This document shows, in pieces, positions 1 through 64,000 of a stretch of 64,000 bases of DNA. Location: positions 124,001-188,000 of IMG/VR virus record IMGVR_UViG_3300042473_001265; one strand, written 5' to 3'. The notes beneath the pieces are model-generated. The model made no database searches. It worked only from the letters and a program-made list of their open reading frames with translations, and was not told the origin of the DNA. How positions within the stretch are numbered: the stretch's first letter is position 1; every line of letters begins with the position of its first letter. The position numbers and the translations under genes were made by a program. The stretch comes from a virus.

Positions 1-159
1 AAAAAAATTCCCTGGGTGGGCACTGTGGGCAGTGATGTCATGCGCAACGAGATTGAAGGTCCAATGGTCAGTGTGCATTTGGACCTTCCGCTACGGGTCG
101 ACGGCGTAGTGTATCAATATCTTAGAGTCAAATATAAAGAGTTACGACTACGGTCGTAA
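1..159 (+). CDS. C-terminal end of an unknown protein (5' cut by window edge)
   Basis: Frame 1 is open from the window edge to a TAA at 157-159, giving the last 52 residues of a protein. The piece alternates charged and hydrophobic residues (for example VSVHLDLPLRVDGVVYQYLR), suggesting beta strands, and ends in a basic tail. I do not recognise the family. A hairpin overlaps the stop codon. The reading relies only on the open frame and on the position directly upstream of a same-strand gene cluster. Confidence 0.55.
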   Translation, partial: KKIPWVGTVGSDVMRNEIEGPMVSVHLDLPLRVDGVVYQYLRVKYKELRLRS

Positions 160-160
160 C
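141..160 (+). other. RNA hairpin with UACG tetraloop at a 3' gene end
   Basis: GTTACGAC and GTCGTAAC form a perfect 8-bp stem around the loop TACG, so the RNA has the C(UACG)G form, one of the very stable UNCG tetraloops. It overlaps the stop codon of the preceding gene. No T-run follows, so it is not a classical terminator. UNCG hairpins are known in T4 mRNAs, where they protect or punctuate transcripts; that role is inferred here. Confidence 0.6.
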
Positions 161-220
161 TGCAATAAATCTGCGGGCCATGCCCCTCAGCAGATAATTA
201 ATACAACAATAGGAAACACA

Positions 221-388
221 ATGGAAATCCAACCCAAAGATACTAGCCGCGGCCATTTTTATGTTAGTCTTGCAAAGAGTGCTATTCGTATTGTGGCAGG
301 CGGCTGTTTGATTACAGGTAATTTGCTAATGGCGGGTGTTTGCTTTATAATGGCAGAAGTGCTAGGCATTGTGGAGGAACTAGTATAA
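221..388 (+). CDS. Small single-span membrane protein, 55 aa
   Basis: An ATG at 221 follows a Shine-Dalgarno-like AGGAAA (211-216) and opens a 55-codon frame ending TAA at 386-388. The stop overlaps the next ATG by one base (TAATG), so the two genes are translationally coupled. Residues 18-48 are strongly hydrophobic (IRIVAGGCLITGNLLMAGV and onward), predicting one or two short membrane helices. The N-terminus is polar with a few charged residues. No family was recognised. Coupling to the methyltransferase suggests a membrane partner or simple operon packing; a holin-like role is possible but unsupported. Confidence 0.65.
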   Translation: MEIQPKDTSRGHFYVSLAKSAIRIVAGGCLITGNLLMAGVCFIMAEVLGIVEELV

Positions 389-1200
389 TGAAGAAAACCA
401 ACAAACCCACTTTGAAAGAAGTAACCAAAACACGCTACCACAAAAAATTCACTTACTACACCAACGATTCCATAATTGGTCGTAGTCTAAGATTGTATGG
501 CGAATATGGTCAGTCGGAAATTGATTTTTTACTTTCCATCATCAACAATATACAAAACAAGCCTGTGGTAGTGTATGATGTGGGTGCCAACATTGGTGTT
601 CATGCCACTGCATTTGCCAGCACTGGTGCTGAAGTTCATTGCTTTGAACCCAATCCGTTGAACTTTGCCATGCTGAAACAGAATACCAAAGGACTTGCCA
701 ATGTCACTTTGCACAACCTAGCAGCTACCAATGTGGCCGGTGACATTTTGATTCAGACATTTGATCCTGAAATTGTGGGCAACTACGGCGAGATGCTGAT
801 CAACAACGAGACCGGAGTCAGCGCACAGGCAGCACGGTTGGATGATACGGATATACCGCTGCCAAATCTGATTAAAATTGATGCCGAAGGTTCTGAACTG
901 GGTGTTATACAGGGCTGTCTTGAAAGCATTAAAAAGAACTTGCCATTGATCTACTACGAAGCACAGGAGTCTCCGCACCTGGACAAGATCTACCGCATGC
1001 TGACCGACATTGGCTATCACTTGTACTGGGGGTGTATTCGCAATTACAATCCTGACAATTTTAAAACCAACGCCGACAACATCTTTGGAAACAGTGCATT
1101 GTTCAGTGTGGTTGCTGTTCCTCCTGGATGGGCCGCTGTGGAAGGATTAGACCCTGTGATTGACGCCAATGACAGCTGGCGGCGCTTTTTATCTGAATGA
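388..1200 (+). CDS. FkbM-family SAM-dependent methyltransferase
   Basis: The 270-residue protein has the class I methyltransferase SAM motif DVGANIGVHATAFA followed by EVHCFEPNP, the usual FkbM signature, and a later LIKIDAEGSELGVIQG block typical of the same family. FkbM enzymes O-methylate sugars or small metabolites, and marine phages often carry them among glycan genes. The ATG at 388 was chosen because it overlaps the upstream stop as TAATG and sits behind GAGGAAC (374-380); the frame extends further upstream but would overlap the membrane protein heavily. A terminator follows at 1227-1260. The substrate is unknown; sugar methylation is inferred from family and neighbours. Confidence 0.85.
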   Translation: MKKTNKPTLKEVTKTRYHKKFTYYTNDSIIGRSLRLYGEYGQSEIDFLLSIINNIQNKPVVVYDVGANIGVHATAFASTGAEVHCFEPNPLNFAMLKQNTKGLANVTLHNLAATNVAGDILIQTFDPEIVGNYGEMLINNETGVSAQAARLDDTDIPLPNLIKIDAEGSELGVIQGCLESIKKNLPLIYYEAQESPHLDKIYRMLTDIGYHLYWGCIRNYNPDNFKTNADNIFGNSALFSVVAVPPGWAAVEGLDPVIDANDSWRRFLSE

Positions 1201-1226
1201 TCAATTTGCTCTAATTGGCCAAATAA

Positions 1227-1260
1227 GCAGTGAAAAACATTTTCACTGCTGTTTTTTTTA
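1227..1260 (+). terminator. Rho-independent terminator after the methyltransferase
   Basis: GCAGTGAAAA (1227-1236) and TTTTCACTGC (1240-1249) pair perfectly over 10 bp around a 3-base loop, followed by TG and eight T residues (1252-1259). This is a textbook intrinsic terminator closing the 221-1200 pair. Confidence 0.92.
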
Positions 1261-1272
1261 TTAAATATCTGT

Positions 1273-1476
1273 ATGGAAAATAAAGAAATTACCATTGCTG
1301 ACTTGAATCTGTTGAAAAACATCATAGATCTTGCCAGTACCCGCGGCGCATTTCGTGCAGCGGAAATGAAAGAAGTAGGCGAAGTTTACAACAAACTCAC
1401 TGCCTTTTTAGAAGCTGTAGTAGCACAAGCCAAGGCCCAGGAAGAATCCCAGGCCAGTCAAACACAAGGAGAGTAA
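1273..1476 (+). CDS. Small acidic conserved phage protein, 67 aa
   Basis: ATG at 1273 follows the terminator by 13 bases. The protein is helical and acidic, with a core like ITIADLNLLKNIIDLAS and GAFRAAEMKEVGEVYNKLTAFLE and a polar, Gln/Ala-rich tail. I recall very similar short proteins in T4-like cyanophages, annotated hypothetical. It ends 2 bases before the next start, whose Shine-Dalgarno AGGAGAG lies in its last codons. No function can be assigned. Confidence 0.75.
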   Translation: MENKEITIADLNLLKNIIDLASTRGAFRAAEMKEVGEVYNKLTAFLEAVVAQAKAQEESQASQTQGE

Positions 1477-1478
1477 CA

Positions 1479-2246
1479 ATGGCATTTATGAAACACGTTG
1501 GTAAACACGGTGATCGCAAGGTCTGCATCGTATACCGTCAGGTCCCCGGAGATGATCACATGTGTCTAGTGATTTATCCAGAAACTCTACACGCACACTG
1601 GCAAGATGCTGTGCAAAAAGTTTTAGAAAGCGACATTGGACAAGCTGCTGAAGAATTTGCAGATGCATTGCATCGCAGTTATCTTCCAGATGGTCGCCCA
1701 ATCCTCGAAACATTGCATGTGGAACGAATGATAAAGAAAATTCGCACTGCCGATGTGCTGGTTACACCAACTGGTGCAGCAAAACTTCGTTTAGATGAAC
1801 TGAACAAAATGCTGAACGAAATGAAACAAGGCGATGCAGCCATCAAAAGACTGGCAGAGAATGACGCCAGTCGCGGTATGGTTGCTCCTGATGTCAAACG
1901 CAAGGCCGAAGCAGAATACAAAGCAAGTCAAGCAGCCAAGGCTGCACCTGGTTACACTGCTCCACCTGTGTTGCGAGCCGGTGAAAATGGTGTGTTGAGT
2001 GATCGCGATATTGCTTCCAACATGTTGGCACAAGCACAGTCCATGGAAGCCAATGCCAAAGCAATGATTGCTGAAGCAGCCAAAATGAAAAAAGATGCTG
2101 AAAAAATGGACCCAACAGTCAAACGCCCCAGCACTGCCAAGTTAGCGTTTGGCGAAACCCCAGCAAAGGTCGAACAAGCTGCGCCAGCTCGTCGCACTCG
2201 TGGCCCTAACAAAGTCAAGACTGCGGTGGCTGATGGAGCCAAATGA
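1479..2246 (+). CDS. Conserved phage protein of unknown function, 255 aa
   Basis: ATG at 1479 is preceded by AGGAGAG with good spacing. Residues 1-110 form a compact mixed domain beginning MAFMKHVGKHGDRKVCIVYR. Residues 135-220 are Ala/Lys/Glu-rich and likely helical or coiled. The C-terminus is basic and disordered (ARRTRGPNKVKTA), suggesting nucleic acid or acidic-protein contact. Similar N-terminal sequences occur in T4-like marine phages without assigned function, as far as I recall. The gene overlaps the next by 14 bases, so the 1273-3227 genes are read together. Confidence 0.75.
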   Translation: MAFMKHVGKHGDRKVCIVYRQVPGDDHMCLVIYPETLHAHWQDAVQKVLESDIGQAAEEFADALHRSYLPDGRPILETLHVERMIKKIRTADVLVTPTGAAKLRLDELNKMLNEMKQGDAAIKRLAENDASRGMVAPDVKRKAEAEYKASQAAKAAPGYTAPPVLRAGENGVLSDRDIASNMLAQAQSMEANAKAMIAEAAKMKKDAEKMDPTVKRPSTAKLAFGETPAKVEQAAPARRTRGPNKVKTAVADGAK

Positions 2247-2538
2247 CGACTTCATTGCTGCGTGGGAACACATAATTGCTGACATAACAAAAACTGACGT
2301 TCCACTAGAATGTATCAAAAAGGTAATACTTAAACTACATGGTGGCCGTCAAAAAACTTTCAACTTGAATTCACTTCAGAAGCAAGGTATGAGCATAGAT
2401 GAAATTGAAACCATGCTTACTCGTACCTTTTTAGAACTGGATAAAGAAATTAGAGATGTAGATTTTGTTGTGGATGTAGTGGCTGTTGCCAATCTTGTTC
2501 AACCAGAAACCAATAAAATATTAAACAAACTCAAATGA
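2233..2538 (+). CDS. Small conserved phage protein, 101 aa
   Basis: The ATG at 2233 lies inside the end of the upstream gene, 14 bases before its stop ends; the open frame begins further upstream but that part would be a shadow of the neighbour. The protein is acidic and helical, with blocks DDFIAAWEHIIADI, PLECIKKVILKLHGGRQKT and QGMSIDEIETMLTR. It overlaps thyX by ATGA. Its size resembles the late-transcription accessory protein gp33, but I see no diagnostic motif, so no function is claimed. Confidence 0.7.
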   Translation: MEPNDDFIAAWEHIIADITKTDVPLECIKKVILKLHGGRQKTFNLNSLQKQGMSIDEIETMLTRTFLELDKEIRDVDFVVDVVAVANLVQPETNKILNKLK

Positions 2539-3227
2539 ATGTTAAACTTGTATCCTACAGTCAGCCAACCGCAGAATTTGCCAACCTGGGCGTGGGCGAT
2601 GCCCAAGAGCTCATTGCGTATTGCGCCCGTGTCAGCAATCCTGCCAGTCAAGTCAACACAGAAACAAGTGAGCGACTCATTCGATATTTGGTCAAACACC
2701 AACACTGGAGCCCACTTGAAATGGTCTCGGCCTGTTGTGAAATCGTCACCACCCGCGACATCGCCAGACAGATTCTTCGTCACAGAAGTTTCAGCTTCCA
2801 AGAGTTCTCCCAACGATATGCTGATCCTACAGCTGAACTCGACGAAGCGTTTGTGCTACGTGAGGCACGATTCCAAGACACCAAAAACAGACAAAACAGC
2901 ATAGAACTGGACATGGCCGACGAACAGCAAAAGCTGCTGGCATATGAATGGGAACGAGCACAGAAGCGTGTGTTGTTCAGCGTCAAACAAGAATACTCCT
3001 GGGCCATTGCCAATGGCATTGCCAAAGAACAAGCTCGGGCTGTGCTGCCAGAAGGACTCACTGTGAGTCGCATGTACATGAACGGTACCTTGCGTAGCTG
3101 GATACACTACATGGAATTAAGAAGTGCAAATGGCACACAACGAGAACACATGGACATTGCTCGTGCATGTGCTCAGGCCATTGCAGCAATCTTCCCTATG
3201 ACTTCCGCTCTGGTTGCTAGCAACTGA
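2535..3227 (+). CDS. thyX: Flavin-dependent thymidylate synthase ThyX
   Basis: The 230-residue protein carries the ThyX signature RHRXXSXXEXSXR as RHRSFSFQEFSQR at residues 82-94, with the conserved upstream HWSPLEM block and the C-terminal ARAVLPEGL and RSWIHYMELR blocks. ThyX makes dTMP from dUMP using FAD, methylene-tetrahydrofolate and NADPH. Phages with large DNA demands often carry it in place of T4 gene td. The ATG overlaps the preceding stop (ATGA). Length is normal for the family and the motif is intact, so it is probably active. Confidence 0.95.
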   Translation: MNVKLVSYSQPTAEFANLGVGDAQELIAYCARVSNPASQVNTETSERLIRYLVKHQHWSPLEMVSACCEIVTTRDIARQILRHRSFSFQEFSQRYADPTAELDEAFVLREARFQDTKNRQNSIELDMADEQQKLLAYEWERAQKRVLFSVKQEYSWAIANGIAKEQARAVLPEGLTVSRMYMNGTLRSWIHYMELRSANGTQREHMDIARACAQAIAAIFPMTSALVASN

Positions 3228-3242
3228 CTATTGTGCTATACT
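3214..3242 (+). promoter_or_regulatory. Candidate sigma70-type promoter upstream of 3248
   Basis: TTGCTA (3214-3219), a 17-base spacer and TATACT (3237-3242), with TG one base before the -10 hexamer (extended -10). It sits in the last codons of thyX and the 20-base gap. The next ATG is only 5 bases after the -10 box, so if it is used, the transcript would be leaderless or start translation downstream. Chance occurrence cannot be excluded. Confidence 0.4.
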
Positions 3243-3247
3243 AGCGT

Positions 3248-3580
3248 ATGGCAATTGTACACAACAAACAAGACGAATACAAGCACCGACGTGCTGCTGA
3301 GACTAAAATCGTAGACGGCAGGCCAGTGCGTTTTCGTGATGTATGTGTGCATACAATTAAAATGGGCGATGTAGAGGATCCGGACATATATGTTGCTGCA
3401 CCAATCTGGGAGTGGCAACAAACAAACGCAGGTAAGTTTGTGATGGAGCATGCTGTGGGCAAACCTTACTGGATTCAGCAGCCGGATTACGCAAGCTACC
3501 ACCTGTTGTATCGTATCATGGCACGACTCAGCGAACAGAATGAAACATTTTGGAGACTCAAATGGGACGGAATCAAGTGA
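3248..3580 (+). CDS. Unknown protein, 110 aa
   Basis: The ATG at 3248 has no visible Shine-Dalgarno sequence and lies just behind a candidate -10 box. The protein is rich in aromatic and basic residues (for example PIWEWQQTNAGKFVMEHAV and LLYRIMARLSEQNETFWR). I do not recognise it. The residues KFVMEHAV, then PYWIQQPDYASYHLLY, look like part of a small soluble alpha/beta domain found in phage hypothetical proteins. It overlaps the next gene by 19 bases. Confidence 0.65.
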   Translation: MAIVHNKQDEYKHRRAAETKIVDGRPVRFRDVCVHTIKMGDVEDPDIYVAAPIWEWQQTNAGKFVMEHAVGKPYWIQQPDYASYHLLYRIMARLSEQNETFWRLKWDGIK

Positions 3581-3858
3581 TAGAGTATATTGATGCAGAA
3601 GTGTATGCCGTTGCAGAAGTCATGCCAAGGTCACCTGTGCGGAAACAGGTATGGAATGGTGAACGGTTTGTGCCAATCCTATTGTACAGGATAAAAGGAT
3701 ATCCAGGCATGGCTGCAGAAAACTGGTTGCTGAAAAATTTTGGTCACGCAGGAATACATCGAGACGGAACATACTGGGACTACAGCAGCGCCGGGGACTT
3801 TATGTTGATGGATGAAAAAGTATATACATGGTATCAAATGAAATGGGGCAACCGATGA
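3562..3858 (+). CDS. Unknown protein, 98 aa
   Basis: I chose the ATG at 3562 because GGAGA (3552-3556) lies 5 bases upstream; an in-frame TTG at 3550 is the alternative. The product is aromatic-rich (RIKGYPGMAAENWLLKNFG, GTYWDYSSAGDFMLM). The end overlaps the epimerase start as ATGA, placing it in that operon. No family was recognised. Confidence 0.6.
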   Translation: MGRNQVIEYIDAEVYAVAEVMPRSPVRKQVWNGERFVPILLYRIKGYPGMAAENWLLKNFGHAGIHRDGTYWDYSSAGDFMLMDEKVYTWYQMKWGNR

Positions 3859-4823
3859 AAGTATTAATAACTGGCGGACTAGGACTGATCGGACACAATG
3901 TGGCAGCTCGTTTGCAGCAGCGTGAAGACACTGTAAGCATTGTGGATAGTCAAACCACCTACGGTATTATTCCGCGTGAAGAAGTTGACTATTTGATCGG
4001 TGAGCGTCTTAAAAAACTAGCACCGTGTAGTCACTATCATGACTACATTGAAAATGCAGATCGCATGGATGCCATTGTTGCTGCTGAAACTCCAGAAGTG
4101 ATCATACACTGTGCCAGCTTTCCCAGACAAAAAGTAGTCAATGCTAACCCTGCATACGCTGCTGATGTCATGATGCGTGGCTTGATCAATCTGCTTGAGA
4201 GTGCCAAAAAGCACAAGGTCAAGAGATTTGTGTACATGTCCAGCAGCATGGTCTACGGTGATTTTACAGATCAAGTGCTGGAAGATGACGAATGCAGACC
4301 GCAAGGGCAATATGGCATCATGAAGTTGGCAGGAGAATGGTTGGTCAAGGACTATGCTCGCAGAACCGGCATGGAGTATGTGATACTTCGGCCCAGTGCT
4401 GTGTACGGACCTCTTGATGTGGAGGATCGTGTGGTGGCCAAGTTCATGCTGACAGCCATGCGTGGCGGTGTGCTGAAAGTCAACGGTGCAGGCGAAACAC
4501 TGGACTTTACCTATGTGGATGATGCTGCGGATGGTGTGGTTGCTGCTGCAACTAGAATCATGAGTGCTAACCGAACATACAACATTACCAAATCACATTC
4601 AGTGAGCCTGTTACAAGCAGCCGAAATGATTGTGAAGATTGTGGGCAAGGGCACTATTGAATGTCGCGATAAAGATGCAGACTTTCCCAGCCGCGGAGCA
4701 CTGAACATTGATCGTGCAAGAGCCATCCTGGGCTTTGATCCCCGAGTAGACGTTGAACAAGGATTCCAAAATTACTATGAGTGGCTTTCAAATAGCGTTT
4801 ACTGGTCTACAAAGACAGTATAA
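3855..4823 (+). CDS. NAD-dependent sugar epimerase/dehydratase (extended SDR)
   Basis: The protein (322 aa) begins MKVLITGGLGLIGHN, the GxxGxxG Rossmann motif at residues 7-13. The catalytic set is SSS at 129-131 and YxxxK as YGIMK at 153-157. The later LRPSAVYGP and DFTYVDDAADGV blocks are typical of UDP-glucose 4-epimerase and dTDP-glucose 4,6-dehydratase relatives. These enzymes act on nucleotide sugars. The ATG at 3855 overlaps the previous stop (ATGA) and removes nine shadow codons. The next gene, a DegT aminotransferase, overlaps its end, a pairing usual in amino-sugar synthesis. The exact reaction cannot be told from sequence. Confidence 0.9.
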   Translation: MKVLITGGLGLIGHNVAARLQQREDTVSIVDSQTTYGIIPREEVDYLIGERLKKLAPCSHYHDYIENADRMDAIVAAETPEVIIHCASFPRQKVVNANPAYAADVMMRGLINLLESAKKHKVKRFVYMSSSMVYGDFTDQVLEDDECRPQGQYGIMKLAGEWLVKDYARRTGMEYVILRPSAVYGPLDVEDRVVAKFMLTAMRGGVLKVNGAGETLDFTYVDDAADGVVAAATRIMSANRTYNITKSHSVSLLQAAEMIVKIVGKGTIECRDKDADFPSRGALNIDRARAILGFDPRVDVEQGFQNYYEWLSNSVYWSTKTV

Positions 4824-5871
4824 CAATCTCAGAGAGGAGATACTGGATGCAACGGACCAGGTTCTAGCATCTGGCAATCTCATGAACGGCCAGTTCACTC
4901 AACAGTTTGAGGAATGGTTGGCTCAAAAGAATCATACCAATTATGCAGTACTGTGTCATTCAGGAACGCAGGCCTTGGAAATACTTGCTGGCTATTACCG
5001 CCCAGGCCGCACAGAGCATAAGCTGTATCTCCAGACAACCCCGCCCACAATATTGATTCCTGCCATGACGTTCCCTGCTAGTGCAAATGCATTTGTACGA
5101 GCAGGGTGGAACATACACTTGATTGACACTGATGCATATGGCAACATGAAATTCAGTAACATTCCGCCGGATCTGGATTACCAAGCTATACTTGGCATTG
5201 GATTGTATGGTTCAGCATTGCACGACAGTCTACGCCGTATTAGGCCGTTGATAATTGAAGATGCAGCACAACACTGGTTATCTAACAATTGCCATCGTGT
5301 GGGCGAAGCTAGTGCTATCAGTTTTGATCCCATGAAAAATCTAAACAACTACGGCAACGGTGGTGCTGTGGTCACAGACGATCATAATCTATGTGACTAT
5401 GCCCGTAACTGGTGTGACAACGGCAAACGATCTGGTCATACACAAACAGGCACTAACTCACGCATGAGTGAAGTAGACTGTGCGCAAATGATGGTCAAGA
5501 CTGTGTACCTGGCTCAATGGCAAGCTCGCAGAGAAAGCATTGCACGGCGTTACATAGCGGCATTTCGAGATGCACCGTTCCGTTGTCTAATTGACGACTC
5601 AAATGTGTTCGCTCACTGTTTCCACAAGTTTGTCATTGACACCAGCAATCGAGATCAATTACAAGTTGATCTACAGTCTGCGGGCATAGAGACTCGGGTG
5701 CATTATAAACATCCACTACACGAACTAGATGCATATCAACAGTATGCTGGGCCCAGTCTTCTCAGTGCTGCAAGTTCATTGAGTAGACGAGCGCTGAGTT
5801 TACCAATTTATCCTGAGTTAACGGATAGTGAAGTGGACTATGTTATAGATCAGGTACTAAGCTGCGTTTGA
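4777..5871 (+). CDS. DegT/DnrJ/EryC1-type PLP-dependent sugar aminotransferase
   Basis: The 364-residue protein shows fold-type I features: HSGTQALEI (cofactor phosphate region), EDAAQ with the PLP-ring aspartate at 162, and the Schiff-base lysine 187 in SFDPMKNLNNYGNGG. This family transfers amino groups to keto-sugars. ATG at 4777 was chosen over a TTG at 4753 because it is the first ATG and retains the usual N-terminal FTGLQRQYNNLREEI. It overlaps the epimerase by 47 bases, so the two are expressed together and probably act in sequence. It also overlaps the convergent gene at 5843 by 29 bases, with no room for a terminator. Confidence 0.9.
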   Translation: MSGFQIAFTGLQRQYNNLREEILDATDQVLASGNLMNGQFTQQFEEWLAQKNHTNYAVLCHSGTQALEILAGYYRPGRTEHKLYLQTTPPTILIPAMTFPASANAFVRAGWNIHLIDTDAYGNMKFSNIPPDLDYQAILGIGLYGSALHDSLRRIRPLIIEDAAQHWLSNNCHRVGEASAISFDPMKNLNNYGNGGAVVTDDHNLCDYARNWCDNGKRSGHTQTGTNSRMSEVDCAQMMVKTVYLAQWQARRESIARRYIAAFRDAPFRCLIDDSNVFAHCFHKFVIDTSNRDQLQVDLQSAGIETRVHYKHPLHELDAYQQYAGPSLLSAASSLSRRALSLPIYPELTDSEVDYVIDQVLSCV

Positions 5872-7663
5872 CGAACGCATAGCTGGCCAGCCACGCCCAT
5901 TCATAGCTCTTTCGAAGAGCTGCAAAATCCCCGTCAACTTCATTGTAGTATTCAACAGCATCCTCTGCACCCCAACGACTCCATTCTTCGTTGACCTGTA
6001 TTCGAGTCATGTTGTCAATGTTAATCCACTGTTTGATTCGATATTCATTTTCCACGTCAGGTAAACTGGCTTTGAGTTTTAGCACTTCGCGGAATGCAGT
6101 GCGCCAGCACAACCAGGCTGAAGTATTGTAGTATGCTATTCCGCTCAAGATGGGCACTACTTCGTGTGGCGAATCCAATGTGAAGTCTAGTCCAACACCA
6201 GGGTTGTCTAGCACCAATTGCCGGTTGTAGGCAATCATGGCCTGGTGACCATACACCAATCCATTCACAGGATTCTTTGCGTGAAAGATATAGTGCTTGG
6301 CTTGTTGCATGCGATCTGGTTGCCACTCAAAGTCAAAGTCGATATCAACTGCCAGCTTGGCAAACACAGCAAAGAACCAGGGTGTGGTGCTGGCCTGAGC
6401 CGCTGCATGATATGCTGCTGCTCGTCCATTGATGTTGTCTACTCGTACTGTGCGATTTTTCTTGGGCAACAAACTCAATCGCTTCCAATTGACTTCTGCG
6501 TTGGGCTCACCATTGCTGATAAACACAATATCCAACAGTTGATCTTTAAGCATGCGGTGCGTCTTGTCCACATAAGGATAATCGTATAGTTGTGTTTGAA
6601 TATGGCCAACTGCTGCTCTGGGCACAATCACACTGGTTGCACCTGGACTCAGCGGCACAATTGTTTTGGTTTCTGAACGCCACAATGGAACTGTGACTAA
6701 ATCGCCTGTTACATAGTCGGTGTTGGTAAATGTAGCAAGAGGACCAGACCAGCTGGAGTTTTTGACTGCGTCAACATGACTGTCGTTGTGATGTTCTATC
6801 ACAGGCATGGGCCTACGCGGAACAGATGTTTCAATAAAGTTTAAAGCATACCAATCTAACAATTCAATTTGATCTACTCTGTGCTGGAATGTGGGAACAT
6901 GCATGTAGAATGTGTCGCCAAACTTGTTGCTGCCGCTGGCAAATACATGCAGCATAGTGGCTTGCCATACTTCGGGATGCCACGAAAAATCAAAGTTTGA
7001 ATAATCACACACACTGCTGCATATCCACACATGTTCGTGTTCTGGCGGAATGCTTTTGGCCAGTCGTCGTAGTGTATCCAAATAGTTGTCAAAATATCTG
7101 ACACTGCGTGTGGTGTTTGGTATACGGCCAGCATTGCCGTCCATATGATCAATTTCATATATCGCAGTTGCTACTTTACGAGTTTTGATTTTTATCTGAT
7201 CAACATACTTTGTATCAGTTGCAGCGGGCATGCAACATTGTGGACCACCGGTTCGTTGATGCTGTGTGCCAAACTGATATATGTACGGAGGTTCAGTGTC
7301 ATCTGGATGCCATGTCCAATCAAATGTTGATACATCGGCTCCGTCAGGAACAGTCCATACGCCTTCAATTTTACCAATCCTAGGTACCAGTGTTTCTGTA
7401 CGATAATGTGTTTCAGTATAGCCCTGTTTGGGCACTAAATATGTACCGCTGCTCTTTTGCCATTGGCTGGGCCAGGCATGACGCTGATGCGCTTGCCATG
7501 GCACAGGTTCCCAAAGAAAATCAAAGTCTGCATAGTCCGATAAGTAATTTACAAACCAAAAGAAACGAGTACGACTCTGCTGTTGTGCTTGCTCAATGGT
7601 ATCTACTGCCTGCTCATGAGCGAACAAATTGGGTTTAGATCCAGAATAAAATACATCAAACAT
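5843..7663 (-). CDS. Repeat protein with glycosyltransferase-like C-terminal domain, 606 aa
   Basis: The protein has at least four copies of a short module centred on an aromatic F-x-F/W-x-W motif: FDFLW (47-51), FDWTW (114-118), FDFSW (224-228) and FDFEW (443-447), each followed by a proline within a few residues and then an aromatic/His segment. Residues about 377-480 (DIVFISNGEPNAEVNW, then VDNINGRAAAYHAAA, then NPVNGLVYG) align by eye with the protein at 22695-23621 (DCIYLTYDEPQ, VDGVRGSDAAHKAAA, NHINGLMYG). That suggests a nucleotide-sugar binding GT-A-like fold. I infer a glycosyltransferase or glycan-binding role; no DxD motif is certain. It is a single minus-strand gene between plus-strand genes and shares a CATG start region with its divergent neighbour. 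Confidence 0.7.
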   Translation of the reverse strand: MFDVFYSGSKPNLFAHEQAVDTIEQAQQQSRTRFFWFVNYLSDYADFDFLWEPVPWQAHQRHAWPSQWQKSSGTYLVPKQGYTETHYRTETLVPRIGKIEGVWTVPDGADVSTFDWTWHPDDTEPPYIYQFGTQHQRTGGPQCCMPAATDTKYVDQIKIKTRKVATAIYEIDHMDGNAGRIPNTTRSVRYFDNYLDTLRRLAKSIPPEHEHVWICSSVCDYSNFDFSWHPEVWQATMLHVFASGSNKFGDTFYMHVPTFQHRVDQIELLDWYALNFIETSVPRRPMPVIEHHNDSHVDAVKNSSWSGPLATFTNTDYVTGDLVTVPLWRSETKTIVPLSPGATSVIVPRAAVGHIQTQLYDYPYVDKTHRMLKDQLLDIVFISNGEPNAEVNWKRLSLLPKKNRTVRVDNINGRAAAYHAAAQASTTPWFFAVFAKLAVDIDFDFEWQPDRMQQAKHYIFHAKNPVNGLVYGHQAMIAYNRQLVLDNPGVGLDFTLDSPHEVVPILSGIAYYNTSAWLCWRTAFREVLKLKASLPDVENEYRIKQWINIDNMTRIQVNEEWSRWGAEDAVEYYNEVDGDFAALRKSYEWAWLASYAFVKRSLVPDL

Positions 7664-8795
7664 GATTAGAATAGACGAGATTTACAATAATATTTTTTGG
7701 CCTTGGCTGCAAAAAAATAAGCCAGGTACAAGATTGTTTTTTTGTGATCCACCGGGCTCTACTAGCCCTGACTCTCTATTTAACTTAGGGAACGATGACA
7801 TTGTAGAAACCGACTATGTGTGGATGCACGACCAAGAACCTTGTTGGGTAGATGACTATTCGTCATTATTTGACGAGATAAAAATACGCAATGAGGACAT
7901 AGGCGGACATTGGAATGAAGACGGTACAAAATGGATTGAAATTTTTCCAAATCCTAGCGGGCATGTTGTTGTTAGCGAACAAGGCGAATATGTCGAACAA
8001 CTGTGTAAAAAGTACGGCTGGAAAAGTCATTATTATTTTTATCATGGCTGGGCTTGTCAGGACTGGTTTCGTGGCTACGATAAATCATTTCTAATTCCCA
8101 GAGCAAGAGACCGCGCACCTACAAAAACTTTCATGAGTCCCAATCGAATTGTGGGCGGACGTCGTGATCATCGTGTGTTGTTTTTGTATAACATATTTAA
8201 ACAGCAGTTGGAGCATAATCATATCAGTGCGCCACGAGTTTGTCAATTTGAAAATGTTGACATAAGTCAAGTGGCCCGTAAGTATTGTAACACATACCCA
8301 GACATTTTGCAAGTGTTTGAACAGGCTACATTGCCCAGACTATTTGCAGGTGAAGAATCGCAACAGATGACCAGCTGTTGGCTCACAAACTTTAGTGAAG
8401 CACAAGACAGTTTGGTGTATGTGCCAACTGAAACAGTTTATTTTGGCCGTAGAACACACATAACAGAAAAAACATTCAAAGCCATTGCTTTAGAAATGCC
8501 GTTTGTGTTGGTTGCGCCAGCGCACAGTTTAGAGTACATGCGCAGTTACGGATTTAAAACATTTGATGGTATTTTTGATGAAAGCTATGATCTTGAGACT
8601 GACGATATACTACGAGTGGAAAAAGTCACCCAGGTGTTAAAAGATCTAGACAATCTTAGTGATCAAGAACGACAACAAATACATCGTGCATGCATACCCA
8701 TAGTGGAACACAATTTTAGACATTTTTATCGTGGTGGCCTATCACATGTGTTGTGGGCAGAATTAACCGGAATGCTGGATGGGCTACTCAAATAA
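7662..8795 (+). CDS. Fucosyltransferase-like glycosyltransferase, 377 aa (paralogue 1)
   Basis: The C-terminal third contains THITEKTFKAIALEMPFVLVAP and then YGFKTFDGIFDESYD. This resembles the donor-binding TEK motif of GT10 alpha-1,3-fucosyltransferases, and is shared with 8779-9972 and 20180-21286. The N-terminal part (HDQEPCWVDDY, VVVSEQGEYVEQLC) is Asp/Trp-rich and variable, as expected for acceptor binding. The role inferred is GDP-sugar transfer to a glycan. ATG at 7662 has no Shine-Dalgarno sequence and overlaps the divergent gene's start by 2 bases. It overlaps the next gene by 17 bases. Confidence 0.75.
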   Translation: MIRIDEIYNNIFWPWLQKNKPGTRLFFCDPPGSTSPDSLFNLGNDDIVETDYVWMHDQEPCWVDDYSSLFDEIKIRNEDIGGHWNEDGTKWIEIFPNPSGHVVVSEQGEYVEQLCKKYGWKSHYYFYHGWACQDWFRGYDKSFLIPRARDRAPTKTFMSPNRIVGGRRDHRVLFLYNIFKQQLEHNHISAPRVCQFENVDISQVARKYCNTYPDILQVFEQATLPRLFAGEESQQMTSCWLTNFSEAQDSLVYVPTETVYFGRRTHITEKTFKAIALEMPFVLVAPAHSLEYMRSYGFKTFDGIFDESYDLETDDILRVEKVTQVLKDLDNLSDQERQQIHRACIPIVEHNFRHFYRGGLSHVLWAELTGMLDGLLK

Positions 8796-9972
8796 CTTTG
8801 TAGCCAACTGTATTGTCAAAGGCAAAGCATATCCAGAATTGGCACAGTGGTCTGCTGATCCTTACACTCCTGCTTGGAGACAATTTGTTCAGCACTGGCC
8901 CAATACAGTGCCTGTTGAACTGTATGAACATTTTAATACACATGGCATTGACTATAACTTGTGCGATATTAACAAAGCAGATGGCGCTGCGGTACCATAC
9001 TACGCTATAGGCATAGGATTTTTTAACTTTGATGTTGATTACTTTGAATTAATGTCGTCTACAACTCGTCAGCAATTGCAGCAAGAACAATTGACTGTGT
9101 TGTTCTACTATCACGAAGGCGATAATCCGTATCATATCAACCAGCGGCTAGATGAACTGTGTCAACGTCATTTGTTACCGCCAAATTGTTACCGGTTCGT
9201 CAGTGGCAACACAGCGGCCGACAATATCAAAAACTTTGTGTACTTTCCAGATCACGAACTGTTATACTGGCATCGCAATCAGCAAATTGCTCCAACCCCC
9301 ATACACTACCATCATCGAACACACAATTTTACTGTGCTCAGCAGAACACACAAGTGGTGGCGAGCCACTGTGATGACTGACCTACATCGTGCAGGACTAT
9401 TAGAAAACAGCTACTGGAGTTACGGAACTGAGATAGCATTGGATGAGTCCGAAACAGACAATCCCATTGAAGTAGATACATTGGGCATTCGTTCTGACAT
9501 TGCAGAATTTTTATCCAATGGTCCATACACTTGTGATGCAAAAACTGCATCACAACATAACGATCATCACTTGATTGAAACTGACCACTACACAGAAAGT
9601 TACTGCAACATTGTGCTGGAAACACATTTTGATGCTGACGGATCTGGTGGCGCATTTCTTACTGAAAAAACATTCAAAGCAATCAAACACGGTCAACCTT
9701 TTGTTGTTGTTGGCTGCCCGGGAAGTTTGGCAGCACTGAGAAAATTGGGTTACAGGACATTTGACCATGCTATCGACAACAGTTATGATGCCATAACAGA
9801 CAACACTCAACGCTGGACAGCAATCAAAGCAGCAATAACCAAATTAAAGTCGCAAGACTTGCATGCCTGGTTTGAATCTTGTAGAAGTGATATTGAACAC
9901 AACCAACAGTTATTTTGCAGCACAAAAGTGGACAGATTAAATACCCTATTAGAAAGATTATGTAATGATTAA
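8779..9972 (+). CDS. Fucosyltransferase-like glycosyltransferase, 397 aa (paralogue 2)
   Basis: It shares with its upstream neighbour the C-terminal block FLTEKTFKAIKHGQPFVVVG followed by LRKLGYRTFDHAIDNSYD, the GT10-like donor-site signature. The N-terminal half differs completely (HWPNTVPVELYEHF, YYHEGDNPYHINQRLDELC), so the two probably use the same kind of donor on different acceptors. There is a His/Thr-rich stretch around residues 175-195. The gene starts inside the end of the previous one and ends overlapping the amidinotransferase by 8 bases, so the three genes form one operon. Confidence 0.75.
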   Translation: MGYSNNFVANCIVKGKAYPELAQWSADPYTPAWRQFVQHWPNTVPVELYEHFNTHGIDYNLCDINKADGAAVPYYAIGIGFFNFDVDYFELMSSTTRQQLQQEQLTVLFYYHEGDNPYHINQRLDELCQRHLLPPNCYRFVSGNTAADNIKNFVYFPDHELLYWHRNQQIAPTPIHYHHRTHNFTVLSRTHKWWRATVMTDLHRAGLLENSYWSYGTEIALDESETDNPIEVDTLGIRSDIAEFLSNGPYTCDAKTASQHNDHHLIETDHYTESYCNIVLETHFDADGSGGAFLTEKTFKAIKHGQPFVVVGCPGSLAALRKLGYRTFDHAIDNSYDAITDNTQRWTAIKAAITKLKSQDLHAWFESCRSDIEHNQQLFCSTKVDRLNTLLERLCND

Positions 9973-10984
9973 CTCATATACCAGCTGGCAACCTTTAGAA
10001 GAAGTTATTGTGGGTCGTGCCTACAGCCCAGAATACTTTGATTTTATTGACAATGCTCAAGTGCGAAATCAACTGCAACAAATTCTAAGTGAGACTGAAG
10101 AAGATTTAACCAACTTACAAAAGACCATTGAAACATTTGGCGCTCGTGTCAGACGACCAAATCTTCCAGACATACATCAATTTCAGCAACAACAATCCAG
10201 TGGCGGCGGCGCACCATTGCCGCCACTGACACCTAGAGACTGGCAAATCAGTCTTGGTCAAAAGCTATTGCGTGTGTTACCAATGACAGAACTAGACGAA
10301 ATCTGTGCAGAGTATACTGATCAAGTGGTTAACCCGCATGGAAAAACATGGGATCCAGATTGTATATTGAATGGTGCCAGTGCCAGTTGTATTGTGCGTG
10401 TGGGGCAGGATGTGTTCTTTGACAACAGCGATTATTTGAAGCCTGAACAAACCAGATGGATTGTTGACAATTGTCTTGGTCCCGAGTATCGCATACACGA
10501 AGCCATCACAGACGGACACGGTGATGCAGTATTTGCTATTCTCAAACCTGGTGTAATTTTATCCAGTAAACATGACGCACAGTTGCATCTTGCCACAGAC
10601 TTTCCCGGATGGGAAGTGTTAAAAATTTGGGATAGCAGCATTTGGGCTGCAATGGAAGTGGGCAAGTTCAAATACGAACAAAGCCCGGGGGCATGGTATG
10701 TGCAGGGACAAACACCCACAGCAGAATTTACAGACTTTGTAAACACCTACTTGAACAAGTGGACTGGATTTGTTGCCGAAACAGTGTTTGATGTCAACTG
10801 TTTAGTGTTGGATGAACAGAATGTTATCTTCAGTGCCTACAACAGAGATGTGTTTGATTTTTGTAAAAAACACAAGATCAATCCCATCATTAGCGAACTA
10901 CGACACAGTTATTTCTGGGACGGCGGCATTTCATGTTGCACACAAGATTTAACACGAAAAGGTGGATTAGAAAGTTATCTATAA
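9965..10984 (+). CDS. Amidinotransferase (GATM/StrD-like, arginine-modifying superfamily)
   Basis: The 339-residue protein starts WQPLEEVIVGRAY, the typical opening of glycine and inosamine amidinotransferases. It has a His in ITDGHGDAVFAIL (near residue 183) and ends with the catalytic-cysteine region WDGGISCCTQDLTRKGG (near 325), all characteristic of the superfamily that attacks arginine's guanidine group. These enzymes move an amidino group from arginine to an amine. A plausible acceptor here is an amino sugar made by the upstream aminotransferase (inference). Arginine deiminase activity is an alternative. It converges on the D-Ala-D-Ala peptidase gene with 12 bases between. Confidence 0.82.
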   Translation: MINSYTSWQPLEEVIVGRAYSPEYFDFIDNAQVRNQLQQILSETEEDLTNLQKTIETFGARVRRPNLPDIHQFQQQQSSGGGAPLPPLTPRDWQISLGQKLLRVLPMTELDEICAEYTDQVVNPHGKTWDPDCILNGASASCIVRVGQDVFFDNSDYLKPEQTRWIVDNCLGPEYRIHEAITDGHGDAVFAILKPGVILSSKHDAQLHLATDFPGWEVLKIWDSSIWAAMEVGKFKYEQSPGAWYVQGQTPTAEFTDFVNTYLNKWTGFVAETVFDVNCLVLDEQNVIFSAYNRDVFDFCKKHKINPIISELRHSYFWDGGISCCTQDLTRKGGLESYL

Positions 10985-10996
10985 CTGTGTCAACAA

Positions 10997-11785
10997 TCAC
11001 TGCACCACTGGCAATTCTGTTGTGTCACTGATATGATTGTACATTAGATCTTTTACTGTATCTAATCTCTTTGATTTGTTTTCTGAACCCAAAACTATCA
11101 CTGCAAATATCTGCTTGTTTCTTTCTACTAGCAAGGCCACGCACCAGCCGGCTGGATTGGTAAAGCCTGTTTTACTGACCTGTATGTTGTCAAAATCAAA
11201 CAACAATGGCTGATTGGTATTGGGTAAAGAGATTACTCGAATGCGTTTTTTAAAATGCGATTCAATTTGAATCTGTCGTTGCACACTGATTTCTCGAACT
11301 AGCACATATGTGCCAGCAGCCGTTACCAAAGTACCCATGTCTCCTGCGGTACCCAAATTGTTTCGACTTAGGCCCGACGGATCTTGAAAGCTGGTGCTGG
11401 TCATGCCCAATGCTGCTGCACGACGATTCATAGCACGAATAAATGCTGTTCGTCCACCAGGATAGTCTTGTGCCAATGTTTCTGCTGCTGCATTGTCGCT
11501 GCGAACCAGCATGGCATCAAACAACTGGCGGCGTGTGTATAGACCAGCTGGTAAATTGCTGCCTACACGATTGCTAAGTTTTACACTGCGACTCAGCACA
11601 GGATCGTGGTCCAGGGCCACTATTGCTGTCATCAGTTTGGTAATAGATGCAATGGGCCTAACACGGTTGGCCTGTTGATTTAGCACAATGGTGTCTTGAG
11701 TTTGATTGTAGACCCAGACACTGGTGGCAGCATTTGCCCAGCCAGTGGCCGCAAGTACTAATGCTGTTATAAACGGTAGTTTCAT
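10997..11785 (-). CDS. Secreted D-alanyl-D-alanine carboxypeptidase/endopeptidase (S11, PBP-type)
   Basis: All three active-site motifs of the penicillin-binding S11 family are present: SxxK as SITK (47-50), SxN as SDN (96-98) and KTG (205-207). A Sec signal peptide is visible (MKLPFITALVLAATGWANA, cleavage after 19), so the protein acts in the periplasm on peptidoglycan peptide stems. At 262 residues it lacks the C-terminal beta domain and anchor helix of DacA and is closest in layout to PbpG. Last gene of the 17-gene minus-strand operon, behind an AAGGT Shine-Dalgarno. In a phage it could assist lysis, alter the wall or release peptide substrate; which one is not decidable. Confidence 0.9.
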   Translation of the reverse strand: MKLPFITALVLAATGWANAATSVWVYNQTQDTIVLNQQANRVRPIASITKLMTAIVALDHDPVLSRSVKLSNRVGSNLPAGLYTRRQLFDAMLVRSDNAAAETLAQDYPGGRTAFIRAMNRRAAALGMTSTSFQDPSGLSRNNLGTAGDMGTLVTAAGTYVLVREISVQRQIQIESHFKKRIRVISLPNTNQPLLFDFDNIQVSKTGFTNPAGWCVALLVERNKQIFAVIVLGSENKSKRLDTVKDLMYNHISDTTELPVVQ

Positions 11786-11793
11786 ACCTTATT

Positions 11794-12342
11794 TTAAGAA
11801 AACCGCCAGTAACTTGAAACTCTAATGGTGCCCTCTGGCACTGGATTAAACATGGCATGCCACAGCAGCGGCTGACTGCCGTCAGCAGCCAAGTGATTAA
11901 GCATGATATAGCCCGAATTGGGCCGGCTTAGAAATTGATACAGTAGGTTCTCTGGGTGTTTGTAACGATAAAATCCAGTGCCATATGCCTCGCTGGGCAC
12001 TGTCCAGTACAACTGCATGCTGTTAGGTACATGTCCGTCGGTGTGCATTGCAACATCAAATCCAGGAACATCTATCCAGAAGTGGCCACCCATTGATTTA
12101 AACTCTGTGCCCAGTGCAGTATTAATTTCAGGCAAGCAATGATTGATGTATCTGCTGTAACGCTGAGCAGTGACGTCGTCCCAATTGACTTGCCGACGAG
12201 GCCAAGACTCTTGTCCGCTGCTTAAACTGGTGGACACGGCGGACCAGTCTGTGCTGACTATTTCATCTGCTTGTTCTTGGGGCAGCAAGTCGTCGACTTG
12301 CCAAAGTCTGGCACGATCATCAACTTGTGTAAATTTGGCCAT
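11794..12342 (-). CDS. 2-oxoglutarate/Fe(II)-dependent dioxygenase, 182 aa
   Basis: The metal triad is visible as HxD in MHTDGH (H100, D102) and the distal His162 in LLWHAMFNPVPEGTIRVSSY, with R174 placed to bind 2-oxoglutarate. Small enzymes of this type hydroxylate sugars, amino acids or protein side chains, and T4-like aquatic phages carry many. The ATG overlaps the carbamoyltransferase stop by one base (TAATG). Substrate unknown; hydroxylating the same structure that the carbamoyltransferase modifies is an inference from coupling. Confidence 0.85.
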   Translation of the reverse strand: MAKFTQVDDRARLWQVDDLLPQEQADEIVSTDWSAVSTSLSSGQESWPRRQVNWDDVTAQRYSRYINHCLPEINTALGTEFKSMGGHFWIDVPGFDVAMHTDGHVPNSMQLYWTVPSEAYGTGFYRYKHPENLLYQFLSRPNSGYIMLNHLAADGSQPLLWHAMFNPVPEGTIRVSSYWRFS

Positions 12343-13856
12343 TATGAATGGACCTTTACTCCGTACAATTGTTCAAATCGATCAGCGTCGGCACGATCAT
12401 TAACAACAGGCTCTCCGCGTATGTTAAGACTGGTGTTCAGCAGCATGGGACAGCCGGTCATTACAAACCACTTTTCCAAGAGTTCTCTAATGCCTGAACC
12501 ATCCGCAGGAACTGTCTGCACTCTACTAGTGCCGTCATGATGCACAATAGCAGGAAAAAGCTCAGGATACCAGCAGTTGGCGACTGCTTGCATATACCTA
12601 CTATGGCTGAAACCCCTAGGCATATCAAAATACTGATCAGCGTATTCTTCAAGGATAACTGGTGCAAATGGTCTGAATTTTTGTCTGCGTTTGATCTCAT
12701 TTACTCGATCCTTTATTTCCGGGCCGCGAGGGTCTGCTAGTAAACTCCTATTGCCTAACGCACGTGGGCCGAACTCGGCGCGTCCCGACGCCACGCCCAC
12801 AATACCATGCTGCAATAGATGATCCAGCAGCTGATTAACAGGATATTTACCACCAATGCTATCGCCCAAATAAGCGTCAGTCCAATCAATGCGACCACCG
12901 TAAGCCAACGCTGCGGCGCCAAGACTGCTGCCACCATCGCCTGGGCAGGGCATGATCCAAATATTGTCAAAATAATTTCCAATCCGTTGGTTGGCACTAC
13001 AGTTAAGGGCAACACCACCCATGTACACTAGATTGTTGCTCCAGTTGAATTGTTTTGCACGAAACATTACATTCAAAATAAGGTCTTCTGCTAGAGCCTG
13101 TGCCCCGGCAGCAATATCAAACTCTGAATAATCATTTAGATATTCAGCTGCCAGACCTGTGTGCAGATTATCTTTGAAACGAATTTCATATTCATTGTCG
13201 ACGAGATCGTAGCGCATTCGATTGCTGATATTGTTTTGTCCATATGCAGCCATGCCCATCAGGATGTATTCTTCGTCCAAGGGTCGTAGACCCACACGAG
13301 CTGTGACTGCGCTGTAAAACAAACCTATGCTGTGCGGATACCCGCGGGACCAAAGTTTTTGATAAGTTGCTCGACCCGAAGAATTGTATTCAGCACCCCA
13401 GATGGTTATAGTATCTAGTTCTCCAACAGCATCTATCACAACCACCGTGGCTCGATCATAGGGGCTGGTCTGGAATCCGGCGGCGGCGTGGGCAATATGG
13501 TGTCCTGTGTAACTGTGTCTAGCATGTAATAAAGCACTGAGATGTGGGCCAGCAGATAGATGTTTACGGAGATACTGCCCAAGAGTAAAAGAATTAAGAT
13601 CCAATGCTTCATGATATTGTCCGGAATAAAGTTGTTGTATTTTTTTGACCCATGGACGTTCGTAATAAGCAACCTGGTCCGGTGTGCCGTGACGCAAGGC
13701 TGCTGCCACTAGTTCATCATTTAGGTGTGCGTCATTCTTGATCTTGCTATAGCGTTCTGCATGTCCAGCAAACAGCACAGATCCGCCGGAGTCAATCATG
13801 CTGACAGCAGCATCGTGGTAACCGGCGCTGATTCCCAAATACTTTTTTAATTTCAT
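12342..13856 (-). CDS. NodU/CmcH-type O-carbamoyltransferase
   Basis: The 504-residue protein has the family's two-domain layout. The N-terminal Kae1-like domain has ISAGYHDAAVSMI, HHIAHAAAGF, LDEEYILMGMAAYG and GGVALNCSAN. The C-terminal domain has EFGPRALGNRSLLADPR, KFRPFAPVIL and LLNTSLNIRGEPVV. All conserved blocks are intact, so it should transfer a carbamoyl group from carbamoyl phosphate through carbamoyl-AMP to a hydroxyl, usually on a sugar. T4-like cyanophages also carry such genes. The start overlaps the stop of a 33-codon gene (ATGA) and the end is coupled to the dioxygenase (TAATG). Confidence 0.93.
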   Translation of the reverse strand: MKLKKYLGISAGYHDAAVSMIDSGGSVLFAGHAERYSKIKNDAHLNDELVAAALRHGTPDQVAYYERPWVKKIQQLYSGQYHEALDLNSFTLGQYLRKHLSAGPHLSALLHARHSYTGHHIAHAAAGFQTSPYDRATVVVIDAVGELDTITIWGAEYNSSGRATYQKLWSRGYPHSIGLFYSAVTARVGLRPLDEEYILMGMAAYGQNNISNRMRYDLVDNEYEIRFKDNLHTGLAAEYLNDYSEFDIAAGAQALAEDLILNVMFRAKQFNWSNNLVYMGGVALNCSANQRIGNYFDNIWIMPCPGDGGSSLGAAALAYGGRIDWTDAYLGDSIGGKYPVNQLLDHLLQHGIVGVASGRAEFGPRALGNRSLLADPRGPEIKDRVNEIKRRQKFRPFAPVILEEYADQYFDMPRGFSHSRYMQAVANCWYPELFPAIVHHDGTSRVQTVPADGSGIRELLEKWFVMTGCPMLLNTSLNIRGEPVVNDRADADRFEQLYGVKVHS

Positions 13857-13954
13857 TTGTAGATAAACGGATCTCGTTTACGAAGTTCTTTGAGTTTTTT
13901 ACGATAACGTATTTCTAAGCGAATACGGCTAATTAAATTTTTAATCCAGTTCAT
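13853..13954 (-). CDS. Basic 33-residue microprotein coupled to carbamoyltransferase
   Basis: A 34-codon frame starts with ATG at 13954, 8 bases after AAGGAAAA, and is overlapped at both ends by ATGA junctions: upstream with the 13951 gene and downstream with the carbamoyltransferase start at 13856. The peptide begins MNWIKNLISRIR and ends KRDPFIYK. It is very basic (about 12 Arg/Lys) and would make an amphipathic helix. I recall near-identical short peptides beside phage carbamoyltransferases, but cannot verify it. It could be a small partner protein or a translational linker. Confidence 0.7.
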   Translation of the reverse strand: MNWIKNLISRIRLEIRYRKKLKELRKRDPFIYK

Positions 13955-15054
13955 GGAGTTTTCCTTGATGAATAGTCATAGCCCGGGCGCATCATATCAA
14001 TTTGTTTTTGCTTGTAATCAGCGTCGGTCCAACAGTAATCAAATGTACTGACGACACCGTCTATTTCTATCTTGTATATATCCAAATGCGAACTCAGTAT
14101 ATCCCAAATAGCCTGATAATCAGTTGTGCCGAAACTTTGCTGTAACTGCACTTGTCCAATGGGCAGGTATCCTAAACTCAATGCTGAATCTTCGGGGTCG
14201 CGTCCATTGGCCTGCAACCACCGTTTAAATTCGTCTTGTTGATTGTTGTGCCACGGTTGATTGCCATTGTATACCACATCGTTGCCCCATTCTATGTCAA
14301 ACTCTCCGCTGTAGTATTTTAATTCTGTAATAGCTTCGCATACTGTTGCAGTAAGTTCCGGAGCATGTTCGTCACGAAACACTTCGAATAGTGTTTTGCC
14401 TATCTGTGCCCAGTGCATATAAACACCGCCCAACACACGGTCGTATCCGTTTGTTACAAAGCCCGATCTATGTGCAGGTTTTAGATTGTAACGAGCTGCT
14501 GCTAAGAATGTAGTAATTTGACTGGGGCGCAGCCAATAAGGCGTAGTGTTTGCTTTGCGCTGACTGAGAATCAGTGACTCCATTTCGTGACAGATATTGT
14601 TCAACTGTCTTATGGCATACTTGGTATCATAGTCGGCCCGTTGATAATAGTTGCTTAAATTGTTTACGGTACCTTGCAGCACTTCAAAGTGGTTGTGAAG
14701 CCTGTTCAACATGTCGTGGTTGACATGTTGTACAATTTTGTCAGGATTTTGTGACCATGGACCTGCTGTTGTAACCGTAGCAGGCGAGTATGTTTCTTTA
14801 ATTTTGTAGTCATCAAAGAAGTTGTTTACTACACTGGCCGCTTGGTTGACTTCGTTGCACAGGTAATCAAGTGTGCGAGCTGTTTTGGAAAATCCCATAA
14901 AACAAAAGTTTTTTTCCAACAGGTTGCCAGACTGTAGCAGTGTTTTGAGAGCAGGTATCCAATCTTGTGCCAATTCATTGTCTGCGGGCAGTATGGTATA
15001 GTCAACCTGATCGCTATGTTTCAACGGATTGCGTAGTACAATTTTAACAGTCAA
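13951..15054 (-). CDS. Unknown protein, 367 aa, within the radical SAM operon
   Basis: The frame opens after a TAA, and the only start before residue 50 is TTG at 15054, preceded by GGTGGA. The protein is soluble and mostly helical in the middle (QLNNICHEMESLILSQRK), with aromatic-rich segments and no Cys cluster. I recall uncharacterised relatives next to twitch radical SAM genes in marine phages. It overlaps the preceding radical SAM gene by 11 bases and the microprotein by ATGA, so it is firmly part of the operon. No catalytic motif was identified. Confidence 0.7.
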   Translation of the reverse strand: MTVKIVLRNPLKHSDQVDYTILPADNELAQDWIPALKTLLQSGNLLEKNFCFMGFSKTARTLDYLCNEVNQAASVVNNFFDDYKIKETYSPATVTTAGPWSQNPDKIVQHVNHDMLNRLHNHFEVLQGTVNNLSNYYQRADYDTKYAIRQLNNICHEMESLILSQRKANTTPYWLRPSQITTFLAAARYNLKPAHRSGFVTNGYDRVLGGVYMHWAQIGKTLFEVFRDEHAPELTATVCEAITELKYYSGEFDIEWGNDVVYNGNQPWHNNQQDEFKRWLQANGRDPEDSALSLGYLPIGQVQLQQSFGTTDYQAIWDILSSHLDIYKIEIDGVVSTFDYCWTDADYKQKQIDMMRPGYDYSSRKTP

Positions 15055-16336
15055 TTTGATTCCACCATGTTAACACATCAGGTCGGCTGGCCAGTATGTC
15101 GGCCATTGTAAATTTATCTTCACGAATTTGTTCTAGTTTTAACACACGCTGCTTGCCTCGAACAAGTCCTGCTTGCCAGGTGTCGGGCCATTGTTCTTCA
15201 AAGGTTGGGCGGGTTTTTAATTGTACCAGGATTGCTTGCACAGCTCCAGAACAAGAGGCTATCAATTCATCCAGCCACGGGTCAAGCAGGTGCCGCGGCA
15301 GAGCCAATGGGCTCATCACAATGTCAGGAGAAAACGCAAATACCACTTTTGCTAAGATATCGGTGTCTGTTTGTTGTGCAAGTTGCACAATGTTTTCAAT
15401 TTCAAACATTCCTGGCAAGGTGAGAGTAAAGTCGATTCTGACCTGGCGTCTGTGAGTTCTTGCTGCAACTGCTCTATCGTAATTTTTGCGCCAGCCAGCA
15501 TAGTCAAGGCCTGTTCTAATATATTCGCCAATGCGTTGTGTACCATCGAGACTCGCACAGATTTGCCAATCACGAAGGCCATGTAGAATCCCATCAAAGA
15601 GATCAATGCCACGATAATTAATTCTCGAAAGGTTAGTATTATATCTCGCATAGACTTTATGTCCATCTCCAAGTTCAACAATGCGTTTCATATAGCGCCA
15701 ATGTTGTTCGTACATCAAGGGTTCGCCACCAACCCAATACACTTCTTCAACGCGGTGTTCTTCAACTGCCTGCGCAAATTCTGCTTCGATTTGTTGATCT
15801 TGAAACTGAGAGATATCCTTTCTGACAGCAGGTTGCATCCAATTGTTCTTTGAATTGGACCAATCAATCATGTTGTGTTGGCGCTGTTCGCTTTCCCATG
15901 CACTGCTCAACATGTCACCGCATGTACGACATTTGAAATTGCACAGGTTACTGAATCTGTAGTCCCAACTCACTGGCAGCATGCTGGTGCTGCCGTCTGC
16001 ATCAGTGGTTTCCCAAATGCTATCATACTTATGTTTGAACATACTCCAGAAATAGCTGCGGTAAACATCGGTGTTTAGAAGTTTGCTGTTGCATACATCA
16101 CATTCTGGCAGTGTTTCTCCGGCCATCATACGGCGACGCACACTCCGCATGTGTTCACTGTTCCAGTGTTGATCCAGTGTGATGGGAGTATATTTGCCTG
16201 AGCCGGCGGCTGTGTCAATGTACTGTGTGAAACTTTGTGCAGGCTCACGGCTGGCACAGCACATTCTGCGTTCAGTTTGTGGACTCAGGTAGGTGTGAGT
16301 CCACGGCGCCATGCAAAGTGTTTCAGGCTTTGACAT
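15044..16336 (-). CDS. Twitch-type radical SAM protein (1 of 7)
   Basis: The radical SAM motif CxxxCxxC is CNFKCRTC (near residues 134-141), with the GGEP SAM-binding block in VYWVGGEPLMYE. The N-terminus has the auxiliary-cluster cysteine pattern of the twitch family: LCMAPW, RMCCASRE and ECDVCNSK. Such enzymes reduce SAM to a 5'-deoxyadenosyl radical; the N-terminal twitch domain is expected to hold a second Fe-S cluster. ATG at 16336 is preferred to TTG at 16342. It overlaps the upstream radical SAM gene by 14 bases. Substrate unknown. Confidence 0.9.
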   Translation of the reverse strand: MSKPETLCMAPWTHTYLSPQTERRMCCASREPAQSFTQYIDTAAGSGKYTPITLDQHWNSEHMRSVRRRMMAGETLPECDVCNSKLLNTDVYRSYFWSMFKHKYDSIWETTDADGSTSMLPVSWDYRFSNLCNFKCRTCGDMLSSAWESEQRQHNMIDWSNSKNNWMQPAVRKDISQFQDQQIEAEFAQAVEEHRVEEVYWVGGEPLMYEQHWRYMKRIVELGDGHKVYARYNTNLSRINYRGIDLFDGILHGLRDWQICASLDGTQRIGEYIRTGLDYAGWRKNYDRAVAARTHRRQVRIDFTLTLPGMFEIENIVQLAQQTDTDILAKVVFAFSPDIVMSPLALPRHLLDPWLDELIASCSGAVQAILVQLKTRPTFEEQWPDTWQAGLVRGKQRVLKLEQIREDKFTMADILASRPDVLTWWNQIDC

Positions 16337-17537
16337 AGTCAATCAATGCTGCAAACTCCGGCTCTACATCTGCTAGATTTTGTTGTCGTTTACGGTCAAG
16401 ATCAAGGATATTCATTCGTAGCAATTGTCCATCCAAACTGTTGCCACGATTCATAAATTCTGCGGCACTGACAAATTCTGACAGTATGTTAGCAGGAACA
16501 TCAGCCCGGGTCAATTGTTTTGTAATCGCTGTTTTGGCTGATTCAGGCAGGGTACTGATGCTGAAGTAATAGGCATCATGCATCATGTTCCAGTATATAA
16601 AATCAAACTTTTGCTGTATTAACCATTGGGCCACTGTTTCAAGATAATACACATTGAACACATTGATGGTACAACAGGCCTGCAATGTAATGTTGCTGTT
16701 GCGACTGCGTAGTTGTCTAAAGCGTTCTGTATTTGCAACCACATCGGCCCAGACGGCATTGCTGCGCTGATATTCGAATCGGTGTTCAACATCGTCAATG
16801 CTTAGTGCAATTTCAACATGTTTGAAATGTTTCCAAATTGCTTCGCCTTCTTCGGGGTACTGTGTGCCATTGGTGTTGTAGTGTATTTCAACTTGTGCAG
16901 CGCGACCTGTGTCTACTAATTTTTGTAACAGTTGGAAATGTTCCTTGATCATGAACGGTTCACCACCAGTGAACTCAATGTAACGAATGTTGTCTAGATG
17001 TTGATCTAGATCCGTCCAAAATTCAGCACTTTCTCTTGGCCAGGCACCGTCTTTCAACATCTGATAAGCAAAGCTACTGCGAGTTTCTTCTGCACGATTG
17101 AACCGAATTTCTTCTGCTGCAAACTGGCTGCTGCTCCAAGATCCACATATGCGGCATTTTAGATTGCAAATGTTGCCCAGTTTGAGATCAAGAAACATCA
17201 AGGGCATTGCATCTGCTGTCCACGACACATTGGAATCGAGCAGGTGTTTGAGTCTGTCTAGTGTATGCATGCGCTTGCTGGTACGCCCGGCTCGCTCTTC
17301 ATTCCAGCAGCGGCGACAGTTTTGTGGTTTTTTGCCAGCAAGAAAATCTTCGCGCAGCGTTCGCATTGCTCGGCTATTTTGTATTTCCGTCAAGCTGGTG
17401 TTGGCCAACTTGTATTTGTTGCCGTCGTTGTCTTCAATCTCGTCAATGGCCAAACAACAAGGTCGTACTGTTCCCACTGGACTTGCTTCCAAGCTGATCC
17501 AAGGTAGTACACAAAAAGTATCATGGGGTATGTTCAT
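16323..17537 (-). CDS. Twitch-type radical SAM protein (2 of 7)
   Basis: Radical SAM motif CNLKCRIC in GNICNLKCRICGSW and FTGGEPFMIKEHF for SAM binding. Auxiliary cysteines sit in TFCVLPWISLEASP, TVRPCCLAID and NCRRCWNEERAG. The 404 residues match the other twitch enzymes here in length and order. The start overlaps the upstream stop by ATGA. The substrate-binding half after GGEP (HYNTNGTQYP, LSIDDVEHRFEY) is closest to the enzyme at 57645, suggesting those two are a subgroup. Reaction unknown. Confidence 0.9.
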   Translation of the reverse strand: MNIPHDTFCVLPWISLEASPVGTVRPCCLAIDEIEDNDGNKYKLANTSLTEIQNSRAMRTLREDFLAGKKPQNCRRCWNEERAGRTSKRMHTLDRLKHLLDSNVSWTADAMPLMFLDLKLGNICNLKCRICGSWSSSQFAAEEIRFNRAEETRSSFAYQMLKDGAWPRESAEFWTDLDQHLDNIRYIEFTGGEPFMIKEHFQLLQKLVDTGRAAQVEIHYNTNGTQYPEEGEAIWKHFKHVEIALSIDDVEHRFEYQRSNAVWADVVANTERFRQLRSRNSNITLQACCTINVFNVYYLETVAQWLIQQKFDFIYWNMMHDAYYFSISTLPESAKTAITKQLTRADVPANILSEFVSAAEFMNRGNSLDGQLLRMNILDLDRKRQQNLADVEPEFAALIDYVKA

Positions 17538-18853
17538 TTGATAGGAATCCTGGTATCAGGCCGACGAAATTCTATAATGGATTCAAGTTCTGGTACTACA
17601 CCAAGCAATGATTCACTGCGAGACCAATCCAGATCATTTACTGAATCCCAAAAATCTTTCAACAAGTGTGAATTGTCTGTGGCCATCATAAATGCTATGG
17701 CGCCTTCAAATCCGCCCACAGCTCGTTGTATCTGATCAATAGGACGCAGATATTCAATGTGTTCTTCAAACTGCTGTTTAAATTTTAATTTAAGGTGCAT
17801 CGGCAACATGTCTATACGATAATCCTGCGGCCCTTGTAAAATATTCAGATTGAAGTCTTGTGCTTTGATGAACCCAGAATCGATCATGTAACGGTGGAAT
17901 TTAACAAAGTTCCATATGTTCATCATACTCAGTGTGGGACTGATCATAAAATCTATATGCGGGCACTCGCGTTTTAGATCCCGTATATTTTGTTCTACCT
18001 GGGCCCAATCAGTTCCAGATCGTATAACTTCGGCCCGCTCGGCCATGTCATCCAGGCTGGCGGCCACACACACATTGGGAAAATGTTTCCATAGTTCCAG
18101 CACTGATTCTTTTTTATATCGCAGGTCGTTTAGATTGGTATTGTAAATCAGCCGCACTTCGGTGTTGCCTTTTTCTATCAGCAATTTTAAGATGCGATTG
18201 TGTTCTTCCATGATCAATGGTTCGCCACCGGCAAAATAAATTTGTTCCAAATGCGGAATATGTTCTTGCATTTGCTCCCACACATCCTCCTCGTGCTGGC
18301 CTGCAAATTGCACTCGCGGTCGTAATGGTTTCCCCCACAGCTTAACATCGTCGTCGTACCAGCGACTGCTAAAAATACTGCCACAACTGCGACATTTGAG
18401 CTGACACATGTTGCTAAATCTCACATCCCAATAATGCAACCGCATGTCGGGCAAGCTACCATCTGGCAAAGTTTGATCTATTTCGTCGATGTAATGTCCA
18501 AAATTCTTATTGCTGTTATTTCTCATGCTGGCAAATCCAGCGCCTTCCTGTTCGTAACAGTCGCCACACTGTTTACAAGATTTATCCGCCAACATATTGC
18601 GCCGCATTTCACGCATGGGCTCGTCGTTCCATATTTCCCGCATGGTGTTTTCTTTGAGATTTCCCACTGGATGTTCGGCTTTGCCTAAACAGCAAGGATA
18701 TGCTCGACCGTCCGGCCATGCATGCAGATGTATCCAGGGAATCATGCAAAACACTTCCGACTCAATCAATTTATGCTGCTGATCCTTTGTTATATCTTCT
18801 AGTTTTATGTAGGATGGAATGCGGTCTTTCCAATTGTAGTTGCTAAGACTCAT
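17534..18853 (-). CDS. Twitch-type radical SAM protein (3 of 7)
   Basis: Radical SAM motif CQLKCRSC in SNMCQLKCRSCGSIFS, and YFAGGEPLIMEEH. Auxiliary cysteines: VFCMIPWIHLHAWPDG, YPCCLG and SCKQCGDC, which offers three cysteines where paralogues have two and may change cluster coordination. The start at 18853 (ATG, ATGA overlap with the upstream stop) was chosen over a further-upstream frame opening. A stretch of about 30 residues precedes the first Cys. Reaction unknown; it belongs to the same operon as paralogues 2, 4 and 5. Confidence 0.9.
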   Translation of the reverse strand: MSLSNYNWKDRIPSYIKLEDITKDQQHKLIESEVFCMIPWIHLHAWPDGRAYPCCLGKAEHPVGNLKENTMREIWNDEPMREMRRNMLADKSCKQCGDCYEQEGAGFASMRNNSNKNFGHYIDEIDQTLPDGSLPDMRLHYWDVRFSNMCQLKCRSCGSIFSSRWYDDDVKLWGKPLRPRVQFAGQHEEDVWEQMQEHIPHLEQIYFAGGEPLIMEEHNRILKLLIEKGNTEVRLIYNTNLNDLRYKKESVLELWKHFPNVCVAASLDDMAERAEVIRSGTDWAQVEQNIRDLKRECPHIDFMISPTLSMMNIWNFVKFHRYMIDSGFIKAQDFNLNILQGPQDYRIDMLPMHLKLKFKQQFEEHIEYLRPIDQIQRAVGGFEGAIAFMMATDNSHLLKDFWDSVNDLDWSRSESLLGVVPELESIIEFRRPDTRIPIK

Positions 18854-20187
18854 AATGATTGATACCATTCTTTTAGGTTAGGAAATGTGTTGCTAAAGTT
18901 TTTGTTCCTGCGCACATCATATTGATCAAAGAACTGGCGAAAGTCGTTGTGTAACTTGGGCATGTCAAATGTGTCGCTGTGTGGAGTTTTAACAATTTTC
19001 AAATAGTCAATCAATCTGCGAACATGATTCAGTTCAAATTCTTGACATGCTGATCTATTGTCAACTGATTCTTCCCACATGATCAAACAATTGCGAGCAG
19101 AGGACAACAAGGCAGGTGATAATACCAACGGAGATTGAAAACTTGGAAAGCGTAATATATTTAGTGTAAAATTAACTCGTTGTGTTCCGTAGGCTTTTTT
19201 TAATTTTATCAACTGTGTTAGGAATTCGGGCAATGTTTCTAAACACAATGCATTGATTGTACACATCACATGCACAGCACGAATATGATCGTGCTCCAAC
19301 AATTCTTGAACATTGTGCATCCATAGATCATAGTCCAAGCCGTCTCTTATGTATTCAGCAGCCGAGCCTGTTGCTTCGCAACTGGTGTATATCTCTAGGT
19401 GTGGGATATCTTGAACTCGTTCAATGAACTCCTGTAGCTTGATGCGATCCATGCCCAGATTTGAATTGATTGCTAGACGAGTTTGACTGCGACCTTGATT
19501 TGTTTTGAACCAGTCAATCAGCTTCCAGGTCTCACCGCTCATCAAGGGTTCGCCGCCGGTGATTCTCAGCTCTTGTAGTGTTCGGTGGAGGTCTGATTCC
19601 CACCAAGCAAAGAACGCTTCAACATATGGATTCGTCTCACCAAAGCGGTATAGTTGACTGCTATCGTGAGTGTGAGTAAAGTGGTTGCGCCCATCAGACA
19701 CCAAATTGGCATAGCCGCCGTGCTTTCGAATGTCATTGACCCATGTGCTACTGAAAGCAGGGTTACAATAGCTACAAGCAAATTGGCAAGTGCGGTCGAA
19801 CGCAATTTCAAGTGTGCGAAGATTGACGTCTTCATTGTACGGAGTTTGGTAAGCTTCATCAAGTGCCTTTATAGGGTAAATTTTACTTTTGTATACACGG
19901 TCGCTGACAGCATCAGTGGCCATGTCTTCGATCTTCCAGCAGTATTCACAACCGGCAGGGCGATCACCTGCCAGCATCTTCTTGCGATCATCTTTTTTCT
20001 TTGCTGTGTTATGCAGTGCAGCCGGATTGGTTTTTAGTTCTTCGAGATCAACAGCATGTGCTGGTGGATGATGACAACTGGTTGTTTGCCCGGAACCCAA
20101 CCATATAGTGGCATTGTACCATTTGGCTGCACAGAAACTAGCACTTTTGGTATCCAAGACCTGGTGCTTGAAATCTAGATCATTCAT
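18850..20187 (-). CDS. Twitch-type radical SAM protein, HPP subgroup (4 of 7)
   Basis: Radical SAM motif CQFACSYC followed by NPAFSSTW, and RITGGEPLMSGETW. The N-terminus differs from enzymes 1-3: CAAKWYNATIWLGSG, then SCHHPPAH, then NPAALHNT and CEYCWKIED. This pattern is shared closely with the protein at 21270-22694, so the two are duplicates within a separate subgroup. The extra His residues next to the Cys could supply or tune the auxiliary cluster. It overlaps the glycosyltransferase gene by 8 bases. Substrate unknown. Confidence 0.88.
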   Translation of the reverse strand: MNDLDFKHQVLDTKSASFCAAKWYNATIWLGSGQTTSCHHPPAHAVDLEELKTNPAALHNTAKKKDDRKKMLAGDRPAGCEYCWKIEDMATDAVSDRVYKSKIYPIKALDEAYQTPYNEDVNLRTLEIAFDRTCQFACSYCNPAFSSTWVNDIRKHGGYANLVSDGRNHFTHTHDSSQLYRFGETNPYVEAFFAWWESDLHRTLQELRITGGEPLMSGETWKLIDWFKTNQGRSQTRLAINSNLGMDRIKLQEFIERVQDIPHLEIYTSCEATGSAAEYIRDGLDYDLWMHNVQELLEHDHIRAVHVMCTINALCLETLPEFLTQLIKLKKAYGTQRVNFTLNILRFPSFQSPLVLSPALLSSARNCLIMWEESVDNRSACQEFELNHVRRLIDYLKIVKTPHSDTFDMPKLHNDFRQFFDQYDVRRNKNFSNTFPNLKEWYQSL

Positions 20188-21286
20188 TGAAATGTTTGTT
20201 TATAAATTGTTTAAAGCGGGCCGGAAATTCAGATCGAACTCGAGTTCGCATTTCCGCAAGATGTTGCTGGTTGTATTTACATACATTATAGCATTCTTTT
20301 AAGAAACTTGCAAGGTCTTGTTGACATAAATCTTTAACCACACGACTCACTTGCACCATTCTATCTTGATTGTTTGCTATTTCATCAAACCTCTCGTCAA
20401 TCACATGTCCGAATGTTTGAAATCCTAGATTATGCATATCTCTATAATATCCCTGATTGGCAACCGCAATCCATGGATGTCCAATTGCAATGGGTTTCCA
20501 TATTTTCTCTGTTCTAAAACTGTAGCGATAGTTTTGAACAGTTTCGGTCACCAAGCTAAAATAAGTATTGGTATACTGTGCCGGAACTAGATACACGTCT
20601 CCCCATATGTCAGACTCGAACAAATATTTTTTTACATTTTCATCAGTCTGAGATATGTCAACATTGAACCGATCAAGTTCGTATTGCCGATCGAGCAATT
20701 TCACCGGGCCATTGGCAGGATCTAAATTGCTCCATAATGCTGTATCAAGTACGTCGGCTAACTGTTCAATCATAAATTTTCTATGCTGTCTTCCTTTTCC
20801 GTTCAAAAATAAAAATTTATATGGTCGATTGGTTGAATAGGTGCGTTTATAAGTTTTTATAGCGTTGATATTTTCATCGTAGTCTAGTATTTTAGGAAGA
20901 AAATTTTCATATACAAGATGCAGATATTGTGCCGGAACATCGCCGCCGGTTAATAATAGTATTTTTCCTTTTTTGAGTAACTCAAGTAGATCAGTATTTT
21001 CATTTCCATTGGCCAGTTTAGTACGAAATTCTGGCCGGCCGCAACGATTTATTAAAGTTGCCGATCCTTCACTTGGTTCAGCATATATAGCTTTTATAGT
21101 ATTAGTTTTTACCAACTCTACAATTTTTTCAAAATTTTCTCCAAACTCAGCGTGACTTATCAAATATATAGCATTGGGAACCAAAGTGTGTTCTTGAAAA
21201 ATAGAAAATTTATCGTCGGCATACACAGCAAGTTCATCGTGTATTCCACATCCTGTGTCTATTATTAATTTACGATTGCCGAGCAT
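20180..21286 (-). CDS. Fucosyltransferase-like glycosyltransferase (paralogue 3)
   Basis: The C-terminal block FRTEKIWKPIAIGHPWIAVA followed by LGFQTFGHVIDERFDEI matches the TEK donor-site signature of the proteins at 7662 and 8779, so this is a third, more divergent relative. The N-terminal half is Asn/Ile-rich and unlike the other two. ATG at 21286 behind AAGGAATG is preferred to a GTG at 21313. It lies between two HPP-type radical SAM genes with overlaps on both sides. This stretch looks more A+T-rich than its neighbours, which may indicate separate acquisition. Confidence 0.7.
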   Translation of the reverse strand: MLGNRKLIIDTGCGIHDELAVYADDKFSIFQEHTLVPNAIYLISHAEFGENFEKIVELVKTNTIKAIYAEPSEGSATLINRCGRPEFRTKLANGNENTDLLELLKKGKILLLTGGDVPAQYLHLVYENFLPKILDYDENINAIKTYKRTYSTNRPYKFLFLNGKGRQHRKFMIEQLADVLDTALWSNLDPANGPVKLLDRQYELDRFNVDISQTDENVKKYLFESDIWGDVYLVPAQYTNTYFSLVTETVQNYRYSFRTEKIWKPIAIGHPWIAVANQGYYRDMHNLGFQTFGHVIDERFDEIANNQDRMVQVSRVVKDLCQQDLASFLKECYNVCKYNQQHLAEMRTRVRSEFPARFKQFINKHFNE

Positions 21287-22694
21287 GGTACTCACATTCC
21301 TTCCACCAGGCACTCATTTCTGGAAACACGCTCAAGAAGTCTGTACCGTGTCTGTGATCTGCTTCTGTAAAGAACCGATAGAAGTCAGCTTTATTTCGTT
21401 GCAGGTACGCAGAGTCTAATCGTTGTCCATCACGCATCCAGGCTATGTCGCGATCAAGACGAGATATTTCATAATCTTTGAAACCGTGCAATCTGGTTGC
21501 TTCTGTTTCGATACCGTGTTGCATTGATATTTTTAATTTTTCCAACTGTGCTGCATAGCTTTCTGGCAACAATTGTAAACTTTGCCAAGCGGGTTGTCGC
21601 AGCACTGGAGTATCAAACCACACACGCTGATATGTGCTGCTGTGTTTTTTTCTAAGTTCTATAATGCCATCTAACAGCTCGGGTAAACTTGTCACACTTA
21701 GGTTATTCATTGTCACAATAAATGTCACACTGTTGCGCGAAGGAACTTCGGTTAAGAACTGATTTACTCTGCTCCACACCAAATCAAAATTCATGCCATG
21801 GCGCATGTACTCGGCCTGACGGCCCCATCCGTCTAGACTGATGTATTGCATAAAGTGCTCAACCACTCCTTCTTGGCACAATTGTTTGGTGTAGGCCAAA
21901 TAGCGTTGCCAACTTTTTTCATCCACACTGAAGTTGCTGGTTACATTGAGATGCAGATTAGATTTGGGATTGGCCAGCACATAGTCAAACACACGATAGG
22001 TATTCCGATCCAGCAATGGTTCGCCGCCGGTCATTCTGAAGTGCTCCAACTCGGGATACAAGGTGGGCCACCACTGCCAAAACGCTTCCACATAGGGATT
22101 GTGCTCACGAACAGGAATGGATTTACGGTCACCTGCAAAGTGCTCAGGCGCATTGTGCGGGATGGATGTAGGATAAGCACCGTGCCGATCAGTTTCTTGT
22201 TGCCAGGTGCTGCTGAACTGTGGGCTACAATAGCTGCAAGCAAGGTTACAAGCGTTGTTGAAATTTACTTCAACATAACTGGGAGTAATGTCAGCGTCCC
22301 ACTCTGCATTCACAATGGTGCCAAAGTCTTTGGCAGCCCACGGTTCTCCTGATCTGTAATGTCGGTCACTGAGTTTGCCATTGTCTTCCATTGTCCAACA
22401 GTAGCTGCATTCAGCAGGACGTGTGCCCTCTAGCATTTGTTTACGCTGTTGTTTTTTATAATCAGTGTTGTGTAATGCAGCAGGATTGCGACCAATGGCA
22501 TCTACAGGAATACGATGCAAGGGCGGGTGGTAACAACTGTTGTTAAGGCCAGTGGTCAGGTGTAGACTGACTTGTTTCCATTTGGCCAGACACATGCTGG
22601 GACTAACAGTATCTAACTGTTGTTTGATTAGTTCGGCATCACTTAAAAACTTTGATTTAAAGTCTTCGTTGACTTCGTCACCTTTGTTTTGCAT
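21270..22694 (-). CDS. Twitch-type radical SAM protein, HPP subgroup (5 of 7)
   Basis: Radical SAM motif CNLACSYC in NNACNLACSYCSPQFS and FRMTGGEPLLDRNTY. N-terminal pattern MCLAKWKQVSLHL, SCYHPPLH, NPAALHNT and CSYCWTMED, nearly identical in layout to the enzyme at 18850-20187. At 474 residues it is the longest of the operon set, with about 34 residues before the first Cys. The conserved NPYVEAFW/F-x-WW block in both proteins after the radical SAM motif is probably substrate-binding. TGA and the next ATG are adjacent. Confidence 0.88.
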   Translation of the reverse strand: MQNKGDEVNEDFKSKFLSDAELIKQQLDTVSPSMCLAKWKQVSLHLTTGLNNSCYHPPLHRIPVDAIGRNPAALHNTDYKKQQRKQMLEGTRPAECSYCWTMEDNGKLSDRHYRSGEPWAAKDFGTIVNAEWDADITPSYVEVNFNNACNLACSYCSPQFSSTWQQETDRHGAYPTSIPHNAPEHFAGDRKSIPVREHNPYVEAFWQWWPTLYPELEHFRMTGGEPLLDRNTYRVFDYVLANPKSNLHLNVTSNFSVDEKSWQRYLAYTKQLCQEGVVEHFMQYISLDGWGRQAEYMRHGMNFDLVWSRVNQFLTEVPSRNSVTFIVTMNNLSVTSLPELLDGIIELRKKHSSTYQRVWFDTPVLRQPAWQSLQLLPESYAAQLEKLKISMQHGIETEATRLHGFKDYEISRLDRDIAWMRDGQRLDSAYLQRNKADFYRFFTEADHRHGTDFLSVFPEMSAWWKECEYHARQS

Positions 22695-23621
22695 TCACCA
22701 ACCTTCTTGACTACGAATAACATCAATCTCTCTCACAGCGACACCGCGATTGTGCCAGTTACTGCGATAATGATGTTTAAAGAATTTACTAGCAGACTCA
22801 TCAATCCATACCATTGGTAAATCCAACTGCGTAGTCAATTCGTTTGCTACTCGGCTCAACACCACTTCCGGGTCAGTGTCTTTTACTGTGTCCCACAGTT
22901 GTTCCAGCGCAGCAAAATCTTGTACTGCGCGATGGTCCCAGTTGGTCAGCATGGTCATGTATGAACCCATGCGCGATCCAGCCATACTCCAAATGCCGTG
23001 TTCAGCATCGCGACCCACATTGTGCCATATGGTCAAGTTGTCGAGATTGCGTTGATGCACACGATTTTGAAACTCTGCCACTGTGGGTTTCTTACCTGTG
23101 TTCAAACACATTTTGACCCCTTCGCGAAACCCGGCACGCCATGCGTGAAAAGCTGAACCATTGGGATATGTGGTTGAATAGCAATCATGCATGGCCCAGT
23201 ACAACGGATCAAAGCAAAACTCCACTTCGGTTGCTGCACGACCGTCGGTGGCTTCGTGTGTTCGCATATCGTTGACAAACTTTCTAGTCCACGAACTCAG
23301 CCCGCCGTTGCCATACATCAATCCGTTTATGTGATTACGGGCACGCCAGCGGAACACTGCGGATTCCCATTGTGCATCAGGCAACTCCAGTGTCTGGTTA
23401 AAAAATTCAGGGTCTGGCATGTTGTCGCCGTCGATCAACACAAAGCGTTCGGTATCACTGGCCGCAGCAGCAGCTTTGTGTGCTGCATCACTGCCCCGAA
23501 CACCATCCACTCGCTTGGCCCAAGGAACCATATTGCGAATCTTTATCCAGAATTCTTCTTTTTGTGGTTCATCATAAGTTAGATAAATGCAGTCAAGGTC
23601 TGCGATGTCAATCCGATTCAT
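22695..23621 (-). CDS. GT-A-like glycosyltransferase-type protein, 308 aa
   Basis: It begins DLDCIYLTYDEPQ, followed by RVDGVRGSDAAHKAAAAA and FVLIDGDNMPDPEF. The last resembles the DxD metal/nucleotide-sugar motif of GT-A glycosyltransferases (DGDN). NHINGLMYGNGGLSSWTRKF follows. The same succession of blocks appears in the C-terminal domain of the 606-residue protein at 5843, so the two share a domain. Role inferred: sugar transfer or glycan modification. It overlaps the preceding gene by 14 bases. Confidence 0.72.
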   Translation of the reverse strand: MNRIDIADLDCIYLTYDEPQKEEFWIKIRNMVPWAKRVDGVRGSDAAHKAAAAASDTERFVLIDGDNMPDPEFFNQTLELPDAQWESAVFRWRARNHINGLMYGNGGLSSWTRKFVNDMRTHEATDGRAATEVEFCFDPLYWAMHDCYSTTYPNGSAFHAWRAGFREGVKMCLNTGKKPTVAEFQNRVHQRNLDNLTIWHNVGRDAEHGIWSMAGSRMGSYMTMLTNWDHRAVQDFAALEQLWDTVKDTDPEVVLSRVANELTTQLDLPMVWIDESASKFFKHHYRSNWHNRGVAVREIDVIRSQEGW

Positions 23622-24003
23622 GTGATTTTAAACTCCATTTTGTATGTGGTTGTTGCGGATCAACAACAATGCTGATGTTGCTGGGTACGCAAGGTGTACC
23701 GGTTGAGCCGGGTACTAGTTTGGTAACTGTTTTCTTTGGCACTATGTGTACAAGTTTTCCTTCAATGACCTGCACACGATGTGAGCTCAGTCGATATGTT
23801 TCAGCATCTATGTCTATGTAATTACCTGGCTGGTGTTCCATGCTGTAAGATACCGGGCGACCATGTTCGTCGTAGTACAGCCTAAAAAACACAGGCGCAG
23901 GTTCTGGCACAGGTTCTGCCCAGGCCTTCCAAAAATTTTCTTCAGTTTCATTCACGGTCCGGGGCCAATCCATTGCTGTGTTTATGAGCCGCTGTGTCGA
24001 CAT
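23608..24003 (-). CDS. Conserved phage protein of unknown function, about 131 aa
   Basis: The core PGNYIDIDAETYRLSSHRVQ, VIEGKLVHIVPKKTVTKLVP and then VDPQQPHTKWSLK is a pattern I recall in hypothetical proteins of many T4-like aquatic phages. The N-terminal half is Pro/Trp-rich (FWKAWAEPVPEPAPVFF). The start is uncertain: ATG at 24003 or a second ATG at 23973, neither with a clear Shine-Dalgarno. It overlaps both neighbours. The 'KLVHI..K' and 'HTKW' blocks suggest a small beta-rich domain. No function known. Confidence 0.65.
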   Translation of the reverse strand: MSTQRLINTAMDWPRTVNETEENFWKAWAEPVPEPAPVFFRLYYDEHGRPVSYSMEHQPGNYIDIDAETYRLSSHRVQVIEGKLVHIVPKKTVTKLVPGSTGTPCVPSNISIVVDPQQPHTKWSLKSHESD

Positions 24004-24229
24004 CTTGATCAAATCGTTTCACTTGCACAGGGTCAATACCCAGTACTTTGGCGTAGGAGCACAACAAACATTTGGGATTGCCACAATCCATGGCATGCTG
24101 TTTTGCAAACTTGTGTGGTTGACTGACATCCGATCCTTTGGATTTTGCAATCCGGGTCTGCTTCTTTACAGCGTTTTCATCTTTGAGCAGTCGTTTGCTG
24201 TGTTTGATTTTGTCTTGTTCAGTACTCAT
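23948..24229 (-). CDS. Small Cys-rich basic protein, 93 aa
   Basis: ATG at 24229 lies behind GGAGATTGAC and overlaps the upstream stop by ATGA. The protein is Lys-rich at the N-terminus and contains HAMDCGNPKCLLCSYAKV, three cysteines in a CxxxxCxxC spacing that could bind zinc or iron. Short proteins with a 'CGNPKC-x2-C' core are common, uncharacterised phage proteins. The overlap with 23608-24003 is about 56 bases and shares no frame. Confidence 0.72.
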   Translation of the reverse strand: MSTEQDKIKHSKRLLKDENAVKKQTRIAKSKGSDVSQPHKFAKQHAMDCGNPKCLLCSYAKVLGIDPVQVKRFDQDVDTAAHKHSNGLAPDRE

Positions 24230-24969
24230 GTCAATCTCCAGTCTTTCATATGATAATGCACAAATCCCCACTGTGCTATGGTGTTTATACGCACACCCGG
24301 ATTGGTATTTTCCCATACCAATTCTTTGGTCCAGTCGTTAGTGTGGGTGGCAACAATGCCTGGTTTCATATGCACCATAGTGGGTCCATATCCCAGGGGC
24401 AAGGTCACTTGTTCTCTGCCTGTGATTTCTACTGCCATTGCATAAACAACATCAGTTGACGGAACTTCTTCGGGAAATTTCAACAGTGTTTTAAAGTTGT
24501 CCCAGTTTTCAAAAATACTCCTGACCAATTGAAAAAAGTCCTGTGCTGTTTTACTTACACGCCAATATGTAATAGCATTATAAACATCAGGCAACTTGTT
24601 CACATCAAACAATTTTCTGTAACGACGATTGCTACCAGGTTGATCGTAAAAGTCTCTACATCCCTGACTGATCACAACATCACGATGTTCAAACATGGTC
24701 CACCAGTGATTCACTGGACTGGCTGCAATCATATCTGCTTCCAGTTTGATAGTTTGCCTGTAAGGGCTGGCAGCAAACACTTGCCAGTCGTTGGCAAAGC
24801 CACCGCGATCGCCGTAGGGCAACATTTCTTTTGTCAATACAGTTATGTTGGCATCAGGATGCCATGCTCGTATGCTGTCGGCCAACTGGTTGGCGCAGGC
24901 CACATAGTCCACTGTGTCTGTGTTTACAGCTGGGATTAGGTATCCGCGCTCAGCAAGGATTTTCAACAA
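24226..24969 (-). CDS. GT-A-fold glycosyltransferase-like protein, 247 aa
   Basis: It opens with DTVDYVACANQLADSIRAW and NITVLTKEMLP, then TIKLEADMIAASP, where EAD takes the place of the usual DxD. This is the layout of GT8-like retaining glycosyltransferases and is shared with the next protein (24950-25753). Both have a later block of aromatic residues and a HMKPG- or HAMGK-type C-terminal segment. The loss of the first Asp of DxD may alter metal use. It overlaps both neighbours (ATGA downstream, 20 bases upstream). Confidence 0.72.
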   Translation of the reverse strand: MLKILAERGYLIPAVNTDTVDYVACANQLADSIRAWHPDANITVLTKEMLPYGDRGGFANDWQVFAASPYRQTIKLEADMIAASPVNHWWTMFEHRDVVISQGCRDFYDQPGSNRRYRKLFDVNKLPDVYNAITYWRVSKTAQDFFQLVRSIFENWDNFKTLLKFPEEVPSTDVVYAMAVEITGREQVTLPLGYGPTMVHMKPGIVATHTNDWTKELVWENTNPGVRINTIAQWGFVHYHMKDWRLT

Positions 24970-25753
24970 TTGCTCCTAGCTGTTGTTTGCCCATGGCATG
25001 AAAGTCCTGACTTATAGTAACCCATCGTGCTTTGTTGTCAATTGTTTTAAAGTCTATTCTGTATAGATCCGGTGATAACTGTGTCAATCGGTGTTCTGGT
25101 GTAACGCTGACCAGTGAACCCGGGATTGAGTTGACTTTCAATGTGTGTCCGTTTAGAGTATTTAACGCAATGCTCAGTGCATGGTCGTTTCTGTAGGTGG
25201 CTGTGTTATTTTTGTATAGATTTCTATAGTGTGTCCAGTTGTCTCTGACCATTTGCATTGAATCAAACAACAATTCAACCGACTTGCTGCGATTGAACAT
25301 CATCACAGTGGCCCACCACATGGGCATGCGATGACTGCCAAAGTAATTTAGATCATCAAATGTTCTAACACCTGTGGCATCGGCGGCCCATCTATGGCAT
25401 AAAAATTCTTGATGGCTTTGTAGTATAGTAGCAAGTTGATCACTGGCCACAACATAATCGGCGTCCAATACCAATGTTTGATCCCATGGACTAAGACGAT
25501 AAGCGTCCATACGGTTGGTGTTGTGCCACGCAACAGGTTCGCCAATGTCAGCAAAGTGTCGTACACCACTGCCTGCTGGATGGTCAACCAACACAACACG
25601 ATCAAAACTGTGGCCAACGAGTGGTTCTTTGTCTGTAACTAAACAAACAGGAATTTTTAAATGGCGGTGTATGTTGGCAGCAGACCAATTGGCCATGGCA
25701 ACATAATCAATATGCTTGTTGTTAAACGCAAATATTAGTGCGCCAGTGGTCAT
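24950..25753 (-). CDS. GT-A-fold glycosyltransferase-like protein, 267 aa
   Basis: KHIDYVAMANWSAANIHRHL and VCLVTDKEPLVGHSF begin the domain, with LVLDADYVVASDQL containing the intact DxD motif expected to bind the metal and nucleotide-sugar donor. It is paralogous to the protein at 24226. ATG at 25753 overlaps the upstream stop (ATGA); the frame extends further but without reason to use it. The two genes probably form a pair acting on related acceptors. Acceptor and sugar unknown. Confidence 0.75.
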   Translation of the reverse strand: MTTGALIFAFNNKHIDYVAMANWSAANIHRHLKIPVCLVTDKEPLVGHSFDRVVLVDHPAGSGVRHFADIGEPVAWHNTNRMDAYRLSPWDQTLVLDADYVVASDQLATILQSHQEFLCHRWAADATGVRTFDDLNYFGSHRMPMWWATVMMFNRSKSVELLFDSMQMVRDNWTHYRNLYKNNTATYRNDHALSIALNTLNGHTLKVNSIPGSLVSVTPEHRLTQLSPDLYRIDFKTIDNKARWVTISQDFHAMGKQQLGAIVENPC

Positions 25754-26058
25754 CGTTTTTTGTTTAATTCTTCGTATTCGACCAACCATGCTGTCATTTG
25801 TTCTTGCCAGCGACCCAGTGCTAGATACTGTAGTTCTGCGGGATTAATCTGCACTGGTGTTTCGTACAGGTCTAAAATTACCACTGCATCTTGTACTGGA
25901 ATTGCTTGCAACAGTGTCAGCAGTTCAGGGCCAGCACACCACATGCCACCATTGTAGGCAAACAACATTTTGGCGGCATATTTTTCTTTGAGCAGACGGC
26001 GGGCGGCCACATGCTCAAAACGAGTGCGACCAGTTTCGATCAATTGTTCAGTATTCAT
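25750..26058 (-). CDS. Conserved small phage protein, first gene of the operon, 102 aa
   Basis: The helical, charged protein (RRLLKEKYAAKMLFAYNGGM, LDLYETPVQINPAELQYLA, WQEQMTAWLVEYEELNKKR) resembles hypothetical proteins I recall from T4-like cyanophages. No Shine-Dalgarno is visible before ATG 26058, and the predicted transcription start falls at or next to the ATG, so the mRNA may be leaderless. As first gene it would be the most strongly transcribed of the 17. Function unknown. Confidence 0.72.
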   Translation of the reverse strand: MNTEQLIETGRTRFEHVAARRLLKEKYAAKMLFAYNGGMWCAGPELLTLLQAIPVQDAVVILDLYETPVQINPAELQYLALGRWQEQMTAWLVEYEELNKKR

Positions 26059-26065
26059 GTAGATT

Positions 26066-26094
26066 ATTATACAGCATACACAGACAAAAGTAAA
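26066..26094 (-). promoter_or_regulatory. Sigma70-type promoter of the 15-kb operon
   Basis: On the minus strand, TTTACT (26094-26089), a 17-base spacer and a perfect TATAAT (26071-26066). It is the only promoter-like sequence between the virion module and the operon. Its -35 box overlaps the T-rich tail of the terminator at 26086-26111. The expected start site (about 26059) abuts the first ATG at 26058. Confidence 0.65.
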
Positions 26095-26111
26095 GGGCCC
26101 TAAGGCCCTTT
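26086..26111 (-). terminator. Intrinsic terminator ending the virion module
   Basis: AAAGGGCC and GGCCCTTT pair perfectly over 8 bp (26092-26099 with 26104-26111) around a 4-base loop. On the minus strand the stem is followed by TTTACTTTTG. It lies 23 bases beyond the stop of the 26134 gene and would stop read-through into the operon. The stem is symmetrical, but no plus-strand transcript is expected here. Confidence 0.8.
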
Positions 26112-26133
26112 TTGGTAAACCGTTACAGTTTAA

Positions 26134-27126
26134 TTAAGCAACTGTGGCAGCAATACTTGGTGTGCCCCATGCTGCACTGGTCAGGTAAGTGGCACTTGGT
26201 AAAAACAGTGTAACTATTGTGGCAGGTGCAGTACCAAATGTACTGAATGGTGAACCAGTAGCAGTACCACCAGAGATGATGTTGGTACCACCCGGTGCTG
26301 CATCGCCACCTGGATCATTCCACAATGTGGTCAATACCAGTTGTGTGCCGCTGCCTGCTGTTTTGGCGTTGATAGAAATGCTCTGACCAGTGTACGGTAC
26401 TGTATCGCCAAATTGACGATAAATCAGTTGATCGGAGGTTGAGAAATCATACCATCCCACTGTGGTTGCCAATGTGCCGGGTGTTCCAGTTCCACCAATT
26501 TTAGTTGTACCAGTATATGCTGTGCCTGCAATGGTCTGTGTGGCTATACCGCCGGTGATATAAATGTCGCCAACTAGTGTGGTGGCCAAGTCATTCCACT
26601 CAGGATCGCCATCGTTGCCAGTTGAAGATTTGTTGCATTCCCATTTGATGCGGCCGCCAGCATTGAAAAAATATCGTGCAGCATCAGCACTGGCCCAGGT
26701 TATGGTGTGAGTGAATGTGATTGACCACGCAGAATCACCACTGCCGGTGCTGGTTGTTTTGCTTGATGTACCACTGAATGCAACAGTCTGCGCACCACTG
26801 GCCACTGCATTACCACGGTTGGTAGTAATATTAGTAATATCTGTGTCTAAATTTGCTAAAATTGCAATGGTGCTACCCACAGTGGGATTTGATCTGCTGG
26901 TGATAGTTGTGCCAGTTTGGCTGGCCATTGAGCTAATTCTATTGTTCAATGTGGCCCATTGTGTGGCTGTGATAGTTGCATTAGTGGAGACGGTGCTCAC
27001 TGCTGTTTCACCATAGCCAAATGATGCGGCACCTGTTGACCAGATTCCATTTATATTGGCAGCGTTAGTGCTGATAAAACCGTTGTAGTCTGCTGCTACT
27101 ATGGTATTTCCTGCTGAATAAGTCAT
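26134..27126 (-). CDS. Tail-fibre-like virion protein, 330 aa
   Basis: Composition is that of a fibre: Gly/Ser/Thr/Ala-rich, almost no Cys, with beta-type repeats. The start (MTYSAGNTIVAADYNGF) and the ATITATQWATLNNRIS block are ones I recall from structural proteins in T4-like aquatic phages, where they are annotated as tail fibre or tail protein. It is the last gene of the virion module (gp8-gp12 side in T4 order), consistent with an adhesin or fibre. Shine-Dalgarno AAAGGGAAA precedes ATG 27126. A terminator follows. Confidence 0.75.
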   Translation of the reverse strand: MTYSAGNTIVAADYNGFISTNAANINGIWSTGAASFGYGETAVSTVSTNATITATQWATLNNRISSMASQTGTTITSRSNPTVGSTIAILANLDTDITNITTNRGNAVASGAQTVAFSGTSSKTTSTGSGDSAWSITFTHTITWASADAARYFFNAGGRIKWECNKSSTGNDGDPEWNDLATTLVGDIYITGGIATQTIAGTAYTGTTKIGGTGTPGTLATTVGWYDFSTSDQLIYRQFGDTVPYTGQSISINAKTAGSGTQLVLTTLWNDPGGDAAPGGTNIISGGTATGSPFSTFGTAPATIVTLFLPSATYLTSAAWGTPSIAATVA

Positions 27127-27201
27127 TTTTGTTTCCCTTTGTATTAGTTGATCAATTTCAACGCAATCTTCGATTGCTGGGTGATATTAACCTGTGTTAT
27201 T

Positions 27202-28482
27202 TTAATTAATCTTAACAATTGCTTCCACAATGCCAAGATCTGTAGTTAATTTATCATTCAAAGAACGACCGATAACATTAAATGCTGTGGCTTCGCCTGC
27301 TTGTGCTGCTCTTGCAACGCCGTTGCCGGCTGAAACCAATCTGTCGCCTTTGCGCACCAACCCAACAGTGTTGACTGGGACACGGCCTGTCATGGCGACA
27401 GCAGGGTGAGTTGTGTCAGATCCAGCAAGACTATTCATCAAATAAGCTGCTCGAGTACTTATGACACCAAATACTTTTTCACTTAGTTCGTCGGCAACTC
27501 GGGTAATTTCGTTTTGGCCACCAAGTTCAACCACAGTTCCTGCTTCCAGCACATCATCTGCCGCAAAGCGCTCTGCAACGTCAGCATATTGAGCACTGAT
27601 GTTTGTACCACTGATGCCGCCGGTGGCGCCATTGATTGTCATAACTGTAGTTGGAGTACCGCCAATATTGACGTTGAATGCAATGTTACCATTGCTGGTT
27701 TGATTGTAAATTGTTGCTGCTGTGCCAACTACGCCAACACGGAAATCTTGGTTGGCACCAACTGATAATCCAGTGTTGTTTAACACACCAAAAGTACCAG
27801 TTGTGGTCTGGTTTACATTCTTCAATATGAAATCGGTTGAGTCATATCCATCAAGTGTTTGAGCAACTGATGCAGTTCCTTGGAACAACGGAACTTGTGT
27901 TCCTACCAATGTGCTCAATGTAATACCGGGGCGCACTGTGGTAAATCCAGTAATAGCTGACTGCGGAGTAAACGCAGCGTCTTTACTGACAATACCAACC
28001 ACATCATCTTCAACATACAATTTAATTACAACGTGACTTACAGATACATTGTCTGTAATGGTGTCGGCAATGGCACCTGTTGTGCCTTGCCCTGATGTAA
28101 ACGCTGGACCGACCAATAAAAATGCAGCGCCTGTCCAAACTTTGAGCTGAGCGTTGACTGTGTCGTACCATAGATCACCTATTACATTATTGGTGGGTGC
28201 AGTGGATTGAGCTGTAGCAGAAGAAATTGTCTTAAAGGTTGATCCGTTATAGACTTTCATCAAACTGTTAGCACTGTCCCACCAAAGCTGTCCAGTTAAT
28301 GGTGCGCCGGGCGCAGTGGTATTGGATCCATTTTCCAACAGGTGGATAAAGTTTTCATCTAAAAATTCGCCGTAACCCGCGTAATTTTTACCAACCAGCA
28401 CCATTGAACTGGCTGTGTTGATGGTACCATCTGCAATAGTAGCAAATATTGTACCGTTTGTTAAATTAATTGTATATGACAT
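27202..28482 (-). CDS. Tail-fibre/baseplate-distal structural protein, 426 aa
   Basis: N-terminal repeats TGQLWWDSANSLMKVYNG and IGDLWYDTVNAQLKVWTG are a recurring phage fibre motif (GxLWxD...LKVxxG), here at least twice. The C-terminal domain begins QYADVAERFAADDVLEAGTVVELGG and contains VFGVIST-type and MTGRVPVNTVGLVRKGDRLV blocks, found as a terminal domain of many phage tail fibres. A CATAAATA late-promoter-like box lies 22 bases upstream of its ATG. Role: host-contacting or fibre-attachment protein. Confidence 0.8.
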   Translation of the reverse strand: MSYTINLTNGTIFATIADGTINTASSMVLVGKNYAGYGEFLDENFIHLLENGSNTTAPGAPLTGQLWWDSANSLMKVYNGSTFKTISSATAQSTAPTNNVIGDLWYDTVNAQLKVWTGAAFLLVGPAFTSGQGTTGAIADTITDNVSVSHVVIKLYVEDDVVGIVSKDAAFTPQSAITGFTTVRPGITLSTLVGTQVPLFQGTASVAQTLDGYDSTDFILKNVNQTTTGTFGVLNNTGLSVGANQDFRVGVVGTAATIYNQTSNGNIAFNVNIGGTPTTVMTINGATGGISGTNISAQYADVAERFAADDVLEAGTVVELGGQNEITRVADELSEKVFGVISTRAAYLMNSLAGSDTTHPAVAMTGRVPVNTVGLVRKGDRLVSAGNGVARAAQAGEATAFNVIGRSLNDKLTTDLGIVEAIVKIN

Positions 28483-28504
28483 TTGTAGCTTGCTCCGTTA
28501 AATG

Positions 28505-28512
28505 TATTTATG
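28505..28512 (-). promoter_or_regulatory. Candidate T4-type late promoter (CATAAATA)
   Basis: CATAAATA on the minus strand matches the T4 late consensus TATAAATA at 7 of 8 positions and lies 22 bases before the ATG of the 27202-28482 fibre gene. It overlaps the end of the preceding gene. Spacing is similar to the box before gp6. Confidence 0.5.
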
Positions 28513-29128
28513 CTGCACTAAGATTGGTTAGCGTCTGAATACGAATTGTATAATCAATCTGTATCTGTCTGTTCAAACTCTTTTGTACTGGGTGAAATAT
28601 CACATGGGTAATCAAGCGCAGATCGGTAGCGCTGCCGTTCCATGTTTTAAGCCCTAGTTCGTCAAACACATATTCCCCATTGAAATTTGTGCTGTTATCA
28701 AACGCTTGCTGGCCCGGAGGCTCGCCGTAATCCAACAAACATGTCACTAAAATATCTGTATAAACTTTACCAGATGTATGCAACACTGTCATTTTGTTGT
28801 TGGCAGTGTCTGTATCAGCAGCAGAATTATCATCTACTACTTTGGCATAAGTTTCGTTGTATAGATTGGCATTTTGTCCAACTGTGTTTGGGGGCAAATA
28901 GGTAATGATACCTGTGGGATCCACACTGGAGCCGCCGTTGCCAAACGCCATCGAATATATCCAGCCGCCACCTTGCGCAGATGTTCTGTGGCTTAGAGTT
29001 TGGGCCATTGCATAGGATATATTTTCATAGTGAATTGCGTTCTTTTTATCCACCAACACTTCGCCAGTGACTGGATCATGAATCTTAATAAATCCTTCGA
29101 TTTTAGCTAATCCTGGCTGAATTATCAT
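28508..29128 (-). CDS. Structural protein, 206 aa, with GxIKIxDPxTGEV start module
   Basis: The N-terminus IEGFIKIHDPVTGEVLVDKK followed by NAIHYENIS is a short motif recurring in phage tail proteins and shared with the 45-residue protein encoded immediately upstream. The rest is beta-rich (YSMAFGNGG, FDELGLKTWNG, VIFHPVQKSLNRQIQIDYT). The ATG overlaps the upstream stop (ATGATAA). Position in the virion module indicates a baseplate or fibre component in the gp8-gp12 region. Exact counterpart not identified. Confidence 0.72.
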   Translation of the reverse strand: MIIQPGLAKIEGFIKIHDPVTGEVLVDKKNAIHYENISYAMAQTLSHRTSAQGGGWIYSMAFGNGGSSVDPTGIITYLPPNTVGQNANLYNETYAKVVDDNSAADTDTANNKMTVLHTSGKVYTDILVTCLLDYGEPPGQQAFDNSTNFNGEYVFDELGLKTWNGSATDLRLITHVIFHPVQKSLNRQIQIDYTIRIQTLTNLSAA

Positions 29129-29262
29129 GCTCGCTTCTCCACTATAACTTCCTTAGTCTTTGGATCAAAAATACGAATATGACCTTCAACAGAAATGGTC
29201 CCTGTTTCTTGAGGTTTTTTGGCCGGTGCCGCAGGCTGTTGAGGTATTGCATTTTGAGTCAT
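29125..29262 (-). CDS. 45-residue protein sharing the next protein's start module
   Basis: ATG 29262 follows AAGGTAAATAAAGT. The product begins MTQNAIPQQPAAPAKKPQ and ends VEGHIRIFDPKTKEVIVEKR plus A. That last part matches the N-terminal module of the following 206-residue protein (IEGFIKIHDPVTGEVLVDKK plus NA). The stop overlaps that gene's ATG. It therefore looks like a stand-alone copy of a structural module behind a Pro/Ala linker, probably a small virion component. Confidence 0.72.
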   Translation of the reverse strand: MTQNAIPQQPAAPAKKPQETGTISVEGHIRIFDPKTKEVIVEKRA

Positions 29263-29278
29263 ACTTTATTTACCTTGA

Positions 29279-32200
29279 TTATTCGCCCCGTAAAAACCTT
29301 GCAGCCACAGTATTGGTATCTTGCAGTGCTACGCCGTTGCTTGGGGTTCCTGCACCAGGTGCATACCATGTTACTCCGCGCCGTACCAATATTGTAACTT
29401 CTGAACCGGCTGCTGGTGCTGTATCAAACAACACAGTGACAGGGTTTTCATTGGTAACTGTATATCCGCCCAATTGCAATGTTCCGCCTATATAAACTTC
29501 AATTGCTTCGTTATATACAGTACTGTCTTCGCTGGACACATCTATCAGTGCAGCCACAAATGATGTGGTAACTCCGTCACCAATGTTTACTCCTGATATC
29601 AGTGGGTTAGTTATATTAGAAACAATATAATTCTGATATTCTGGTTGTAACAAATTGCCGCGGCCAATGTTATAAACATCTGCGTTGACTGCATGACTAG
29701 CAGCGCCAGTTCCGGCTGTTCCGCGACGCAATCCACTGACGGTATTGGTAACCAGATTGCGATTGCGGTACATGATTCGTTCACCGTTGACAGTCAACAG
29801 ACCCCAGATATTATTGGCTAAATTTGGTTCATCTAGTGCGGCTGCATTGTAAACATAAATTGTGTCGGCATCAGCACTCAACGCTTGTGTCAAATATGTT
29901 GTAGTTGCTGTGGTAATGCGGTAGGTAGCTTGCACACCGCGCATGTCTTGGAATATACGGAATGCCATTGCCAATGGAGCAATGCTGTTGGTAAACTGCG
30001 TGATCATCACTACATCAGTTGGTGACAATATATATCCGCCGGCCAACACAATTTCATCATTTACAAGTGTATAGCTAACATTGTTGAACAGCAAAACGCC
30101 ATTTAGAGTAACAAATAAACGATCAGGGTCTGTGTTCAAATGATCCAAGAACAAGTTGTTCAATGACACTTGCTGCGGCGGACTGTAATCAAACGACCCT
30201 GGCGCACCAACTACTGTTCCAACGTCAAAATCTGTACTGTCAAACGGTTCAGTGCCATCTGGAGTAACTCTTGCGCCAGGACCAACATATACCTGTGTCA
30301 GTATATCCTGTTGGCGAGTATCATTCCAGCTTGTTACAGCAATAATTTGGCCATCTGTAGGAACAAAGCCGCCGTATTGATTAAACAATATTTGATCGCC
30401 TGTGACCACAGCCTGTGCATCAGTGGTCACACAAATTAAAATTTTCTCTCCGTCGGTTGGAGTGACGTCAAAAATCACTGCTCTTGGAGTATCAGGATCA
30501 TATGGCTCGACAATAAAATCTATATTGAGAATTTGAGGAATATCGTCAACATAAACACGAACTTCGTTGTCAGCAATTATGCTCTGGTCAAAGCCTAGAC
30601 GTTGAGGCAACAGATATTCACTAGTGCCATCAGCATAGTATTGTGCGCCGGCTGCTGTTCTCACTCTGCGTCCGTCAATGGTGACATACACATTGTCTGG
30701 ATTGGTGTACTCCATGCTGTTGGTCAGCGTGTACAGATATTGGTTAGATATGCCTGCAATGTATTGAGTAACCGGAACAGACCAACTGTAATTTATTTCA
30801 GTGTCGTCAATGGTAGTTGGACCAATGGCCGCAATCATCAAGTAGTCAGCGGATGTATACAAGTTGGAAAACAGTAATTTAGTACTTGTTCCTGCTTGTA
30901 TATAGGTGTAGTTGGTAATCAGACTGCCATTGACAAATATAACAAACTCGTCAATCAATGAATACTGAACTGGAACAACCAATGAGCTTCCGATTGGTTC
31001 TGGTGTAACTTCGTCTCCATTGTAAGGACGTTTGAGTAGTTGATTGCCACCACCTATTTCAAACAATGAAATTACTATGACATCGTCTACATCAACACCA
31101 TTGATCACAGTGACAGTCTGGGCAACCCAATCAACTGTGTAATCTGTTACAGGATGCATCAACAATCCGGTAGTTTGATTTTCCACAAGCAATGTAGCAG
31201 GAACTGGATCTACACTAGCAAAATCAAATGTCTCTGGCACTGCTGTCACAGTGTATTTTTTAACTTCAATACGGAAGCCGTGGCCGTCACGGGCCCAATC
31301 AGCACCGGGAGTTGTGTACACTCTTAGATCCAGTGTGTCAAACTCGCTGCCTGGAACCAATTCTTCTGGAGCATGACTTGAATATGTGTCAATATAGGCA
31401 CCGCCGTCGGCGTTGATACTGGTGGCCAATGTTCCCAAATAAGGATCGTTATATGGACTTTGGTAGATGGCATCCAATATGGTCTGATCGTATGTGGGAC
31501 GACCTTCTGGGCCGTATGTCAAGTTATCAAATGGCGTTGTATCAAATGGTGCTATATCAAATCCCGGATATTGATCATATCCTACCCCAAACATTTGCAC
31601 TCCGGGATATTCAACACCGTCGATCAACAATGGCAAACTCAACCCAGGCTCGTTCACTGTGGGAGTATAAAAACCCATTGTACGGTCAACGCCGCTCAAC
31701 AGTCCAGGATTGACAATGACCCAATCTGCAGGGTCAAATGTATTGCTCTGAATGCCTGTGCTGTCGTCGGCTGCGGCTTCCCAGACACGGTTCAAATAAC
31801 GAACCTGTGTGCCATTGTCGTAGTTTACGCCGGCCTGCCATTCAACAATGGTAGATGAGTATTCATATCTGTCGTATTTGATTCTGGTGGTAATTTGACG
31901 AATCAAATCATTGCCCATTGTCACTGCTGCTGCGGCACCAGTTCCGTTGCCGCCAACAAAAGTTATAATAGCAGTGGTTGTGTAACCACTGCCATAGTTG
32001 TCAATGGTTATGCCGGACACTTGTCCTGCACCATTGATAATGGCAGTCATTTCAGCTTGTTCAACACAATCGCCGGTCACTGTGATCGACGGTGCCACTG
32101 TATACCCAACTCCGCCATTGGTAATCACAACTGCCTGTATGCTCAGTGTGTAATTTGCGTACCATTCGTCCCACGGGGTTTTAGCCCACAGTGTAGAATC

Positions 32201-35200
32201 AGCCGCTGTATCAGCATTGAAGTTGGTATTGCTGTTGGCAGTTGACTGAGTATACGGCAACAATACTGGACTGATAAATTGCGGTACAGTCAGAGTTGCA
32301 TCCCAAAATGCCGGCAAGTCAAAGTCGGTCATCAGTCCAGGATAAGCATCGTTGCCATTGTAAGACAGGTTAAACTCTCGAATTTGTGTATGATAAGGTT
32401 TAACTTCTTGTATGTAATTCAACACAAAGTCTTGATTGTCTCGATTGTAAAATTGATACGGTAATAAATTACGAATCTTATGATCAACATCAATTAGACT
32501 GGTTTTTATCAACCAGTCTGGTGAAGCAAATTCGCTCATCACATATTCAAATGTCAATATCAATGCACGATTGCGCTCAATCAACAACTCGTCAATGAAT
32601 AGTTGTTCATTGATTGCTTGGATAATTTTACGAGTTTCGATAACAGGTTCTTGATCAAAATACTGACTATCAAAAACTTCTACATCAAACCCAAAGTTGC
32701 CAGCAGCATAGTCCCACAATGATCGACTGAATTCAATTGTGCCATCTTCTAACCCCACACGATCCCATCCAAGATCAGTGCGTTGGTAAATTTCAAATTT
32801 TCCAGTGGTAGCAGCATTGGTCACTTCAACACTGGCACCAACTGGTGCAATTTTCAATGTCACCCCGGACAATCCAGAATAGTTCAACACCGAAGTTACT
32901 GGATTTACTGTTTTATTATAGCCTGGCAGATACCAATCAATATAAGACCAATATCTTCGTGTGTCATAGTTTTGAACACGAATCAATGTCAGCTCTCTGG
33001 ATCCTGGTGCAGAGCCAGACACAACTTCGTATATGGTCCAAAAACCACTGTTGTTGGTGTCAGTGGCCACTAGATATCGGTATCCAAGGGGTACAATAAT
33101 TAGATTTTGATAACCTAATTCTGAAAGGTTGGCAACTCTTTTGTTCCATGCACCAGAATTGGCTGCTGGTTCCGGCTCTCTGCTGTTGAGCAAGGTAAAA
33201 CTTTTTGTTTCAGTGATAGGATACTGTGCCAACACTGTGTTGGCGCGGCCTAGGTAGTTTTGCAGTGCCCCAAAACGGTCGGCAAACATGCTCTGTCGAG
33301 GGCGGAATTCCACACCGTACCGCATGGCCGGACTTAGTCCAGGATCTGGCACACTGGCGCCGGTAATGTTGATACCAGAGAAACTGTCTTGCAGTTTCAA
33401 ATACAAGTTACCACTTAAGAAACTGTCAGCACGATCCGCTGCAATTAATTCATATTCCTGGTGAACATTGTCATCATTGGCCAAGCGATCATATTCAACA
33501 TGCAGGATTGTGTCTTGAGCACTTATTAGGTCAAGCACATTGTAAATTGCCACTGTGCTTGCATTTAACGGAGCAAGATATGCAATGCCGCTGGCACGAG
33601 GAAACTGGATATAGTTGGCAATGGCAGTTGTGCTGAGTTTTTTTCCTGCCACAGTGTTGACTGTGGAAATATTTCTCACCCAGAAATAATAACGAGTAGC
33701 AAAAACATTTTCAGAATTTAATTCTGCACGAGTAGTATAGCTCAGGAAACTCAATGGAGTTCCGGGGCCTGTGTAATTGGCTGGTTGCACTTCGCTTTCG
33801 ACCCACTGATAGATATCAATACGGCTGCCTGGGAATGTTTGTCCCCAGCGGCGGCTTGCATAAACAATGTCGTCTTGATTGGGGTCTATGAAACGGACCG
33901 AGTTGGTATCCCACCAAATTTGGCCAACTCTTGCGCCAGCCCAGGGATTGCCAACATTGCGAATTGGCCCATTGTTGTAGTTTGCTGGATCCACCGCTCC
34001 AACATAATCAATATTTTCTTGGGCAATACCCAAGATCTTACCTTGCAATGGATCAAAGAAATCCAAGTAACTGGTCACTTGGGACTCTAACTTGTCGTAC
34101 ATGTAAACAGAATTTAGTAGAGCAACATCCACCACTGGTGTTTGTAGATGTTTCACTGTCCAGGCTGGCGTTCTGTCAGGGTTATCAAACACAACAACTT
34201 GACCAAAGTTGGCAAACTGGCTGTCTTCTAAGTCATTGCCGGGTGCGCCCACCAACAGCTTGCCTGTGATGTAGCTGAGCCCAGTTCCGTATCCGTCAAG
34301 TTCTTTGGTTGCATCATTGTATAATTGTTGACCAAACACAAACTTACCGGGATTGTTGACTGAGTCTGTGGAACTTGGCAAATAATCAAAAGTATATGCC
34401 ACGCCACTCTGTACAATTGTGGTTGAAAATACAGTACTGCGATCATCAAAATAAGTTGTGTTGTTGTCAAACGTCACTGGTTTATACATGTTGCCGTTTG
34501 GAGCACCCACCACCAATGTCAACGCAGTTGAGTCAATGAACAGGCTGGATCCAAAACGAGCAAACTGACTTGGATTTGGACTGGTAATTGTTTGTGTGTA
34601 AGGATAATTTACAAAACCAATGTCTGTAAACGCTGATCCAGTTAAGCCCGGCAGCACATTTAGTTTTGCGTTGGATGTTGCTGCGGCCGCATTTATGACA
34701 CTTAGAGTCAGTACACCCGTCACCACACGAATTACAGTTTTATCAGCTGGTGCAGTAATAAAGGCAATAGTACCTTTGGTATTGTTATAGGTGTAATCAA
34801 CATTTAATGTTTGTAATGTTGTGCCCAGGTACACTACTGTGTTATAGCTGTCAAATTGAGAATATGTTACACCAATGTCAAATGTTTTTACAATGCCATC
34901 AGCAACAAAATACAAATCATCACTTACTGTGGCTGTGGCATTTGGTATGCCAATGCCGTTGTTGGCGCTGTTGATGGCCGCAGCAAGGCCTGCCACGGTG
35001 TTGTTGGGAGCGGCAGGCACAGCAACTTGATAGTCATTGACACGCACGGTGTTGCCTGCTGTCAGCACAGGATTTGCAACTGGTGAAGAGATTATACCGT
35101 ACACACGAGCTTGGTTCACATTGCGCTGCACAGCGCCAGAGTCATTGTTGGTATTCTGTGGCGCTCCTATGTAGATGCTACAGTTGTTTGGACACAGGTC

Positions 35201-38200
35201 CACATCCCACCCAAATTGTGCTTGATAAATTGGTGCATTGTCTGCTGTTTGATTTAGAGAATCCCAATCAGATGTGATGACAATTTGTTGTACTGTGTTG
35301 AATATGTTGCTTTCAATTTCAATTATGTCGCCCACTGCCAGTGTCACTGCGCTGGTCAACACAACGTCATTGCCGACCACATTGAATCCACCATCAACTG
35401 CAAACTCTGCATTGGTCAAGAACACATTGTTGATCAACACGCTGACCGGCGCTTGCCATCCAGCAGGCAATGCAAATGTGGTTGTGGCTGTTTCGCCTAT
35501 GCCAACTTGATATCGTAATACGCTGCGATCATACACATATGTGCTGCCGGACTCCAGGGAAGAAACCAAACTTGTTGGCGCTCCTATCACTACCTGACGT
35601 CCATCTGTGGCTGACGCCACACTGTGACCAAAATTTACACTGTTGGCAGGGCCGTCAATTTTGTCAATATATTTAAAATATGTTCTAGCAGACGCAAAGA
35701 TAATTGCATCTGCAGGTGGTATGGCAGCAGGTTCAAATGTGACTGTTGTTCCGGCAAATGTATAATCAATGTATGGGCGCTGTGCAAATCCGTTTACTTC
35801 TAACAGGAACGAATCAATATCAGTTGCTGTGTACAAATATTCAGACAGGTCAAACGAGTCGTCGTTGTCGATGCCGGAACCCACAGGTGTAAATGTAACA
35901 ATGCCGCCAACTGTGACTGTGTTGACTGTGATCACCAAGTCATTTGCAGGTGATGTACCACCTCCAATGGTAGCAGCATTAATAGTAAGTGTATCACCAA
36001 TTGCATAGTCCAGGCCCGGAGCAGTTAACGATACTGCATAGTCTCCGCGAGTACGGTCTACAGTAAATGTTGCTTGTGATCCTGATCCTGATGTGGAATC
36101 TTGTGTTACTCCGTAGTAAACTTGATTGTCAAGTTGTATAGACTGGCGTCGAGCAATCACAATCACTGAACCGGCATCAGGTGTAGCTGCAAATAGCACA
36201 GCGGTATTGCTTAAAACATAGTCAACGCCTTCTGATTGTGCGGTGTTGTTAACAACCACTACCAATTGATTGGGATTTGTATAATCAATTTTGACAGCAC
36301 CGGAATATTGGTATTGTTGGTTTATTCCGTCAGCAATGTATGTCACCGACTGTGCAGCAACATCAACTCGACCATAGGCATACACTGCATTTTCGTCCGG
36401 AGCTCCGATGTACACAATTCGTTCATCTTTGCTTATGGCAACACTGGTGCCAAAACTTCCTGCACTGGTATCGTAGTCGGGTGCCACCAACAATTGTGGC
36501 TGTGTAAATCTACTGTCGGATGGATTTCTATTGATAATTGAAGCATACCCAACACCGCTGGCACTAAGGCTTGCGCCTGCTACTGCCCATGTTTGATTAC
36601 CAAATGCAATGTCATTACCAAATCCCAGTGTTTCGGGTGCTGTCAAGTATAATAAATTATCGTCAACATATAGCGCATCTGCTCCTCGTACATACGGATA
36701 TATCACACCGGTAACAGTAGCAGTTGCGTCATTGTAGAATGTAGGTGCGCCTACCAGGGCAGCAAGATTATCATAGGCTTGTGCAACACTTGTGCCATAC
36801 GCAGTATTTTCTATTGGCAAATGCTGCACTAAAGTATGGTTGTCAGTGAACACATCTTGTTTTTCCAGCACTTCCCATAGTTGGGCGCCGTTGTTGTCGA
36901 CCCAGGCCAGTGCACCAGGTACTAGATCATTGGCATAAGATAACAATCCCACGTCACTGGCCTGGGCCACACGCATTGTATCAAGATAAAATGCCAGGCC
37001 GTTGCCGGTGGCAACAATTTGGTTGCCTGTGAATGCATAAGCAACTGTCAAAGTAGTTGGCGTTGGTGCTGTCAACACACGATATACACCGTTGAACGAT
37101 TCATTAAAGAATCGAACAATTAATATATCTCCACGAGTTAAATCGTGTACTGCGGTGAATGTAACTAAACTTGTTCCGTTGAGATTGTCACTTACTCGAG
37201 TAATTCTTCCTGGGGTCTGAGTGGCACGGTACACATTCCAATCATAACTGTTTGTTTTGGCTACCCAAATTCTTGTGCCGTTTCCAATGTTGTCAAGGTC
37301 TGCTGCAATTGAACTTGGATCATCCAAAGAAAACACTGTGATATCAACGTCGTTGATGTTGACATAACCTGCTGTTGGCAATGCTGTGTCTGTAACAGTT
37401 GTGGTTGTTGTAGGTAAAATGTCAGTTGACGGCAACTTATAACTTTCACGCCATACATTATTCAACAACACAGTTTGATTTGCTACACTTGATTCGCCCA
37501 CTTCAATTATTTGTACTGTTGCAGGATCACTTTGCAACAATGCTTCATTCAATTGCAATTCAAAGAAACTGCGGTTGGCATTGGCACCATAGGTGCCGCG
37601 CAGCACTGCCCAATTTTCATAGATTTGATAATCAGCAACTTCTTTGCCAAGATTTGCACCAGTAAATATTTCAGCACTCAGCACAGTACCTTTGGTACCA
37701 ATGAACTGCTTGTACAGATTGACTTGACTGGTATCGTCAAGATTCAATGCAACCATATATTCGCGAGGTTGGAATCCGATCAGTCCATAACTTAATAAAT
37801 CGTTGTCACGCTCCAAGTTGGCTGTTTGTGTGTTGTAACTGTTGGCCAGCTGGTCTGCTTTGTTGGCCAAGTTGGGCAACAGACCTTTTTGTATTTTGGT
37901 ATAGTCGCTCTTGACCCAGTCAGCATAGGCAAATTCTCTTTTGGGCTGAACAATTATCTGTGCAGACCAATAGGTATTTTTATAATTGACAATTTCGCCT
38001 TTGGCATATCGGCGATTTGGAACCCAATCTTGCACATTGTCTTGGTTCAACACAAACCCTTGTGCATTCAATGTGCCGTCCCACTCGGTAGTGGTCATTG
38101 CTATTACATTCACGCGGTTTTGTCTAGCAGAAGTAGTTGGGTTATAAATTAAATCAGCAAAAATACTGACATTGTCTAAAATTACAAGATTTTCATAACT

Positions 38201-41200
38201 GGTGTATCGTAAGTTGGCATAGGCAATTGCCTGGCCAGTGGCACTGGTCACGCTAAATCTATTTTCCAGTCTTTCTATAATTAAATTTCTAGCATCAAAC
38301 GGTTGACGATTTTGATCCAGCATTATATTTTCTATATTCTGCATCATCACATTGTCAATGACTGCGCCGGGTCTTTCTGCAACCAATTGAGTTGCAGCTG
38401 GATTCAAGTTGATTAAACTGTTGACACCCCAACCTTGGTTGGCCCAGTACAGGAACTCTCTGGCCATTTGTTGCCAATCCAGCGGATAACCATTTTCACG
38501 ATCTTCACCAAAAATCAATCCTTGACCAGTTAAGTACTGTCCATAACTCAACAAGAAGTCGACCACCGAACTTTGATTTGTGAATACAAATCCGTATGGC
38601 ACTTGCACAATGTCTGTACTGTATTGTTTTGGCACACGCACAGTGCTGCCACCAGCGCTGACTGTCTGTAGTTGGCCATTGGCACGACTTGCTAGAATAT
38701 TAAAGTATGGATCAACTGTGCTGTATCCAAGCACTGCATATCCAGTGGCAACTGCCTGCACAATAACTGCACTGTATGCAAATGAACTAAATGGCACATT
38801 TTTGTACAACAGCAAATTGTAACTTTCATCCGGCAACAGCAGACTGGAGTTTTGACTGTCTGGACTTGACCGCTCGGTATACACTTTGAGGTATTGTTTG
38901 TCTGTAAAACTGGCAGTTCTCCAGCACAAACGAACATCAAGGCTGGCCAACGCCTGTTCCAACGCATCTGTTGAATTGATGCCCAACTGTTGATTGTAAT
39001 CCACAATCCAGTTGATGTAACTGGCCTTGCTGACAGGAGTAACTGTTCCAGCAACACGGTCAACATGCCCGCCGTACACTTGAACACCATTGGCATCCAG
39101 TCTATAACGACCATTGTATAGATATTGTTCTAAGTCAGCATCGTATTTGTAAAGGTCGCGATCAGCAAATAAACTAAAGAATTTGGCCGGACAGGTTAAT
39201 GCCAACAAACGCATAACAGCAAAAGGATAACTGCTGCTGGTCCACCATGCAGCTTCGGCCGGCCCACCATCGCCAACTACCCAGCTCTTACGGAAAGCAT
39301 TGGGATCGTATGCTCCAACCACACTGTCCAGTGGAGGCAGCAGTGCGCCTTCTGACCCAGTGGGGATAAAGAATGTGGACAAGTTTGGTCGTTGATATTT
39401 TGGAATAATATACGGTGCTACAGGATCAGCCACATAACCCGCTTGAATGTCATCCCATAATACCAAGTTGTCTCCGGTGTAAGGAACCGGTCCATAACGA
39501 TTGGTCCACCACACAGGCTGTTGACTAAATCCCAGCATTTCCCATGGTGTGGTAGATGGACTCAGAGTATCATAAAAATTTCTATAGATTCCGCGCCAGG
39601 CCCCCAACAATGGCAGGTTGAATTGTTTGTCGCCGGCTTGACTGTAGTTGTATGTGAACGCATTGGTGTTGATGTACTGCTGAGTTTTGTAATCAATCTT
39701 GTTCTGGCCACACCAGGTCAAGAAACTTTCGCCAAGTATGGTTGTAATTTCAGCAGCAGTGTAATCTGTTGTTCTGAAGTATCCGGGTATCACATCATCT
39801 GCTACCAATGGAACTGGATTGTCTTGAGTTTTCAAATTGTTAAAAATTCTACGCTCAAATTCCAGCAGTATATCATCACGCAGATCGCCAAATGCAACAG
39901 TAACGCTGCCGTCGTGGCCACGAATAACCACGGTGGGATTGACATAGTTTATATCCAAATACATCTGTGGTTTGTACGCTGCATACAATCCCATCTTGGT
40001 AGGAGTATTGGGAACAAAACTGCCAGTGGTTGTGGCATATTCTCGAACAGTGACTTGATCGCCCACAGCCAATGGCACAGTGACATCAATTCGTGGTCCA
40101 TCTGTGGCCACGGTGTAATCATAATTCAATGTTAACAAATTGCCATTTAGATAAACCAACAATCCTAAAAAGTTAGCAGATGTAAATGTGTATGTCTGAA
40201 CTGTGTCAAATACACCTGAGGTAATTGGTGTCACAGTGTGAATAATCTCTGTGTACACACTGCCGTGTGGTATCATGTCACTGTAGAAAAAACTGTTTAT
40301 ATTAGTTTTACCCAAGCTCAGGTCCGTGATGATTGAATCAAGTATTTGACTGGTGGTGAATGTGCCCCATTCGCTTTGAATGGCTGCTGCTAACATTCTA
40401 TTCTTAAATTTATTGTATTCTCTATCATTGAACTCTAGAGATTTAAAAATATTATAATTTGGCTCTCTCATAAAGAACCCAGCCAGAGTCATTGGAGAAC
40501 TTTGTTGCAGTATGGTTGTGCCATAGCGACCAATGTTGCCCAGGTCTCTGGTGTTGTTAGCTCCGTTGATTTTACCAACAAAGCCAATGAGATTCTCTGC
40601 AATACTTTCGTAATGTGTTCGCACAGTGCCCAGTGTAAACACATCACTGTTGGCGTTGAGTGGATTGTTCTCCAGATTGATGGGAACTTCATAAAAACCT
40701 GTTGCACTAACTTGATCACTCAGCACTTGTACTTCAATCACTGAGCCTGGTACATAGATTTTGTTCAGCGTAATTATAGTTGTGGTTGCATTTATTGTAA
40801 CTGTGTAATCTTGAGGCAACACAAATTCATCAGCCACATAAAGCATAATGGCCGGCACTGTGGTGTTAACTGGCACAACGATATCCAATTGCAACGGTGT
40901 TCCGTTGTAGGTAAATTGGAATTGTTGGCGAATCTGACTCGGAGTCGCTGCAACATCCCACCCAATTTTACGAGTGTATAAAACGCGGTCGCTGTATTGA
41001 TACACAAACCCATCACTGACATTGCCCACTACACCAGAAGTACCAGTTACATAATTGAATGTGTCAGTGTATAAATTATTATCAAACACTATATCACCAA
41101 TGTTGGTAAGACTCAGGTAACGCACAGGAAATCCCAATACAGGGTCTGCTGTTCCATTGCCAATGGCATAGCTGAATAGTTTACTTCCAACAAATGTAGA

Positions 41201-43726
41201 ACTAGGGTATGTTGTTTGATTACTAAAACTCACACCGGCAGAATCAAATACATCAAACAACGGTGCTTGGTTGGTGGCAGTTTTTTCTTGTGCCAGTATC
41301 CAGTCAACACCATCAAAATAGTAACTTAATCCTTGCTGTGTCAATCCGTTTAAGGCAACTACTGTTTGGTTAACCAGCACAGTAGAATCAGCAGCAGGAA
41401 CTAAATTTATTATAGGCTGGTTAATCAAAGGATTAACAGTGTCTGGTTCAATAAATGTTACTTCGTATATTTTATTTCGAACTTGTAAATCTGAATCATT
41501 TGCAAATATAACACGACTGCCATTGATAAATGTGTATCCGTCGGTGCTGTAGCCAATTGTGCCGTTGATGGTGCTGAGTGCATCAGTTGCGTTAAAGTCA
41601 ACAATATCAACTGGTTGTTTGCCTTCGGTGCCAAACTCAAATAATTTAGTACCAGCAATGAATTCTATCACTGGTCGTTTGGCTCTGTAGTTGTTGTCTA
41701 GAACTGCTGTGGTATTATTGTATGCCGCGCTGGCGTTGACAACATCAACATGAAACCAACGATTAGATCGCGACCACGCATTCAGGTCTGGGCTTGCACG
41801 GTTAATTGTCAAATAATCTGGAATCAGTGGAGCATTATCTGTGGCATCATAGTTGCCAATGTCATACCCAACACTGTCAAAAGGAACACTGGAGCTTTGA
41901 GTGTATGTTTCAGGAGTTACAAAACTAGCAACAGCTAACAATTTAATTGCTGTTCCTACTCCTTCAACATAGTATTCTTGGTTTTCGTAACTGGCTGGAA
42001 ATGTGGTTCCGCGGAATTGAACTTTGAGACCATTGGTGAATACTACACCATTGGGACTGGTGTAGGACGGTTGGCCAATGATATCTTCGACGAAGATTGT
42101 ACTGGCTTGGTCTTGATTGATCAAACGAATTTGACCAAATATTTCTGGATCTGTGCCGTCTTGGTAATACAACACATCTTTAATTGCTGTCAGTAACGGA
42201 ATTTGTTCAAATATTCCGTCGGCATTTTTATACCATTCGGTACTGGAATATTGTGTTCCAAACAACACATTAAATTTTTCTAAATTTTCAACTGACAACA
42301 CACTGTTCAACTGCATGTATTGCTGACCACCGGTGGTAGTGATATATTCAATTTGCCATATGCTGTAGCGTTGTGCTTGAGTCAGCGGAGTTGCTTGTGC
42401 AAATGGAATGCTGTCAAAACTGCCGGCGCCGGACTGAACATTGCCCACATTGGGCAACGGATCAAATTGCGAAGTAACTTCCCAGCCGCCTTGATCAGCA
42501 CTGGCATTGTTGACGAATGCAACTGTGCGACCATTTAAATTGGTAATGCCGTCAATGCCGGTGGGATTCTGTGTGAAGAATTCAGCTAAGAACTGATTGT
42601 TGATTTGTTCAAACGTCAGGCTGGTTATTAAATCAACTGATCCAATACTGGGCAATGTGTAATAAAAACTCTGTGCTGTGGCCAGTGGTACATTGAATTG
42701 CACTGCGCCCAAGTCTTCGCCGTTGTTGAATACTCCCAACACATCTCTGCTGCTGATGTTTGGTGCCCAGGGTAGTGTTCCTGAAACACCAGGTGTCATT
42801 TGAATCCAAAATCCTGGACCAGTGCCTGGAGTTCCGTCCACAATGGTAAATGTTCCTTGCATGTTGAACTGCGTTTCGCTGGCATAATATAAATTATCTG
42901 GCGCATCTTGCGGCACAGTAAATGTAATGTTGCCGGTTTGTGACCCGTTGCGACTGACACCTGTGTTGTATTGATTGCCAGTGCCCTGAGTCGGAGCAGT
43001 TTTGATCCAGAACGGCGACGCTGTATCAAGATTTAAATTGAATACATAGGTGTTGCCGCGAACCAGAGTCAATGCAGGATTTGGAACATAATCAATCACA
43101 TACGCAGATATGCCGCTGCTGGTAACGCGGAAATTGACTGATTCTTTTTGATTTTGTGCTACATTAAATGTGTAGTTGCCTCCGCGCACCAGAGTGATTG
43201 AAGGATTATTTGTGGGGTAATTAGAAAAAGTATATACACCATTTTCTCGTGTAACTGTGTAATCAGCCATTAACGGAATAGCAGTGGCACCAACATCCAC
43301 ATTGTCTGGACCAGCTGGCAACCAATAATATTGACTGAAGTTTACAAACTTGTCAAAGTCAAGTTGAGGATTCCAAGTATAGTATTCGCTGGTGTAGAGT
43401 CTATCGCTGTTGTCAGTAAACGATCCTTGTGTGGACAATGCATCACTGATGCCAGGATATGTAATAGCGTCTTCAACTGAGTCGCTATCAGGTTTCAGCA
43501 TGATGACACCCGGCTCCAACTGATAGTTTGTGCGAGTTGCAGTGGGTTCCACTACATAACGATTGTCAGCATTGACTCCGGGTCCAACACGACGACCAAC
43601 AAACCCTTGTGTCTTTTTAAACTGGGGTTCTTGAACCAGTTGGTCCAGAGTAGCAGCTAAAAATTGCTTGTTGGTAGATGTCTGAAATATTTCAGGTAAG
43701 AAATCTACTGTTCTCACTTTTGCCAT
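29279..43726 (-). CDS. Giant virion structural protein, 4,815 aa, in the gp7 position
   Basis: One uninterrupted 14.4-kb frame lies directly after gp6 (TAATG overlap), where T4 has gp7. N-terminus MAKVRTVDFLPEIFQTSTNK and SEYYTWNPQLDFDKFVNFSQ resemble very large structural proteins of aquatic T4-like phages as I recall. Residues about 174-297 hold one or two cupredoxin-like repeats (NPALTLVRGNTYVFNL, FTVPQDAPDNLYYASE) with metal ligands replaced. Residues about 2370-3165 hold at least five FG-GAP-like repeats (FGTSVAISKDERIVYIGAP, FGHSVASATDGRQVVIGAP, FGWDVDL, FGSSLFI) as in integrin-type beta-propellers, separated by immunoglobulin-like 'DYT...F..AP..G' modules. Residues near 3860-3900 contain GVGYTVAPSITVTG and GSGYTTTAIITFVGG repeats. 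No signal peptide or transmembrane segment. Role inferred: baseplate-anchored fibre or scaffold contacting the host surface. Confidence 0.8.
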   Translation of the reverse strand: MAKVRTVDFLPEIFQTSTNKQFLAATLDQLVQEPQFKKTQGFVGRRVGPGVNADNRYVVEPTATRTNYQLEPGVIMLKPDSDSVEDAITYPGISDALSTQGSFTDNSDRLYTSEYYTWNPQLDFDKFVNFSQYYWLPAGPDNVDVGATAIPLMADYTVTRENGVYTFSNYPTNNPSITLVRGGNYTFNVAQNQKESVNFRVTSSGISAYVIDYVPNPALTLVRGNTYVFNLNLDTASPFWIKTAPTQGTGNQYNTGVSRNGSQTGNITFTVPQDAPDNLYYASETQFNMQGTFTIVDGTPGTGPGFWIQMTPGVSGTLPWAPNISSRDVLGVFNNGEDLGAVQFNVPLATAQSFYYTLPSIGSVDLITSLTFEQINNQFLAEFFTQNPTGIDGITNLNGRTVAFVNNASADQGGWEVTSQFDPLPNVGNVQSGAGSFDSIPFAQATPLTQAQRYSIWQIEYITTTGGQQYMQLNSVLSVENLEKFNVLFGTQYSSTEWYKNADGIFEQIPLLTAIKDVLYYQDGTDPEIFGQIRLINQDQASTIFVEDIIGQPSYTSPNGVVFTNGLKVQFRGTTFPASYENQEYYVEGVGTAIKLLAVASFVTPETYTQSSSVPFDSVGYDIGNYDATDNAPLIPDYLTINRASPDLNAWSRSNRWFHVDVVNASAAYNNTTAVLDNNYRAKRPVIEFIAGTKLFEFGTEGKQPVDIVDFNATDALSTINGTIGYSTDGYTFINGSRVIFANDSDLQVRNKIYEVTFIEPDTVNPLINQPIINLVPAADSTVLVNQTVVALNGLTQQGLSYYFDGVDWILAQEKTATNQAPLFDVFDSAGVSFSNQTTYPSSTFVGSKLFSYAIGNGTADPVLGFPVRYLSLTNIGDIVFDNNLYTDTFNYVTGTSGVVGNVSDGFVYQYSDRVLYTRKIGWDVAATPSQIRQQFQFTYNGTPLQLDIVVPVNTTVPAIMLYVADEFVLPQDYTVTINATTTIITLNKIYVPGSVIEVQVLSDQVSATGFYEVPINLENNPLNANSDVFTLGTVRTHYESIAENLIGFVGKINGANNTRDLGNIGRYGTTILQQSSPMTLAGFFMREPNYNIFKSLEFNDREYNKFKNRMLAAAIQSEWGTFTTSQILDSIITDLSLGKTNINSFFYSDMIPHGSVYTEIIHTVTPITSGVFDTVQTYTFTSANFLGLLVYLNGNLLTLNYDYTVATDGPRIDVTVPLAVGDQVTVREYATTTGSFVPNTPTKMGLYAAYKPQMYLDINYVNPTVVIRGHDGSVTVAFGDLRDDILLEFERRIFNNLKTQDNPVPLVADDVIPGYFRTTDYTAAEITTILGESFLTWCGQNKIDYKTQQYINTNAFTYNYSQAGDKQFNLPLLGAWRGIYRNFYDTLSPSTTPWEMLGFSQQPVWWTNRYGPVPYTGDNLVLWDDIQAGYVADPVAPYIIPKYQRPNLSTFFIPTGSEGALLPPLDSVVGAYDPNAFRKSWVVGDGGPAEAAWWTSSSYPFAVMRLLALTCPAKFFSLFADRDLYKYDADLEQYLYNGRYRLDANGVQVYGGHVDRVAGTVTPVSKASYINWIVDYNQQLGINSTDALEQALASLDVRLCWRTASFTDKQYLKVYTERSSPDSQNSSLLLPDESYNLLLYKNVPFSSFAYSAVIVQAVATGYAVLGYSTVDPYFNILASRANGQLQTVSAGGSTVRVPKQYSTDIVQVPYGFVFTNQSSVVDFLLSYGQYLTGQGLIFGEDRENGYPLDWQQMAREFLYWANQGWGVNSLINLNPAATQLVAERPGAVIDNVMMQNIENIMLDQNRQPFDARNLIIERLENRFSVTSATGQAIAYANLRYTSYENLVILDNVSIFADLIYNPTTSARQNRVNVIAMTTTEWDGTLNAQGFVLNQDNVQDWVPNRRYAKGEIVNYKNTYWSAQIIVQPKREFAYADWVKSDYTKIQKGLLPNLANKADQLANSYNTQTANLERDNDLLSYGLIGFQPREYMVALNLDDTSQVNLYKQFIGTKGTVLSAEIFTGANLGKEVADYQIYENWAVLRGTYGANANRSFFELQLNEALLQSDPATVQIIEVGESSVANQTVLLNNVWRESYKLPSTDILPTTTTTVTDTALPTAGYVNINDVDITVFSLDDPSSIAADLDNIGNGTRIWVAKTNSYDWNVYRATQTPGRITRVSDNLNGTSLVTFTAVHDLTRGDILIVRFFNESFNGVYRVLTAPTPTTLTVAYAFTGNQIVATGNGLAFYLDTMRVAQASDVGLLSYANDLVPGALAWVDNNGAQLWEVLEKQDVFTDNHTLVQHLPIENTAYGTSVAQAYDNLAALVGAPTFYNDATATVTGVIYPYVRGADALYVDDNLLYLTAPETLGFGNDIAFGNQTWAVAGASLSASGVGYASIINRNPSDSRFTQPQLLVAPDYDTSAGSFGTSVAISKDERIVYIGAPDENAVYAYGRVDVAAQSVTYIADGINQQYQYSGAVKIDYTNPNQLVVVVNNTAQSEGVDYVLSNTAVLFAATPDAGSVIVIARRQSIQLDNQVYYGVTQDSTSGSGSQATFTVDRTRGDYAVSLTAPGLDYAIGDTLTINAATIGGGTSPANDLVITVNTVTVGGIVTFTPVGSGIDNDDSFDLSEYLYTATDIDSFLLEVNGFAQRPYIDYTFAGTTVTFEPAAIPPADAIIFASARTYFKYIDKIDGPANSVNFGHSVASATDGRQVVIGAPTSLVSSLESGSTYVYDRSVLRYQVGIGETATTTFALPAGWQAPVSVLINNVFLTNAEFAVDGGFNVVGNDVVLTSAVTLAVGDIIEIESNIFNTVQQIVITSDWDSLNQTADNAPIYQAQFGWDVDLCPNNCSIYIGAPQNTNNDSGAVQRNVNQARVYGIISSPVANPVLTAGNTVRVNDYQVAVPAAPNNTVAGLAAAINSANNGIGIPNATATVSDDLYFVADGIVKTFDIGVTYSQFDSYNTVVYLGTTLQTLNVDYTYNNTKGTIAFITAPADKTVIRVVTGVLTLSVINAAAATSNAKLNVLPGLTGSAFTDIGFVNYPYTQTITSPNPSQFARFGSSLFIDSTALTLVVGAPNGNMYKPVTFDNNTTYFDDRSTVFSTTIVQSGVAYTFDYLPSSTDSVNNPGKFVFGQQLYNDATKELDGYGTGLSYITGKLLVGAPGNDLEDSQFANFGQVVVFDNPDRTPAWTVKHLQTPVVDVALLNSVYMYDKLESQVTSYLDFFDPLQGKILGIAQENIDYVGAVDPANYNNGPIRNVGNPWAGARVGQIWWDTNSVRFIDPNQDDIVYASRRWGQTFPGSRIDIYQWVESEVQPANYTGPGTPLSFLSYTTRAELNSENVFATRYYFWVRNISTVNTVAGKKLSTTAIANYIQFPRASGIAYLAPLNASTVAIYNVLDLISAQDTILHVEYDRLANDDNVHQEYELIAADRADSFLSGNLYLKLQDSFSGINITGASVPDPGLSPAMRYGVEFRPRQSMFADRFGALQNYLGRANTVLAQYPITETKSFTLLNSREPEPAANSGAWNKRVANLSELGYQNLIIVPLGYRYLVATDTNNSGFWTIYEVVSGSAPGSRELTLIRVQNYDTRRYWSYIDWYLPGYNKTVNPVTSVLNYSGLSGVTLKIAPVGASVEVTNAATTGKFEIYQRTDLGWDRVGLEDGTIEFSRSLWDYAAGNFGFDVEVFDSQYFDQEPVIETRKIIQAINEQLFIDELLIERNRALILTFEYVMSEFASPDWLIKTSLIDVDHKIRNLLPYQFYNRDNQDFVLNYIQEVKPYHTQIREFNLSYNGNDAYPGLMTDFDLPAFWDATLTVPQFISPVLLPYTQSTANSNTNFNADTAADSTLWAKTPWDEWYANYTLSIQAVVITNGGVGYTVAPSITVTGDCVEQAEMTAIINGAGQVSGITIDNYGSGYTTTAIITFVGGNGTGAAAAVTMGNDLIRQITTRIKYDRYEYSSTIVEWQAGVNYDNGTQVRYLNRVWEAAADDSTGIQSNTFDPADWVIVNPGLLSGVDRTMGFYTPTVNEPGLSLPLLIDGVEYPGVQMFGVGYDQYPGFDIAPFDTTPFDNLTYGPEGRPTYDQTILDAIYQSPYNDPYLGTLATSINADGGAYIDTYSSHAPEELVPGSEFDTLDLRVYTTPGADWARDGHGFRIEVKKYTVTAVPETFDFASVDPVPATLLVENQTTGLLMHPVTDYTVDWVAQTVTVINGVDVDDVIVISLFEIGGGNQLLKRPYNGDEVTPEPIGSSLVVPVQYSLIDEFVIFVNGSLITNYTYIQAGTSTKLLFSNLYTSADYLMIAAIGPTTIDDTEINYSWSVPVTQYIAGISNQYLYTLTNSMEYTNPDNVYVTIDGRRVRTAAGAQYYADGTSEYLLPQRLGFDQSIIADNEVRVYVDDIPQILNIDFIVEPYDPDTPRAVIFDVTPTDGEKILICVTTDAQAVVTGDQILFNQYGGFVPTDGQIIAVTSWNDTRQQDILTQVYVGPGARVTPDGTEPFDSTDFDVGTVVGAPGSFDYSPPQQVSLNNLFLDHLNTDPDRLFVTLNGVLLFNNVSYTLVNDEIVLAGGYILSPTDVVMITQFTNSIAPLAMAFRIFQDMRGVQATYRITTATTTYLTQALSADADTIYVYNAAALDEPNLANNIWGLLTVNGERIMYRNRNLVTNTVSGLRRGTAGTGAASHAVNADVYNIGRGNLLQPEYQNYIVSNITNPLISGVNIGDGVTTSFVAALIDVSSEDSTVYNEAIEVYIGGTLQLGGYTVTNENPVTVLFDTAPAAGSEVTILVRRGVTWYAPGAGTPSNGVALQDTNTVAARFLRGE

Positions 43727-46700
43727 TAAATTACTCCGCTGCCTGGGGCAGTTCTAAGGTTGGTACTGGTTAATGCTTCGATCACCACAATGTCGGCCAC
43801 AGTGGCTGCATTGACAAAAATTTCATTGGGTGCGGATCTGATCTCATATAGATCACCAAAACTCTTTTGTGGATTTATCGGAACCAATACCACTGAACTC
43901 ACTATATCGCCCAACTGTTGATGCAGGTAGGCCGATAGTTCTGAAAAGTAGAATGTATCACCAAAATCCCAATTTGCAATTGCAAAGTATGCGTCTAAGT
44001 TGGCAACCACATTGCTTTTGATTTCACTGACTGATGCAGTTGAGTTACTGGCGCGAATAACTTTGATAGTTGCTCGCAACTGTTCTGCTGCCTTGGCGCC
44101 AAACAGCGGTTTGAACTGCACAGGGTTCACAATTACATTGTCAGAAATCATTTTATAATTTTGTAATCCTGCATACTCTGTACTTAGCGCATCAATTGTG
44201 GGTGGTACAGGTGCTGGTATTGTGTTGGTAGAATCCACAATGTAATTTCTATAAGCAGTATAGTAATCTTGTGTGACCACATACAAATCAATAATGTTTG
44301 TTGAGCCCGGATCAATGCGATTGGTCAAAGAGCTATTGTGGCGATATTGATAATATAAATCTTGGCGTCCCACACGACTTTCGTAGTCATTGGTCACTAC
44401 CAGCGAAGTTGTGCCAGTTGTGTTCAATGATAAAATATAAAATACTTGATCAGTATAAGCATAAAACACTTGACCAACAATGTACTGTGATTTTTCTAAG
44501 GTAATGTCATCTAGTGTTGCGTACTGATCGTTTACTATGCCAGAATCCACCAGCACATAGCGTTCAAGATTGTCAAAGTCCACAATCCGTTGAAAGAATA
44601 CCAATTTGGTATCAGGGTTGACTGCTGGCGCAACAATTTCGTCAAAAAAGTCTGGATTGTCGGGTACACCGTCGGCATCTCTGTCTTGCCAAGATACCAG
44701 CACTTGATAATCATCTACATACCCGTCGGGCTGCACAGGCTGGCCAATGATACGCATTGAAATGTCGCTGTCAAGTGGCAAATTAGAATCAGGACGACTG
44801 TTTGTTTTCAGTACTCTTACAAAGTCACGAATGACTGTGCCTGTGCGGCTGTCATAGATTTGTTCGTCGCCGTAAAAAAAGAATCGTGTTTCAAGTACAC
44901 TGCCAAAATAATAATTCAATGCTCTAGTGGTCACTTGGTATGATTCACCGTTGGTAACAAATTGTACTACCCAGCTGGCATCTAAATTTGCGCCTGAGGT
45001 GTCACCGGCATAGGTTTCACTCCAAGTGGCATCCACTGCAAGATTACTGGCAGTAATCACATACCATGTGTTGGTCAAGTTATTGTAGCCAAGACCAAAA
45101 TTGCGATACAATTCAATTTGAGCCAGAGCACTTTGTCTGACAGTTGTGCCTAGATCAGTCAAGAACAGCGGAATTACTTCAACACATTGAGAGTTGGTGG
45201 GCACATAGTTGTTGAGTACCACTGGACCTAATCCATTGGTAAAATTACCTAACCCTTGATTTGTTCCTTCAAGATATACCGCTGTGGCCGATGCCCATAT
45301 GGTTAATTTTTCGTCGGCTCTGGTAGGAGTGCCCAATACCAGTCTATTGTTGGCATCAAAGTAATAGCCAGCTGGCGCTCTAAATTTGATCAAGCTGCCA
45401 ACTTGAACATATTTCATATTGTTACTGGAGTACGATCCTATGGAAACAGGAAAACCGGCGGCATTTTTAAAATAACCAGTGGTTTCGTTTGCCAGTGTCG
45501 TGCTCTGGTTCCAACTCACTGCCAATGGTATCAGCGACGGTCTTGGATAGTTTGCATAGTAAAATTGTGTTGTGGCTGCGTTTGCCAATATTGGTTCAAC
45601 ACGATTGGTCAATGTATCGCTGATGTCATTGGTTGTTAACCAACTGAATAAAAATGTTGGCAATTCATTTGATTTATACAATGCACCATCGCTGCCAAAT
45701 GTGTTGGTGCTGCTGTACTTGCCAGTGTTGTCAACTAAATCAAGATATCGACTGGTGCCAATTGAAGCACGGTTCAGTGCTTTGGATTTGATAATTGAAT
45801 TGTACTGAGTGAACGGGAAGTTGTTGTAGTCTTCACCATTGACCATGCGATTTTGTGTGTAGTAGCGGGCCGGAGCTCGTTGCTTGATTTCGTCAATGCT
45901 TTCACGAGCAAGAGAATTACTCACTGGCTCTGTAATACCACAGGTAACTGTCAATGTTTCATTCTGTCCAGTGCGACTGATGTAAGCAATGCTCAGTATC
46001 ACACTTTGCATTTCTTCTGGGTTGATGATGTATTGCAAACCATTTGATGCGCGAACATATGCACGGAAAAATCCCACTGGAATTTCTGAAAATACACCGT
46101 CGCCAAAGTTCAATGTGATTTGGTCGCTGGCTCTGCTGGTAACTGAATACAATGGTCGTAGCCCGTTTTGTTGTTCAGCCGCGGCTGTGTACACACTTTC
46201 AACAAACTCCCATTCACGAGCGATGTTGCCCACATTGTCCAATTGATATAACCAGCGGTCGGTGTTGTTGACACCTTCGATATTGATATTGACTGCACGG
46301 TTGGCAATGCGTTCGGCCAAATTAAAATCTTGATTTTGCAGCACACCCTGTTTGAATAGGAAGAAGAATCCAGTATTGGCTGATGCAAACCCCAGTTGGT
46401 CGTTGCGGAACAGCATGCCAAATTGTCCGTTGGGAACTGGGCTTGGTTCATACACATATTCAACGCCGGTTGGTAGTCCACTGGCAGTGGCGCTGACAGC
46501 TTCAAATGGCATGTTGACGCCATCTACCACTGCGCTGTAAGGCAGCACTGGCAGAAAACCTGGAACTAAATTAACTGTATATTCATCAGTGCGAACACCC
46601 TGAATTGTGGTTCTATTGCCGGGACGACCAACTCGCTGAGTGTTTATCAATGAAGAATTTATAATGGCGTTGAACTGTTCTTGCCAATCAAAATTTGTAG

Positions 46701-47139
46701 GGTCAGCCCAGTTGACAGTGATGTTGGCCAGGTTGATGCCGTTGTAGTCCACAACATTTTCTGTTGTTTGTATAGAAAACACCTTGAGATATCCATTGGC
46801 TTCGGTGTTGCGTTTGGGTGTGTAGCTTACCAAATTGGCCAGGCGGACCACACTGTCGCGGCGTTCAGCAGTGTCTAGATAATTTTCACGAGTGTTTAAA
46901 TCTGTGCGGAAGGCCAATGACTGACCCATAAATGCCATCACATCCAGTATGGCAATAAATTCTGACGACTCAATGTAGTCATTGAATGTTTCCGGGTAGT
47001 ACAGTCGTACATAGTCAACAAAACTCTTGCGCAGAGTTTCAAAGTCATAACTTTGGAAGTCGGCTTCGCGGTAAGTTTGGTAGATTCTTTTCCAATCCTC
47101 AACACCAAATACTGCGGTTTGTCTAGTAGTTTTTGCCAT
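43726..47139 (-). CDS. 6: Baseplate wedge protein gp6-like
   Basis: The 1,137-residue protein follows gp25 and shows the gp6/J-like features FETLRKSFVDYVRLYYPETFNDY, ILDVMAFMGQSLAFRTDLNTRE and RDSVVRLANLVSYTPKRNTEA (split here). gp6 dimers form the wedge core that clamps the contractile baseplate. T4 gp6 is 660 residues; the extra length lies mainly after residue 330 in beta-rich sequence. The wedge cluster order 25-6-(giant) matches T4 25-6-7. It is preceded by a CATAAATA late box. Its TAA overlaps the giant gene's ATG by one base, so the two are translated together. Confidence 0.85.
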   Translation of the reverse strand: MAKTTRQTAVFGVEDWKRIYQTYREADFQSYDFETLRKSFVDYVRLYYPETFNDYIESSEFIAILDVMAFMGQSLAFRTDLNTRENYLDTAERRDSVVRLANLVSYTPKRNTEANGYLKVFSIQTTENVVDYNGINLANITVNWADPTNFDWQEQFNAIINSSLINTQRVGRPGNRTTIQGVRTDEYTVNLVPGFLPVLPYSAVVDGVNMPFEAVSATASGLPTGVEYVYEPSPVPNGQFGMLFRNDQLGFASANTGFFFLFKQGVLQNQDFNLAERIANRAVNINIEGVNNTDRWLYQLDNVGNIAREWEFVESVYTAAAEQQNGLRPLYSVTSRASDQITLNFGDGVFSEIPVGFFRAYVRASNGLQYIINPEEMQSVILSIAYISRTGQNETLTVTCGITEPVSNSLARESIDEIKQRAPARYYTQNRMVNGEDYNNFPFTQYNSIIKSKALNRASIGTSRYLDLVDNTGKYSSTNTFGSDGALYKSNELPTFLFSWLTTNDISDTLTNRVEPILANAATTQFYYANYPRPSLIPLAVSWNQSTTLANETTGYFKNAAGFPVSIGSYSSNNMKYVQVGSLIKFRAPAGYYFDANNRLVLGTPTRADEKLTIWASATAVYLEGTNQGLGNFTNGLGPVVLNNYVPTNSQCVEVIPLFLTDLGTTVRQSALAQIELYRNFGLGYNNLTNTWYVITASNLAVDATWSETYAGDTSGANLDASWVVQFVTNGESYQVTTRALNYYFGSVLETRFFFYGDEQIYDSRTGTVIRDFVRVLKTNSRPDSNLPLDSDISMRIIGQPVQPDGYVDDYQVLVSWQDRDADGVPDNPDFFDEIVAPAVNPDTKLVFFQRIVDFDNLERYVLVDSGIVNDQYATLDDITLEKSQYIVGQVFYAYTDQVFYILSLNTTGTTSLVVTNDYESRVGRQDLYYQYRHNSSLTNRIDPGSTNIIDLYVVTQDYYTAYRNYIVDSTNTIPAPVPPTIDALSTEYAGLQNYKMISDNVIVNPVQFKPLFGAKAAEQLRATIKVIRASNSTASVSEIKSNVVANLDAYFAIANWDFGDTFYFSELSAYLHQQLGDIVSSVVLVPINPQKSFGDLYEIRSAPNEIFVNAATVADIVVIEALTSTNLRTAPGSGVI

Positions 47140-47158
47140 AATAATCCATCTTGTAGAT

Positions 47159-47166
47159 TATTTATG
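47159..47166 (-). promoter_or_regulatory. Candidate T4-type late promoter upstream of gp6
   Basis: CATAAATA on the minus strand (7 of 8 matches to TATAAATA) lies 20 bases before the gp6 ATG and in the 60-base gap after gp25, one of the few gaps in the virion module. Position and spacing agree with late transcription. Confidence 0.5.
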
Positions 47167-47199
47167 GAGATAATAAACCACCCAGTTTATGTGTGAGTA

Positions 47200-47574
47200 T
47201 TATGCGTAACTGGCACTGGCGGTTTGTTGATCAAAGTACACGCTTAAAAATTCAGTTGTTTGTCCCGGTACCATCGTCACTTGCAGCTCAACCAATATGC
47301 CGTTTTCTTGCGGAAACATAGCAGCTGACTGTATAAAAATTCTTGGATCTAAACTGGCCACACGCTGTATTTCTGCCAGTATGGCTCGTTCAGTGTCTTG
47401 TGTTTGATTTTCAAATATGTAACTGTATATCAAGGTGCCATAACCTGGACGACCTGGCAGTTGTCCTTGCTGTATATTAAGAGCATTCAGCAGATCGCGC
47501 TTGACCAATTCAAAATCTACCAATGTAAATTTCTTGGTTTGTCCTATTGTGTTGAATCCTACAAATGTTGTCAT
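47200..47574 (-). CDS. 25: Baseplate wedge protein gp25-like
   Basis: The 124-residue protein has VDFELVKRDLLNALNIQQGQ, GRPGYGTLIYSYIFENQT and DPRIFIQSA, the pattern of the gp25/GpW-type lysozyme-fold wedge family present in nearly all contractile injection systems. In T4 gp25 sits at the wedge core and starts sheath assembly. It lies directly upstream of gp6 as in T4. Length is normal (T4 gp25 is 132). Confidence 0.88.
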   Translation of the reverse strand: MTTFVGFNTIGQTKKFTLVDFELVKRDLLNALNIQQGQLPGRPGYGTLIYSYIFENQTQDTERAILAEIQRVASLDPRIFIQSAAMFPQENGILVELQVTMVPGQTTEFLSVYFDQQTASASYA

Positions 47575-47589
47575 ATTGTATTTACTCAG

Positions 47590-48945
47590 TTAGGCTGTCT
47601 GTATTGGAGGCAGTCCCAATCGTTGTCTAATAATTGGGTCGTCACCGGTGTAAGGAGGTGCGTTGGGATCTCCCAAAGAGTTAACAAAAGAGTTGGCATT
47701 TGCGTTGAGTCCAGCAAGGCCACCTGGTATGTTTCCGTTAAGTGCAGCTTTTGCTTGCAGGGCGGCAGCTTCTAATGAAGCAATATCAACGGCCTGTGGA
47801 CTAAAAAGCTGCGCCGGTATTTTACTGCTACCAACCAGTTTACTCACTGCTGAATTCAATGTTGCTCTGTCCACTGTGCCTTTGAATCCAGCTGCTGGAA
47901 TAACACCTGCCACTGCGGCCGGCAATTTGAAATCACTAAAATTAACAGCAAACTGTCCTTGTTTGGCCAACGAATCCATTTGTGGTTTTAATGCTTCTGC
48001 TTTTGCGGCAAAGTCGGCACCGGCACTTTTTAGACTTCCTAAATTGCCAATGGCACCGGTGATGCCGCCGGATTTTGAAAAGCCGCTGACTGAACTTTCG
48101 AAGCCGCTGGCAATGCCTTTGAGGCTACTGGCAACACCTTCCACACTGTTTACATCTAATCCTGTTGAACTGGCTGAACTTTCAATTCCTTTGGCCCAGG
48201 CCGTGGCAGTGCCCACGCCAAATTTGCTAGAATTTGCCAGCAGGCCGCCAAGGTCTGCTATTCCTTTGTTGGATGCAAGGGCAGCACTGGCGCCGCCCAA
48301 TGCATCTGCCCCTGCTTGGGTTATTGCAGGCAGTCCCAGTCGAGCTCTGACAATCGGATCATCGCCGGTGTAGGGCGGTGCGTTGGGATCATTTAATGCA
48401 TTGACTGCCGAATTAATGCTTGCACTGAGTCCGGCAGCACCACCTTTTAAACTGCTGCCAAAACTGCTGCCAATACTGCTGCCAATATTGCCAACACCGT
48501 CGAGGCCGCCGCTCACTGCTGATTTTAAACTGCCGGCCAGTCCGGACAATTTAGATTCCAACGAGGATAATGAATTTTCTAACCCACTGGTGGATAGTTT
48601 ACTCAGCACATCTGGTGCCTTGACCAGCCCAGCAGATGCTGATATTAAATTTTTGCCAAAATTAGCAGCAGCATCATACAGTTGTCCAACTGGTGGAGTT
48701 AAATTAACACCGGGTGTTTTGATTTGACCAGTTTCGACCAATGTATCAAAACTGGATTTCATAAGCCCAAATTGAATTTTATCTTGCAGTGCTGGATTTG
48801 ACAGCAGCGCATTTACTCCAGTAACACCATCTTTGCCGGTCCATACACTGGGACTGTTCAACACACTGATGAAATTGCTTGGGTTGGGTATACCCGTAAA
48901 GGCCGGTAAGTTAGGTAATCCAGGAATATTTGGTAAAGTAGCCAT
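47590..48945 (-). CDS. Virion protein with two DPNAPPYTGDDP motifs, 451 aa
   Basis: The protein is low-complexity Gly/Ser/Ala/Leu-rich (SLKSAVSGGLDGVG, IGSSIGSSFGSSLKGG) and predicted helical with flexible linkers. The motif DPNAPPYTGDDPIVRARLGL occurs mid-protein and DPNAPPYTGDDPIIRQRLGL ends the C-terminus, each preceded by an S/N-A-N-S-F/A-V-N-S/A-L helix. The same motif closes the 566-residue hub protein. ATG 48945 (TAATG with the upstream stop) was chosen; the frame continues upstream into the neighbour. The position between spike and gp25 suggests a baseplate linker or tape-like role. Confidence 0.75.
   Translation of the reverse strand: MATLPNIPGLPNLPAFTGIPNPSNFISVLNSPSVWTGKDGVTGVNALLSNPALQDKIQFGLMKSSFDTLVETGQIKTPGVNLTPPVGQLYDAAANFGKNLISASAGLVKAPDVLSKLSTSGLENSLSSLESKLSGLAGSLKSAVSGGLDGVGNIGSSIGSSFGSSLKGGAAGLSASINSAVNALNDPNAPPYTGDDPIVRARLGLPAITQAGADALGGASAALASNKGIADLGGLLANSSKFGVGTATAWAKGIESSASSTGLDVNSVEGVASSLKGIASGFESSVSGFSKSGGITGAIGNLGSLKSAGADFAAKAEALKPQMDSLAKQGQFAVNFSDFKLPAAVAGVIPAAGFKGTVDRATLNSAVSKLVGSSKIPAQLFSPQAVDIASLEAAALQAKAALNGNIPGGLAGLNANANSFVNSLGDPNAPPYTGDDPIIRQRLGLPPIQTA
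47606..47671 (-). repeat. Coding repeat DPNAPPYTGDDP, copy 1 (C-terminal of 451-aa protein)
   Basis: Encodes DPNAPPYTGDDPIIRQRLGL. Two further copies lie at 48327-48390 and 51048-51112. The copies differ at many third-codon positions, so they are held by protein-level selection, not recent duplication. Confidence 0.85.
48327..48390 (-). repeat. Coding repeat DPNAPPYTGDDP, copy 2 (middle of 451-aa protein)
   Basis: Encodes DPNAPPYTGDDPIVRARLGL at about residue 200. It divides the protein into two similar halves, suggesting the gene arose by internal duplication. Confidence 0.85.
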
Positions 48946-49472
48946 TATGGTCCTTGTAAAAATCTTGCGCATGTGCCAGGTTTTAGTAACCCGGCTGCTT
49001 CCAACTGATCGCAATTGAACCCGTACTTGCCGCACCCCAGTTCGTTTGTGATAACATCGGCTGGTTGACACACACATGCAGCAATTGCTGCCATAATTGC
49101 TTGAACATTAGTCGGAGTCAATGGGCCTATTGACGCAGTCACCACTGATGTGTCCACATAATCAGACACTGTAATGCCATTGTTGATTGGCACATCTCTC
49201 AATGCAGGCAACGACGAAACCACTGCTTCTCCGTAAATGGCCAGCAACGGAACATCTGGAACGCCGGCTGTTCCTCTGTCAAGGCGTGACAGAGAAAATT
49301 GAACACCAGTTGTGGTCGGCGACTGCAATGTGTCACCAGATTTTAAACCAACAAATGTGCCAGCGGCCAACTGTTCAAGATAAACTCGTTCAGCTTCAAT
49401 TGCAGTGGTTCCAGCAGGAGCTTCTAATGTGAATAACAATCCATTGGGAAGATTAAAACTAAATTTAGCCAT
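48945..49472 (-). CDS. Small virion protein, 175 aa, next to the tail spike
   Basis: The beta-rich N-terminus (FSFNLPNGLLFTLEAPAGTT) is followed by Thr/Val-rich sequence and a Cys-containing C-terminus with GCGKYGFNCDQLEAAGLLKP, close to a 'YGFxxxQLExAGxxKPGT' motif that I recall in other phage structural proteins. Four or five cysteines are unusual for a virion protein. TAA overlaps the next ATG. One base separates it from the gp5-like gene. Probably a hub or spike accessory. Confidence 0.7.
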   Translation of the reverse strand: MAKFSFNLPNGLLFTLEAPAGTTAIEAERVYLEQLAAGTFVGLKSGDTLQSPTTTGVQFSLSRLDRGTAGVPDVPLLAIYGEAVVSSLPALRDVPINNGITVSDYVDTSVVTASIGPLTPTNVQAIMAAIAACVCQPADVITNELGCGKYGFNCDQLEAAGLLKPGTCARFLQGP

Positions 49473-49473
49473 G

Positions 49474-50988
49474 TTATGATACTGTTCCTGTAAATCCTGC
49501 AGGCAGTGGCGGAGTATTTGGCGGAGTGGTTGGTTGCCCAGGTTCCATTGGTACTTCTACGCTGACGCCTTGATTGTGAAACGGCCACGGTTCGTGCGTG
49601 GGTGCTCTGGTCACAATGCTTTCTAATCCCGAAGAAGAAATTTGCCAACCAGTGGCGTTGTTGAATTCTGTTTCAGGCATTACATATTTTTCCAACTTCT
49701 TGGGTGCATCTACATTTTCTGCAGATCCGCCATTGAGATCAATGCCGCCGGCTTGCAATGTCATGGCAGACCCAGCGTTCCATGATCCGTTGTTGCTGGC
49801 CAGTGCTAGACTGCCGTCGGCTTTGACAGCAATGCGAGCTTTGCTGTACAGAACGGTTTCTTCTGTGCTGTAAAATGTCAATTTCTTTTCAGATTCTACA
49901 GTTGTGCCTTCCATACTTTTCATATTGATACGAGCACCGGCAAACATGTTGATGTCTTTGTCTGCGTGAAAATTAATTGTTCCTTGTGTGCGAACATTAA
50001 CCGAGTTGGTAGCATACACATCCAGTGTGCCTTCTTGTCCCATTTCTAACCAAGTTTGTCCATTGGCATGAATGATGTATAAGAAGTTGCCGTCGTCACT
50101 CATTGTGATCTGATGACCGCCGGCTGTGCGAACACGCACAAGATTGTCTTTGTTGTTGAGATTGCCGTCATCCATCACAATGCTGTGGCCGCCACGACGG
50201 CCAATCACATTTACATCTGTGGCATTGATAGTTCTAGCAGCGATGCGTTGTTGTATATCAACTTCTGAAAATCCACCTTGGTACACTGGCCGCCCTGGCG
50301 TACTGATACCAAACACAGCACTGGGACTTTCTCGCTGGCTGGTTGAACTGATGGGGCCGCGCATTGGATCAGCCAGTGTGCCTTGCTGAAACATTTCAGC
50401 TGCTATAAAGCTGTGTACAGGTTTTGGTTGATTAAAGAATTGCGGATTATTGTCTATCTTTGAATTGTTTGGATTGATTTCTGTCACCGGCAATACAGTT
50501 GCGCCCAGGTAGTAGCTTTGTTGATCACTGTTTTGTAAATCAAAATTTGCACTGGACCCAATGGCCGGAATCATATGCGTCATGCCTTGATCTGGAATAC
50601 ATCCCATGTAATAGCCCAAGTTTGGGTCGCCGCCGGCAAAGAAACACAACACACTTACTCCAAGATCTGGAGGCGTGAACCACATGCCATAACTTTGCGG
50701 ATTCCCGTCCAGGTATCCTCCTACCGAGTTAGTATCACCTTTTTTACCAGCCTGTGGTGGTGTTGCTCCATAGAACGGAGATGCATAACTCACAGTGCGC
50801 CACAGCGACTTATTTGATGGATCGGACCCGGCAAACTGCTCAATATAAACTTGTAACCGACCTTGTCTGGTTGGATCAACATTGTTTTTTACCACGCCGA
50901 CAAACGGACCAAAGTCCGCTTTCATTCCGCCACGGTCGTATTTGTAATTGGGTGCTACGCCACTGTTTCTTTGTATATTTTCAGACAT
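49474..50988 (-). CDS. 5: Baseplate hub/tail-spike protein, gp5-like (no lysozyme domain)
   Basis: Residues about 25-60 (DFGPFVGVVKNNVDPTRQGR, LQVYIEQF) match the gp5/VgrG OB-fold domain. Residues about 285-400 form a beta-helix needle ladder with alternating short strands (VNVRTQGTINFHADKDINMF, INMKSMEG, LTFYSTEET, IAVKADGSLAL). The lysozyme domain that T4 gp5 carries between these parts is not seen; the middle instead has a long loop-rich region. The Pro-rich C-terminal tail (PGQPTTPPNTPPLP) may bind a tip protein. It functions as the puncturing device under the hub. Position upstream of gp25 matches T4. Confidence 0.82.
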   Translation of the reverse strand: MSENIQRNSGVAPNYKYDRGGMKADFGPFVGVVKNNVDPTRQGRLQVYIEQFAGSDPSNKSLWRTVSYASPFYGATPPQAGKKGDTNSVGGYLDGNPQSYGMWFTPPDLGVSVLCFFAGGDPNLGYYMGCIPDQGMTHMIPAIGSSANFDLQNSDQQSYYLGATVLPVTEINPNNSKIDNNPQFFNQPKPVHSFIAAEMFQQGTLADPMRGPISSTSQRESPSAVFGISTPGRPVYQGGFSEVDIQQRIAARTINATDVNVIGRRGGHSIVMDDGNLNNKDNLVRVRTAGGHQITMSDDGNFLYIIHANGQTWLEMGQEGTLDVYATNSVNVRTQGTINFHADKDINMFAGARINMKSMEGTTVESEKKLTFYSTEETVLYSKARIAVKADGSLALASNNGSWNAGSAMTLQAGGIDLNGGSAENVDAPKKLEKYVMPETEFNNATGWQISSSGLESIVTRAPTHEPWPFHNQGVSVEVPMEPGQPTTPPNTPPLPAGFTGTVS

Positions 50989-50997
50989 GTGTTATCC

Positions 50998-52698
50998 TTA
51001 GGTATCTCTAACTATCAGTTGCGTTGCACCCGGAGTGGCCGGCAACGGTGGGAGTCCCAGTCGTTGTCTAACAATTGGATCATCGCCGGTGTAAGGTGGT
51101 GCATTTGGGTCCTGTAGTGATTTAACAAAAGAATCGGCATTTGATGCAATGCCCCCCAGAGTCAATGTTGGTGGCAACGTGACTGCTGGTGCCAACAGTT
51201 GTTGACCTCCTAATTCAGTTGTGAGCAATGCTTGAGCTGATTCAATGCCCGGTGTGGCCAATGATTCAGTTGGTGCTGCTAGTAGTGCTTGATTTTTTCT
51301 TGCTAGGTCCGCATTGGTAAGTTCTTGAGTTGCTGGTACTGCTCGATCTTGACGGGCAAAATCTCCAGCGGATAGGCTACCTGATGCTGGCGCTTTGGTT
51401 CTTGGATCAGTAATTTGAAATAATTTGCCCCGAAGGTCTTGTTCAAATTTGCCTTTGCTAAATTTGTTAGTACATTCAGTGGCTGTGTAGGTGTAGGTCT
51501 GAGATGCCTGAGCTGTGTTGGGAGTTTTGTTAGGACTTGCCAGGCCGGTACCGTTGACATCGTAATCTGCCACAGTGTTCCATTGCAGATCAAAAATAAT
51601 TTCTTGGGCGTCAAAATTGATTCCACCGTCGGGATTAAATGGGTTGAAATTGAATTCCAGTGACTTAACACCAGTGGCTGCTTCGCCTTGTTGTAACCAA
51701 GCTGGATCTCCAATGATGTTGAGATTTACCGTGGCAATGTCAGTTGGACTGTACAAATAATCAGCTGCACTTGCACCAATGCTGTTGGTTATTCCATCGG
51801 CACCTTGACTACTACTGCCGGCAACTGCTGCTTGATATTCAATTGCAGGAGCTTCTCGGGCCAGTTGATTGGTCAAGGCCTTGGTGTTGGTTGCAATTGT
51901 AGAATTGCTAAAGGTCAATTTATATGCAGAATTGAATTGCTGCTCATATCGTATCACCTGTGTGTTCTGTCCAGTAAACCAATACTTGTAACTTTTGTGT
52001 ATTCCACGCAGAGTGCCGGCTGGAAAATACTCGCTCATCATGCTGCTTATACCATATGCGCTGATGGTATATGTTATATTATACGCAAAATCTCTTCTTT
52101 TTTTGTCATACTGCAACGGCGAAGTGGTTACTGAAATTTTATACCACCCAAGATCGCCCAATGGTTTCTGTGGCTTGGTTTGTTGACTAACTTCGTCAAC
52201 CATCCAGGCCGCTTGATCTGTGATGTAACTGCTGTTTTTTAATATTTCGTCAAGAATTGCAACAATTGGAGTGCCAGCAGCAAAGTCAAAAGTTCTAACA
52301 TCGTATGATACAGAATTGGTAGCAGGATTGAGAGCATCAGCCTGATTGACACTTTGTTGCATGGGAACTTTGGCTTTGTTGGGTTTGCCACCTTTGGTAA
52401 CTTTTGCATCACCCAGTGCTGGCGGTGCAAATTCAATTTTGTATACATTGGCCACTTCCCATACACCATCAGCAACCAATTTTTGTTCGGCTGCATTTAA
52501 TGAATCTACTAAGCCGACTGCTGCTATTTTACTTTTTTTAATAGCTACTGCATTGGCCTTAGGTGGTGGTGTTGCTACGGGTGGTGGTGGTGTTGCTACG
52601 GCTGCTCGCGCTGCTGCACCCTTGGCCAACATAGCTGCGTCGGCTGCACGCATTCGAGCTATTATGCCCGGTCGTTTGGCGAAAAAGTCAGTGGCCAT
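50998..52698 (-). CDS. Baseplate hub-type virion protein, 566 aa, ends in DPNAPPYTGDDP motif
   Basis: The N-terminus is Ala/Pro-rich (MRAADAAMLAKGAAAR, PPPPVATPPP), then a beta-rich core (WEVANVYKIEFAPPALG, LGWYKISVTTSPLQYDKK, IVAILDEILKNSSYI) typical of gp27-like hub subunits. The C-terminus has SNADSFVKSLQDPNAPPYTG and continues GDDPIVRQRLGLPPLP, shared with the 451-residue protein. It lies just before the gp5-like spike, where a hub partner is expected. Specific T4 counterpart not established. Confidence 0.72.
   Translation of the reverse strand: MATDFFAKRPGIIARMRAADAAMLAKGAAARAAVATPPPPVATPPPKANAVAIKKSKIAAVGLVDSLNAAEQKLVADGVWEVANVYKIEFAPPALGDAKVTKGGKPNKAKVPMQQSVNQADALNPATNSVSYDVRTFDFAAGTPIVAILDEILKNSSYITDQAAWMVDEVSQQTKPQKPLGDLGWYKISVTTSPLQYDKKRRDFAYNITYTISAYGISSMMSEYFPAGTLRGIHKSYKYWFTGQNTQVIRYEQQFNSAYKLTFSNSTIATNTKALTNQLAREAPAIEYQAAVAGSSSQGADGITNSIGASAADYLYSPTDIATVNLNIIGDPAWLQQGEAATGVKSLEFNFNPFNPDGGINFDAQEIIFDLQWNTVADYDVNGTGLASPNKTPNTAQASQTYTYTATECTNKFSKGKFEQDLRGKLFQITDPRTKAPASGSLSAGDFARQDRAVPATQELTNADLARKNQALLAAPTESLATPGIESAQALLTTELGGQQLLAPAVTLPPTLTLGGIASNADSFVKSLQDPNAPPYTGDDPIVRQRLGLPPLPATPGATQLIVRDT
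51048..51112 (-). repeat. Coding repeat DPNAPPYTGDDP, copy 3 (C-terminal of 566-aa protein)
   Basis: Encodes DPNAPPYTGDDPIVRQRLGL, the same motif as at 47606 and 48327 but in a different gene. This copy is preceded by SNADSFVKSLQ, mirroring ANANSFVNSLG of copy 1, so the conserved unit is about 35 residues. Confidence 0.85.
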
Positions 52699-52700
52699 GA

Positions 52701-54146
52701 TTATGCTCCTACCTGGAATGGCGAAAGACTTTCGCCGGTGAAACTACCATTTTCATCTACTCCAGCATTGGCAGGTACCACATTGACTGGAGGGGCCGGT
52801 GGCTGTGGAGTTGTAATTCTGCCGTCGTCTGCTGACACTTCTGCATTTGCTATGCCATTCATTAATAAATCTTTTACTGTGGCGCCGGTGATTTCAATTG
52901 GTGCTTTTATCACGCCCAAATTGGATCCAAACCCCACATCGTATACCAATGGTTTTGCCTTGACCGAGTATTCAACCAATTTGTTTCCCACAGAAAAATT
53001 CAACTCAGACAGTTTGAATGGTATAATTTTTTCCACTAGAGCATTGTTGTTGTCGCTGTTGCTGGCCTGCACTATCTTGCCAGTTTCGTCGTAGCCGTAA
53101 AATTTTATGACCAAACAATACATTGCAGAAACATAAGGAATATCAGAATTTTTATACACACTTTGCACTGCGTTATAAAGATTATCAATCAGTGTTATGC
53201 CTGTTGTTTCTGTCACAGTAAATGAGATGTCTGTTGTATTGTTGGCCCGGCCAGTGCCTTTTCCTGTTATTTTACTTTTAATTTCTAAATTGTCAATGTA
53301 ATAATCTAATTCAAAAAATTTATTGCGAGCAATTGCTGCGTTGGGAGCGGTAGAAGCTCCACCACTCTGCATCAACAAACTGTAAGCGGCATAATTGGCC
53401 TTTCCAGTTTTTGTCAATGCAGCAACACTGGCTGGATCCATCAAGTACCAGGCAATGTTATAGGTGTAACTGGCATACTGATCCAATATGTTGTTTCTAG
53501 GAGCAAATCTTGTTTTGTTGAATGCGTTGAGAATTCGTTGAGTGTTTGCTGCTGTCTGACCGCTGTCTTCGCCGGCACCCACACCGGCTGCGCCTGCAGG
53601 CCGTCCTTCTGTGCTGCGGCCAGTATTGGCTGGTGGAACACTCTGAGTCTGAGCCAGGGTCTTTACAGGAGGGTTGGTTCCTGTGTCTGTGTTGGCGGCC
53701 AGAGTGGCAGCTTGATTTGTGGTCAGCCGTTCGTTGGCACTGGCCGGCGGTGGTGCAGGATTTTGTGTGGCGCCGTCGGCTGATTCTTTTACTTCAGAGG
53801 TGGCAGTGGGGGCTGTTTGTTTTGCATCAAAATCTGCTTTTTGCTGTGCTGCGTACAGATCATTTTCAAGAGTTCGAATTTTTGCTTGTTCGGCCTCGAG
53901 TGCCTGTGCGGCTGCGTCGCCGGCTGCGTCAATTTTGGCATCAAGCTGAGCAGCCTGCTCGCGCAGAAGTTTTGCTCCGGCTTGGTCGCCGCCCTGAGCT
54001 TGTTTTCGAGCAGCCGCTATCAGCTGATCTTTTTCGGCTTCCAACACAGCAACTTCGCGCCGGGCAGCGCCATTAGCGGCCTCCAACGGGCCCAGCGCTG
54101 CGCGAGCTGCTGCTATCCGTTGTTCAATTTCTGCTGGTGTTGCCAT
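52701..54146 (-). CDS. Virion protein with N-terminal coiled coil, 481 aa
   Basis: Residues 1-110 are a long Ala/Glu/Lys heptad-rich coiled coil (AEIEQRIAAARAALGPLEAA, KAKIRTLENDLYAAQQ-like). Residues 110-200 are a disordered Pro/Thr/Asn linker. The C-terminal half is a folded domain starting NILDQYASYTYNIAWYLMDP and KFFELDYYIDNLEIKSKI, a pattern shared with hub or baseplate proteins of aquatic phages. It is 2 bases upstream of the 566-residue hub gene and likely part of the same complex. Confidence 0.72.
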   Translation of the reverse strand: MATPAEIEQRIAAARAALGPLEAANGAARREVAVLEAEKDQLIAAARKQAQGGDQAGAKLLREQAAQLDAKIDAAGDAAAQALEAEQAKIRTLENDLYAAQQKADFDAKQTAPTATSEVKESADGATQNPAPPPASANERLTTNQAATLAANTDTGTNPPVKTLAQTQSVPPANTGRSTEGRPAGAAGVGAGEDSGQTAANTQRILNAFNKTRFAPRNNILDQYASYTYNIAWYLMDPASVAALTKTGKANYAAYSLLMQSGGASTAPNAAIARNKFFELDYYIDNLEIKSKITGKGTGRANNTTDISFTVTETTGITLIDNLYNAVQSVYKNSDIPYVSAMYCLVIKFYGYDETGKIVQASNSDNNNALVEKIIPFKLSELNFSVGNKLVEYSVKAKPLVYDVGFGSNLGVIKAPIEITGATVKDLLMNGIANAEVSADDGRITTPQPPAPPVNVVPANAGVDENGSFTGESLSPFQVGA

Positions 54147-54149
54147 AGT

Positions 54150-54449
54150 TTAGAATCCCAACACTGCTCTTAGTGTGCTCAGTTTGGGAACATAGATATT
54201 GGTATTCATTGCAAAATCCAATGGTGGTTTTGTGAGTGTGTTGGGGTTGCGTTGATAAAACACCCACCATAGGCCACCGTTGTCGTACAGGTCAAATGCC
54301 AGTAGATCTGGTCTGTACTGATAAGTTTGATTGATGGTAAACACCAGATCGTCGGACTGTGAGGGGATTGGTCTATTGACCATGGTGTCTAGGAAGAACT
54401 GACTGTAGCCAGTGGTTGCATATGGACTGGTTGAATTATAAGTTGCCAT
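54150..54449 (-). CDS. 53: Baseplate wedge protein gp53-like (LysM-type fold)
   Basis: The 99-residue protein contains YRPDLLAFDLYDNGGLWWVF and YQRNPN, the aromatic pattern of the LysM-like domain in gp53 and tail protein X. The position before the gp5-like, gp25 and gp6 genes matches T4 order 53-5-25-6. In T4, gp53 clamps adjacent wedges. ATG 54449 overlaps the upstream stop (TAATG). It is shorter than T4 gp53 (196 residues), so the call rests on motif and synteny. Confidence 0.6.
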   Translation of the reverse strand: MATYNSTSPYATTGYSQFFLDTMVNRPIPSQSDDLVFTINQTYQYRPDLLAFDLYDNGGLWWVFYQRNPNTLTKPPLDFAMNTNIYVPKLSTLRAVLGF

Positions 54450-56527
54450 TACCACATTCCTCCTTTGAGCAGATCACCGGTGGCATATTGTCGTACACTG
54501 AATCGTTGACTCTGTGCTTGACGACTGACCACTGGCAACAGCGAAACTGATATGGTCATTTTGGTTGGCACATATGTGGGAATTGTGTTTGATCCCAGTG
54601 TCTGCGGCGCTGGCGGAATATTTTGGCCGCCTTTTGGCAAGGGCTGTCCGTTGAACAGTTTGGATGATGCCAATCTGTTTACTGCACCACCCAGTACGCC
54701 GCCCAGTATGCCATTGCCCCAGGATGTGCCAGGGCCAGTTGAATTGTTTGATTGGCGTTGCTGTAGCATATTGCTGTTATTTACATTGGGACTGTAGGCA
54801 CGAATATAATCCACATCAGCTGGTAGGTCATATGTGAATCCACTGACCACACAAGGATGTTCGTTGAATTGAAACTCACCCAGGCCGGTCAGATACACCA
54901 AGGGCGGCGGTGTTCCGCGCTGTGGATCTTGTCCGTAGAACATTTTGGTAACAGATTTAAAAAAGTGTATCACTGCCAACAGGTATTCGGCCTCTGCTGT
55001 GCTCTGTGCTGTGAAAGTCGAACTTATTGTAAACGGTTCCACTGCACTGCCTTGATAAAAATATCCTTTATAATTGGAATGTGTGATGTCCGTGGTGACA
55101 TAAGTGGCCTTGTAACTGGTCTGTATTGTGGGAGTGTAGGGGAATATCACACCATCTGGTGCCAAGGGTGCTAAAATTCCTGGCGGCTTGGCCATGTACA
55201 GATAATCGGCTAGGGGTGCTAGGCGCAGTTTGACACGCCAGTCGGCGTTGTTTTTGTTGCTGCGTTGATTGGCAATGGTATTTTGTGCTCGGGCCTTGTC
55301 CAATGTAACAGCTTGTTGAGCAGCAGCTTCTTGTGCATCAGCAGCTTGCAGTTGTGCGCGAGCAGCGGCCTGATTTGCATCTTGGGCAATTGTTTCTTCA
55401 TCAGTTGGATAGACTGTGGGGTCATCAGTAACTGCTGCAGGTTCAGCTGTTTGTTCGGCTAGCTCTTGTCGATTGAGTTCTTGTTCTCTTTCTAATCTCT
55501 CAGCTTCGAACGGATCATCCGCAGGGTCAACATCAGCAGGATCAACATCTATTGGGTTATCATTGAGTTCTTGTTCTCTTTCTAATCTTTCAGCTTCAAA
55601 TGGATCGTCAACTGCCTCGGGTTCGCCCAACTCAACTGCGTCTGCGCCGTCGGTTTCTTCGCTGGTGAATCCATAGTCATTTCCTAATTCTTCGGGAGTA
55701 ACTGGTGCTGCGGCGGCAGCCGTGTCAGCATTGGGTGCCCGGCCTTGAGCATCTATCTGCGCTTCGGTTTGTTGTGCCTGCTGTTGATCATTGTTTGAAT
55801 CAACTGCTTCATTGGTGCTGGTGGTTCCCGAAGTAACTGTTTCAGTAGTTGTTGTGGTATTGGGTACTGTGGTTACTGTTGGCGCACCTGGTGTTTCGGC
55901 ATCAATTTGTTTGTTTTTAAGTTCGCTTCTTTCAGCTGACAGTTTGTCTAGTTTTTCTTGTCGTTCTTGTTTTTCCTCGGGACTGAGAGGTGGAAGACCT
56001 TGTTTTTTTCTAGCAAAGTCGCTGGGATTGTCTTTCTGGAACTGATCAATTTCAGCTTGTTTTGCCGCAATTGCCGGTTGCACTGCCTGGCTGGCTGCAT
56101 TGGGAGTTCTGGCTCCAGCAGTGACTGTGGTTGACCCTCCTCCACTGACTGTTTCCGTACTGGTAGTGGTATAGTTGATTGGAGTTTTGCTGCTGGGCTG
56201 CGCTGCGGCATCTTGAGCATAATCAACCTGTTCAAAGTTTGATGGTGACTTTAGCCCTTGGTCAAACCTGGCACTGTCAGCAGCTTCGGCTTGGTCGGCC
56301 CTGGCGCTTTGTGCAGCTTCGGCTGCGGTTGGTGGATCATAATCAACACCGGCCACTTTGCTGCCGCCGCCGGCTATGGTGGCTCCTAACTGTCCATTAT
56401 CGCCAATGGCATAGTTGGTAGCTTCAGCTTCGCTGATGCCAGACTGAGCAAACGCCGCATCTTGGGACATGCCTTTTTGAATCAAGCTGTTATATAGTGC
56501 TGCTTTTTTTGGGCTGTAGTCTGCCAT
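54449..56527 (-). CDS. Virion protein with long disordered region, 692 aa
   Basis: Residues 1-430 are low-complexity Ala/Glu/Asp/Thr/Gln-rich sequence with an exact-register 30-residue repeat (DDPFEAERLEREQELN occurs twice). A stretch NPSDFARKKQGLPPLSPEE (near 170) recalls the IVRQRLGLPPL part of the DPNAPPYTGDDP motif. Residues 435-610 are a folded domain (DWRVKLRLAPLADYLYMAKP, GVIFPYTPTIQTSYKATYVT, AEYLLAVIHFFKSVTKMFYG) that I recall from baseplate or tail proteins of several phage groups. First gene of the virion module, preceded by AGGAAA and a late box. Confidence 0.75.
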   Translation of the reverse strand: MADYSPKKAALYNSLIQKGMSQDAAFAQSGISEAEATNYAIGDNGQLGATIAGGGSKVAGVDYDPPTAAEAAQSARADQAEAADSARFDQGLKSPSNFEQVDYAQDAAAQPSSKTPINYTTTSTETVSGGGSTTVTAGARTPNAASQAVQPAIAAKQAEIDQFQKDNPSDFARKKQGLPPLSPEEKQERQEKLDKLSAERSELKNKQIDAETPGAPTVTTVPNTTTTTETVTSGTTSTNEAVDSNNDQQQAQQTEAQIDAQGRAPNADTAAAAAPVTPEELGNDYGFTSEETDGADAVELGEPEAVDDPFEAERLEREQELNDNPIDVDPADVDPADDPFEAERLEREQELNRQELAEQTAEPAAVTDDPTVYPTDEETIAQDANQAAARAQLQAADAQEAAAQQAVTLDKARAQNTIANQRSNKNNADWRVKLRLAPLADYLYMAKPPGILAPLAPDGVIFPYTPTIQTSYKATYVTTDITHSNYKGYFYQGSAVEPFTISSTFTAQSTAEAEYLLAVIHFFKSVTKMFYGQDPQRGTPPPLVYLTGLGEFQFNEHPCVVSGFTYDLPADVDYIRAYSPNVNNSNMLQQRQSNNSTGPGTSWGNGILGGVLGGAVNRLASSKLFNGQPLPKGGQNIPPAPQTLGSNTIPTYVPTKMTISVSLLPVVSRQAQSQRFSVRQYATGDLLKGGMW
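55472..55519 (-). repeat. 30-residue tandem repeat, unit A (DDPFEAERLEREQELN)
   Basis: This 48-base block repeats at 55562-55609, exactly 90 bases away. The first 27 bases are identical and the rest differ at a few third-codon positions. It encodes a charged helix in the disordered half of the 692-residue protein. Confidence 0.85.
55562..55609 (-). repeat. 30-residue tandem repeat, unit B
   Basis: Second copy of the block at 55472-55519, in the same frame. Together with the intervening VDPADVDPAD direct repeat it indicates unequal crossing-over in this acidic region. Confidence 0.85.
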
Positions 56528-56547
56528 GGTTATTGTTTCCTATACCT

Positions 56548-56555
56548 TATTTATT
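56548..56555 (-). promoter_or_regulatory. Candidate T4-type late promoter of the virion module
   Basis: AATAAATA on the minus strand matches TATAAATA at 7 of 8 positions and lies about 21 bases upstream of the first virion gene's ATG (56527), with AGGAAA in between. It sits in the 114-base divergent gap opposite the gp55 promoter. Confidence 0.45.
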
Positions 56556-56587
56556 GCAAAAATAAACTGGGCACATAATGATAAAGG

Positions 56588-56615
56588 TTGACAACACGGT
56601 AAACCATGCTATAAT
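56588..56615 (+). promoter_or_regulatory. Consensus sigma70 promoter of the gp55 operon
   Basis: Perfect TTGACA (56588-56593) and perfect TATAAT (56610-56615) with a 16-base spacer, and TG one base before the -10 (extended -10). The -10 is followed 26 bases later by the GTG start of gp55, with GAGGAGA as Shine-Dalgarno. It is the strongest host-type promoter in the window and divergent to the virion module. Confidence 0.85.
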
Positions 56616-56641
56616 AAATACATTACGAGGAGACACTGCCT

Positions 56642-57658
56642 GTGGCAACAAAACGCACTATATCCAACTTGGATTCTACCAAATCAATATCATCAACTCC
56701 GATAGCGCCAAAAGTAAATTATCTCAACAACAGAGACATTTTAAAAGAGATTCACGCCAGCAAAAACACCTACTGCTACTATGTCAATCCTGATGCGGAC
56801 AGTCAATACGACATTATTTTGCCCAGCCTGGACAAAATCAATCAGCGTACCATTGCCGAAGCACGCCGAAATCGTGCTGACCGTCTCAAACGACTGGGCA
56901 CTATAGTTGACCCTGTGAAAATCCCCAACACTGATTTGGTGTTCCGTATCAGCTGCTGGGATCATATCCCAATGGCAGAGAAAAAAATTCCCAAATCAGA
57001 ACAAAAGAAAAAACAAAAACTGGAAGACCTACTGCAATTTGAAGACGAGCCCATTGATGATTCACTAGACGAGCTGCTGGATGATGTGCTGTTGAATCCG
57101 GTTCGGCAGCGACTGAACTTTCCTCCATTTGAGCATTGGCGCCTGGATAATAACAAAGAAAAATACCTTGTTGGCCGTAGTCATTGGAAAGGCAATCTTG
57201 AAACCGGAGAATTTTCCAAGGATCACGGCGACATGACACGCAAACTTGCACACATGTTTATGAAGCTGTGTGAACGCTATGCCACCAGATCAAACTGGCG
57301 CGGCTACACCTACAACGAAGAAATGCGCGGCCAGGCCCTGTTGCAACTGAGTCAAATTGGACTACAGTTTGACGAAAGCAAAAGTCAAAATCCATTTGCC
57401 TACTACACTGCTGCCATTACCAACAGCTTTACTCGCATCTTGAATTTGGAAAAGAAAAGTCAAAACATTCGTGATGACATTTTGGAAATCAACGGGCTAA
57501 GTCCGTCGTGGACAAGACAAAATGCCGGCCGGCCCAGTATGGCTCAGCTGAGTGGTCCTGTTACCATCACCACTTACATTGTGGATCGACCAGTGGCGGA
57601 GCCTGCGGGTATCAATATTGATGTTGAAGAATACAATAAAGACAATGCTACCAACTGA
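56642..57658 (+). CDS. 55: Late-transcription sigma factor, gp55-like
   Basis: Residues about 195-285 carry a sigma70 region 2-like segment (KLAHMFMKLCERYATRSNWR, TYNEEMRGQALLQLSQIG, FDESKSQNPFAYYTAAITNS, FTRILNLEKKSQNIRDDIL) recognisable as T4 gp55-type. In T4, gp55 binds host core RNA polymerase and directs it, with gp33 and the sliding clamp, to TATAAATA promoters; such boxes occur upstream of virion genes here. At 338 residues it is far longer than T4 gp55 (185): about 190 residues precede the sigma part, including KKIPKSEQKKKQKLEDLLQF and an acidic stretch. GTG start behind GAGGAGA. Gene order gp55, gp47, gp46 is as in T4-like cyanophages. Confidence 0.85.
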   Translation: MATKRTISNLDSTKSISSTPIAPKVNYLNNRDILKEIHASKNTYCYYVNPDADSQYDIILPSLDKINQRTIAEARRNRADRLKRLGTIVDPVKIPNTDLVFRISCWDHIPMAEKKIPKSEQKKKQKLEDLLQFEDEPIDDSLDELLDDVLLNPVRQRLNFPPFEHWRLDNNKEKYLVGRSHWKGNLETGEFSKDHGDMTRKLAHMFMKLCERYATRSNWRGYTYNEEMRGQALLQLSQIGLQFDESKSQNPFAYYTAAITNSFTRILNLEKKSQNIRDDILEINGLSPSWTRQNAGRPSMAQLSGPVTITTYIVDRPVAEPAGINIDVEEYNKDNATN

Positions 57659-59135
57659 GTTGTACCAACAATTGCAAAAAACATACAAGGTTGTATGTTT
57701 TGTAGACATGGCTGATATTTCCAAGTCGCCTGGCGCTATTTTTAAATTGTTTACAGACCATTACAAGTCTGAATACAAAGAAAATGAACGATTGGTTTTT
57801 TACACCAACGAAGATCCTGGAATCAAGTTACTTGAGCATATTCAACAGGCAGCAATGATAATTGATATTAGCCATTGTTTTATATTAATTTGTTGCCCTG
57901 TAGATTTAACTGATCGTATGGGGTTGACCGATACTACAATGCAACAGATTGTAATTGAGTGTGACTCTGTACCACTTGACAATGGATTTGTTGTGCCCGA
58001 TACCATGTGTGTTTTTCCGTTTAAACATCTTGAAATTAACCATCAAGGTGCCGTTAAACCTTGTTGTTTGTATAAAACTACAGTAGGACAAGTTCCGGAT
58101 CAATCAATTAACGAAATTTTTTATTCTGAAAAAATGGAAAAATTACGCAATGATTTTTTAAACGGTATTAAATCTAGTGATTGCTCCCATTGTTGGAATC
58201 TTGAAGACATCGGACTTACAAGTTCTAGGCAAGCAAGTTTACTTCTGGATAGACAACAATTGTATACCACATGGCTTTCTAAGCCTGGTGTGTATAGTTT
58301 GGATTTAAAGCCTGGCAATGTGTGCAATTTTAAATGCAGAATTTGTAATGCACAATCAAGTTCGTTGTATGCTGGCGAACAACTAGCAAAATCAACTAAT
58401 CCTGAATCTAAATTACAAATACAAAAATTCATTGATGGCAGTCGTTGGTTTGAAAATAGTGAAAAATTTATTCAAGAATTTGAAGAGTTGCTGTGCCAGA
58501 TAGAAAATCTTGATTTTTATGGTGGTGAGCCTTTTTTATTAAAGAATTTAAACACTTTGCTCAGCAAGGCTGTTGAAATGGAACGAGCACAGAACATCAG
58601 GTTACATTTTAATACCAATGGATCTGTATTTCCAGCTCATCTAATAGACACGTTTAAAAAATTTAAACATATTGACTTGGCTATTAGCGTTGACTGTGTT
58701 GGACCAAGATTTGAATACGAACGCGGCGGTTCTTGGCAAGAAATTGAAGAGAATATTAAAAAACTGAGTCGACTGGTTGACGACCAGTTTAGTGTTTACT
58801 TGTTTACTACTGTAAATATTCAAAATGTTTTATATTTAGATGAGTTGTACTCTTGGGCAGAATCAACTGGGTTGAGGGTAGTCTTAAATGTTTTAAAAGG
58901 ACCTCAATTTATGAATATTGACTATATGACTCAAGCAGCAAAGGATTTGGTAATTGAAAAATTTCAAAACAGTAGCATTCCAGAACTTCAAAGCATTGCC
59001 AATCGTGTCAAAAAAAGCCCAGGTAGCAATGGAGAGAAGTTTATAGAGTATATGCAACAACTCGACAAATGGAGAAATGAAAACTTTGGGTTGACGCACA
59101 AAGAGATTGCAAATGCTATGGGATACATGTTATAA
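57645..59135 (+). CDS. Twitch-type radical SAM protein with N-terminal extension (6 of 7)
   Basis: Radical SAM motif CNFKCRIC in GNVCNFKCRICNAQSS and FYGGEPFLLKN. Auxiliary cysteines: TMCVFPFKHLEINHQG, AVKPCCLYKT and DCSHCWNLED. About 110 residues precede the first Cys and form an extra domain (TYKVVCFVDMADISKSPGAI, NERLVFYTNEDPGIKLLEHI, CFILICCPVD) that the operon paralogues lack. It may bind a partner or substrate. ATG 57645 overlaps the gp55 stop by 14 bases, so this enzyme is co-expressed with gp55 and gp47, not with the 15-kb operon. Substrate unknown. The sequence looks more A+T-rich than gp55. Confidence 0.9.
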   Translation: MLPTELYQQLQKTYKVVCFVDMADISKSPGAIFKLFTDHYKSEYKENERLVFYTNEDPGIKLLEHIQQAAMIIDISHCFILICCPVDLTDRMGLTDTTMQQIVIECDSVPLDNGFVVPDTMCVFPFKHLEINHQGAVKPCCLYKTTVGQVPDQSINEIFYSEKMEKLRNDFLNGIKSSDCSHCWNLEDIGLTSSRQASLLLDRQQLYTTWLSKPGVYSLDLKPGNVCNFKCRICNAQSSSLYAGEQLAKSTNPESKLQIQKFIDGSRWFENSEKFIQEFEELLCQIENLDFYGGEPFLLKNLNTLLSKAVEMERAQNIRLHFNTNGSVFPAHLIDTFKKFKHIDLAISVDCVGPRFEYERGGSWQEIEENIKKLSRLVDDQFSVYLFTTVNIQNVLYLDELYSWAESTGLRVVLNVLKGPQFMNIDYMTQAAKDLVIEKFQNSSIPELQSIANRVKKSPGSNGEKFIEYMQQLDKWRNENFGLTHKEIANAMGYML

Positions 59136-59143
59136 TATCAAAT

Positions 59144-60157
59144 ATGAATTTATTTAAAAAAGTAGCTGTCTGCACAGATATACATTTTGGTCTTAAATCA
59201 AACAGTCTTCAACACAATCAAGATTGTAGTGATTTTATTGATTGGTTTATTGAGACTGCCCAAGCCAATGGGTGTGAAACTGGTATGTTCCTTGGTGATT
59301 GGAGTCACCAACGAGCCGCTATTAACATGCAGACCTTACAGTATAGTCTACGAAGCCTGGAAAAACTATCTAAGGCGTTTGATCGTTTTTATTTTATTCC
59401 CGGAAATCATGATTTGTATTATCGAGATAAACGAGACATCTACTCAACCGAGTGGGCCAAACACATACCCAATATTCAAATTGTCAATGATTGGTTCCAA
59501 GACGGTGATGTTGTAATTGCTCCTTGGCTGGTGGGCGATGATCATAAGAAGATCCCAAAAATGACGGCCAAGTACATGTTTGGCCACTTTGAACTTCCTC
59601 ATTTTAAAATGAATGCCATGGTAGAGATGCCAGACCACGGTGAGGTCAAGGTCGAAAGCTTTGGCGGCTTTGATGGCGTATTTTCAGGGCACTTTCATCT
59701 GCGACAACAGAAAAAAAATATCAACTACATTGGCAACTGCTTTCCACACAATTTTGCCGATGCCGGCGACAGTGCCCGTGGCATGATGGTGTTGGGTTGG
59801 GGACAAGAACCGGAATATCATGCATGGCCTGGACAGCCCTTGTACCGTGTGATGAAATTGAGCAATGTAATTGATCAAGCACCTAAGCTGTTGGCCGCCA
59901 ACATGCATGTGCGTGTGGAGTTGGATATTGATATCAGTTACGAAGAAGCAAACTTTATCAAAGAAACATTTGTTCGAGAATACAATCTCAGAGAAATGGC
60001 CTTGATCAATGTAAAAAACAGTGCTGTGGACGCTGACATGGCGCCAGGTGAAGTCAAATTTGAAAGTGTGGATCAGATTGTAACCGATCAACTGACCAAC
60101 ATTGAATCAGAATTTTACGACAACAAATTGTTGCTGAAGATTTATAATGCTCTGTAA
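59144..60157 (+). CDS. 47: Recombination endonuclease subunit gp47 (SbcD/Mre11-like)
   Basis: All metallophosphoesterase motifs are visible: DIH (D12, H14), GDWSH near 51, GNHD at 87-90 and GHFH at 182-185. gp47 and gp46 form the T4 nuclease that processes DNA ends for recombination-dependent replication and degrades host DNA. ATG 59144 is 8 bases after the radical SAM gene. Length 337 matches T4 gp47 (339). It overlaps the next gene by 11 bases. Confidence 0.95.
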   Translation: MNLFKKVAVCTDIHFGLKSNSLQHNQDCSDFIDWFIETAQANGCETGMFLGDWSHQRAAINMQTLQYSLRSLEKLSKAFDRFYFIPGNHDLYYRDKRDIYSTEWAKHIPNIQIVNDWFQDGDVVIAPWLVGDDHKKIPKMTAKYMFGHFELPHFKMNAMVEMPDHGEVKVESFGGFDGVFSGHFHLRQQKKNINYIGNCFPHNFADAGDSARGMMVLGWGQEPEYHAWPGQPLYRVMKLSNVIDQAPKLLAANMHVRVELDIDISYEEANFIKETFVREYNLREMALINVKNSAVDADMAPGEVKFESVDQIVTDQLTNIESEFYDNKLLLKIYNAL

Positions 60158-60857
60158 TAAAAACGAGTTGTTGGAATCAAGGAATTTTGTCGACGGTGTT
60201 GACTTTACTCGCAACGATCCCTGTATATTTGTTGTGTATCCAACAGGTGCGGCGGGAGATTTATTAATTTCAATTATCGACAAGCATTACTTGCGCACCG
60301 GTTGCGAATATTACGGCATTGGCGATAACGGGCGTGTACATATGTTCACTGCCGATTATGAATCAATGGATCAACATAGTCGTTATACATTCAATGATCA
60401 GTGGTTTTACAATCTGGCGGCCAATCTGGGCGACAGAAATCTAAATTATTCATTGCTAGATCAAGTTATTTTTGGTTGTCACATGTATCTAGACTCGCAG
60501 GTACAATACATACTTGACACCTTTCCGCATGCTAAAATTATACGAATTATGCCAACTGATCAAGATGGCACAAAATTAATAAAGTGGTTGGGCAATTATA
60601 AAGTAAAAAATACAACGACTCCCATTGATGAAGAAGTTAGAGAATTTAATGCAAGTAAAATTATACACGATCGTGTGTTTAATTTACCTTTTGGATCTTT
60701 GTTTACCGAGGAATCGTATTACAAACAATATGATTCTATTATTAAATTTTTAAATTTAAACGGGCGCCTAATTTGCTTTGACTACATAAGATATTATTTG
60801 TCAAAACAATCTGATTTGATTCGATCTTCTTTGATAGATTACAGTAAAACTTTATGA
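60147..60857 (+). CDS. Unknown protein inserted between gp47 and gp46, 236 aa
   Basis: An early block CIFVVYPTGAAGDLLISIID and YGIGDNGRVHMFTADYES recalls sulfotransferase-like phage proteins ('YPTGAxGDLL' in place of a P-loop), and the HAKIIRIMPTD segment would fit their second strand. It is coupled on both sides: 11-base overlap with gp47 and ATGA with gp46. Similar genes occur in aquatic phages, as I recall, without known function. A sulfotransferase role is only suggested. Confidence 0.7.
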   Translation: MLCNKNELLESRNFVDGVDFTRNDPCIFVVYPTGAAGDLLISIIDKHYLRTGCEYYGIGDNGRVHMFTADYESMDQHSRYTFNDQWFYNLAANLGDRNLNYSLLDQVIFGCHMYLDSQVQYILDTFPHAKIIRIMPTDQDGTKLIKWLGNYKVKNTTTPIDEEVREFNASKIIHDRVFNLPFGSLFTEESYYKQYDSIIKFLNLNGRLICFDYIRYYLSKQSDLIRSSLIDYSKTL

Positions 60858-62617
60858 TCCATATAAGAAATTTAACAGTTAAGAATTTTATGAGTGTGGG
60901 CAACAGTACCCAGGCTATTGATTTTGATCGAAAAGATTTAACGCTGGTATTGGGAGAAAACTTGGACCTGGGTGGCGACGGCAGTCGCAATGGCACAGGC
61001 AAGACCACAATCATCAACGCACTCAGCTATGCCTTGTACGGCACAGCACTCAGTAATATCCGCAAAGACAACCTGGTCAATAAAACCAATGCTAAAAACA
61101 TGTTGGTTAGCCTGGAGTTTGGCGTAGGTGGCAAAGAATATAAAATTGAGCGGGGGCGCAAGCCCAATGTGTTAAGATTCTATATCAACAATCAAGAACA
61201 AGAATCTACAGACAATGCTCAAGGCGACAGCAGAGAGACTCAGCAGGCCATTGAAACCACACTGGGACTTAGTCACGACATGTTCAAACATATCTTAGCG
61301 TTGAACACCTACACTGAACCGTTTTTGAGTTTAAAAGCCAACGATCAACGAACCATTATCGAACAACTGCTGGGCATTACCATGCTGAGCGAACGAGCGG
61401 ATCGTATCAAAGAACTCAATCGCGAAACCAAGGATTCTCTAACACAAGAAGAATTCCGTATACGAGCAGTGCAAGAGGCCAACAAGCGAATCGAAGAACA
61501 GATTGAAAGTCTGCGAAAACGACAACGATTATGGAATGCCAAACGAGCAGAAGATGTAGCACAGTACACACAGGCCATTGCAGATCTTGAACATATCAAT
61601 ATTGAACTAGAAGTCAGTGCCCATCGAGAACTGGCAGTGTTTCATCAGCGCAAGACCGCAATTGACGAAGCTAACAAATGGATACGCAGCATTGACGCAG
61701 ACGATATCAAACTGGTCAAGACCAAGACCAAACTGACTGAAGAAATTGCATCTTTGGACAATCACAAGTGCTATGCTTGTGGCTCTGACATTCACGACAC
61801 CAAGCAAGACGAAATTCGTGTGAACAAACAAAATTCTTTGCAAGAGGCAGCACTACAATTGTTGGCCAATGACTCCCAGCGCATGGAACACCAAGACACC
61901 GTGAAGGAACTTGGTGAACTGGGCAAGGCACCCACAGTGTTTTATGACACACTGGAAGATGCACTGAATCATAAAAATTCCGTGGACAGCTTGCAAAAAA
62001 GCCTGGCCGCAAGATCTGTTGAAGCTGATCCATATGATGAACAAATTGAAGAAATGCAAGCACAGGCCTTGCAAGAAGTCAGCTACGACACTGTGAACGA
62101 GTTTACAAGACTGCAGGAACACCAGGAGTTTTTGTTGAAACTGCTGACCAGCAAGGACAGTTTCATTCGTAAAAAGATCATAGAACAAAATCTAAGTTAC
62201 CTGAACACAAGACTCACACACTATCTTGATCGCATTGGATTGCCACACACTGTGGTGTTCCAAAATGATTTGAGCGTGAGCATTGAAGAATTGGGTCGCG
62301 AACTGGACTTTGACAATCTGAGTCGTGGCGAACGCAACAGACTTATACTCAGCATGAGTTGGGCATTCCGAGATGTGTACGAAAGTTTGTACCAACCAAT
62401 TAATGTGTTGTTCATTGACGAGATGATCGATTCTGGAATGGATACGCAAGGTGTCGAAAACAGCCTGGCCCTGCTCAAGCACATGAGTCGAGAACGTCAC
62501 AAGAGTATTTGGCTTGTGAGCCATAGAGACGAATTGGCTGGCCGTGTTGAAAACATTCTCAAAGTGGTGAAAGAAAACGGCTTCACCAGCTATAATACGG
62601 ATATTGAACTTGTTTAA
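60854..62617 (+). CDS. 46: Recombination endonuclease ATPase gp46 (SbcC/Rad50-like)
   Basis: Walker A is GSRNGTGKTT (residues 43-52), the zinc hook is CYAC near residue 305 at the tip of a coiled coil, and the ABC signature NLSRGERNRLILSMSW and Walker B INVLFIDEMID lie in the C-terminal lobe. gp46 is the ATPase partner of gp47. Length 587 is close to T4 gp46 (560). ATG overlaps the preceding stop (ATGA). All key residues intact. Confidence 0.95.
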   Translation: MIHIRNLTVKNFMSVGNSTQAIDFDRKDLTLVLGENLDLGGDGSRNGTGKTTIINALSYALYGTALSNIRKDNLVNKTNAKNMLVSLEFGVGGKEYKIERGRKPNVLRFYINNQEQESTDNAQGDSRETQQAIETTLGLSHDMFKHILALNTYTEPFLSLKANDQRTIIEQLLGITMLSERADRIKELNRETKDSLTQEEFRIRAVQEANKRIEEQIESLRKRQRLWNAKRAEDVAQYTQAIADLEHINIELEVSAHRELAVFHQRKTAIDEANKWIRSIDADDIKLVKTKTKLTEEIASLDNHKCYACGSDIHDTKQDEIRVNKQNSLQEAALQLLANDSQRMEHQDTVKELGELGKAPTVFYDTLEDALNHKNSVDSLQKSLAARSVEADPYDEQIEEMQAQALQEVSYDTVNEFTRLQEHQEFLLKLLTSKDSFIRKKIIEQNLSYLNTRLTHYLDRIGLPHTVVFQNDLSVSIEELGRELDFDNLSRGERNRLILSMSWAFRDVYESLYQPINVLFIDEMIDSGMDTQGVENSLALLKHMSRERHKSIWLVSHRDELAGRVENILKVVKENGFTSYNTDIELV

Positions 62618-63572
62618 CTATAAAACAGTACATCTTGAAATCAGTAGCAAATGCGTACTCAAATGTCCGCGCTGCCCTAGGACTGAGTTGAAGTTGGACC
62701 GATTAAATCAAGAAATAACACTGAGCGACTTCAAGTCTGGATTTCCAGTGGATGTGCTGAGTCATATTGAACATTTTATATTTTGTGGTGACATTGGTGA
62801 TCCAATATATGCTACAGAGTTTTTAGAAATTATACAATACATCAAACAACACAGCAAGATTCGTGTACGCATTGTGACCAATGGCAGTTACAAAAAACCC
62901 GAATGGTGGCAACAGTTGGGTGCAATATTAACCGGTAACGATCAGATCACATTCAGTGTTGATGGATGGGACAACCAGTCAAACAATCAATATCGTGTCA
63001 ACAGCGATTTTGAAAGTATTGTATCAGGTATCACTGCGCTGAGAGCATCAAGCAGTTGCGTAATACAATGGTCTGCAATTTATTTTGCGTTTAATCAAGA
63101 CAAAATCAATGACATGCGTGATTTTGCAAAATCTTTAGGGTGCAACCAATTTCAAACTGTTAAAAGTTCAAAGTTTGATAATAGATACCTGGCCGACGGT
63201 ATAGACGAATTAAAGCCTGCCACAGAGTTTGTTGCAAGTACTTTGGTATACGAAACTAGTACAGAATTGTTAAATCAAACTGATTATATACCAATTGTAC
63301 CCAGAACCTCTGAACGGCCACATGCCTGGGCCAAATGTTTAAATTATAAAAAAGATTTGTTTGTTGGAATCAACGGACTAGTAATGCCGTGTCCTTGGTT
63401 CAACAACGGTTACAATGATAACGAGTTTATAAAAAAAAATCATACTCTCATGTCTATCAAAACTCGGCCATTTTTAGAAATAATAAATGATGTCGGTCTA
63501 TGGCAAAAATTACTAGATAGTTTTGATACATCGCCTTTGGAAATTTGTCAATTAAAGTGTAAAAATGGATAA
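62604..63572 (+). CDS. Radical SAM protein with SPASM-like C-terminus, 322 aa
   Basis: Radical SAM motif CVLKCPRC in SSKCVLKCPRCPRTELK comes at residues 17-24, immediately after the start, unlike the twitch enzymes. C-terminal cysteines in WAKCLNYKKD, VMPCPWFN and CQLKCKNG form a SPASM-type auxiliary cluster site. The start is a TTG at 62604 (or 62610); no ATG lies upstream of the motif. It overlaps gp46 by 14 bases and the next gene by 8. SPASM enzymes often modify peptides; here substrate unknown. Confidence 0.85.
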   Translation: MNLFNYKTVHLEISSKCVLKCPRCPRTELKLDRLNQEITLSDFKSGFPVDVLSHIEHFIFCGDIGDPIYATEFLEIIQYIKQHSKIRVRIVTNGSYKKPEWWQQLGAILTGNDQITFSVDGWDNQSNNQYRVNSDFESIVSGITALRASSSCVIQWSAIYFAFNQDKINDMRDFAKSLGCNQFQTVKSSKFDNRYLADGIDELKPATEFVASTLVYETSTELLNQTDYIPIVPRTSERPHAWAKCLNYKKDLFVGINGLVMPCPWFNNGYNDNEFIKKNHTLMSIKTRPFLEIINDVGLWQKLLDSFDTSPLEICQLKCKNG

Positions 63573-64000
63573 TAAAAAAATATTTTGTACAGTACCTTGG
63601 TTTGAAGTTCATGTTAATGCTGACGGAACCTACCATACCTGCGGGGCACAGCCGACACCCAGCAGCATGCCGATGCTGTCGGGATTTACAGAAAAAAATA
63701 ATGTACATTCGATGCATATACAGGACTGGGTCAATGGTGAATACCAAAAAAGAGTCAGACTAGATAAACTCAATGGAGTTTACGAAAAAAGATGTTTGAT
63801 GTGTTATTCAGAAGAGGCCACTGGATCGTCTAGTAAAAGAATTAAAGAAAATTTAAAAAGCAAAATCTACGATGTCAAGTTTGATTTAACTTATAAACAC
63901 AGTCCAGATTTAGCAACCTTTGAGTTTTCAAGGCAAAATCAAGGACTGACTGATATTGTTAAGCCAATCAGCTATCACTTGAATCTTGGTAACGAATGCA
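63565..64000 (+). CDS. Twitch-type radical SAM protein, 3' cut by window edge (7 of 7)
   Basis: ATG 63565 overlaps the previous stop. The start IFCTVPWFEVHVNADGTYHT, followed by CGAQP and CLMCYSEEATGSSSKR, is the N-terminal twitch domain. The window ends in LNLGNEC, which aligns with the first Cys of the radical SAM motif in the paralogues (LKPGNVC, LKLGNIC). The remaining roughly 250 residues lie beyond the window. Confidence 0.85.
   Translation, partial: MDNKKIFCTVPWFEVHVNADGTYHTCGAQPTPSSMPMLSGFTEKNNVHSMHIQDWVNGEYQKRVRLDKLNGVYEKRCLMCYSEEATGSSSKRIKENLKSKIYDVKFDLTYKHSPDLATFEFSRQNQGLTDIVKPISYHLNLGNEC

What the first reader, a model, noticed from the sequence alone, without database searches (positions are those of the whole stretch)
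10997..26058. A 15-kb, 17-gene phage operon coupling five radical SAM enzymes to glycan-type enzymes
Seen: 17 same-strand genes with overlaps or gaps of 10 bases or less, one promoter at the head, and a terminator before it. Products include five twitch radical SAM proteins, four glycosyltransferase-like proteins, a carbamoyltransferase, a dioxygenase and a secreted peptidoglycan peptidase. Radical SAM enzymes are rarely so dense in a phage. I infer one biosynthetic pathway producing a decorated product, perhaps on the host surface or on a virion protein; the target is unknown. This is the strongest candidate in the window for an undescribed system.
Basis: partly seen in the sequence, partly recalled or inferred. 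Interest (0 to 1): 0.9.

Follow-up and report, generated by a model that had tools for sequence, protein, structure and literature searches.

The report
Jumbo-phage five-radical-enzyme sugar-decoration operon
A family of uncultured, mostly very large aquatic phages carries, next to its tail genes, a tightly packed 17-gene operon that keeps five different working radical-SAM enzymes together with sugar-transfer enzymes and a carbamoyltransferase; it most likely builds an unusual sugar decoration, and predatory-bacterium relatives carry the same five enzyme types.

Summary
Seventeen minus-strand genes, no gap above 8 bases, run from 26058 to 10997. One is a 33-aa microgene under strong purifying selection. 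All five radical SAM (rSAM) proteins belong to NCBIfam N_Twi_rSAM and keep every cluster cysteine across relatives. In 121 non-redundant IMG/VR relatives the core is together and in order: two GT8-like glycosyltransferases, a new GT-A glycosyltransferase (G22695), R5-R4-R3-R2-R1, a phage-only protein (X13951), the microgene and a TobZ-like carbamoyltransferase. Seeding from an independent virion gene gives the same result, so this is a core module of a 121Q/Atu_ph07-like jumbo-phage lineage. The peptidase and putative dioxygenase are cargo. Each of R1-R5 has orthologues in Bdellovibrionota; one chromosomal contig carries all five types. R3-R2 are naturally fused in about 13 contigs, so they probably work as a pair.

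Best reading: a multi-step radical-SAM sugar-tailoring and glycan-assembly pathway, probably decorating the virion, alternatively the host envelope. It is a new variant of a known kind (phage glycan islands beside tail-fibre genes); rSAM-rich phages and rSAM cassettes in such islands were reported before, but not this conserved five-enzyme set, its bacterial counterpart, the fusions or the microgene.

The parts
26092..26111 (-). terminator-like hairpin that closes the upstream tail-fibre operon
   Evidence: GC-rich hairpins at the same place in many relatives
26066..26094 (-). sigma-70-like promoter TTTACT-17-TATAAT, -10 only 7 bases before the first ATG
   Evidence: conserved TATAAT before the ATG in relatives
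25750..26058 (-). h25750, 102-aa protein of unknown function, first gene; in 85% of relatives
24950..25789 (-). G24950, GT8-like glycosyltransferase with a DxD motif (annotated start may be about 12 codons too early); 93% of relatives
   Evidence: homologous to G24226; invariant D109/D111
24226..24969 (-). G24226, GT8/glycogenin-like glycosyltransferase, present in all testable relatives
   Evidence: glycogenin match E about 2e-4; phrog_1903
23948..24316 (-). h23948, small protein with CGNPKCLLC motif, 17% of relatives by tblastn
23608..24012 (-). h23608, small protein of unknown function, 73% of relatives
22695..23621 (-). G22695, new GT-A-fold glycosyltransferase family, 58-95% identical, in all testable relatives
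   Evidence: AlphaFold pLDDT 88; best PDB match the PBCV-1 capsid glycosyltransferase; alignment
21270..22694 (-). R5, N_Twi radical SAM enzyme
   Evidence: NF033640 322 bits; cysteines invariant; orthologues in Bdellovibrionota
20180..21313 (-). G20180, unknown family between R5 and R4; 64% of relatives
   Evidence: no Pfam match
18850..20187 (-). R4, N_Twi radical SAM enzyme
   Evidence: NF033640 303 bits; 45-53% identical bacterial orthologues; tree
17534..18868 (-). R3, N_Twi radical SAM enzyme; fused to R2 in about 13 relatives
   Evidence: NF033640 401 bits; fusions; tree
16323..17537 (-). R2, N_Twi radical SAM enzyme; fused to R3 in about 13 relatives
   Evidence: NF033640 346 bits; fusions
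15044..16342 (-). R1, N_Twi radical SAM enzyme, the most conserved of the five (at least 68% identical)
   Evidence: NF033640 279 bits; alignment; 9 of 369 Bdellovibrionota genomes
13951..15054 (-). X13951, protein with a well-predicted fold without PDB match, known only from phages; 96% of relatives
   Evidence: pLDDT 88.5; no PDB match below E 0.4; phage relatives in BFVD
13853..13954 (-). 33-aa microprotein gene, C-terminus RKKLKELRKRDPFIYK nearly invariant; overlaps X13951 and the carbamoyltransferase by 4 bases each
   Evidence: 86 of 87 relatives; 26,908 synonymous vs 1,571 nonsynonymous codon differences
12342..13856 (-). CT, TobZ/NodU-type O-carbamoyltransferase; 94% of relatives
   Evidence: Pfam, phrog_1601, PDB relatives
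11794..12342 (-). OG, 182-aa protein, putative dioxygenase not confirmed; 6% of relatives, cargo
10997..11785 (-). S11 D-Ala-D-Ala-carboxypeptidase-like protein with N-terminal hydrophobic segment; 2% of relatives, cargo
   Evidence: Pfam 1e-36
9965..10984 (+). flanking amidinotransferase of the AGAT/StrB1/SxtG type, opposite strand, 45% of relatives
26134..27126 (-). T26134, variable structural-type protein directly upstream, in 97 of 98 relatives; candidate acceptor

Best explanation
The operon is a core, probably late-expressed gene module that makes and attaches an unusual carbamoylated glycan. Two GT8-like and one new GT-A glycosyltransferase assemble or transfer sugars. The five N-terminal-twitch radical SAM enzymes each carry out a different radical step (epimerisation, dehydrogenation or deoxygenation type) on sugar or cyclitol units, with R3 and R2 working as a pair. 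The carbamoyltransferase caps the product, with the microprotein as its coupled helper or membrane tether. The most likely acceptor is a virion protein of the adjacent tail-fibre module. Shown: co-inheritance, order, intact active-site motifs, GT-A fold of G22695 (by prediction), carbamoyltransferase family, R3-R2 fusions, bacterial orthologues, selection on the microgene. Inferred: that the substrate is a sugar, the chemistry of each rSAM, late expression, the role of the microprotein, and the virion as target.
For: Core set in fixed order beside the tail-fibre genes in 121 non-redundant relatives and when seeded from G22695 or from the independent virion gene T28508 (G22695 42/42, R5 34/35). 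All five rSAMs keep CxxxCxxC and the four N-terminal twitch cysteines in 541 sequences, so none is a decayed copy. GT evidence. TobZ/GdmN/NovN-like carbamoyltransferase; these act on sugars or antibiotic scaffolds (general knowledge). Cargo inserted in the cluster is rich in sugar and tailoring enzymes: epimerase, GDP-mannose dehydratase, RmlD, UDP-glucose dehydrogenase, PfkB, DegT, FkbM, hexapeptide, GDSL. A Bdellovibrionota locus with R4 also has two GT1 glycosyltransferases, an ABC-2 exporter, an rSAM-DegT aminotransferase fusion, an amidinotransferase and, in the next 18 kb, a carbamoyltransferase. R3-R2 fusions. For the virion: fixed linkage to the tail genes, and slow change of the core (R1 at least 68%, G22695 at least 58%), as expected for a fixed acceptor. 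Weak: G22695's best fold match is the PBCV-1 capsid glycosyltransferase.
Against: No substrate, product or acceptor is known. No nucleotide-sugar synthesis gene is in the core, so host sugars must be used. The cluster has its own promoter and follows a terminator, so co-expression with tail genes is not shown. In some bacteria (G125:C18) R1-R2-R3 lie among housekeeping genes with no glycosyltransferase beside them. G22695's match to the capsid enzyme is at TM about 0.3-0.46, enough for the fold, not for the function.
Confidence: 0.4

Rival explanations
1. Same glycan chemistry, but the product alters the host envelope (O-antigen or capsule) during infection, for example to exclude competing phages or to release progeny.
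For: Pelagimyophage and cyanomyophage host-recognition clusters beside tail-fibre genes hold glycosyltransferases, LPS genes and rSAM cassettes and were interpreted this way (PMC7029224). The window has a DacA-like S11 peptidase, relatives carry GDSL hydrolases and sugar enzymes in the cluster, and a bacterial counterpart lies beside an ABC-2 exporter and GT1 genes.
Against: Such host-targeted islands are expected to be hypervariable, whereas this core is present in nearly every lineage examined and slowly evolving. The peptidase is in only 2% of relatives.
Confidence: 0.3
2. The rSAM enzymes modify a peptide or protein (RiPP-like); a small cluster protein, such as the 33-aa microprotein, or a tail protein is the substrate.
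For: Many SPASM/twitch rSAM enzymes mature peptides, and weak NCBIfam hits to peptide maturases occur. A 33-aa gene with a nearly invariant C-terminus is translationally coupled in the cluster.
Against: The microgene follows the carbamoyltransferase into phages in which the five-rSAM array is not seen (L330, L378, L381, L382) and is absent from the 369 Bdellovibrionota genomes searched, which include those with the rSAM set. A precursor with glycosyltransferases and a carbamoyltransferase as partners would be unusual. No RiPP recognition element was searched for.
Confidence: 0.15
3. The enzymes hypermodify phage DNA bases.
For: rSAM enzymes and glycosyltransferases occur in known phage DNA hypermodification pathways (general knowledge).
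Against: No thymidylate-synthase-type hydroxymethylase (PF00303) in the 340-kb record, which may be incomplete. The cluster sits with tail-fibre genes, not replication genes, and has cellular orthologues.
Confidence: 0.05
4. No single pathway: a tail-adjacent landing site where unrelated metabolic genes accumulate.
For: Slots between G22695 and R5, between R2 and R1 and after the carbamoyltransferase do collect variable cargo; S11 and OG are such cargo.
Against: The core of about ten genes is constant in presence and order across relatives down to about 45-60% identity.
Confidence: 0.05

Closest known systems
Host-recognition cluster (HRC) of pelagimyophages and cyanomyophages (PMC7029224)
   Same: Sits by the tail-fibre genes; holds glycosyltransferases, LPS-type enzymes and radical SAM cassettes; carbamoyltransferases of the same family occur in Synechococcus, Prochlorococcus and Pelagibacter phages.
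   Different: Different phage lineage (121Q/Atu_ph07-like jumbo). Here the core is fixed in content and order rather than hypervariable. The five orthologous rSAM types, G22695, X13951 and the microgene have no close counterpart in cultured phages.
rSAM-rich T4-like environmental phage genomes (TARA_ERS488813_N000010, 12 rSAM genes, PMC5332604)
   Same: Many rSAM genes in one phage genome; the window's phage has 13 rSAM matches.
   Different: There only a count tied to Fe-S cluster supply; no conserved five-enzyme operon was described in the passage read.
Bdellovibrionota chromosomal N_Twi_rSAM clusters (G124:C41 and others)
   Same: Orthologues of R1, R2, R3, R4 and R5 on one contig, each in a supported clade with the phage type.
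   Different: Different gene order; no G22695, X13951 or microgene orthologue beside them; in some genomes split over several loci.
TobZ / NodU / GdmN O-carbamoyltransferases
   Same: Both family domains and detectable homology over most of the protein.
   Different: Acceptor unknown; preceded by a microprotein gene not reported with these enzymes in anything read here.
PBCV-1 capsid glycosyltransferase (2p6w, 2p72)
   Same: GT-A fold, viral, best Foldseek match to G22695.
   Different: About 12% identity, TM 0.3-0.46; no evidence of the same donor or acceptor.

Membership tests
NCBIfam NF033640 (N_Twi_rSAM) | Score above curated cut-off (170 bits) over the whole model | tested here: met
   All five: 279, 346, 401, 303, 322 bits
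NCBIfam NF033640 (N_Twi_rSAM) | rSAM CxxxCxxC and N-terminal twitch cysteines | tested here: met
   Invariant in R1-R5 across 95-117 relatives each
TobZ/NodU-type carbamoyltransferase | Carbam_trans_N and Carbam_trans_C domains | tested here: met
   Pfam 8.7e-34 and 2.1e-46; PDB homologues
TobZ/NodU-type carbamoyltransferase | Carbamoyl transfer to a hydroxyl | not testable with these tools
   Needs an assay
GT8/glycogenin-like glycosyltransferase (G24226, G24950) | Homology to a GT8 protein and DxD motif | tested here: inconclusive
   Glycogenin E about 2e-4 over residues 4-114; G24950 homologous to G24226; no Pfam hit
GT-A-fold glycosyltransferase (G22695) | GT-A fold | tested here: met
   Predicted model; Foldseek matches viral and bacterial GT-A enzymes, prob 1.00 for the best
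Phage host-recognition cluster (HRC) | Lies beside tail-fibre genes and contains glycosyltransferases | tested here: met
Phage host-recognition cluster (HRC) | Hypervariable gene content | tested here: not met
   Core constant in 121 relatives; only cargo slots vary
RiPP biosynthetic cluster | Dedicated precursor peptide acted on by the rSAM | tested here: inconclusive
   33-aa microgene present, but it also occurs where the array is not seen and not in bacteria searched
RiPP biosynthetic cluster | RiPP recognition element | not tested
   No search was made for it
Phage DNA hypermodification pathway | Thymidylate-synthase-type hydroxymethylase in the genome | tested here: not met
   PF00303 absent from the 340-kb record
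Peptidase S11 | Score above Pfam cut-off | tested here: met
   127.1 vs 27.6 bits
AGAT/StrB1/SxtG amidinotransferase (flanking gene 9965-10984) | Sequence homology to AGAT-family structures | tested here: met
   E 7e-14 to AGAT, also HsvA, StrB1, SxtG

The most novel reading that the evidence does not exclude
R1-R5 form one biosynthetic relay, not described in the literature read here, in which five distinct radical SAM enzymes act in order (R3 with R2 as a complex) on one substrate to build a carbamoylated sugar or cyclitol; Bdellovibrionota and jumbo phages share it, and the 33-aa microprotein is an essential adaptor or substrate of it.
Probability: 0.3. Interest if true: 0.85.

Novelty: new variant of a known kind. 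Interest (0 to 1): 0.62.

Why it matters
Five paralogous, catalytically intact radical SAM enzymes kept together in fixed order by a whole phage lineage, with orthologues of each in a bacterial phylum, point to a multi-step radical pathway of unknown chemistry that is valuable to both. The natural R3-R2 fusion, the new GT-A family, the phage-only fold of X13951 and the microprotein give concrete handles. Characterising any of them would assign a first function to part of NF033640, and would show whether jumbo phages build their own virion glycans.

Tried and rejected
Cultured-phage counterparts: no megablast match. R3 finds only 22-25% identical phage proteins, R5 only Vibrio phages K566/K567, G22695, X13951 and the microgene none. 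The K566 rSAM genes (L169) are general N_Twi, not orthologues of R1-R5. Close bacterial homologues by peptide pattern: none; they appeared only with whole-genome search in Bdellovibrionota. A broad N_Twi alignment could not be used for a scan. X13951 has no PDB fold match. T4-type late promoters (TATAAATA): none in the window. Rejected as core: S11 peptidase, putative dioxygenase, amidinotransferase (2%, 6%, 45%). DNA hypermodification judged unlikely. A Bdellovibrionota host was considered but not shown: orthology alone does not prove it. The moraphage lineage (PMC12619734) has core glycosyltransferases, but its text mentions no radical SAM.
Full report
What was checked. The window is bases 124001-188000 of a 340,172-base virus record. 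The region 10997-26058 holds 17 minus-strand genes with overlaps or gaps of at most 8 bases. The seventeenth gene is easily missed: a 33-codon ORF at 13853-13954 that overlaps X13951 and the carbamoyltransferase by 4 bases on either side. A terminator-like hairpin and a TTTACT-17-TATAAT promoter-like site lie ahead of the first gene. The TATAAT is conserved there in relatives, mostly 5-9 nt before the ATG (42 of 89 have one within about 110 bases), which implies a nearly leaderless message. Two labels did not survive: no library supports the dioxygenase, and G20180 has no glycosyltransferase match.

What the genes are. All five rSAM proteins are NF033640 N_Twi_rSAM; the record holds 13 matches to that model, ten above its cut-off. 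G22695 is predicted to fold as a GT-A glycosyltransferase (pLDDT 88), with the PBCV-1 capsid glycosyltransferase as best PDB match at weak TM-score. G24226 matches glycogenin weakly and is homologous to G24950. The carbamoyltransferase is of the TobZ/GdmN/NovN type. X13951 has a confident model without PDB match and relatives only in phages. The opposite-strand neighbour at 9965 is an AGAT/StrB1/SxtG-type amidinotransferase.

Is it a unit? IMG/VR searches with R3 and R4 gave 160 loci, 121 distinct at 95% nucleotide identity over part of R4. R1, R2, R5, G22695 and G24226 were present wherever testable, X13951 in 96%, the carbamoyltransferase in 94%, G24950 in 93%, in the same order beside the tail genes (order read). 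S11 was in 2% and OG in 6%. R3 and R4 were search seeds, so their own presence is partly built in. Seeding with G22695 instead found R5 in 57 of 59 (most other absences there are loci that end too soon). Seeding with the virion gene T28508 found G22695 in 42 of 42 and R5 in 34 of 35. Limits: each search kept its 80 best matches, so distant relatives are under-sampled. Two loci (L237, L245) keep the glycosyltransferase head but have other rSAM and hydrolase genes in place of the array.

Are the five rSAMs distinct and active? All rSAM and N-terminal cluster cysteines are invariant in 95-117 sequences of each type. In a tree of 74 sequences each phage type groups with bacterial proteins at SH-aLRT 100. 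That tree was a quick search with several long branches, and two R2 rows and one R5 row fell elsewhere. The bacterial proteins come from Bdellovibrionota: 101 of 369 genomes match R4 at E below 1e-20, 14 of them with a best match above 400 bits. R1 orthologues occur in 9 of 369 genomes, all of which also match R4. One contig (G124:C41) carries all five types in about 10 kb, flanked by genes I read as obgE, rlmH, phosphoglycerate mutase and phosphofructokinase, so it appears chromosomal. R3 and R2 are fused into single ORFs of about 850 aa in about 13 contigs, and an R2-like domain is fused to R1 in two or three. This suggests direct partnership of R3 and R2.

Context for function. Cargo genes in the phage clusters include epimerase, GDP-mannose dehydratase, RmlD, UDP-glucose dehydrogenase, PfkB, DegT, FkbM methyltransferase, hexapeptide and GDSL families, besides AMP-binding and halogenase proteins. 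In Bdellovibrionota, G055 has R4 with an amidinotransferase, two GT1 genes, an ABC-2 exporter, an rSAM-aminotransferase fusion and a carbamoyltransferase in the next 18 kb. G183 has GDSL, NTP-transferase and phosphotransferase genes near the set. In G125:C18, however, R3-R1-R2 lie among housekeeping genes. The sugar reading is therefore likely but not secured.

The microgene. It is present in 86 of 87 loci that contain both neighbours, 71 with the identical ending RKKLKELRKRDPFIYK. Over the last 16 codons there are 26,908 synonymous and 1,571 nonsynonymous pairwise codon differences, which is what a translated, constrained protein shows. It abuts the carbamoyltransferase with an ATGA overlap in 43 of 86. 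It also accompanies carbamoyltransferases in other phages, and was not found in the 369 bacterial genomes or in cultured phages.

Comparison with the literature. Host-recognition clusters of pelagimyophages hold glycosyltransferases and rSAM cassettes beside tail-fibre genes (PMC7029224). An environmental T4-like genome with 12 rSAM genes was noted in 2017 (PMC5332604). Virion glycans are known in mycobacteriophages (cited in PMC12619734). The backbone of this phage is nearest to jumbo phages such as Atu_ph07 and 121Q (34% identity in a baseplate protein), in which no close counterpart of the rSAM set was found. The system is thus a new variant of a known kind, with a conserved core that the known examples lack.

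Verdict. Most likely a glycan-tailoring and attachment pathway whose target is the virion (0.4) or the host envelope (0.3). A peptide-modifying system remains possible (0.15). Nothing biochemical has been shown.

Noticed in passing
13853-13954 (-); also L330, L337, L378, L381, L382, L339, L351: The RKxxKELRKRDPFIYK microgene occurs in phages where the five-rSAM array was not seen, usually near a carbamoyltransferase; in L339 and L351 no carbamoyltransferase was found in the stretch held.
   Followed up: partly
L009-L168, gene R3: R3 identity to the window copy is bimodal (about 70-85% or 44-54%), also among phages whose other core genes look alike, as if two alleles were exchanged.
   Followed up: no
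L237 and L245, downstream of G22695: The rSAM array is replaced by an opposite-strand set of other N_Twi/rSAM and GDSL-like genes; L245 also appears (by eye) to have X13951-like and G22695-like proteins next to an N_Twi rSAM.
   Followed up: partly
57552-59135 (+), 62604-63572 (+), and G000:C1 21293, 237067, 245555, 247471, 274395: Further N_Twi or classic rSAM genes scattered over the same phage genome, 13 matches in all.
   Followed up: partly
29279-43726 (-): A 4,815-aa protein with a weak FG-GAP repeat match beside the baseplate wedge gene; Atu_ph07 has a structural gene of similar size in the same place.
   Followed up: no
L271-L273, L269 (G001, Bdellovibrionia MAG): A bacterial genome with 15 N_Twi_rSAM matches, several clustered with classic rSAM genes and a G22695-like protein.
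   Followed up: partly
L297:38-790, L300:3350-4288, L303:7173-8102, L304:9199-10116: A conserved protein of about 310 aa beside R4/R5 in Bdellovibrionota with a GLSDLDLSL-type motif that looks like a Pol-beta-type nucleotidyltransferase; no Pfam match for the two tested.
   Followed up: partly
L303:14036-15973: A natural fusion of a radical SAM/SPASM enzyme with a DegT-type sugar aminotransferase in a polysaccharide-type locus.
   Followed up: no
26058-26094 (-) and the same place in relatives: The operon promoter lies so close to the start codon that the message would be nearly leaderless.
   Followed up: partly

Follow-up and report, generated by a model that had tools for sequence, protein, structure and literature searches.

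Results

Eight radical SAM genes at two loci

The window analysed here is a stretch of 64,000 nt from the 340-kb viral record IMGVR_UViG_3300042473_001265. It contains eight radical SAM (rSAM) ORFs at two loci, all of them where a first-pass annotation had placed them (Table 1); the longest frame of the gene noted as 57645 starts at 57552. Across the whole record we found 15 places matching PF04055 and 13 matching NF033640 (N_Twi_rSAM), 10 of the latter above the curated cut-off of 170 bits, and the window therefore holds only part of the rSAM set. Outside the operon, the copies are spread over the record and stand far apart in the tree.

Table 1. Features of the two loci, in window coordinates unless marked as record coordinates; "best loci" are the 80 best matches of the viral search seeded with 17534.
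Feature	Position	Strand	Observation
Amidinotransferase-family protein	9965..10984	+	Flanks module; 13/48 loci reaching far enough
NodU/TobZ/GdmN-type O-carbamoyltransferase	12342..13856	-	PF16861 E 2e-46, PF02543 E 9e-34
Conserved protein, unknown function	13951..15054	-	68/80 best loci; 45/48 loci reaching far enough
15044-type twitch rSAM	15044..16342	-	NF033640 279 bits; orthologue in 71/80 best loci
16323-type twitch rSAM	16323..17537	-	NF033640 346 bits; 62/80 best loci
17534-type twitch rSAM	17534..18868	-	NF033640 401 bits; 78/80 best loci
18850-type twitch rSAM	18850..20187	-	NF033640 303 bits; 77/80 best loci
Variable protein between rSAM genes	20180..21313	-	18/80 best loci at orthologue thresholds
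21270-type twitch rSAM	21270..22694	-	NF033640 322 bits; 75/80 best loci
Predicted GT-A-fold glycosyltransferase, invariant D-G-D-N	22695..23621	-	Predicted structure, pLDDT 88.6
Glycosyltransferase-like protein, called by eye only	24226..24969	-	65/80 best loci
Glycosyltransferase-like protein, called by eye only	24950..25789	-	67 homologues over 80 best loci
Small first operon gene	25750..26058	-	65 homologues in 80 best loci
Operon boundary	26066..26111	-	Terminator-like hairpin 26111-26092, then promoter-like TTTACT-17-TATAAT 26094-26066
Tail/virion-like proteins 26134, 27202, 28508	26134..29128	-	Directly upstream of module
Twitch rSAM, second locus	57552..59135	+	NF033640 292 bits
SPASM-type rSAM, not NF033640	62604..63572	+	PF04055 E 1.2e-7, C-terminal SPASM match
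Twitch rSAM, cut by window edge	63565..64000	+	Whole gene is record 187565-188836
QueE-like rSAM	record 91481-92356		Sequence; PF04055 sole family match

Seven of the eight window genes exceed the NF033640 cut-off when the edge gene, 63565, is scored whole (243.8 bits, as against 66.5 bits as cut in the window). These scores agree with the annotation's assignment of N-terminal twitch cysteines to seven genes, as does an alignment of 11 full NF033640 proteins of the record, all of which have the twitch cysteine sites together with CxxxCxxC and GGEP. The edge gene had been credited with the twitch N-terminus only, but the whole gene contains both CNYACKMC and GGEP, and the truncated reading was thus an edge effect. 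The eighth gene, 62604, had been set apart as a different SPASM-like type; with 33.8 bits against NF033640, below the cut-off, and with its PF04055 and SPASM matches it is indeed classed as another SPASM-type rSAM, and a second gene of this kind lies at 99581-100603 of the record. The second locus had also been described as carrying gp55, gp47 and gp46. Here, 59144 is SbcD/gp47-like and 60854 is SbcC/gp46-like, but 60147, the supposed gp55, had no match in PHROGs or Pfam.

An AlphaFold model of 17534 (pLDDT 91.5) has rSAM folds as its structure matches, and the twitch domain matches BtrN, which we take to be an aminocyclitol enzyme. A single-sequence search gave no solved homologue for 17534 or 22695. 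Judged by motifs and fold, the eight genes belong to the rSAM superfamily, with Fe-S binding and SAM cleavage as predicted properties.

The operon and its flanks

The genes from 22695 through 13951 overlap or abut, with gaps of -44 to 0 bp. The PDB structure matches of 22695 are nearly all GT-A glycosyltransferases or nucleotidyltransferases; the best is cellulose synthase at a Z of 8.2, which is only moderate. Its DxD-type motif, D64-G-D66-N67, is invariant in 26/26 aligned rows. We therefore regard 22695 as a predicted GT-A-fold glycosyltransferase, with nucleotide-sugar transfer as its putative activity. Most operon proteins had no match in PHROGs: 20180 had no family match in profile searches, 24226 had no Pfam match and matched only a PHROG of unknown function, and family searches with 24950, which is found in 19/80 best loci at stricter orthologue thresholds, gave no match.

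Upstream of the module, 27202 and 28508 match structural or unknown phage PHROGs. Among relatives, 14 of 49 distinct gaps have a TATAAT element no more than 25 nt from the start, against a mean of 1.45 after shuffling. The T4 late promoter TATAAATA was not found in the window (0 against 1.9 expected), a result that is uninformative. On the other side, 12342 has both Pfam domains of O-carbamoyltransferases and PDB matches to GdmN and TobZ, and is kept in 46/48 loci reaching far enough. The amidinotransferase-family protein 9965 matches arginine:glycine amidinotransferase (E 7e-14) and inosamine-phosphate amidinotransferase (E 5e-11) in the PDB, but no Pfam model at its cut-off and no NCBIfam model. 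The record also encodes IscU and two IscA-type carriers for Fe-S cluster assembly, which could serve its many rSAM enzymes.

One gene order across a phage lineage

In all 80 best viral loci, the module genes present follow the tail genes in a single order and on one strand, in line with the earlier description of five rSAM genes in one large operon. Both motifs are kept in every counted orthologue of the five types, and the identities of the module core mostly exceed those of the tail genes. A homologue of 27202 or 26134 lies upstream of the module in 59/70 loci of this set. The best 80 matches with other seeds gave a similar picture. With a tail-gene seed, 22695 is present in 56/56 usable loci and a twitch gene in 53/56; two of the three exceptions are contigs that stop there and one has an insertion. 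With the glycosyltransferase as seed, at least one of 26134, 27202 and 28508 is upstream in 58/58 usable loci and the 21270 type is present in 57/58. These counts are not independent, because they include near-identical contigs (e.g. L029/L030/L059 and L043/L045/L047) and contigs that recur between seeds.

Purifying selection acts on each of the five types, with median omega values of 0.03-0.13, the 15044 type at 0.13. The estimates rest on the 40 closest of 110 candidate pairs, filtered to a pS of 0.1-0.65, which left 20 pairs for 15044, 3 for 16323, 10 for 17534, 11 for 18850 and 9 for 21270. Across this large lineage of uncultured jumbo phages, the tail genes are followed by one ordered row of five different twitch rSAM genes together with the genes of a predicted GT-A-fold protein and an O-carbamoyltransferase, and a terminator/promoter-like boundary marks the row.

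Five old enzyme types with bacterial sisters

For a careful tree, we kept 59 of the 98 rows of a larger one; the two Vibrio phages and the record's far copies were dropped, as were win_57552, L053_6368, L072_7327 and L053_7495. Each of the five operon types forms a phage clade of its own with bacterial sisters, mostly from Bdellovibrionota, and 21270 is the sister type of 18850. The phage label needs five changes on this tree, and a single change suffices in 0% of 200 bootstrap trees. A single phage-born expansion of the five types is thereby rejected, and divergence within the phage of the operon copies, called paralogues in the first-pass annotation, is not supported; the trees indicate five old enzyme types rather than a phage duplication set. 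The one copy that resembles an offshoot of a phage operon type is 57552: in the larger tree, where the label Bdellovibrionota_etc also includes L133 from the class of G004, it sits inside the 16323 lineage, on a long branch (1.35). The annotation had also named a topology that would speak against joint action, namely each copy nearest to an unrelated bacterial gene with a known separate function. Half of this pattern is seen: most types have bacterial nearest kin, but several of these sit in shared clusters, and the sources searched give no function for any of them.

Twitch genes above the NF033640 cut-off occur in 40 of 144 genomes from the phylum of G001, presumably Bdellovibrionota. The 22695 family is strong in nine of the 144, all among those 40 (hypergeometric 4.8e-6), and by eye, among the matches listed, a 22695 homologue lies within 5 kb of a twitch gene in at least seven of the nine. 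Two Bdellovibrionota clusters, G021 and G140, show about three operon types adjoining one another in bacterial chromosomes: one has 15044-, 18850- and 21270-type genes and the other has 17534-, 18850- and 21270-type genes, with identities of up to 51%. Genes like 62604 adjoin twitch genes there as well, and other neighbours of bacterial twitch genes are GT2, MobA-like nucleotidyltransferase, choline-kinase-like APH and GDSL proteins. Elusimicrobia kin of the 17534 type are fused to TPR repeats; TPR domains often bind protein, which counts against the sugar substrate considered below.

Only 2 of 274 genomes of the G004 class exceed the cut-off, one of them being G004 itself, on a phage-like contig. 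At the bacterial loci L100-L103 the phage tail genes are present, and these loci probably represent phage contigs that were binned into MAGs. A search of 50,697 phage records with three of the five rSAM types and 22695 found cultured relatives in Vibrio phages (K566, K567 and the KVP40 group) at ~22-25% identity, and the operon was not seen in these as far as they were inspected.

Discussion

Our preferred reading, to which we assign a probability of about 0.42, is that the operon builds and modifies a sugar-based decoration, probably one on the tail. Glycosyltransferases would build a sugar chain, the rSAM enzymes would act on this chain in successive hydrogen-abstraction steps (dehydrogenation, epimerisation, rearrangement or cross-linking), and the carbamoyltransferase would cap it. 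The finished glycan would most likely be attached to the adjoining tail adhesins, where it might act in shielding or in tuning receptor binding. We favour this because of the fixed order, the tail linkage, the purifying selection and the predicted GT-A fold of 22695; because of the co-occurrence of 22695 and twitch genes in bacteria, with GT2, MobA-like, APH and GDSL neighbours; and because of the GdmN/TobZ kinship of the carbamoyltransferase, the BtrN match of the twitch domain and the IscU/IscA genes. The annotation's suggestion that the enzymes act successively on one product gains support here: the fixed order, the selection, the kept motifs and the bacterial co-clustering make joint action of the five operon enzymes plausible, on a product that is itself hypothetical. 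Several points count against the preferred reading. The structure matches do not discriminate between substrates, as BlsE, anSME, SkfB, DesII, MoaA and viperin fall within ~1.3 Z, and many SPASM/twitch enzymes act on peptides. The enzyme types are also found in Bdellovibrionota that lack these tail genes, and therefore the tail is dispensable for the chemistry. Two of the proteins read as glycosyltransferase-like, 24226 and 24950, were called so by eye only.

The same glycan chemistry might instead be aimed at the host, rebuilding LPS or another surface polymer during infection and so excluding competing phages. Bdellovibrionota chromosomes hold the enzyme types amid polysaccharide-like genes, and the phage operon has a promoter-like site of its own, separate from the tail genes. 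O-chain modification has been proposed for similarly placed pelagimyophage glycosyltransferases in the available part of that paper (PMC7029224). Yet a host-surface target does not require the tight tail-gene linkage observed, and family searches found no membrane transport, flippase or polymerase gene in the operon; we consider it somewhat unlikely.

Slightly less likely again is that the rSAM enzymes modify the tail adhesin polypeptides themselves, introducing cross-links, D-residues or RiPP-like changes, with the glycosyltransferases acting on the same proteins. Among the closest structures are the peptide maturase SkfB, a sactipeptide thioether-forming enzyme and anSME; the TPR fusions and the adjoining tail genes would also fit. 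Against peptides speak the lack of any match to an NCBIfam RiPP-maturase equivalog model at its cut-off, an overlapping rSAM block that leaves almost no gap within it for a precursor gene, and bacterial clusters that occur without these tail adhesins.

That the rSAM genes are auxiliary genes with no relation to each other, loosely assembled by chance at a tail-fibre hot spot, might apply to the scattered, distantly related copies outside the operon, but for the operon it is contradicted by the constant order and bacterial co-clustering of the five types and by core identities mostly above those of the tail genes, and overall we hold it to be very improbable. Least probable of all is a hypermodified nucleotide for phage DNA: phages with glycosylated DNA exist and the record has a QueE-like gene, but that gene lies elsewhere, the operon adjoins tail genes rather than nucleotide metabolism, and its enzyme types adjoin polysaccharide-like genes in bacteria.

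The available part of the pelagimyophage paper describes myophages with cassettes of rSAM genes and glycosyltransferases in a tail-fibre region, as here (PMC7029224). That region is hypervariable, with rSAM genes that differ between two near genomes and are absent from freshwater members (PMC7029224), whereas we find five fixed types in a fixed order, colinear throughout a large lineage. A T4-like marine virus, TARA_ERS488813_N000010, likewise combines many (12) rSAM genes with Fe-S assembly genes, having an A-type carrier, cas4, grx and paaD, but the part of the account available describes no operon, types, glycosyltransferase link or function (PMC5332604). In the available text on Moraphages, a candidate for the same lineage, the word "radical" does not occur (PMC12619734).

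The twitch domain, O-carbamoyltransferase and amidinotransferase have distant kin in BtrN, TobZ and StrB1, which we take to be aminoglycoside enzymes; unlike that toolkit, no aminocyclitol core pathway was seen here, and the amidinotransferase is present in only some of the loci. The Bdellovibrionota clusters share enzyme types with the phages but have another order and no phage tail genes. The literature searched, mostly titles and abstract openings, yielded neither a report of a conserved five-enzyme rSAM operon in phages nor an example of virion chemistry by radical enzymes, and a conserved five-type block common to phages and bacteria looks new. A more specific version of the sugar reading strikes us as unlikely as a whole: that this block, of types common to jumbo phages and predatory Bdellovibrionota, produces a tail-coating sugar polymer which is tailored by radical chemistry, carbamoylated and, in some members, amidinated.

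Radical enzymes are sensitive to oxygen and a costly possession for a virus, and still this lineage keeps five types in a fixed order; each genome has some ten or more members of the family, and several records contain Fe-S assembly genes of their own. If the decoration of tail or host surface proves true, it would add a new layer of phage-host recognition. It would also give a function to NF033640, a family that covers seven of the eight window genes, is frequent in Bdellovibrionota, and has a model name that states no function and none in the sources searched.

Radical SAM genes and iron-sulphur equipment

The first-pass annotation had counted eight radical SAM genes in the window, and family profile searches bear out all eight. 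Seven of them score against NF033640, the twitch-first radical SAM family (cut-off 170 bits), the gene cut by the window edge doing so only when it is read whole, while 62604 is a SPASM-type enzyme that differs from NF033640 members in the profile search. The window covers bases 124001-188000 of an IMG/VR virus record of 340,172 bases. Across the whole record there are 15 PF04055 places and 13 NF033640 places, 10 of these over the cut-off, and in seven related virus records the number of NF033640 places per record is 9 to 14. The record also encodes IscU, two A-type carriers and a B12-binding radical SAM enzyme, and Fe-S supply is therefore part of the phage equipment. IscU (NifU_N), an IscA-type carrier and the B12-binding enzyme stand in one row (L012:17382-19714, a locus at record 283382-285714); the second A-type carrier lies at record 23702-24025, approximately 1.3 kb after a twitch radical SAM gene. 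A-type carriers were found in five of the eight virus records searched. Apart from the operon, a radical SAM gene that is QueE-like by sequence (L005:11481-12356, record 91481-92356) suggests a separate 7-deazaguanine chemistry.

A fixed operon beside the tail genes

Five of the twitch genes belong to an operon, a minus-strand gene run from 26058 down to 10997, in which the genes from 22695 to 13951 overlap or abut, with gaps of -44 to 0 bp.

Genes of the operon and its surroundings
Feature	Position in window	Strand	Basis or remark
Five twitch radical SAM genes	15044, 16323, 17534, 18850, 21270	minus	operon; family profile
GT-A-fold protein	22695	minus	structure prediction
Two glycosyltransferase-like proteins	24226, 24950	minus	by eye
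Protein without assigned function	13951	minus	operon member
Carbamoyltransferase, GdmN/TobZ kind	12342	minus	operon member; family and structure-sequence matches
S11 D-alanyl-D-alanine carboxypeptidase	10997-11785		at operon end
Amidinotransferase-family protein, kin of AGAT, StrB1 and SxtG	9965-10984	opposite to operon	sequence match
DegT aminotransferase; nucleotide-sugar epimerase/dehydratase			farther from operon than 9965
606-aa protein	5843-7663
4815-aa ORF	29279-43726		directly before adhesin-like genes

Between tail gene 26134 and the operon stand a terminator-like hairpin and a TATAAT promoter-like site. In relatives, TATAAT occurs at most 25 nt from the start in 14 of 49 distinct intergenic stretches, against a mean of 1.45 and a maximum of 5 in 500 single-base shuffles of these stretches, and 30 of the 49 hold a hairpin of at least 8 pairs (approximately 10% of shuffles).

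We compared viral loci in the best 80 from a search seeded with 17534, counting orthologues at ≥35% identity and 70% coverage and away from contig edges. Orthologues were present for 15044 in 71, 16323 in 62, 17534 in 78, 18850 in 77, 21270 in 75 and 22695 in 74 of the 80 loci; every radical SAM orthologue counted keeps CxxxCxxC and GGEP, and in all 80 loci the module genes found lie on a single strand in a single order. Because the 17534 seed is biased, the search was repeated with tail gene 28508, for which 56 of the best 80 loci reach 7 kb downstream. All 56 carry 22695; at least one twitch gene is present in 53, and the 21270 type in 48. Of the three loci without a twitch gene, two lie on contigs that stop short and one contains an insertion. 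Seeding with 22695 (58 of the best 80 loci usable) recovered the upstream tail genes in 58/58, the 21270 type in 57/58 and at least three twitch genes in 51/58, and seeding with the carbamoyltransferase (again 58 of 80 usable) recovered a twitch gene of any kind in 52 loci and the 15044 type in 44. Median omega is 0.13 for 15044, 0.03 for 16323, 0.04 for 17534, 0.12 for 18850 and 0.10 for 21270. Median identity to the window is 47–72% for the five types and 65% for 22695, whereas it is 46% for 27202 and 38% for 26134.

Of the related loci, 48 extend at least 9.5 kb downstream. Homologues of the DegT aminotransferase and the epimerase/dehydratase were found in two and none of these, respectively, although the flank may end before reaching them, and the S11 carboxypeptidase had no homologue in any of the 48. 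The amidinotransferase-family protein occurs in 13 of 48 related loci, 80–88% conserved. One part of the 606-aa protein (record 130005-130535) hits the 22695 glycosyltransferase profile at 58 bits, and seven of eight virus records hold similar second matches. The 4815-aa ORF has matches of 51–59% identity in the three relatives checked.

Relatives in cultured phages and bacteria

Among 50,697 phage records, 17534 matched 17, 16 of them Vibrio phages, at approximately 22–25% identity, 15044 and 21270 matched two Vibrio phages (K566 and K567), and 22695 matched none; at this sensitivity, therefore, cultured phages show no sign of the operon.

Relatives on genome contigs come from Oligoflexia, Bacteriovoracaceae, an Elusimicrobia bin and, weakly, a planctomycete. 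We set apart a short Flavobacterium-labelled contig (L104) and four apparently misbinned phage contigs (L100-L103); the latter, classified as Verrucomicrobia, Betaproteobacteria, Pelagibacter and Rickettsiales MAGs, bear phage tail genes and the module and are probably phage contamination. The Elusimicrobia bin has 62 twitch radical SAM matches, many with fused TPR repeats; at its loci L107-L118 many are tandem fusions of TPR, twitch and radical SAM parts (635–1128 aa).

In the phylum of Bacteriovoracaceae genome G001, which we take to be Bdellovibrionota, 40 of 144 genomes have NF033640 over cut-off. One (G021) holds, within approximately 9 kb, a 15044 type (46% identical), two 18850 types (47–51%), a SPASM-type enzyme and a 21270-like gene (36%), with neighbours that include GT2, a MobA-like nucleotidyltransferase, a choline-kinase-like protein and GDSL proteins; another (G140) groups 18850-type, 17534-type (40%) and 21270-like genes in 6 kb. 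The 22695 family occurs in 10 of the 144, nine strongly (E 7e-20 or better), every one of which falls among the 40 (hypergeometric 4.8e-6, which is optimistic because the genomes are related to one another).

In a careful tree (59 rows, 200 bootstrap trees), the phage members of each operon type form a separate clade, to which bacterial rows are sister or lie close. Five changes are needed to explain the phage label, and a single change suffices in 0% of bootstrap trees. The base of the phage clade is starred for four of the five types and has support of 92/84 for 15044; 18850 and 21270 group together. In the larger quick tree, the 15044 bacterial row falls inside phage-like rows, and 57552 is a long branch within the 16323 type. 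By this topology, read without a root, the types are old and not confined to one kind of genome.

Predicted folds and proposed function

The 22695 model (pLDDT 88.6) has a predicted GT-A fold with an invariant D-G-D-N, and its structure matches (best Z 8.2) are almost wholly GT-A glycosyltransferases or nucleotidyltransferases. For 17534, a predicted radical SAM enzyme (pLDDT 91.5), the nearest structures, BlsE, anSME, SkfB, DesII, MoaA and viperin, are not distinguishable; their substrates are sugars, peptides and nucleotides. The twitch family profile matches BtrN by the twitch and viperin by the core. BtrN is an aminocyclitol enzyme, and DesII works on nucleotide sugars.

Earlier papers describe a T4-like marine virus with 12 radical SAM genes and an A-type carrier (2017; PMC5332604), and list radical SAM and glycosyltransferase genes among the prominent ones of Tasman Sea viromes (PMC7150976). 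The literature searched, mostly titles and abstract openings, yielded no account of an operon with five fixed types, of its link to a single GT-A family, or of enzyme types shared with Bdellovibrionota.

Two other readings are less probable than the one favoured here. The enzymes may modify the host surface; in pelagimyophages, whose hypervariable tail-fibre region holds radical SAM cassettes and many glycosyltransferases, host O-chain modification has been proposed (PMC7029224). Alternatively, they may modify adhesin polypeptides directly. We favour a glycan pathway, in which intermediates would be reworked by successive radical steps and carbamoylation would cap the product. Because the linkage of the operon to the tail genes is fixed, the tail adhesins would be the likeliest acceptor of this glycan.
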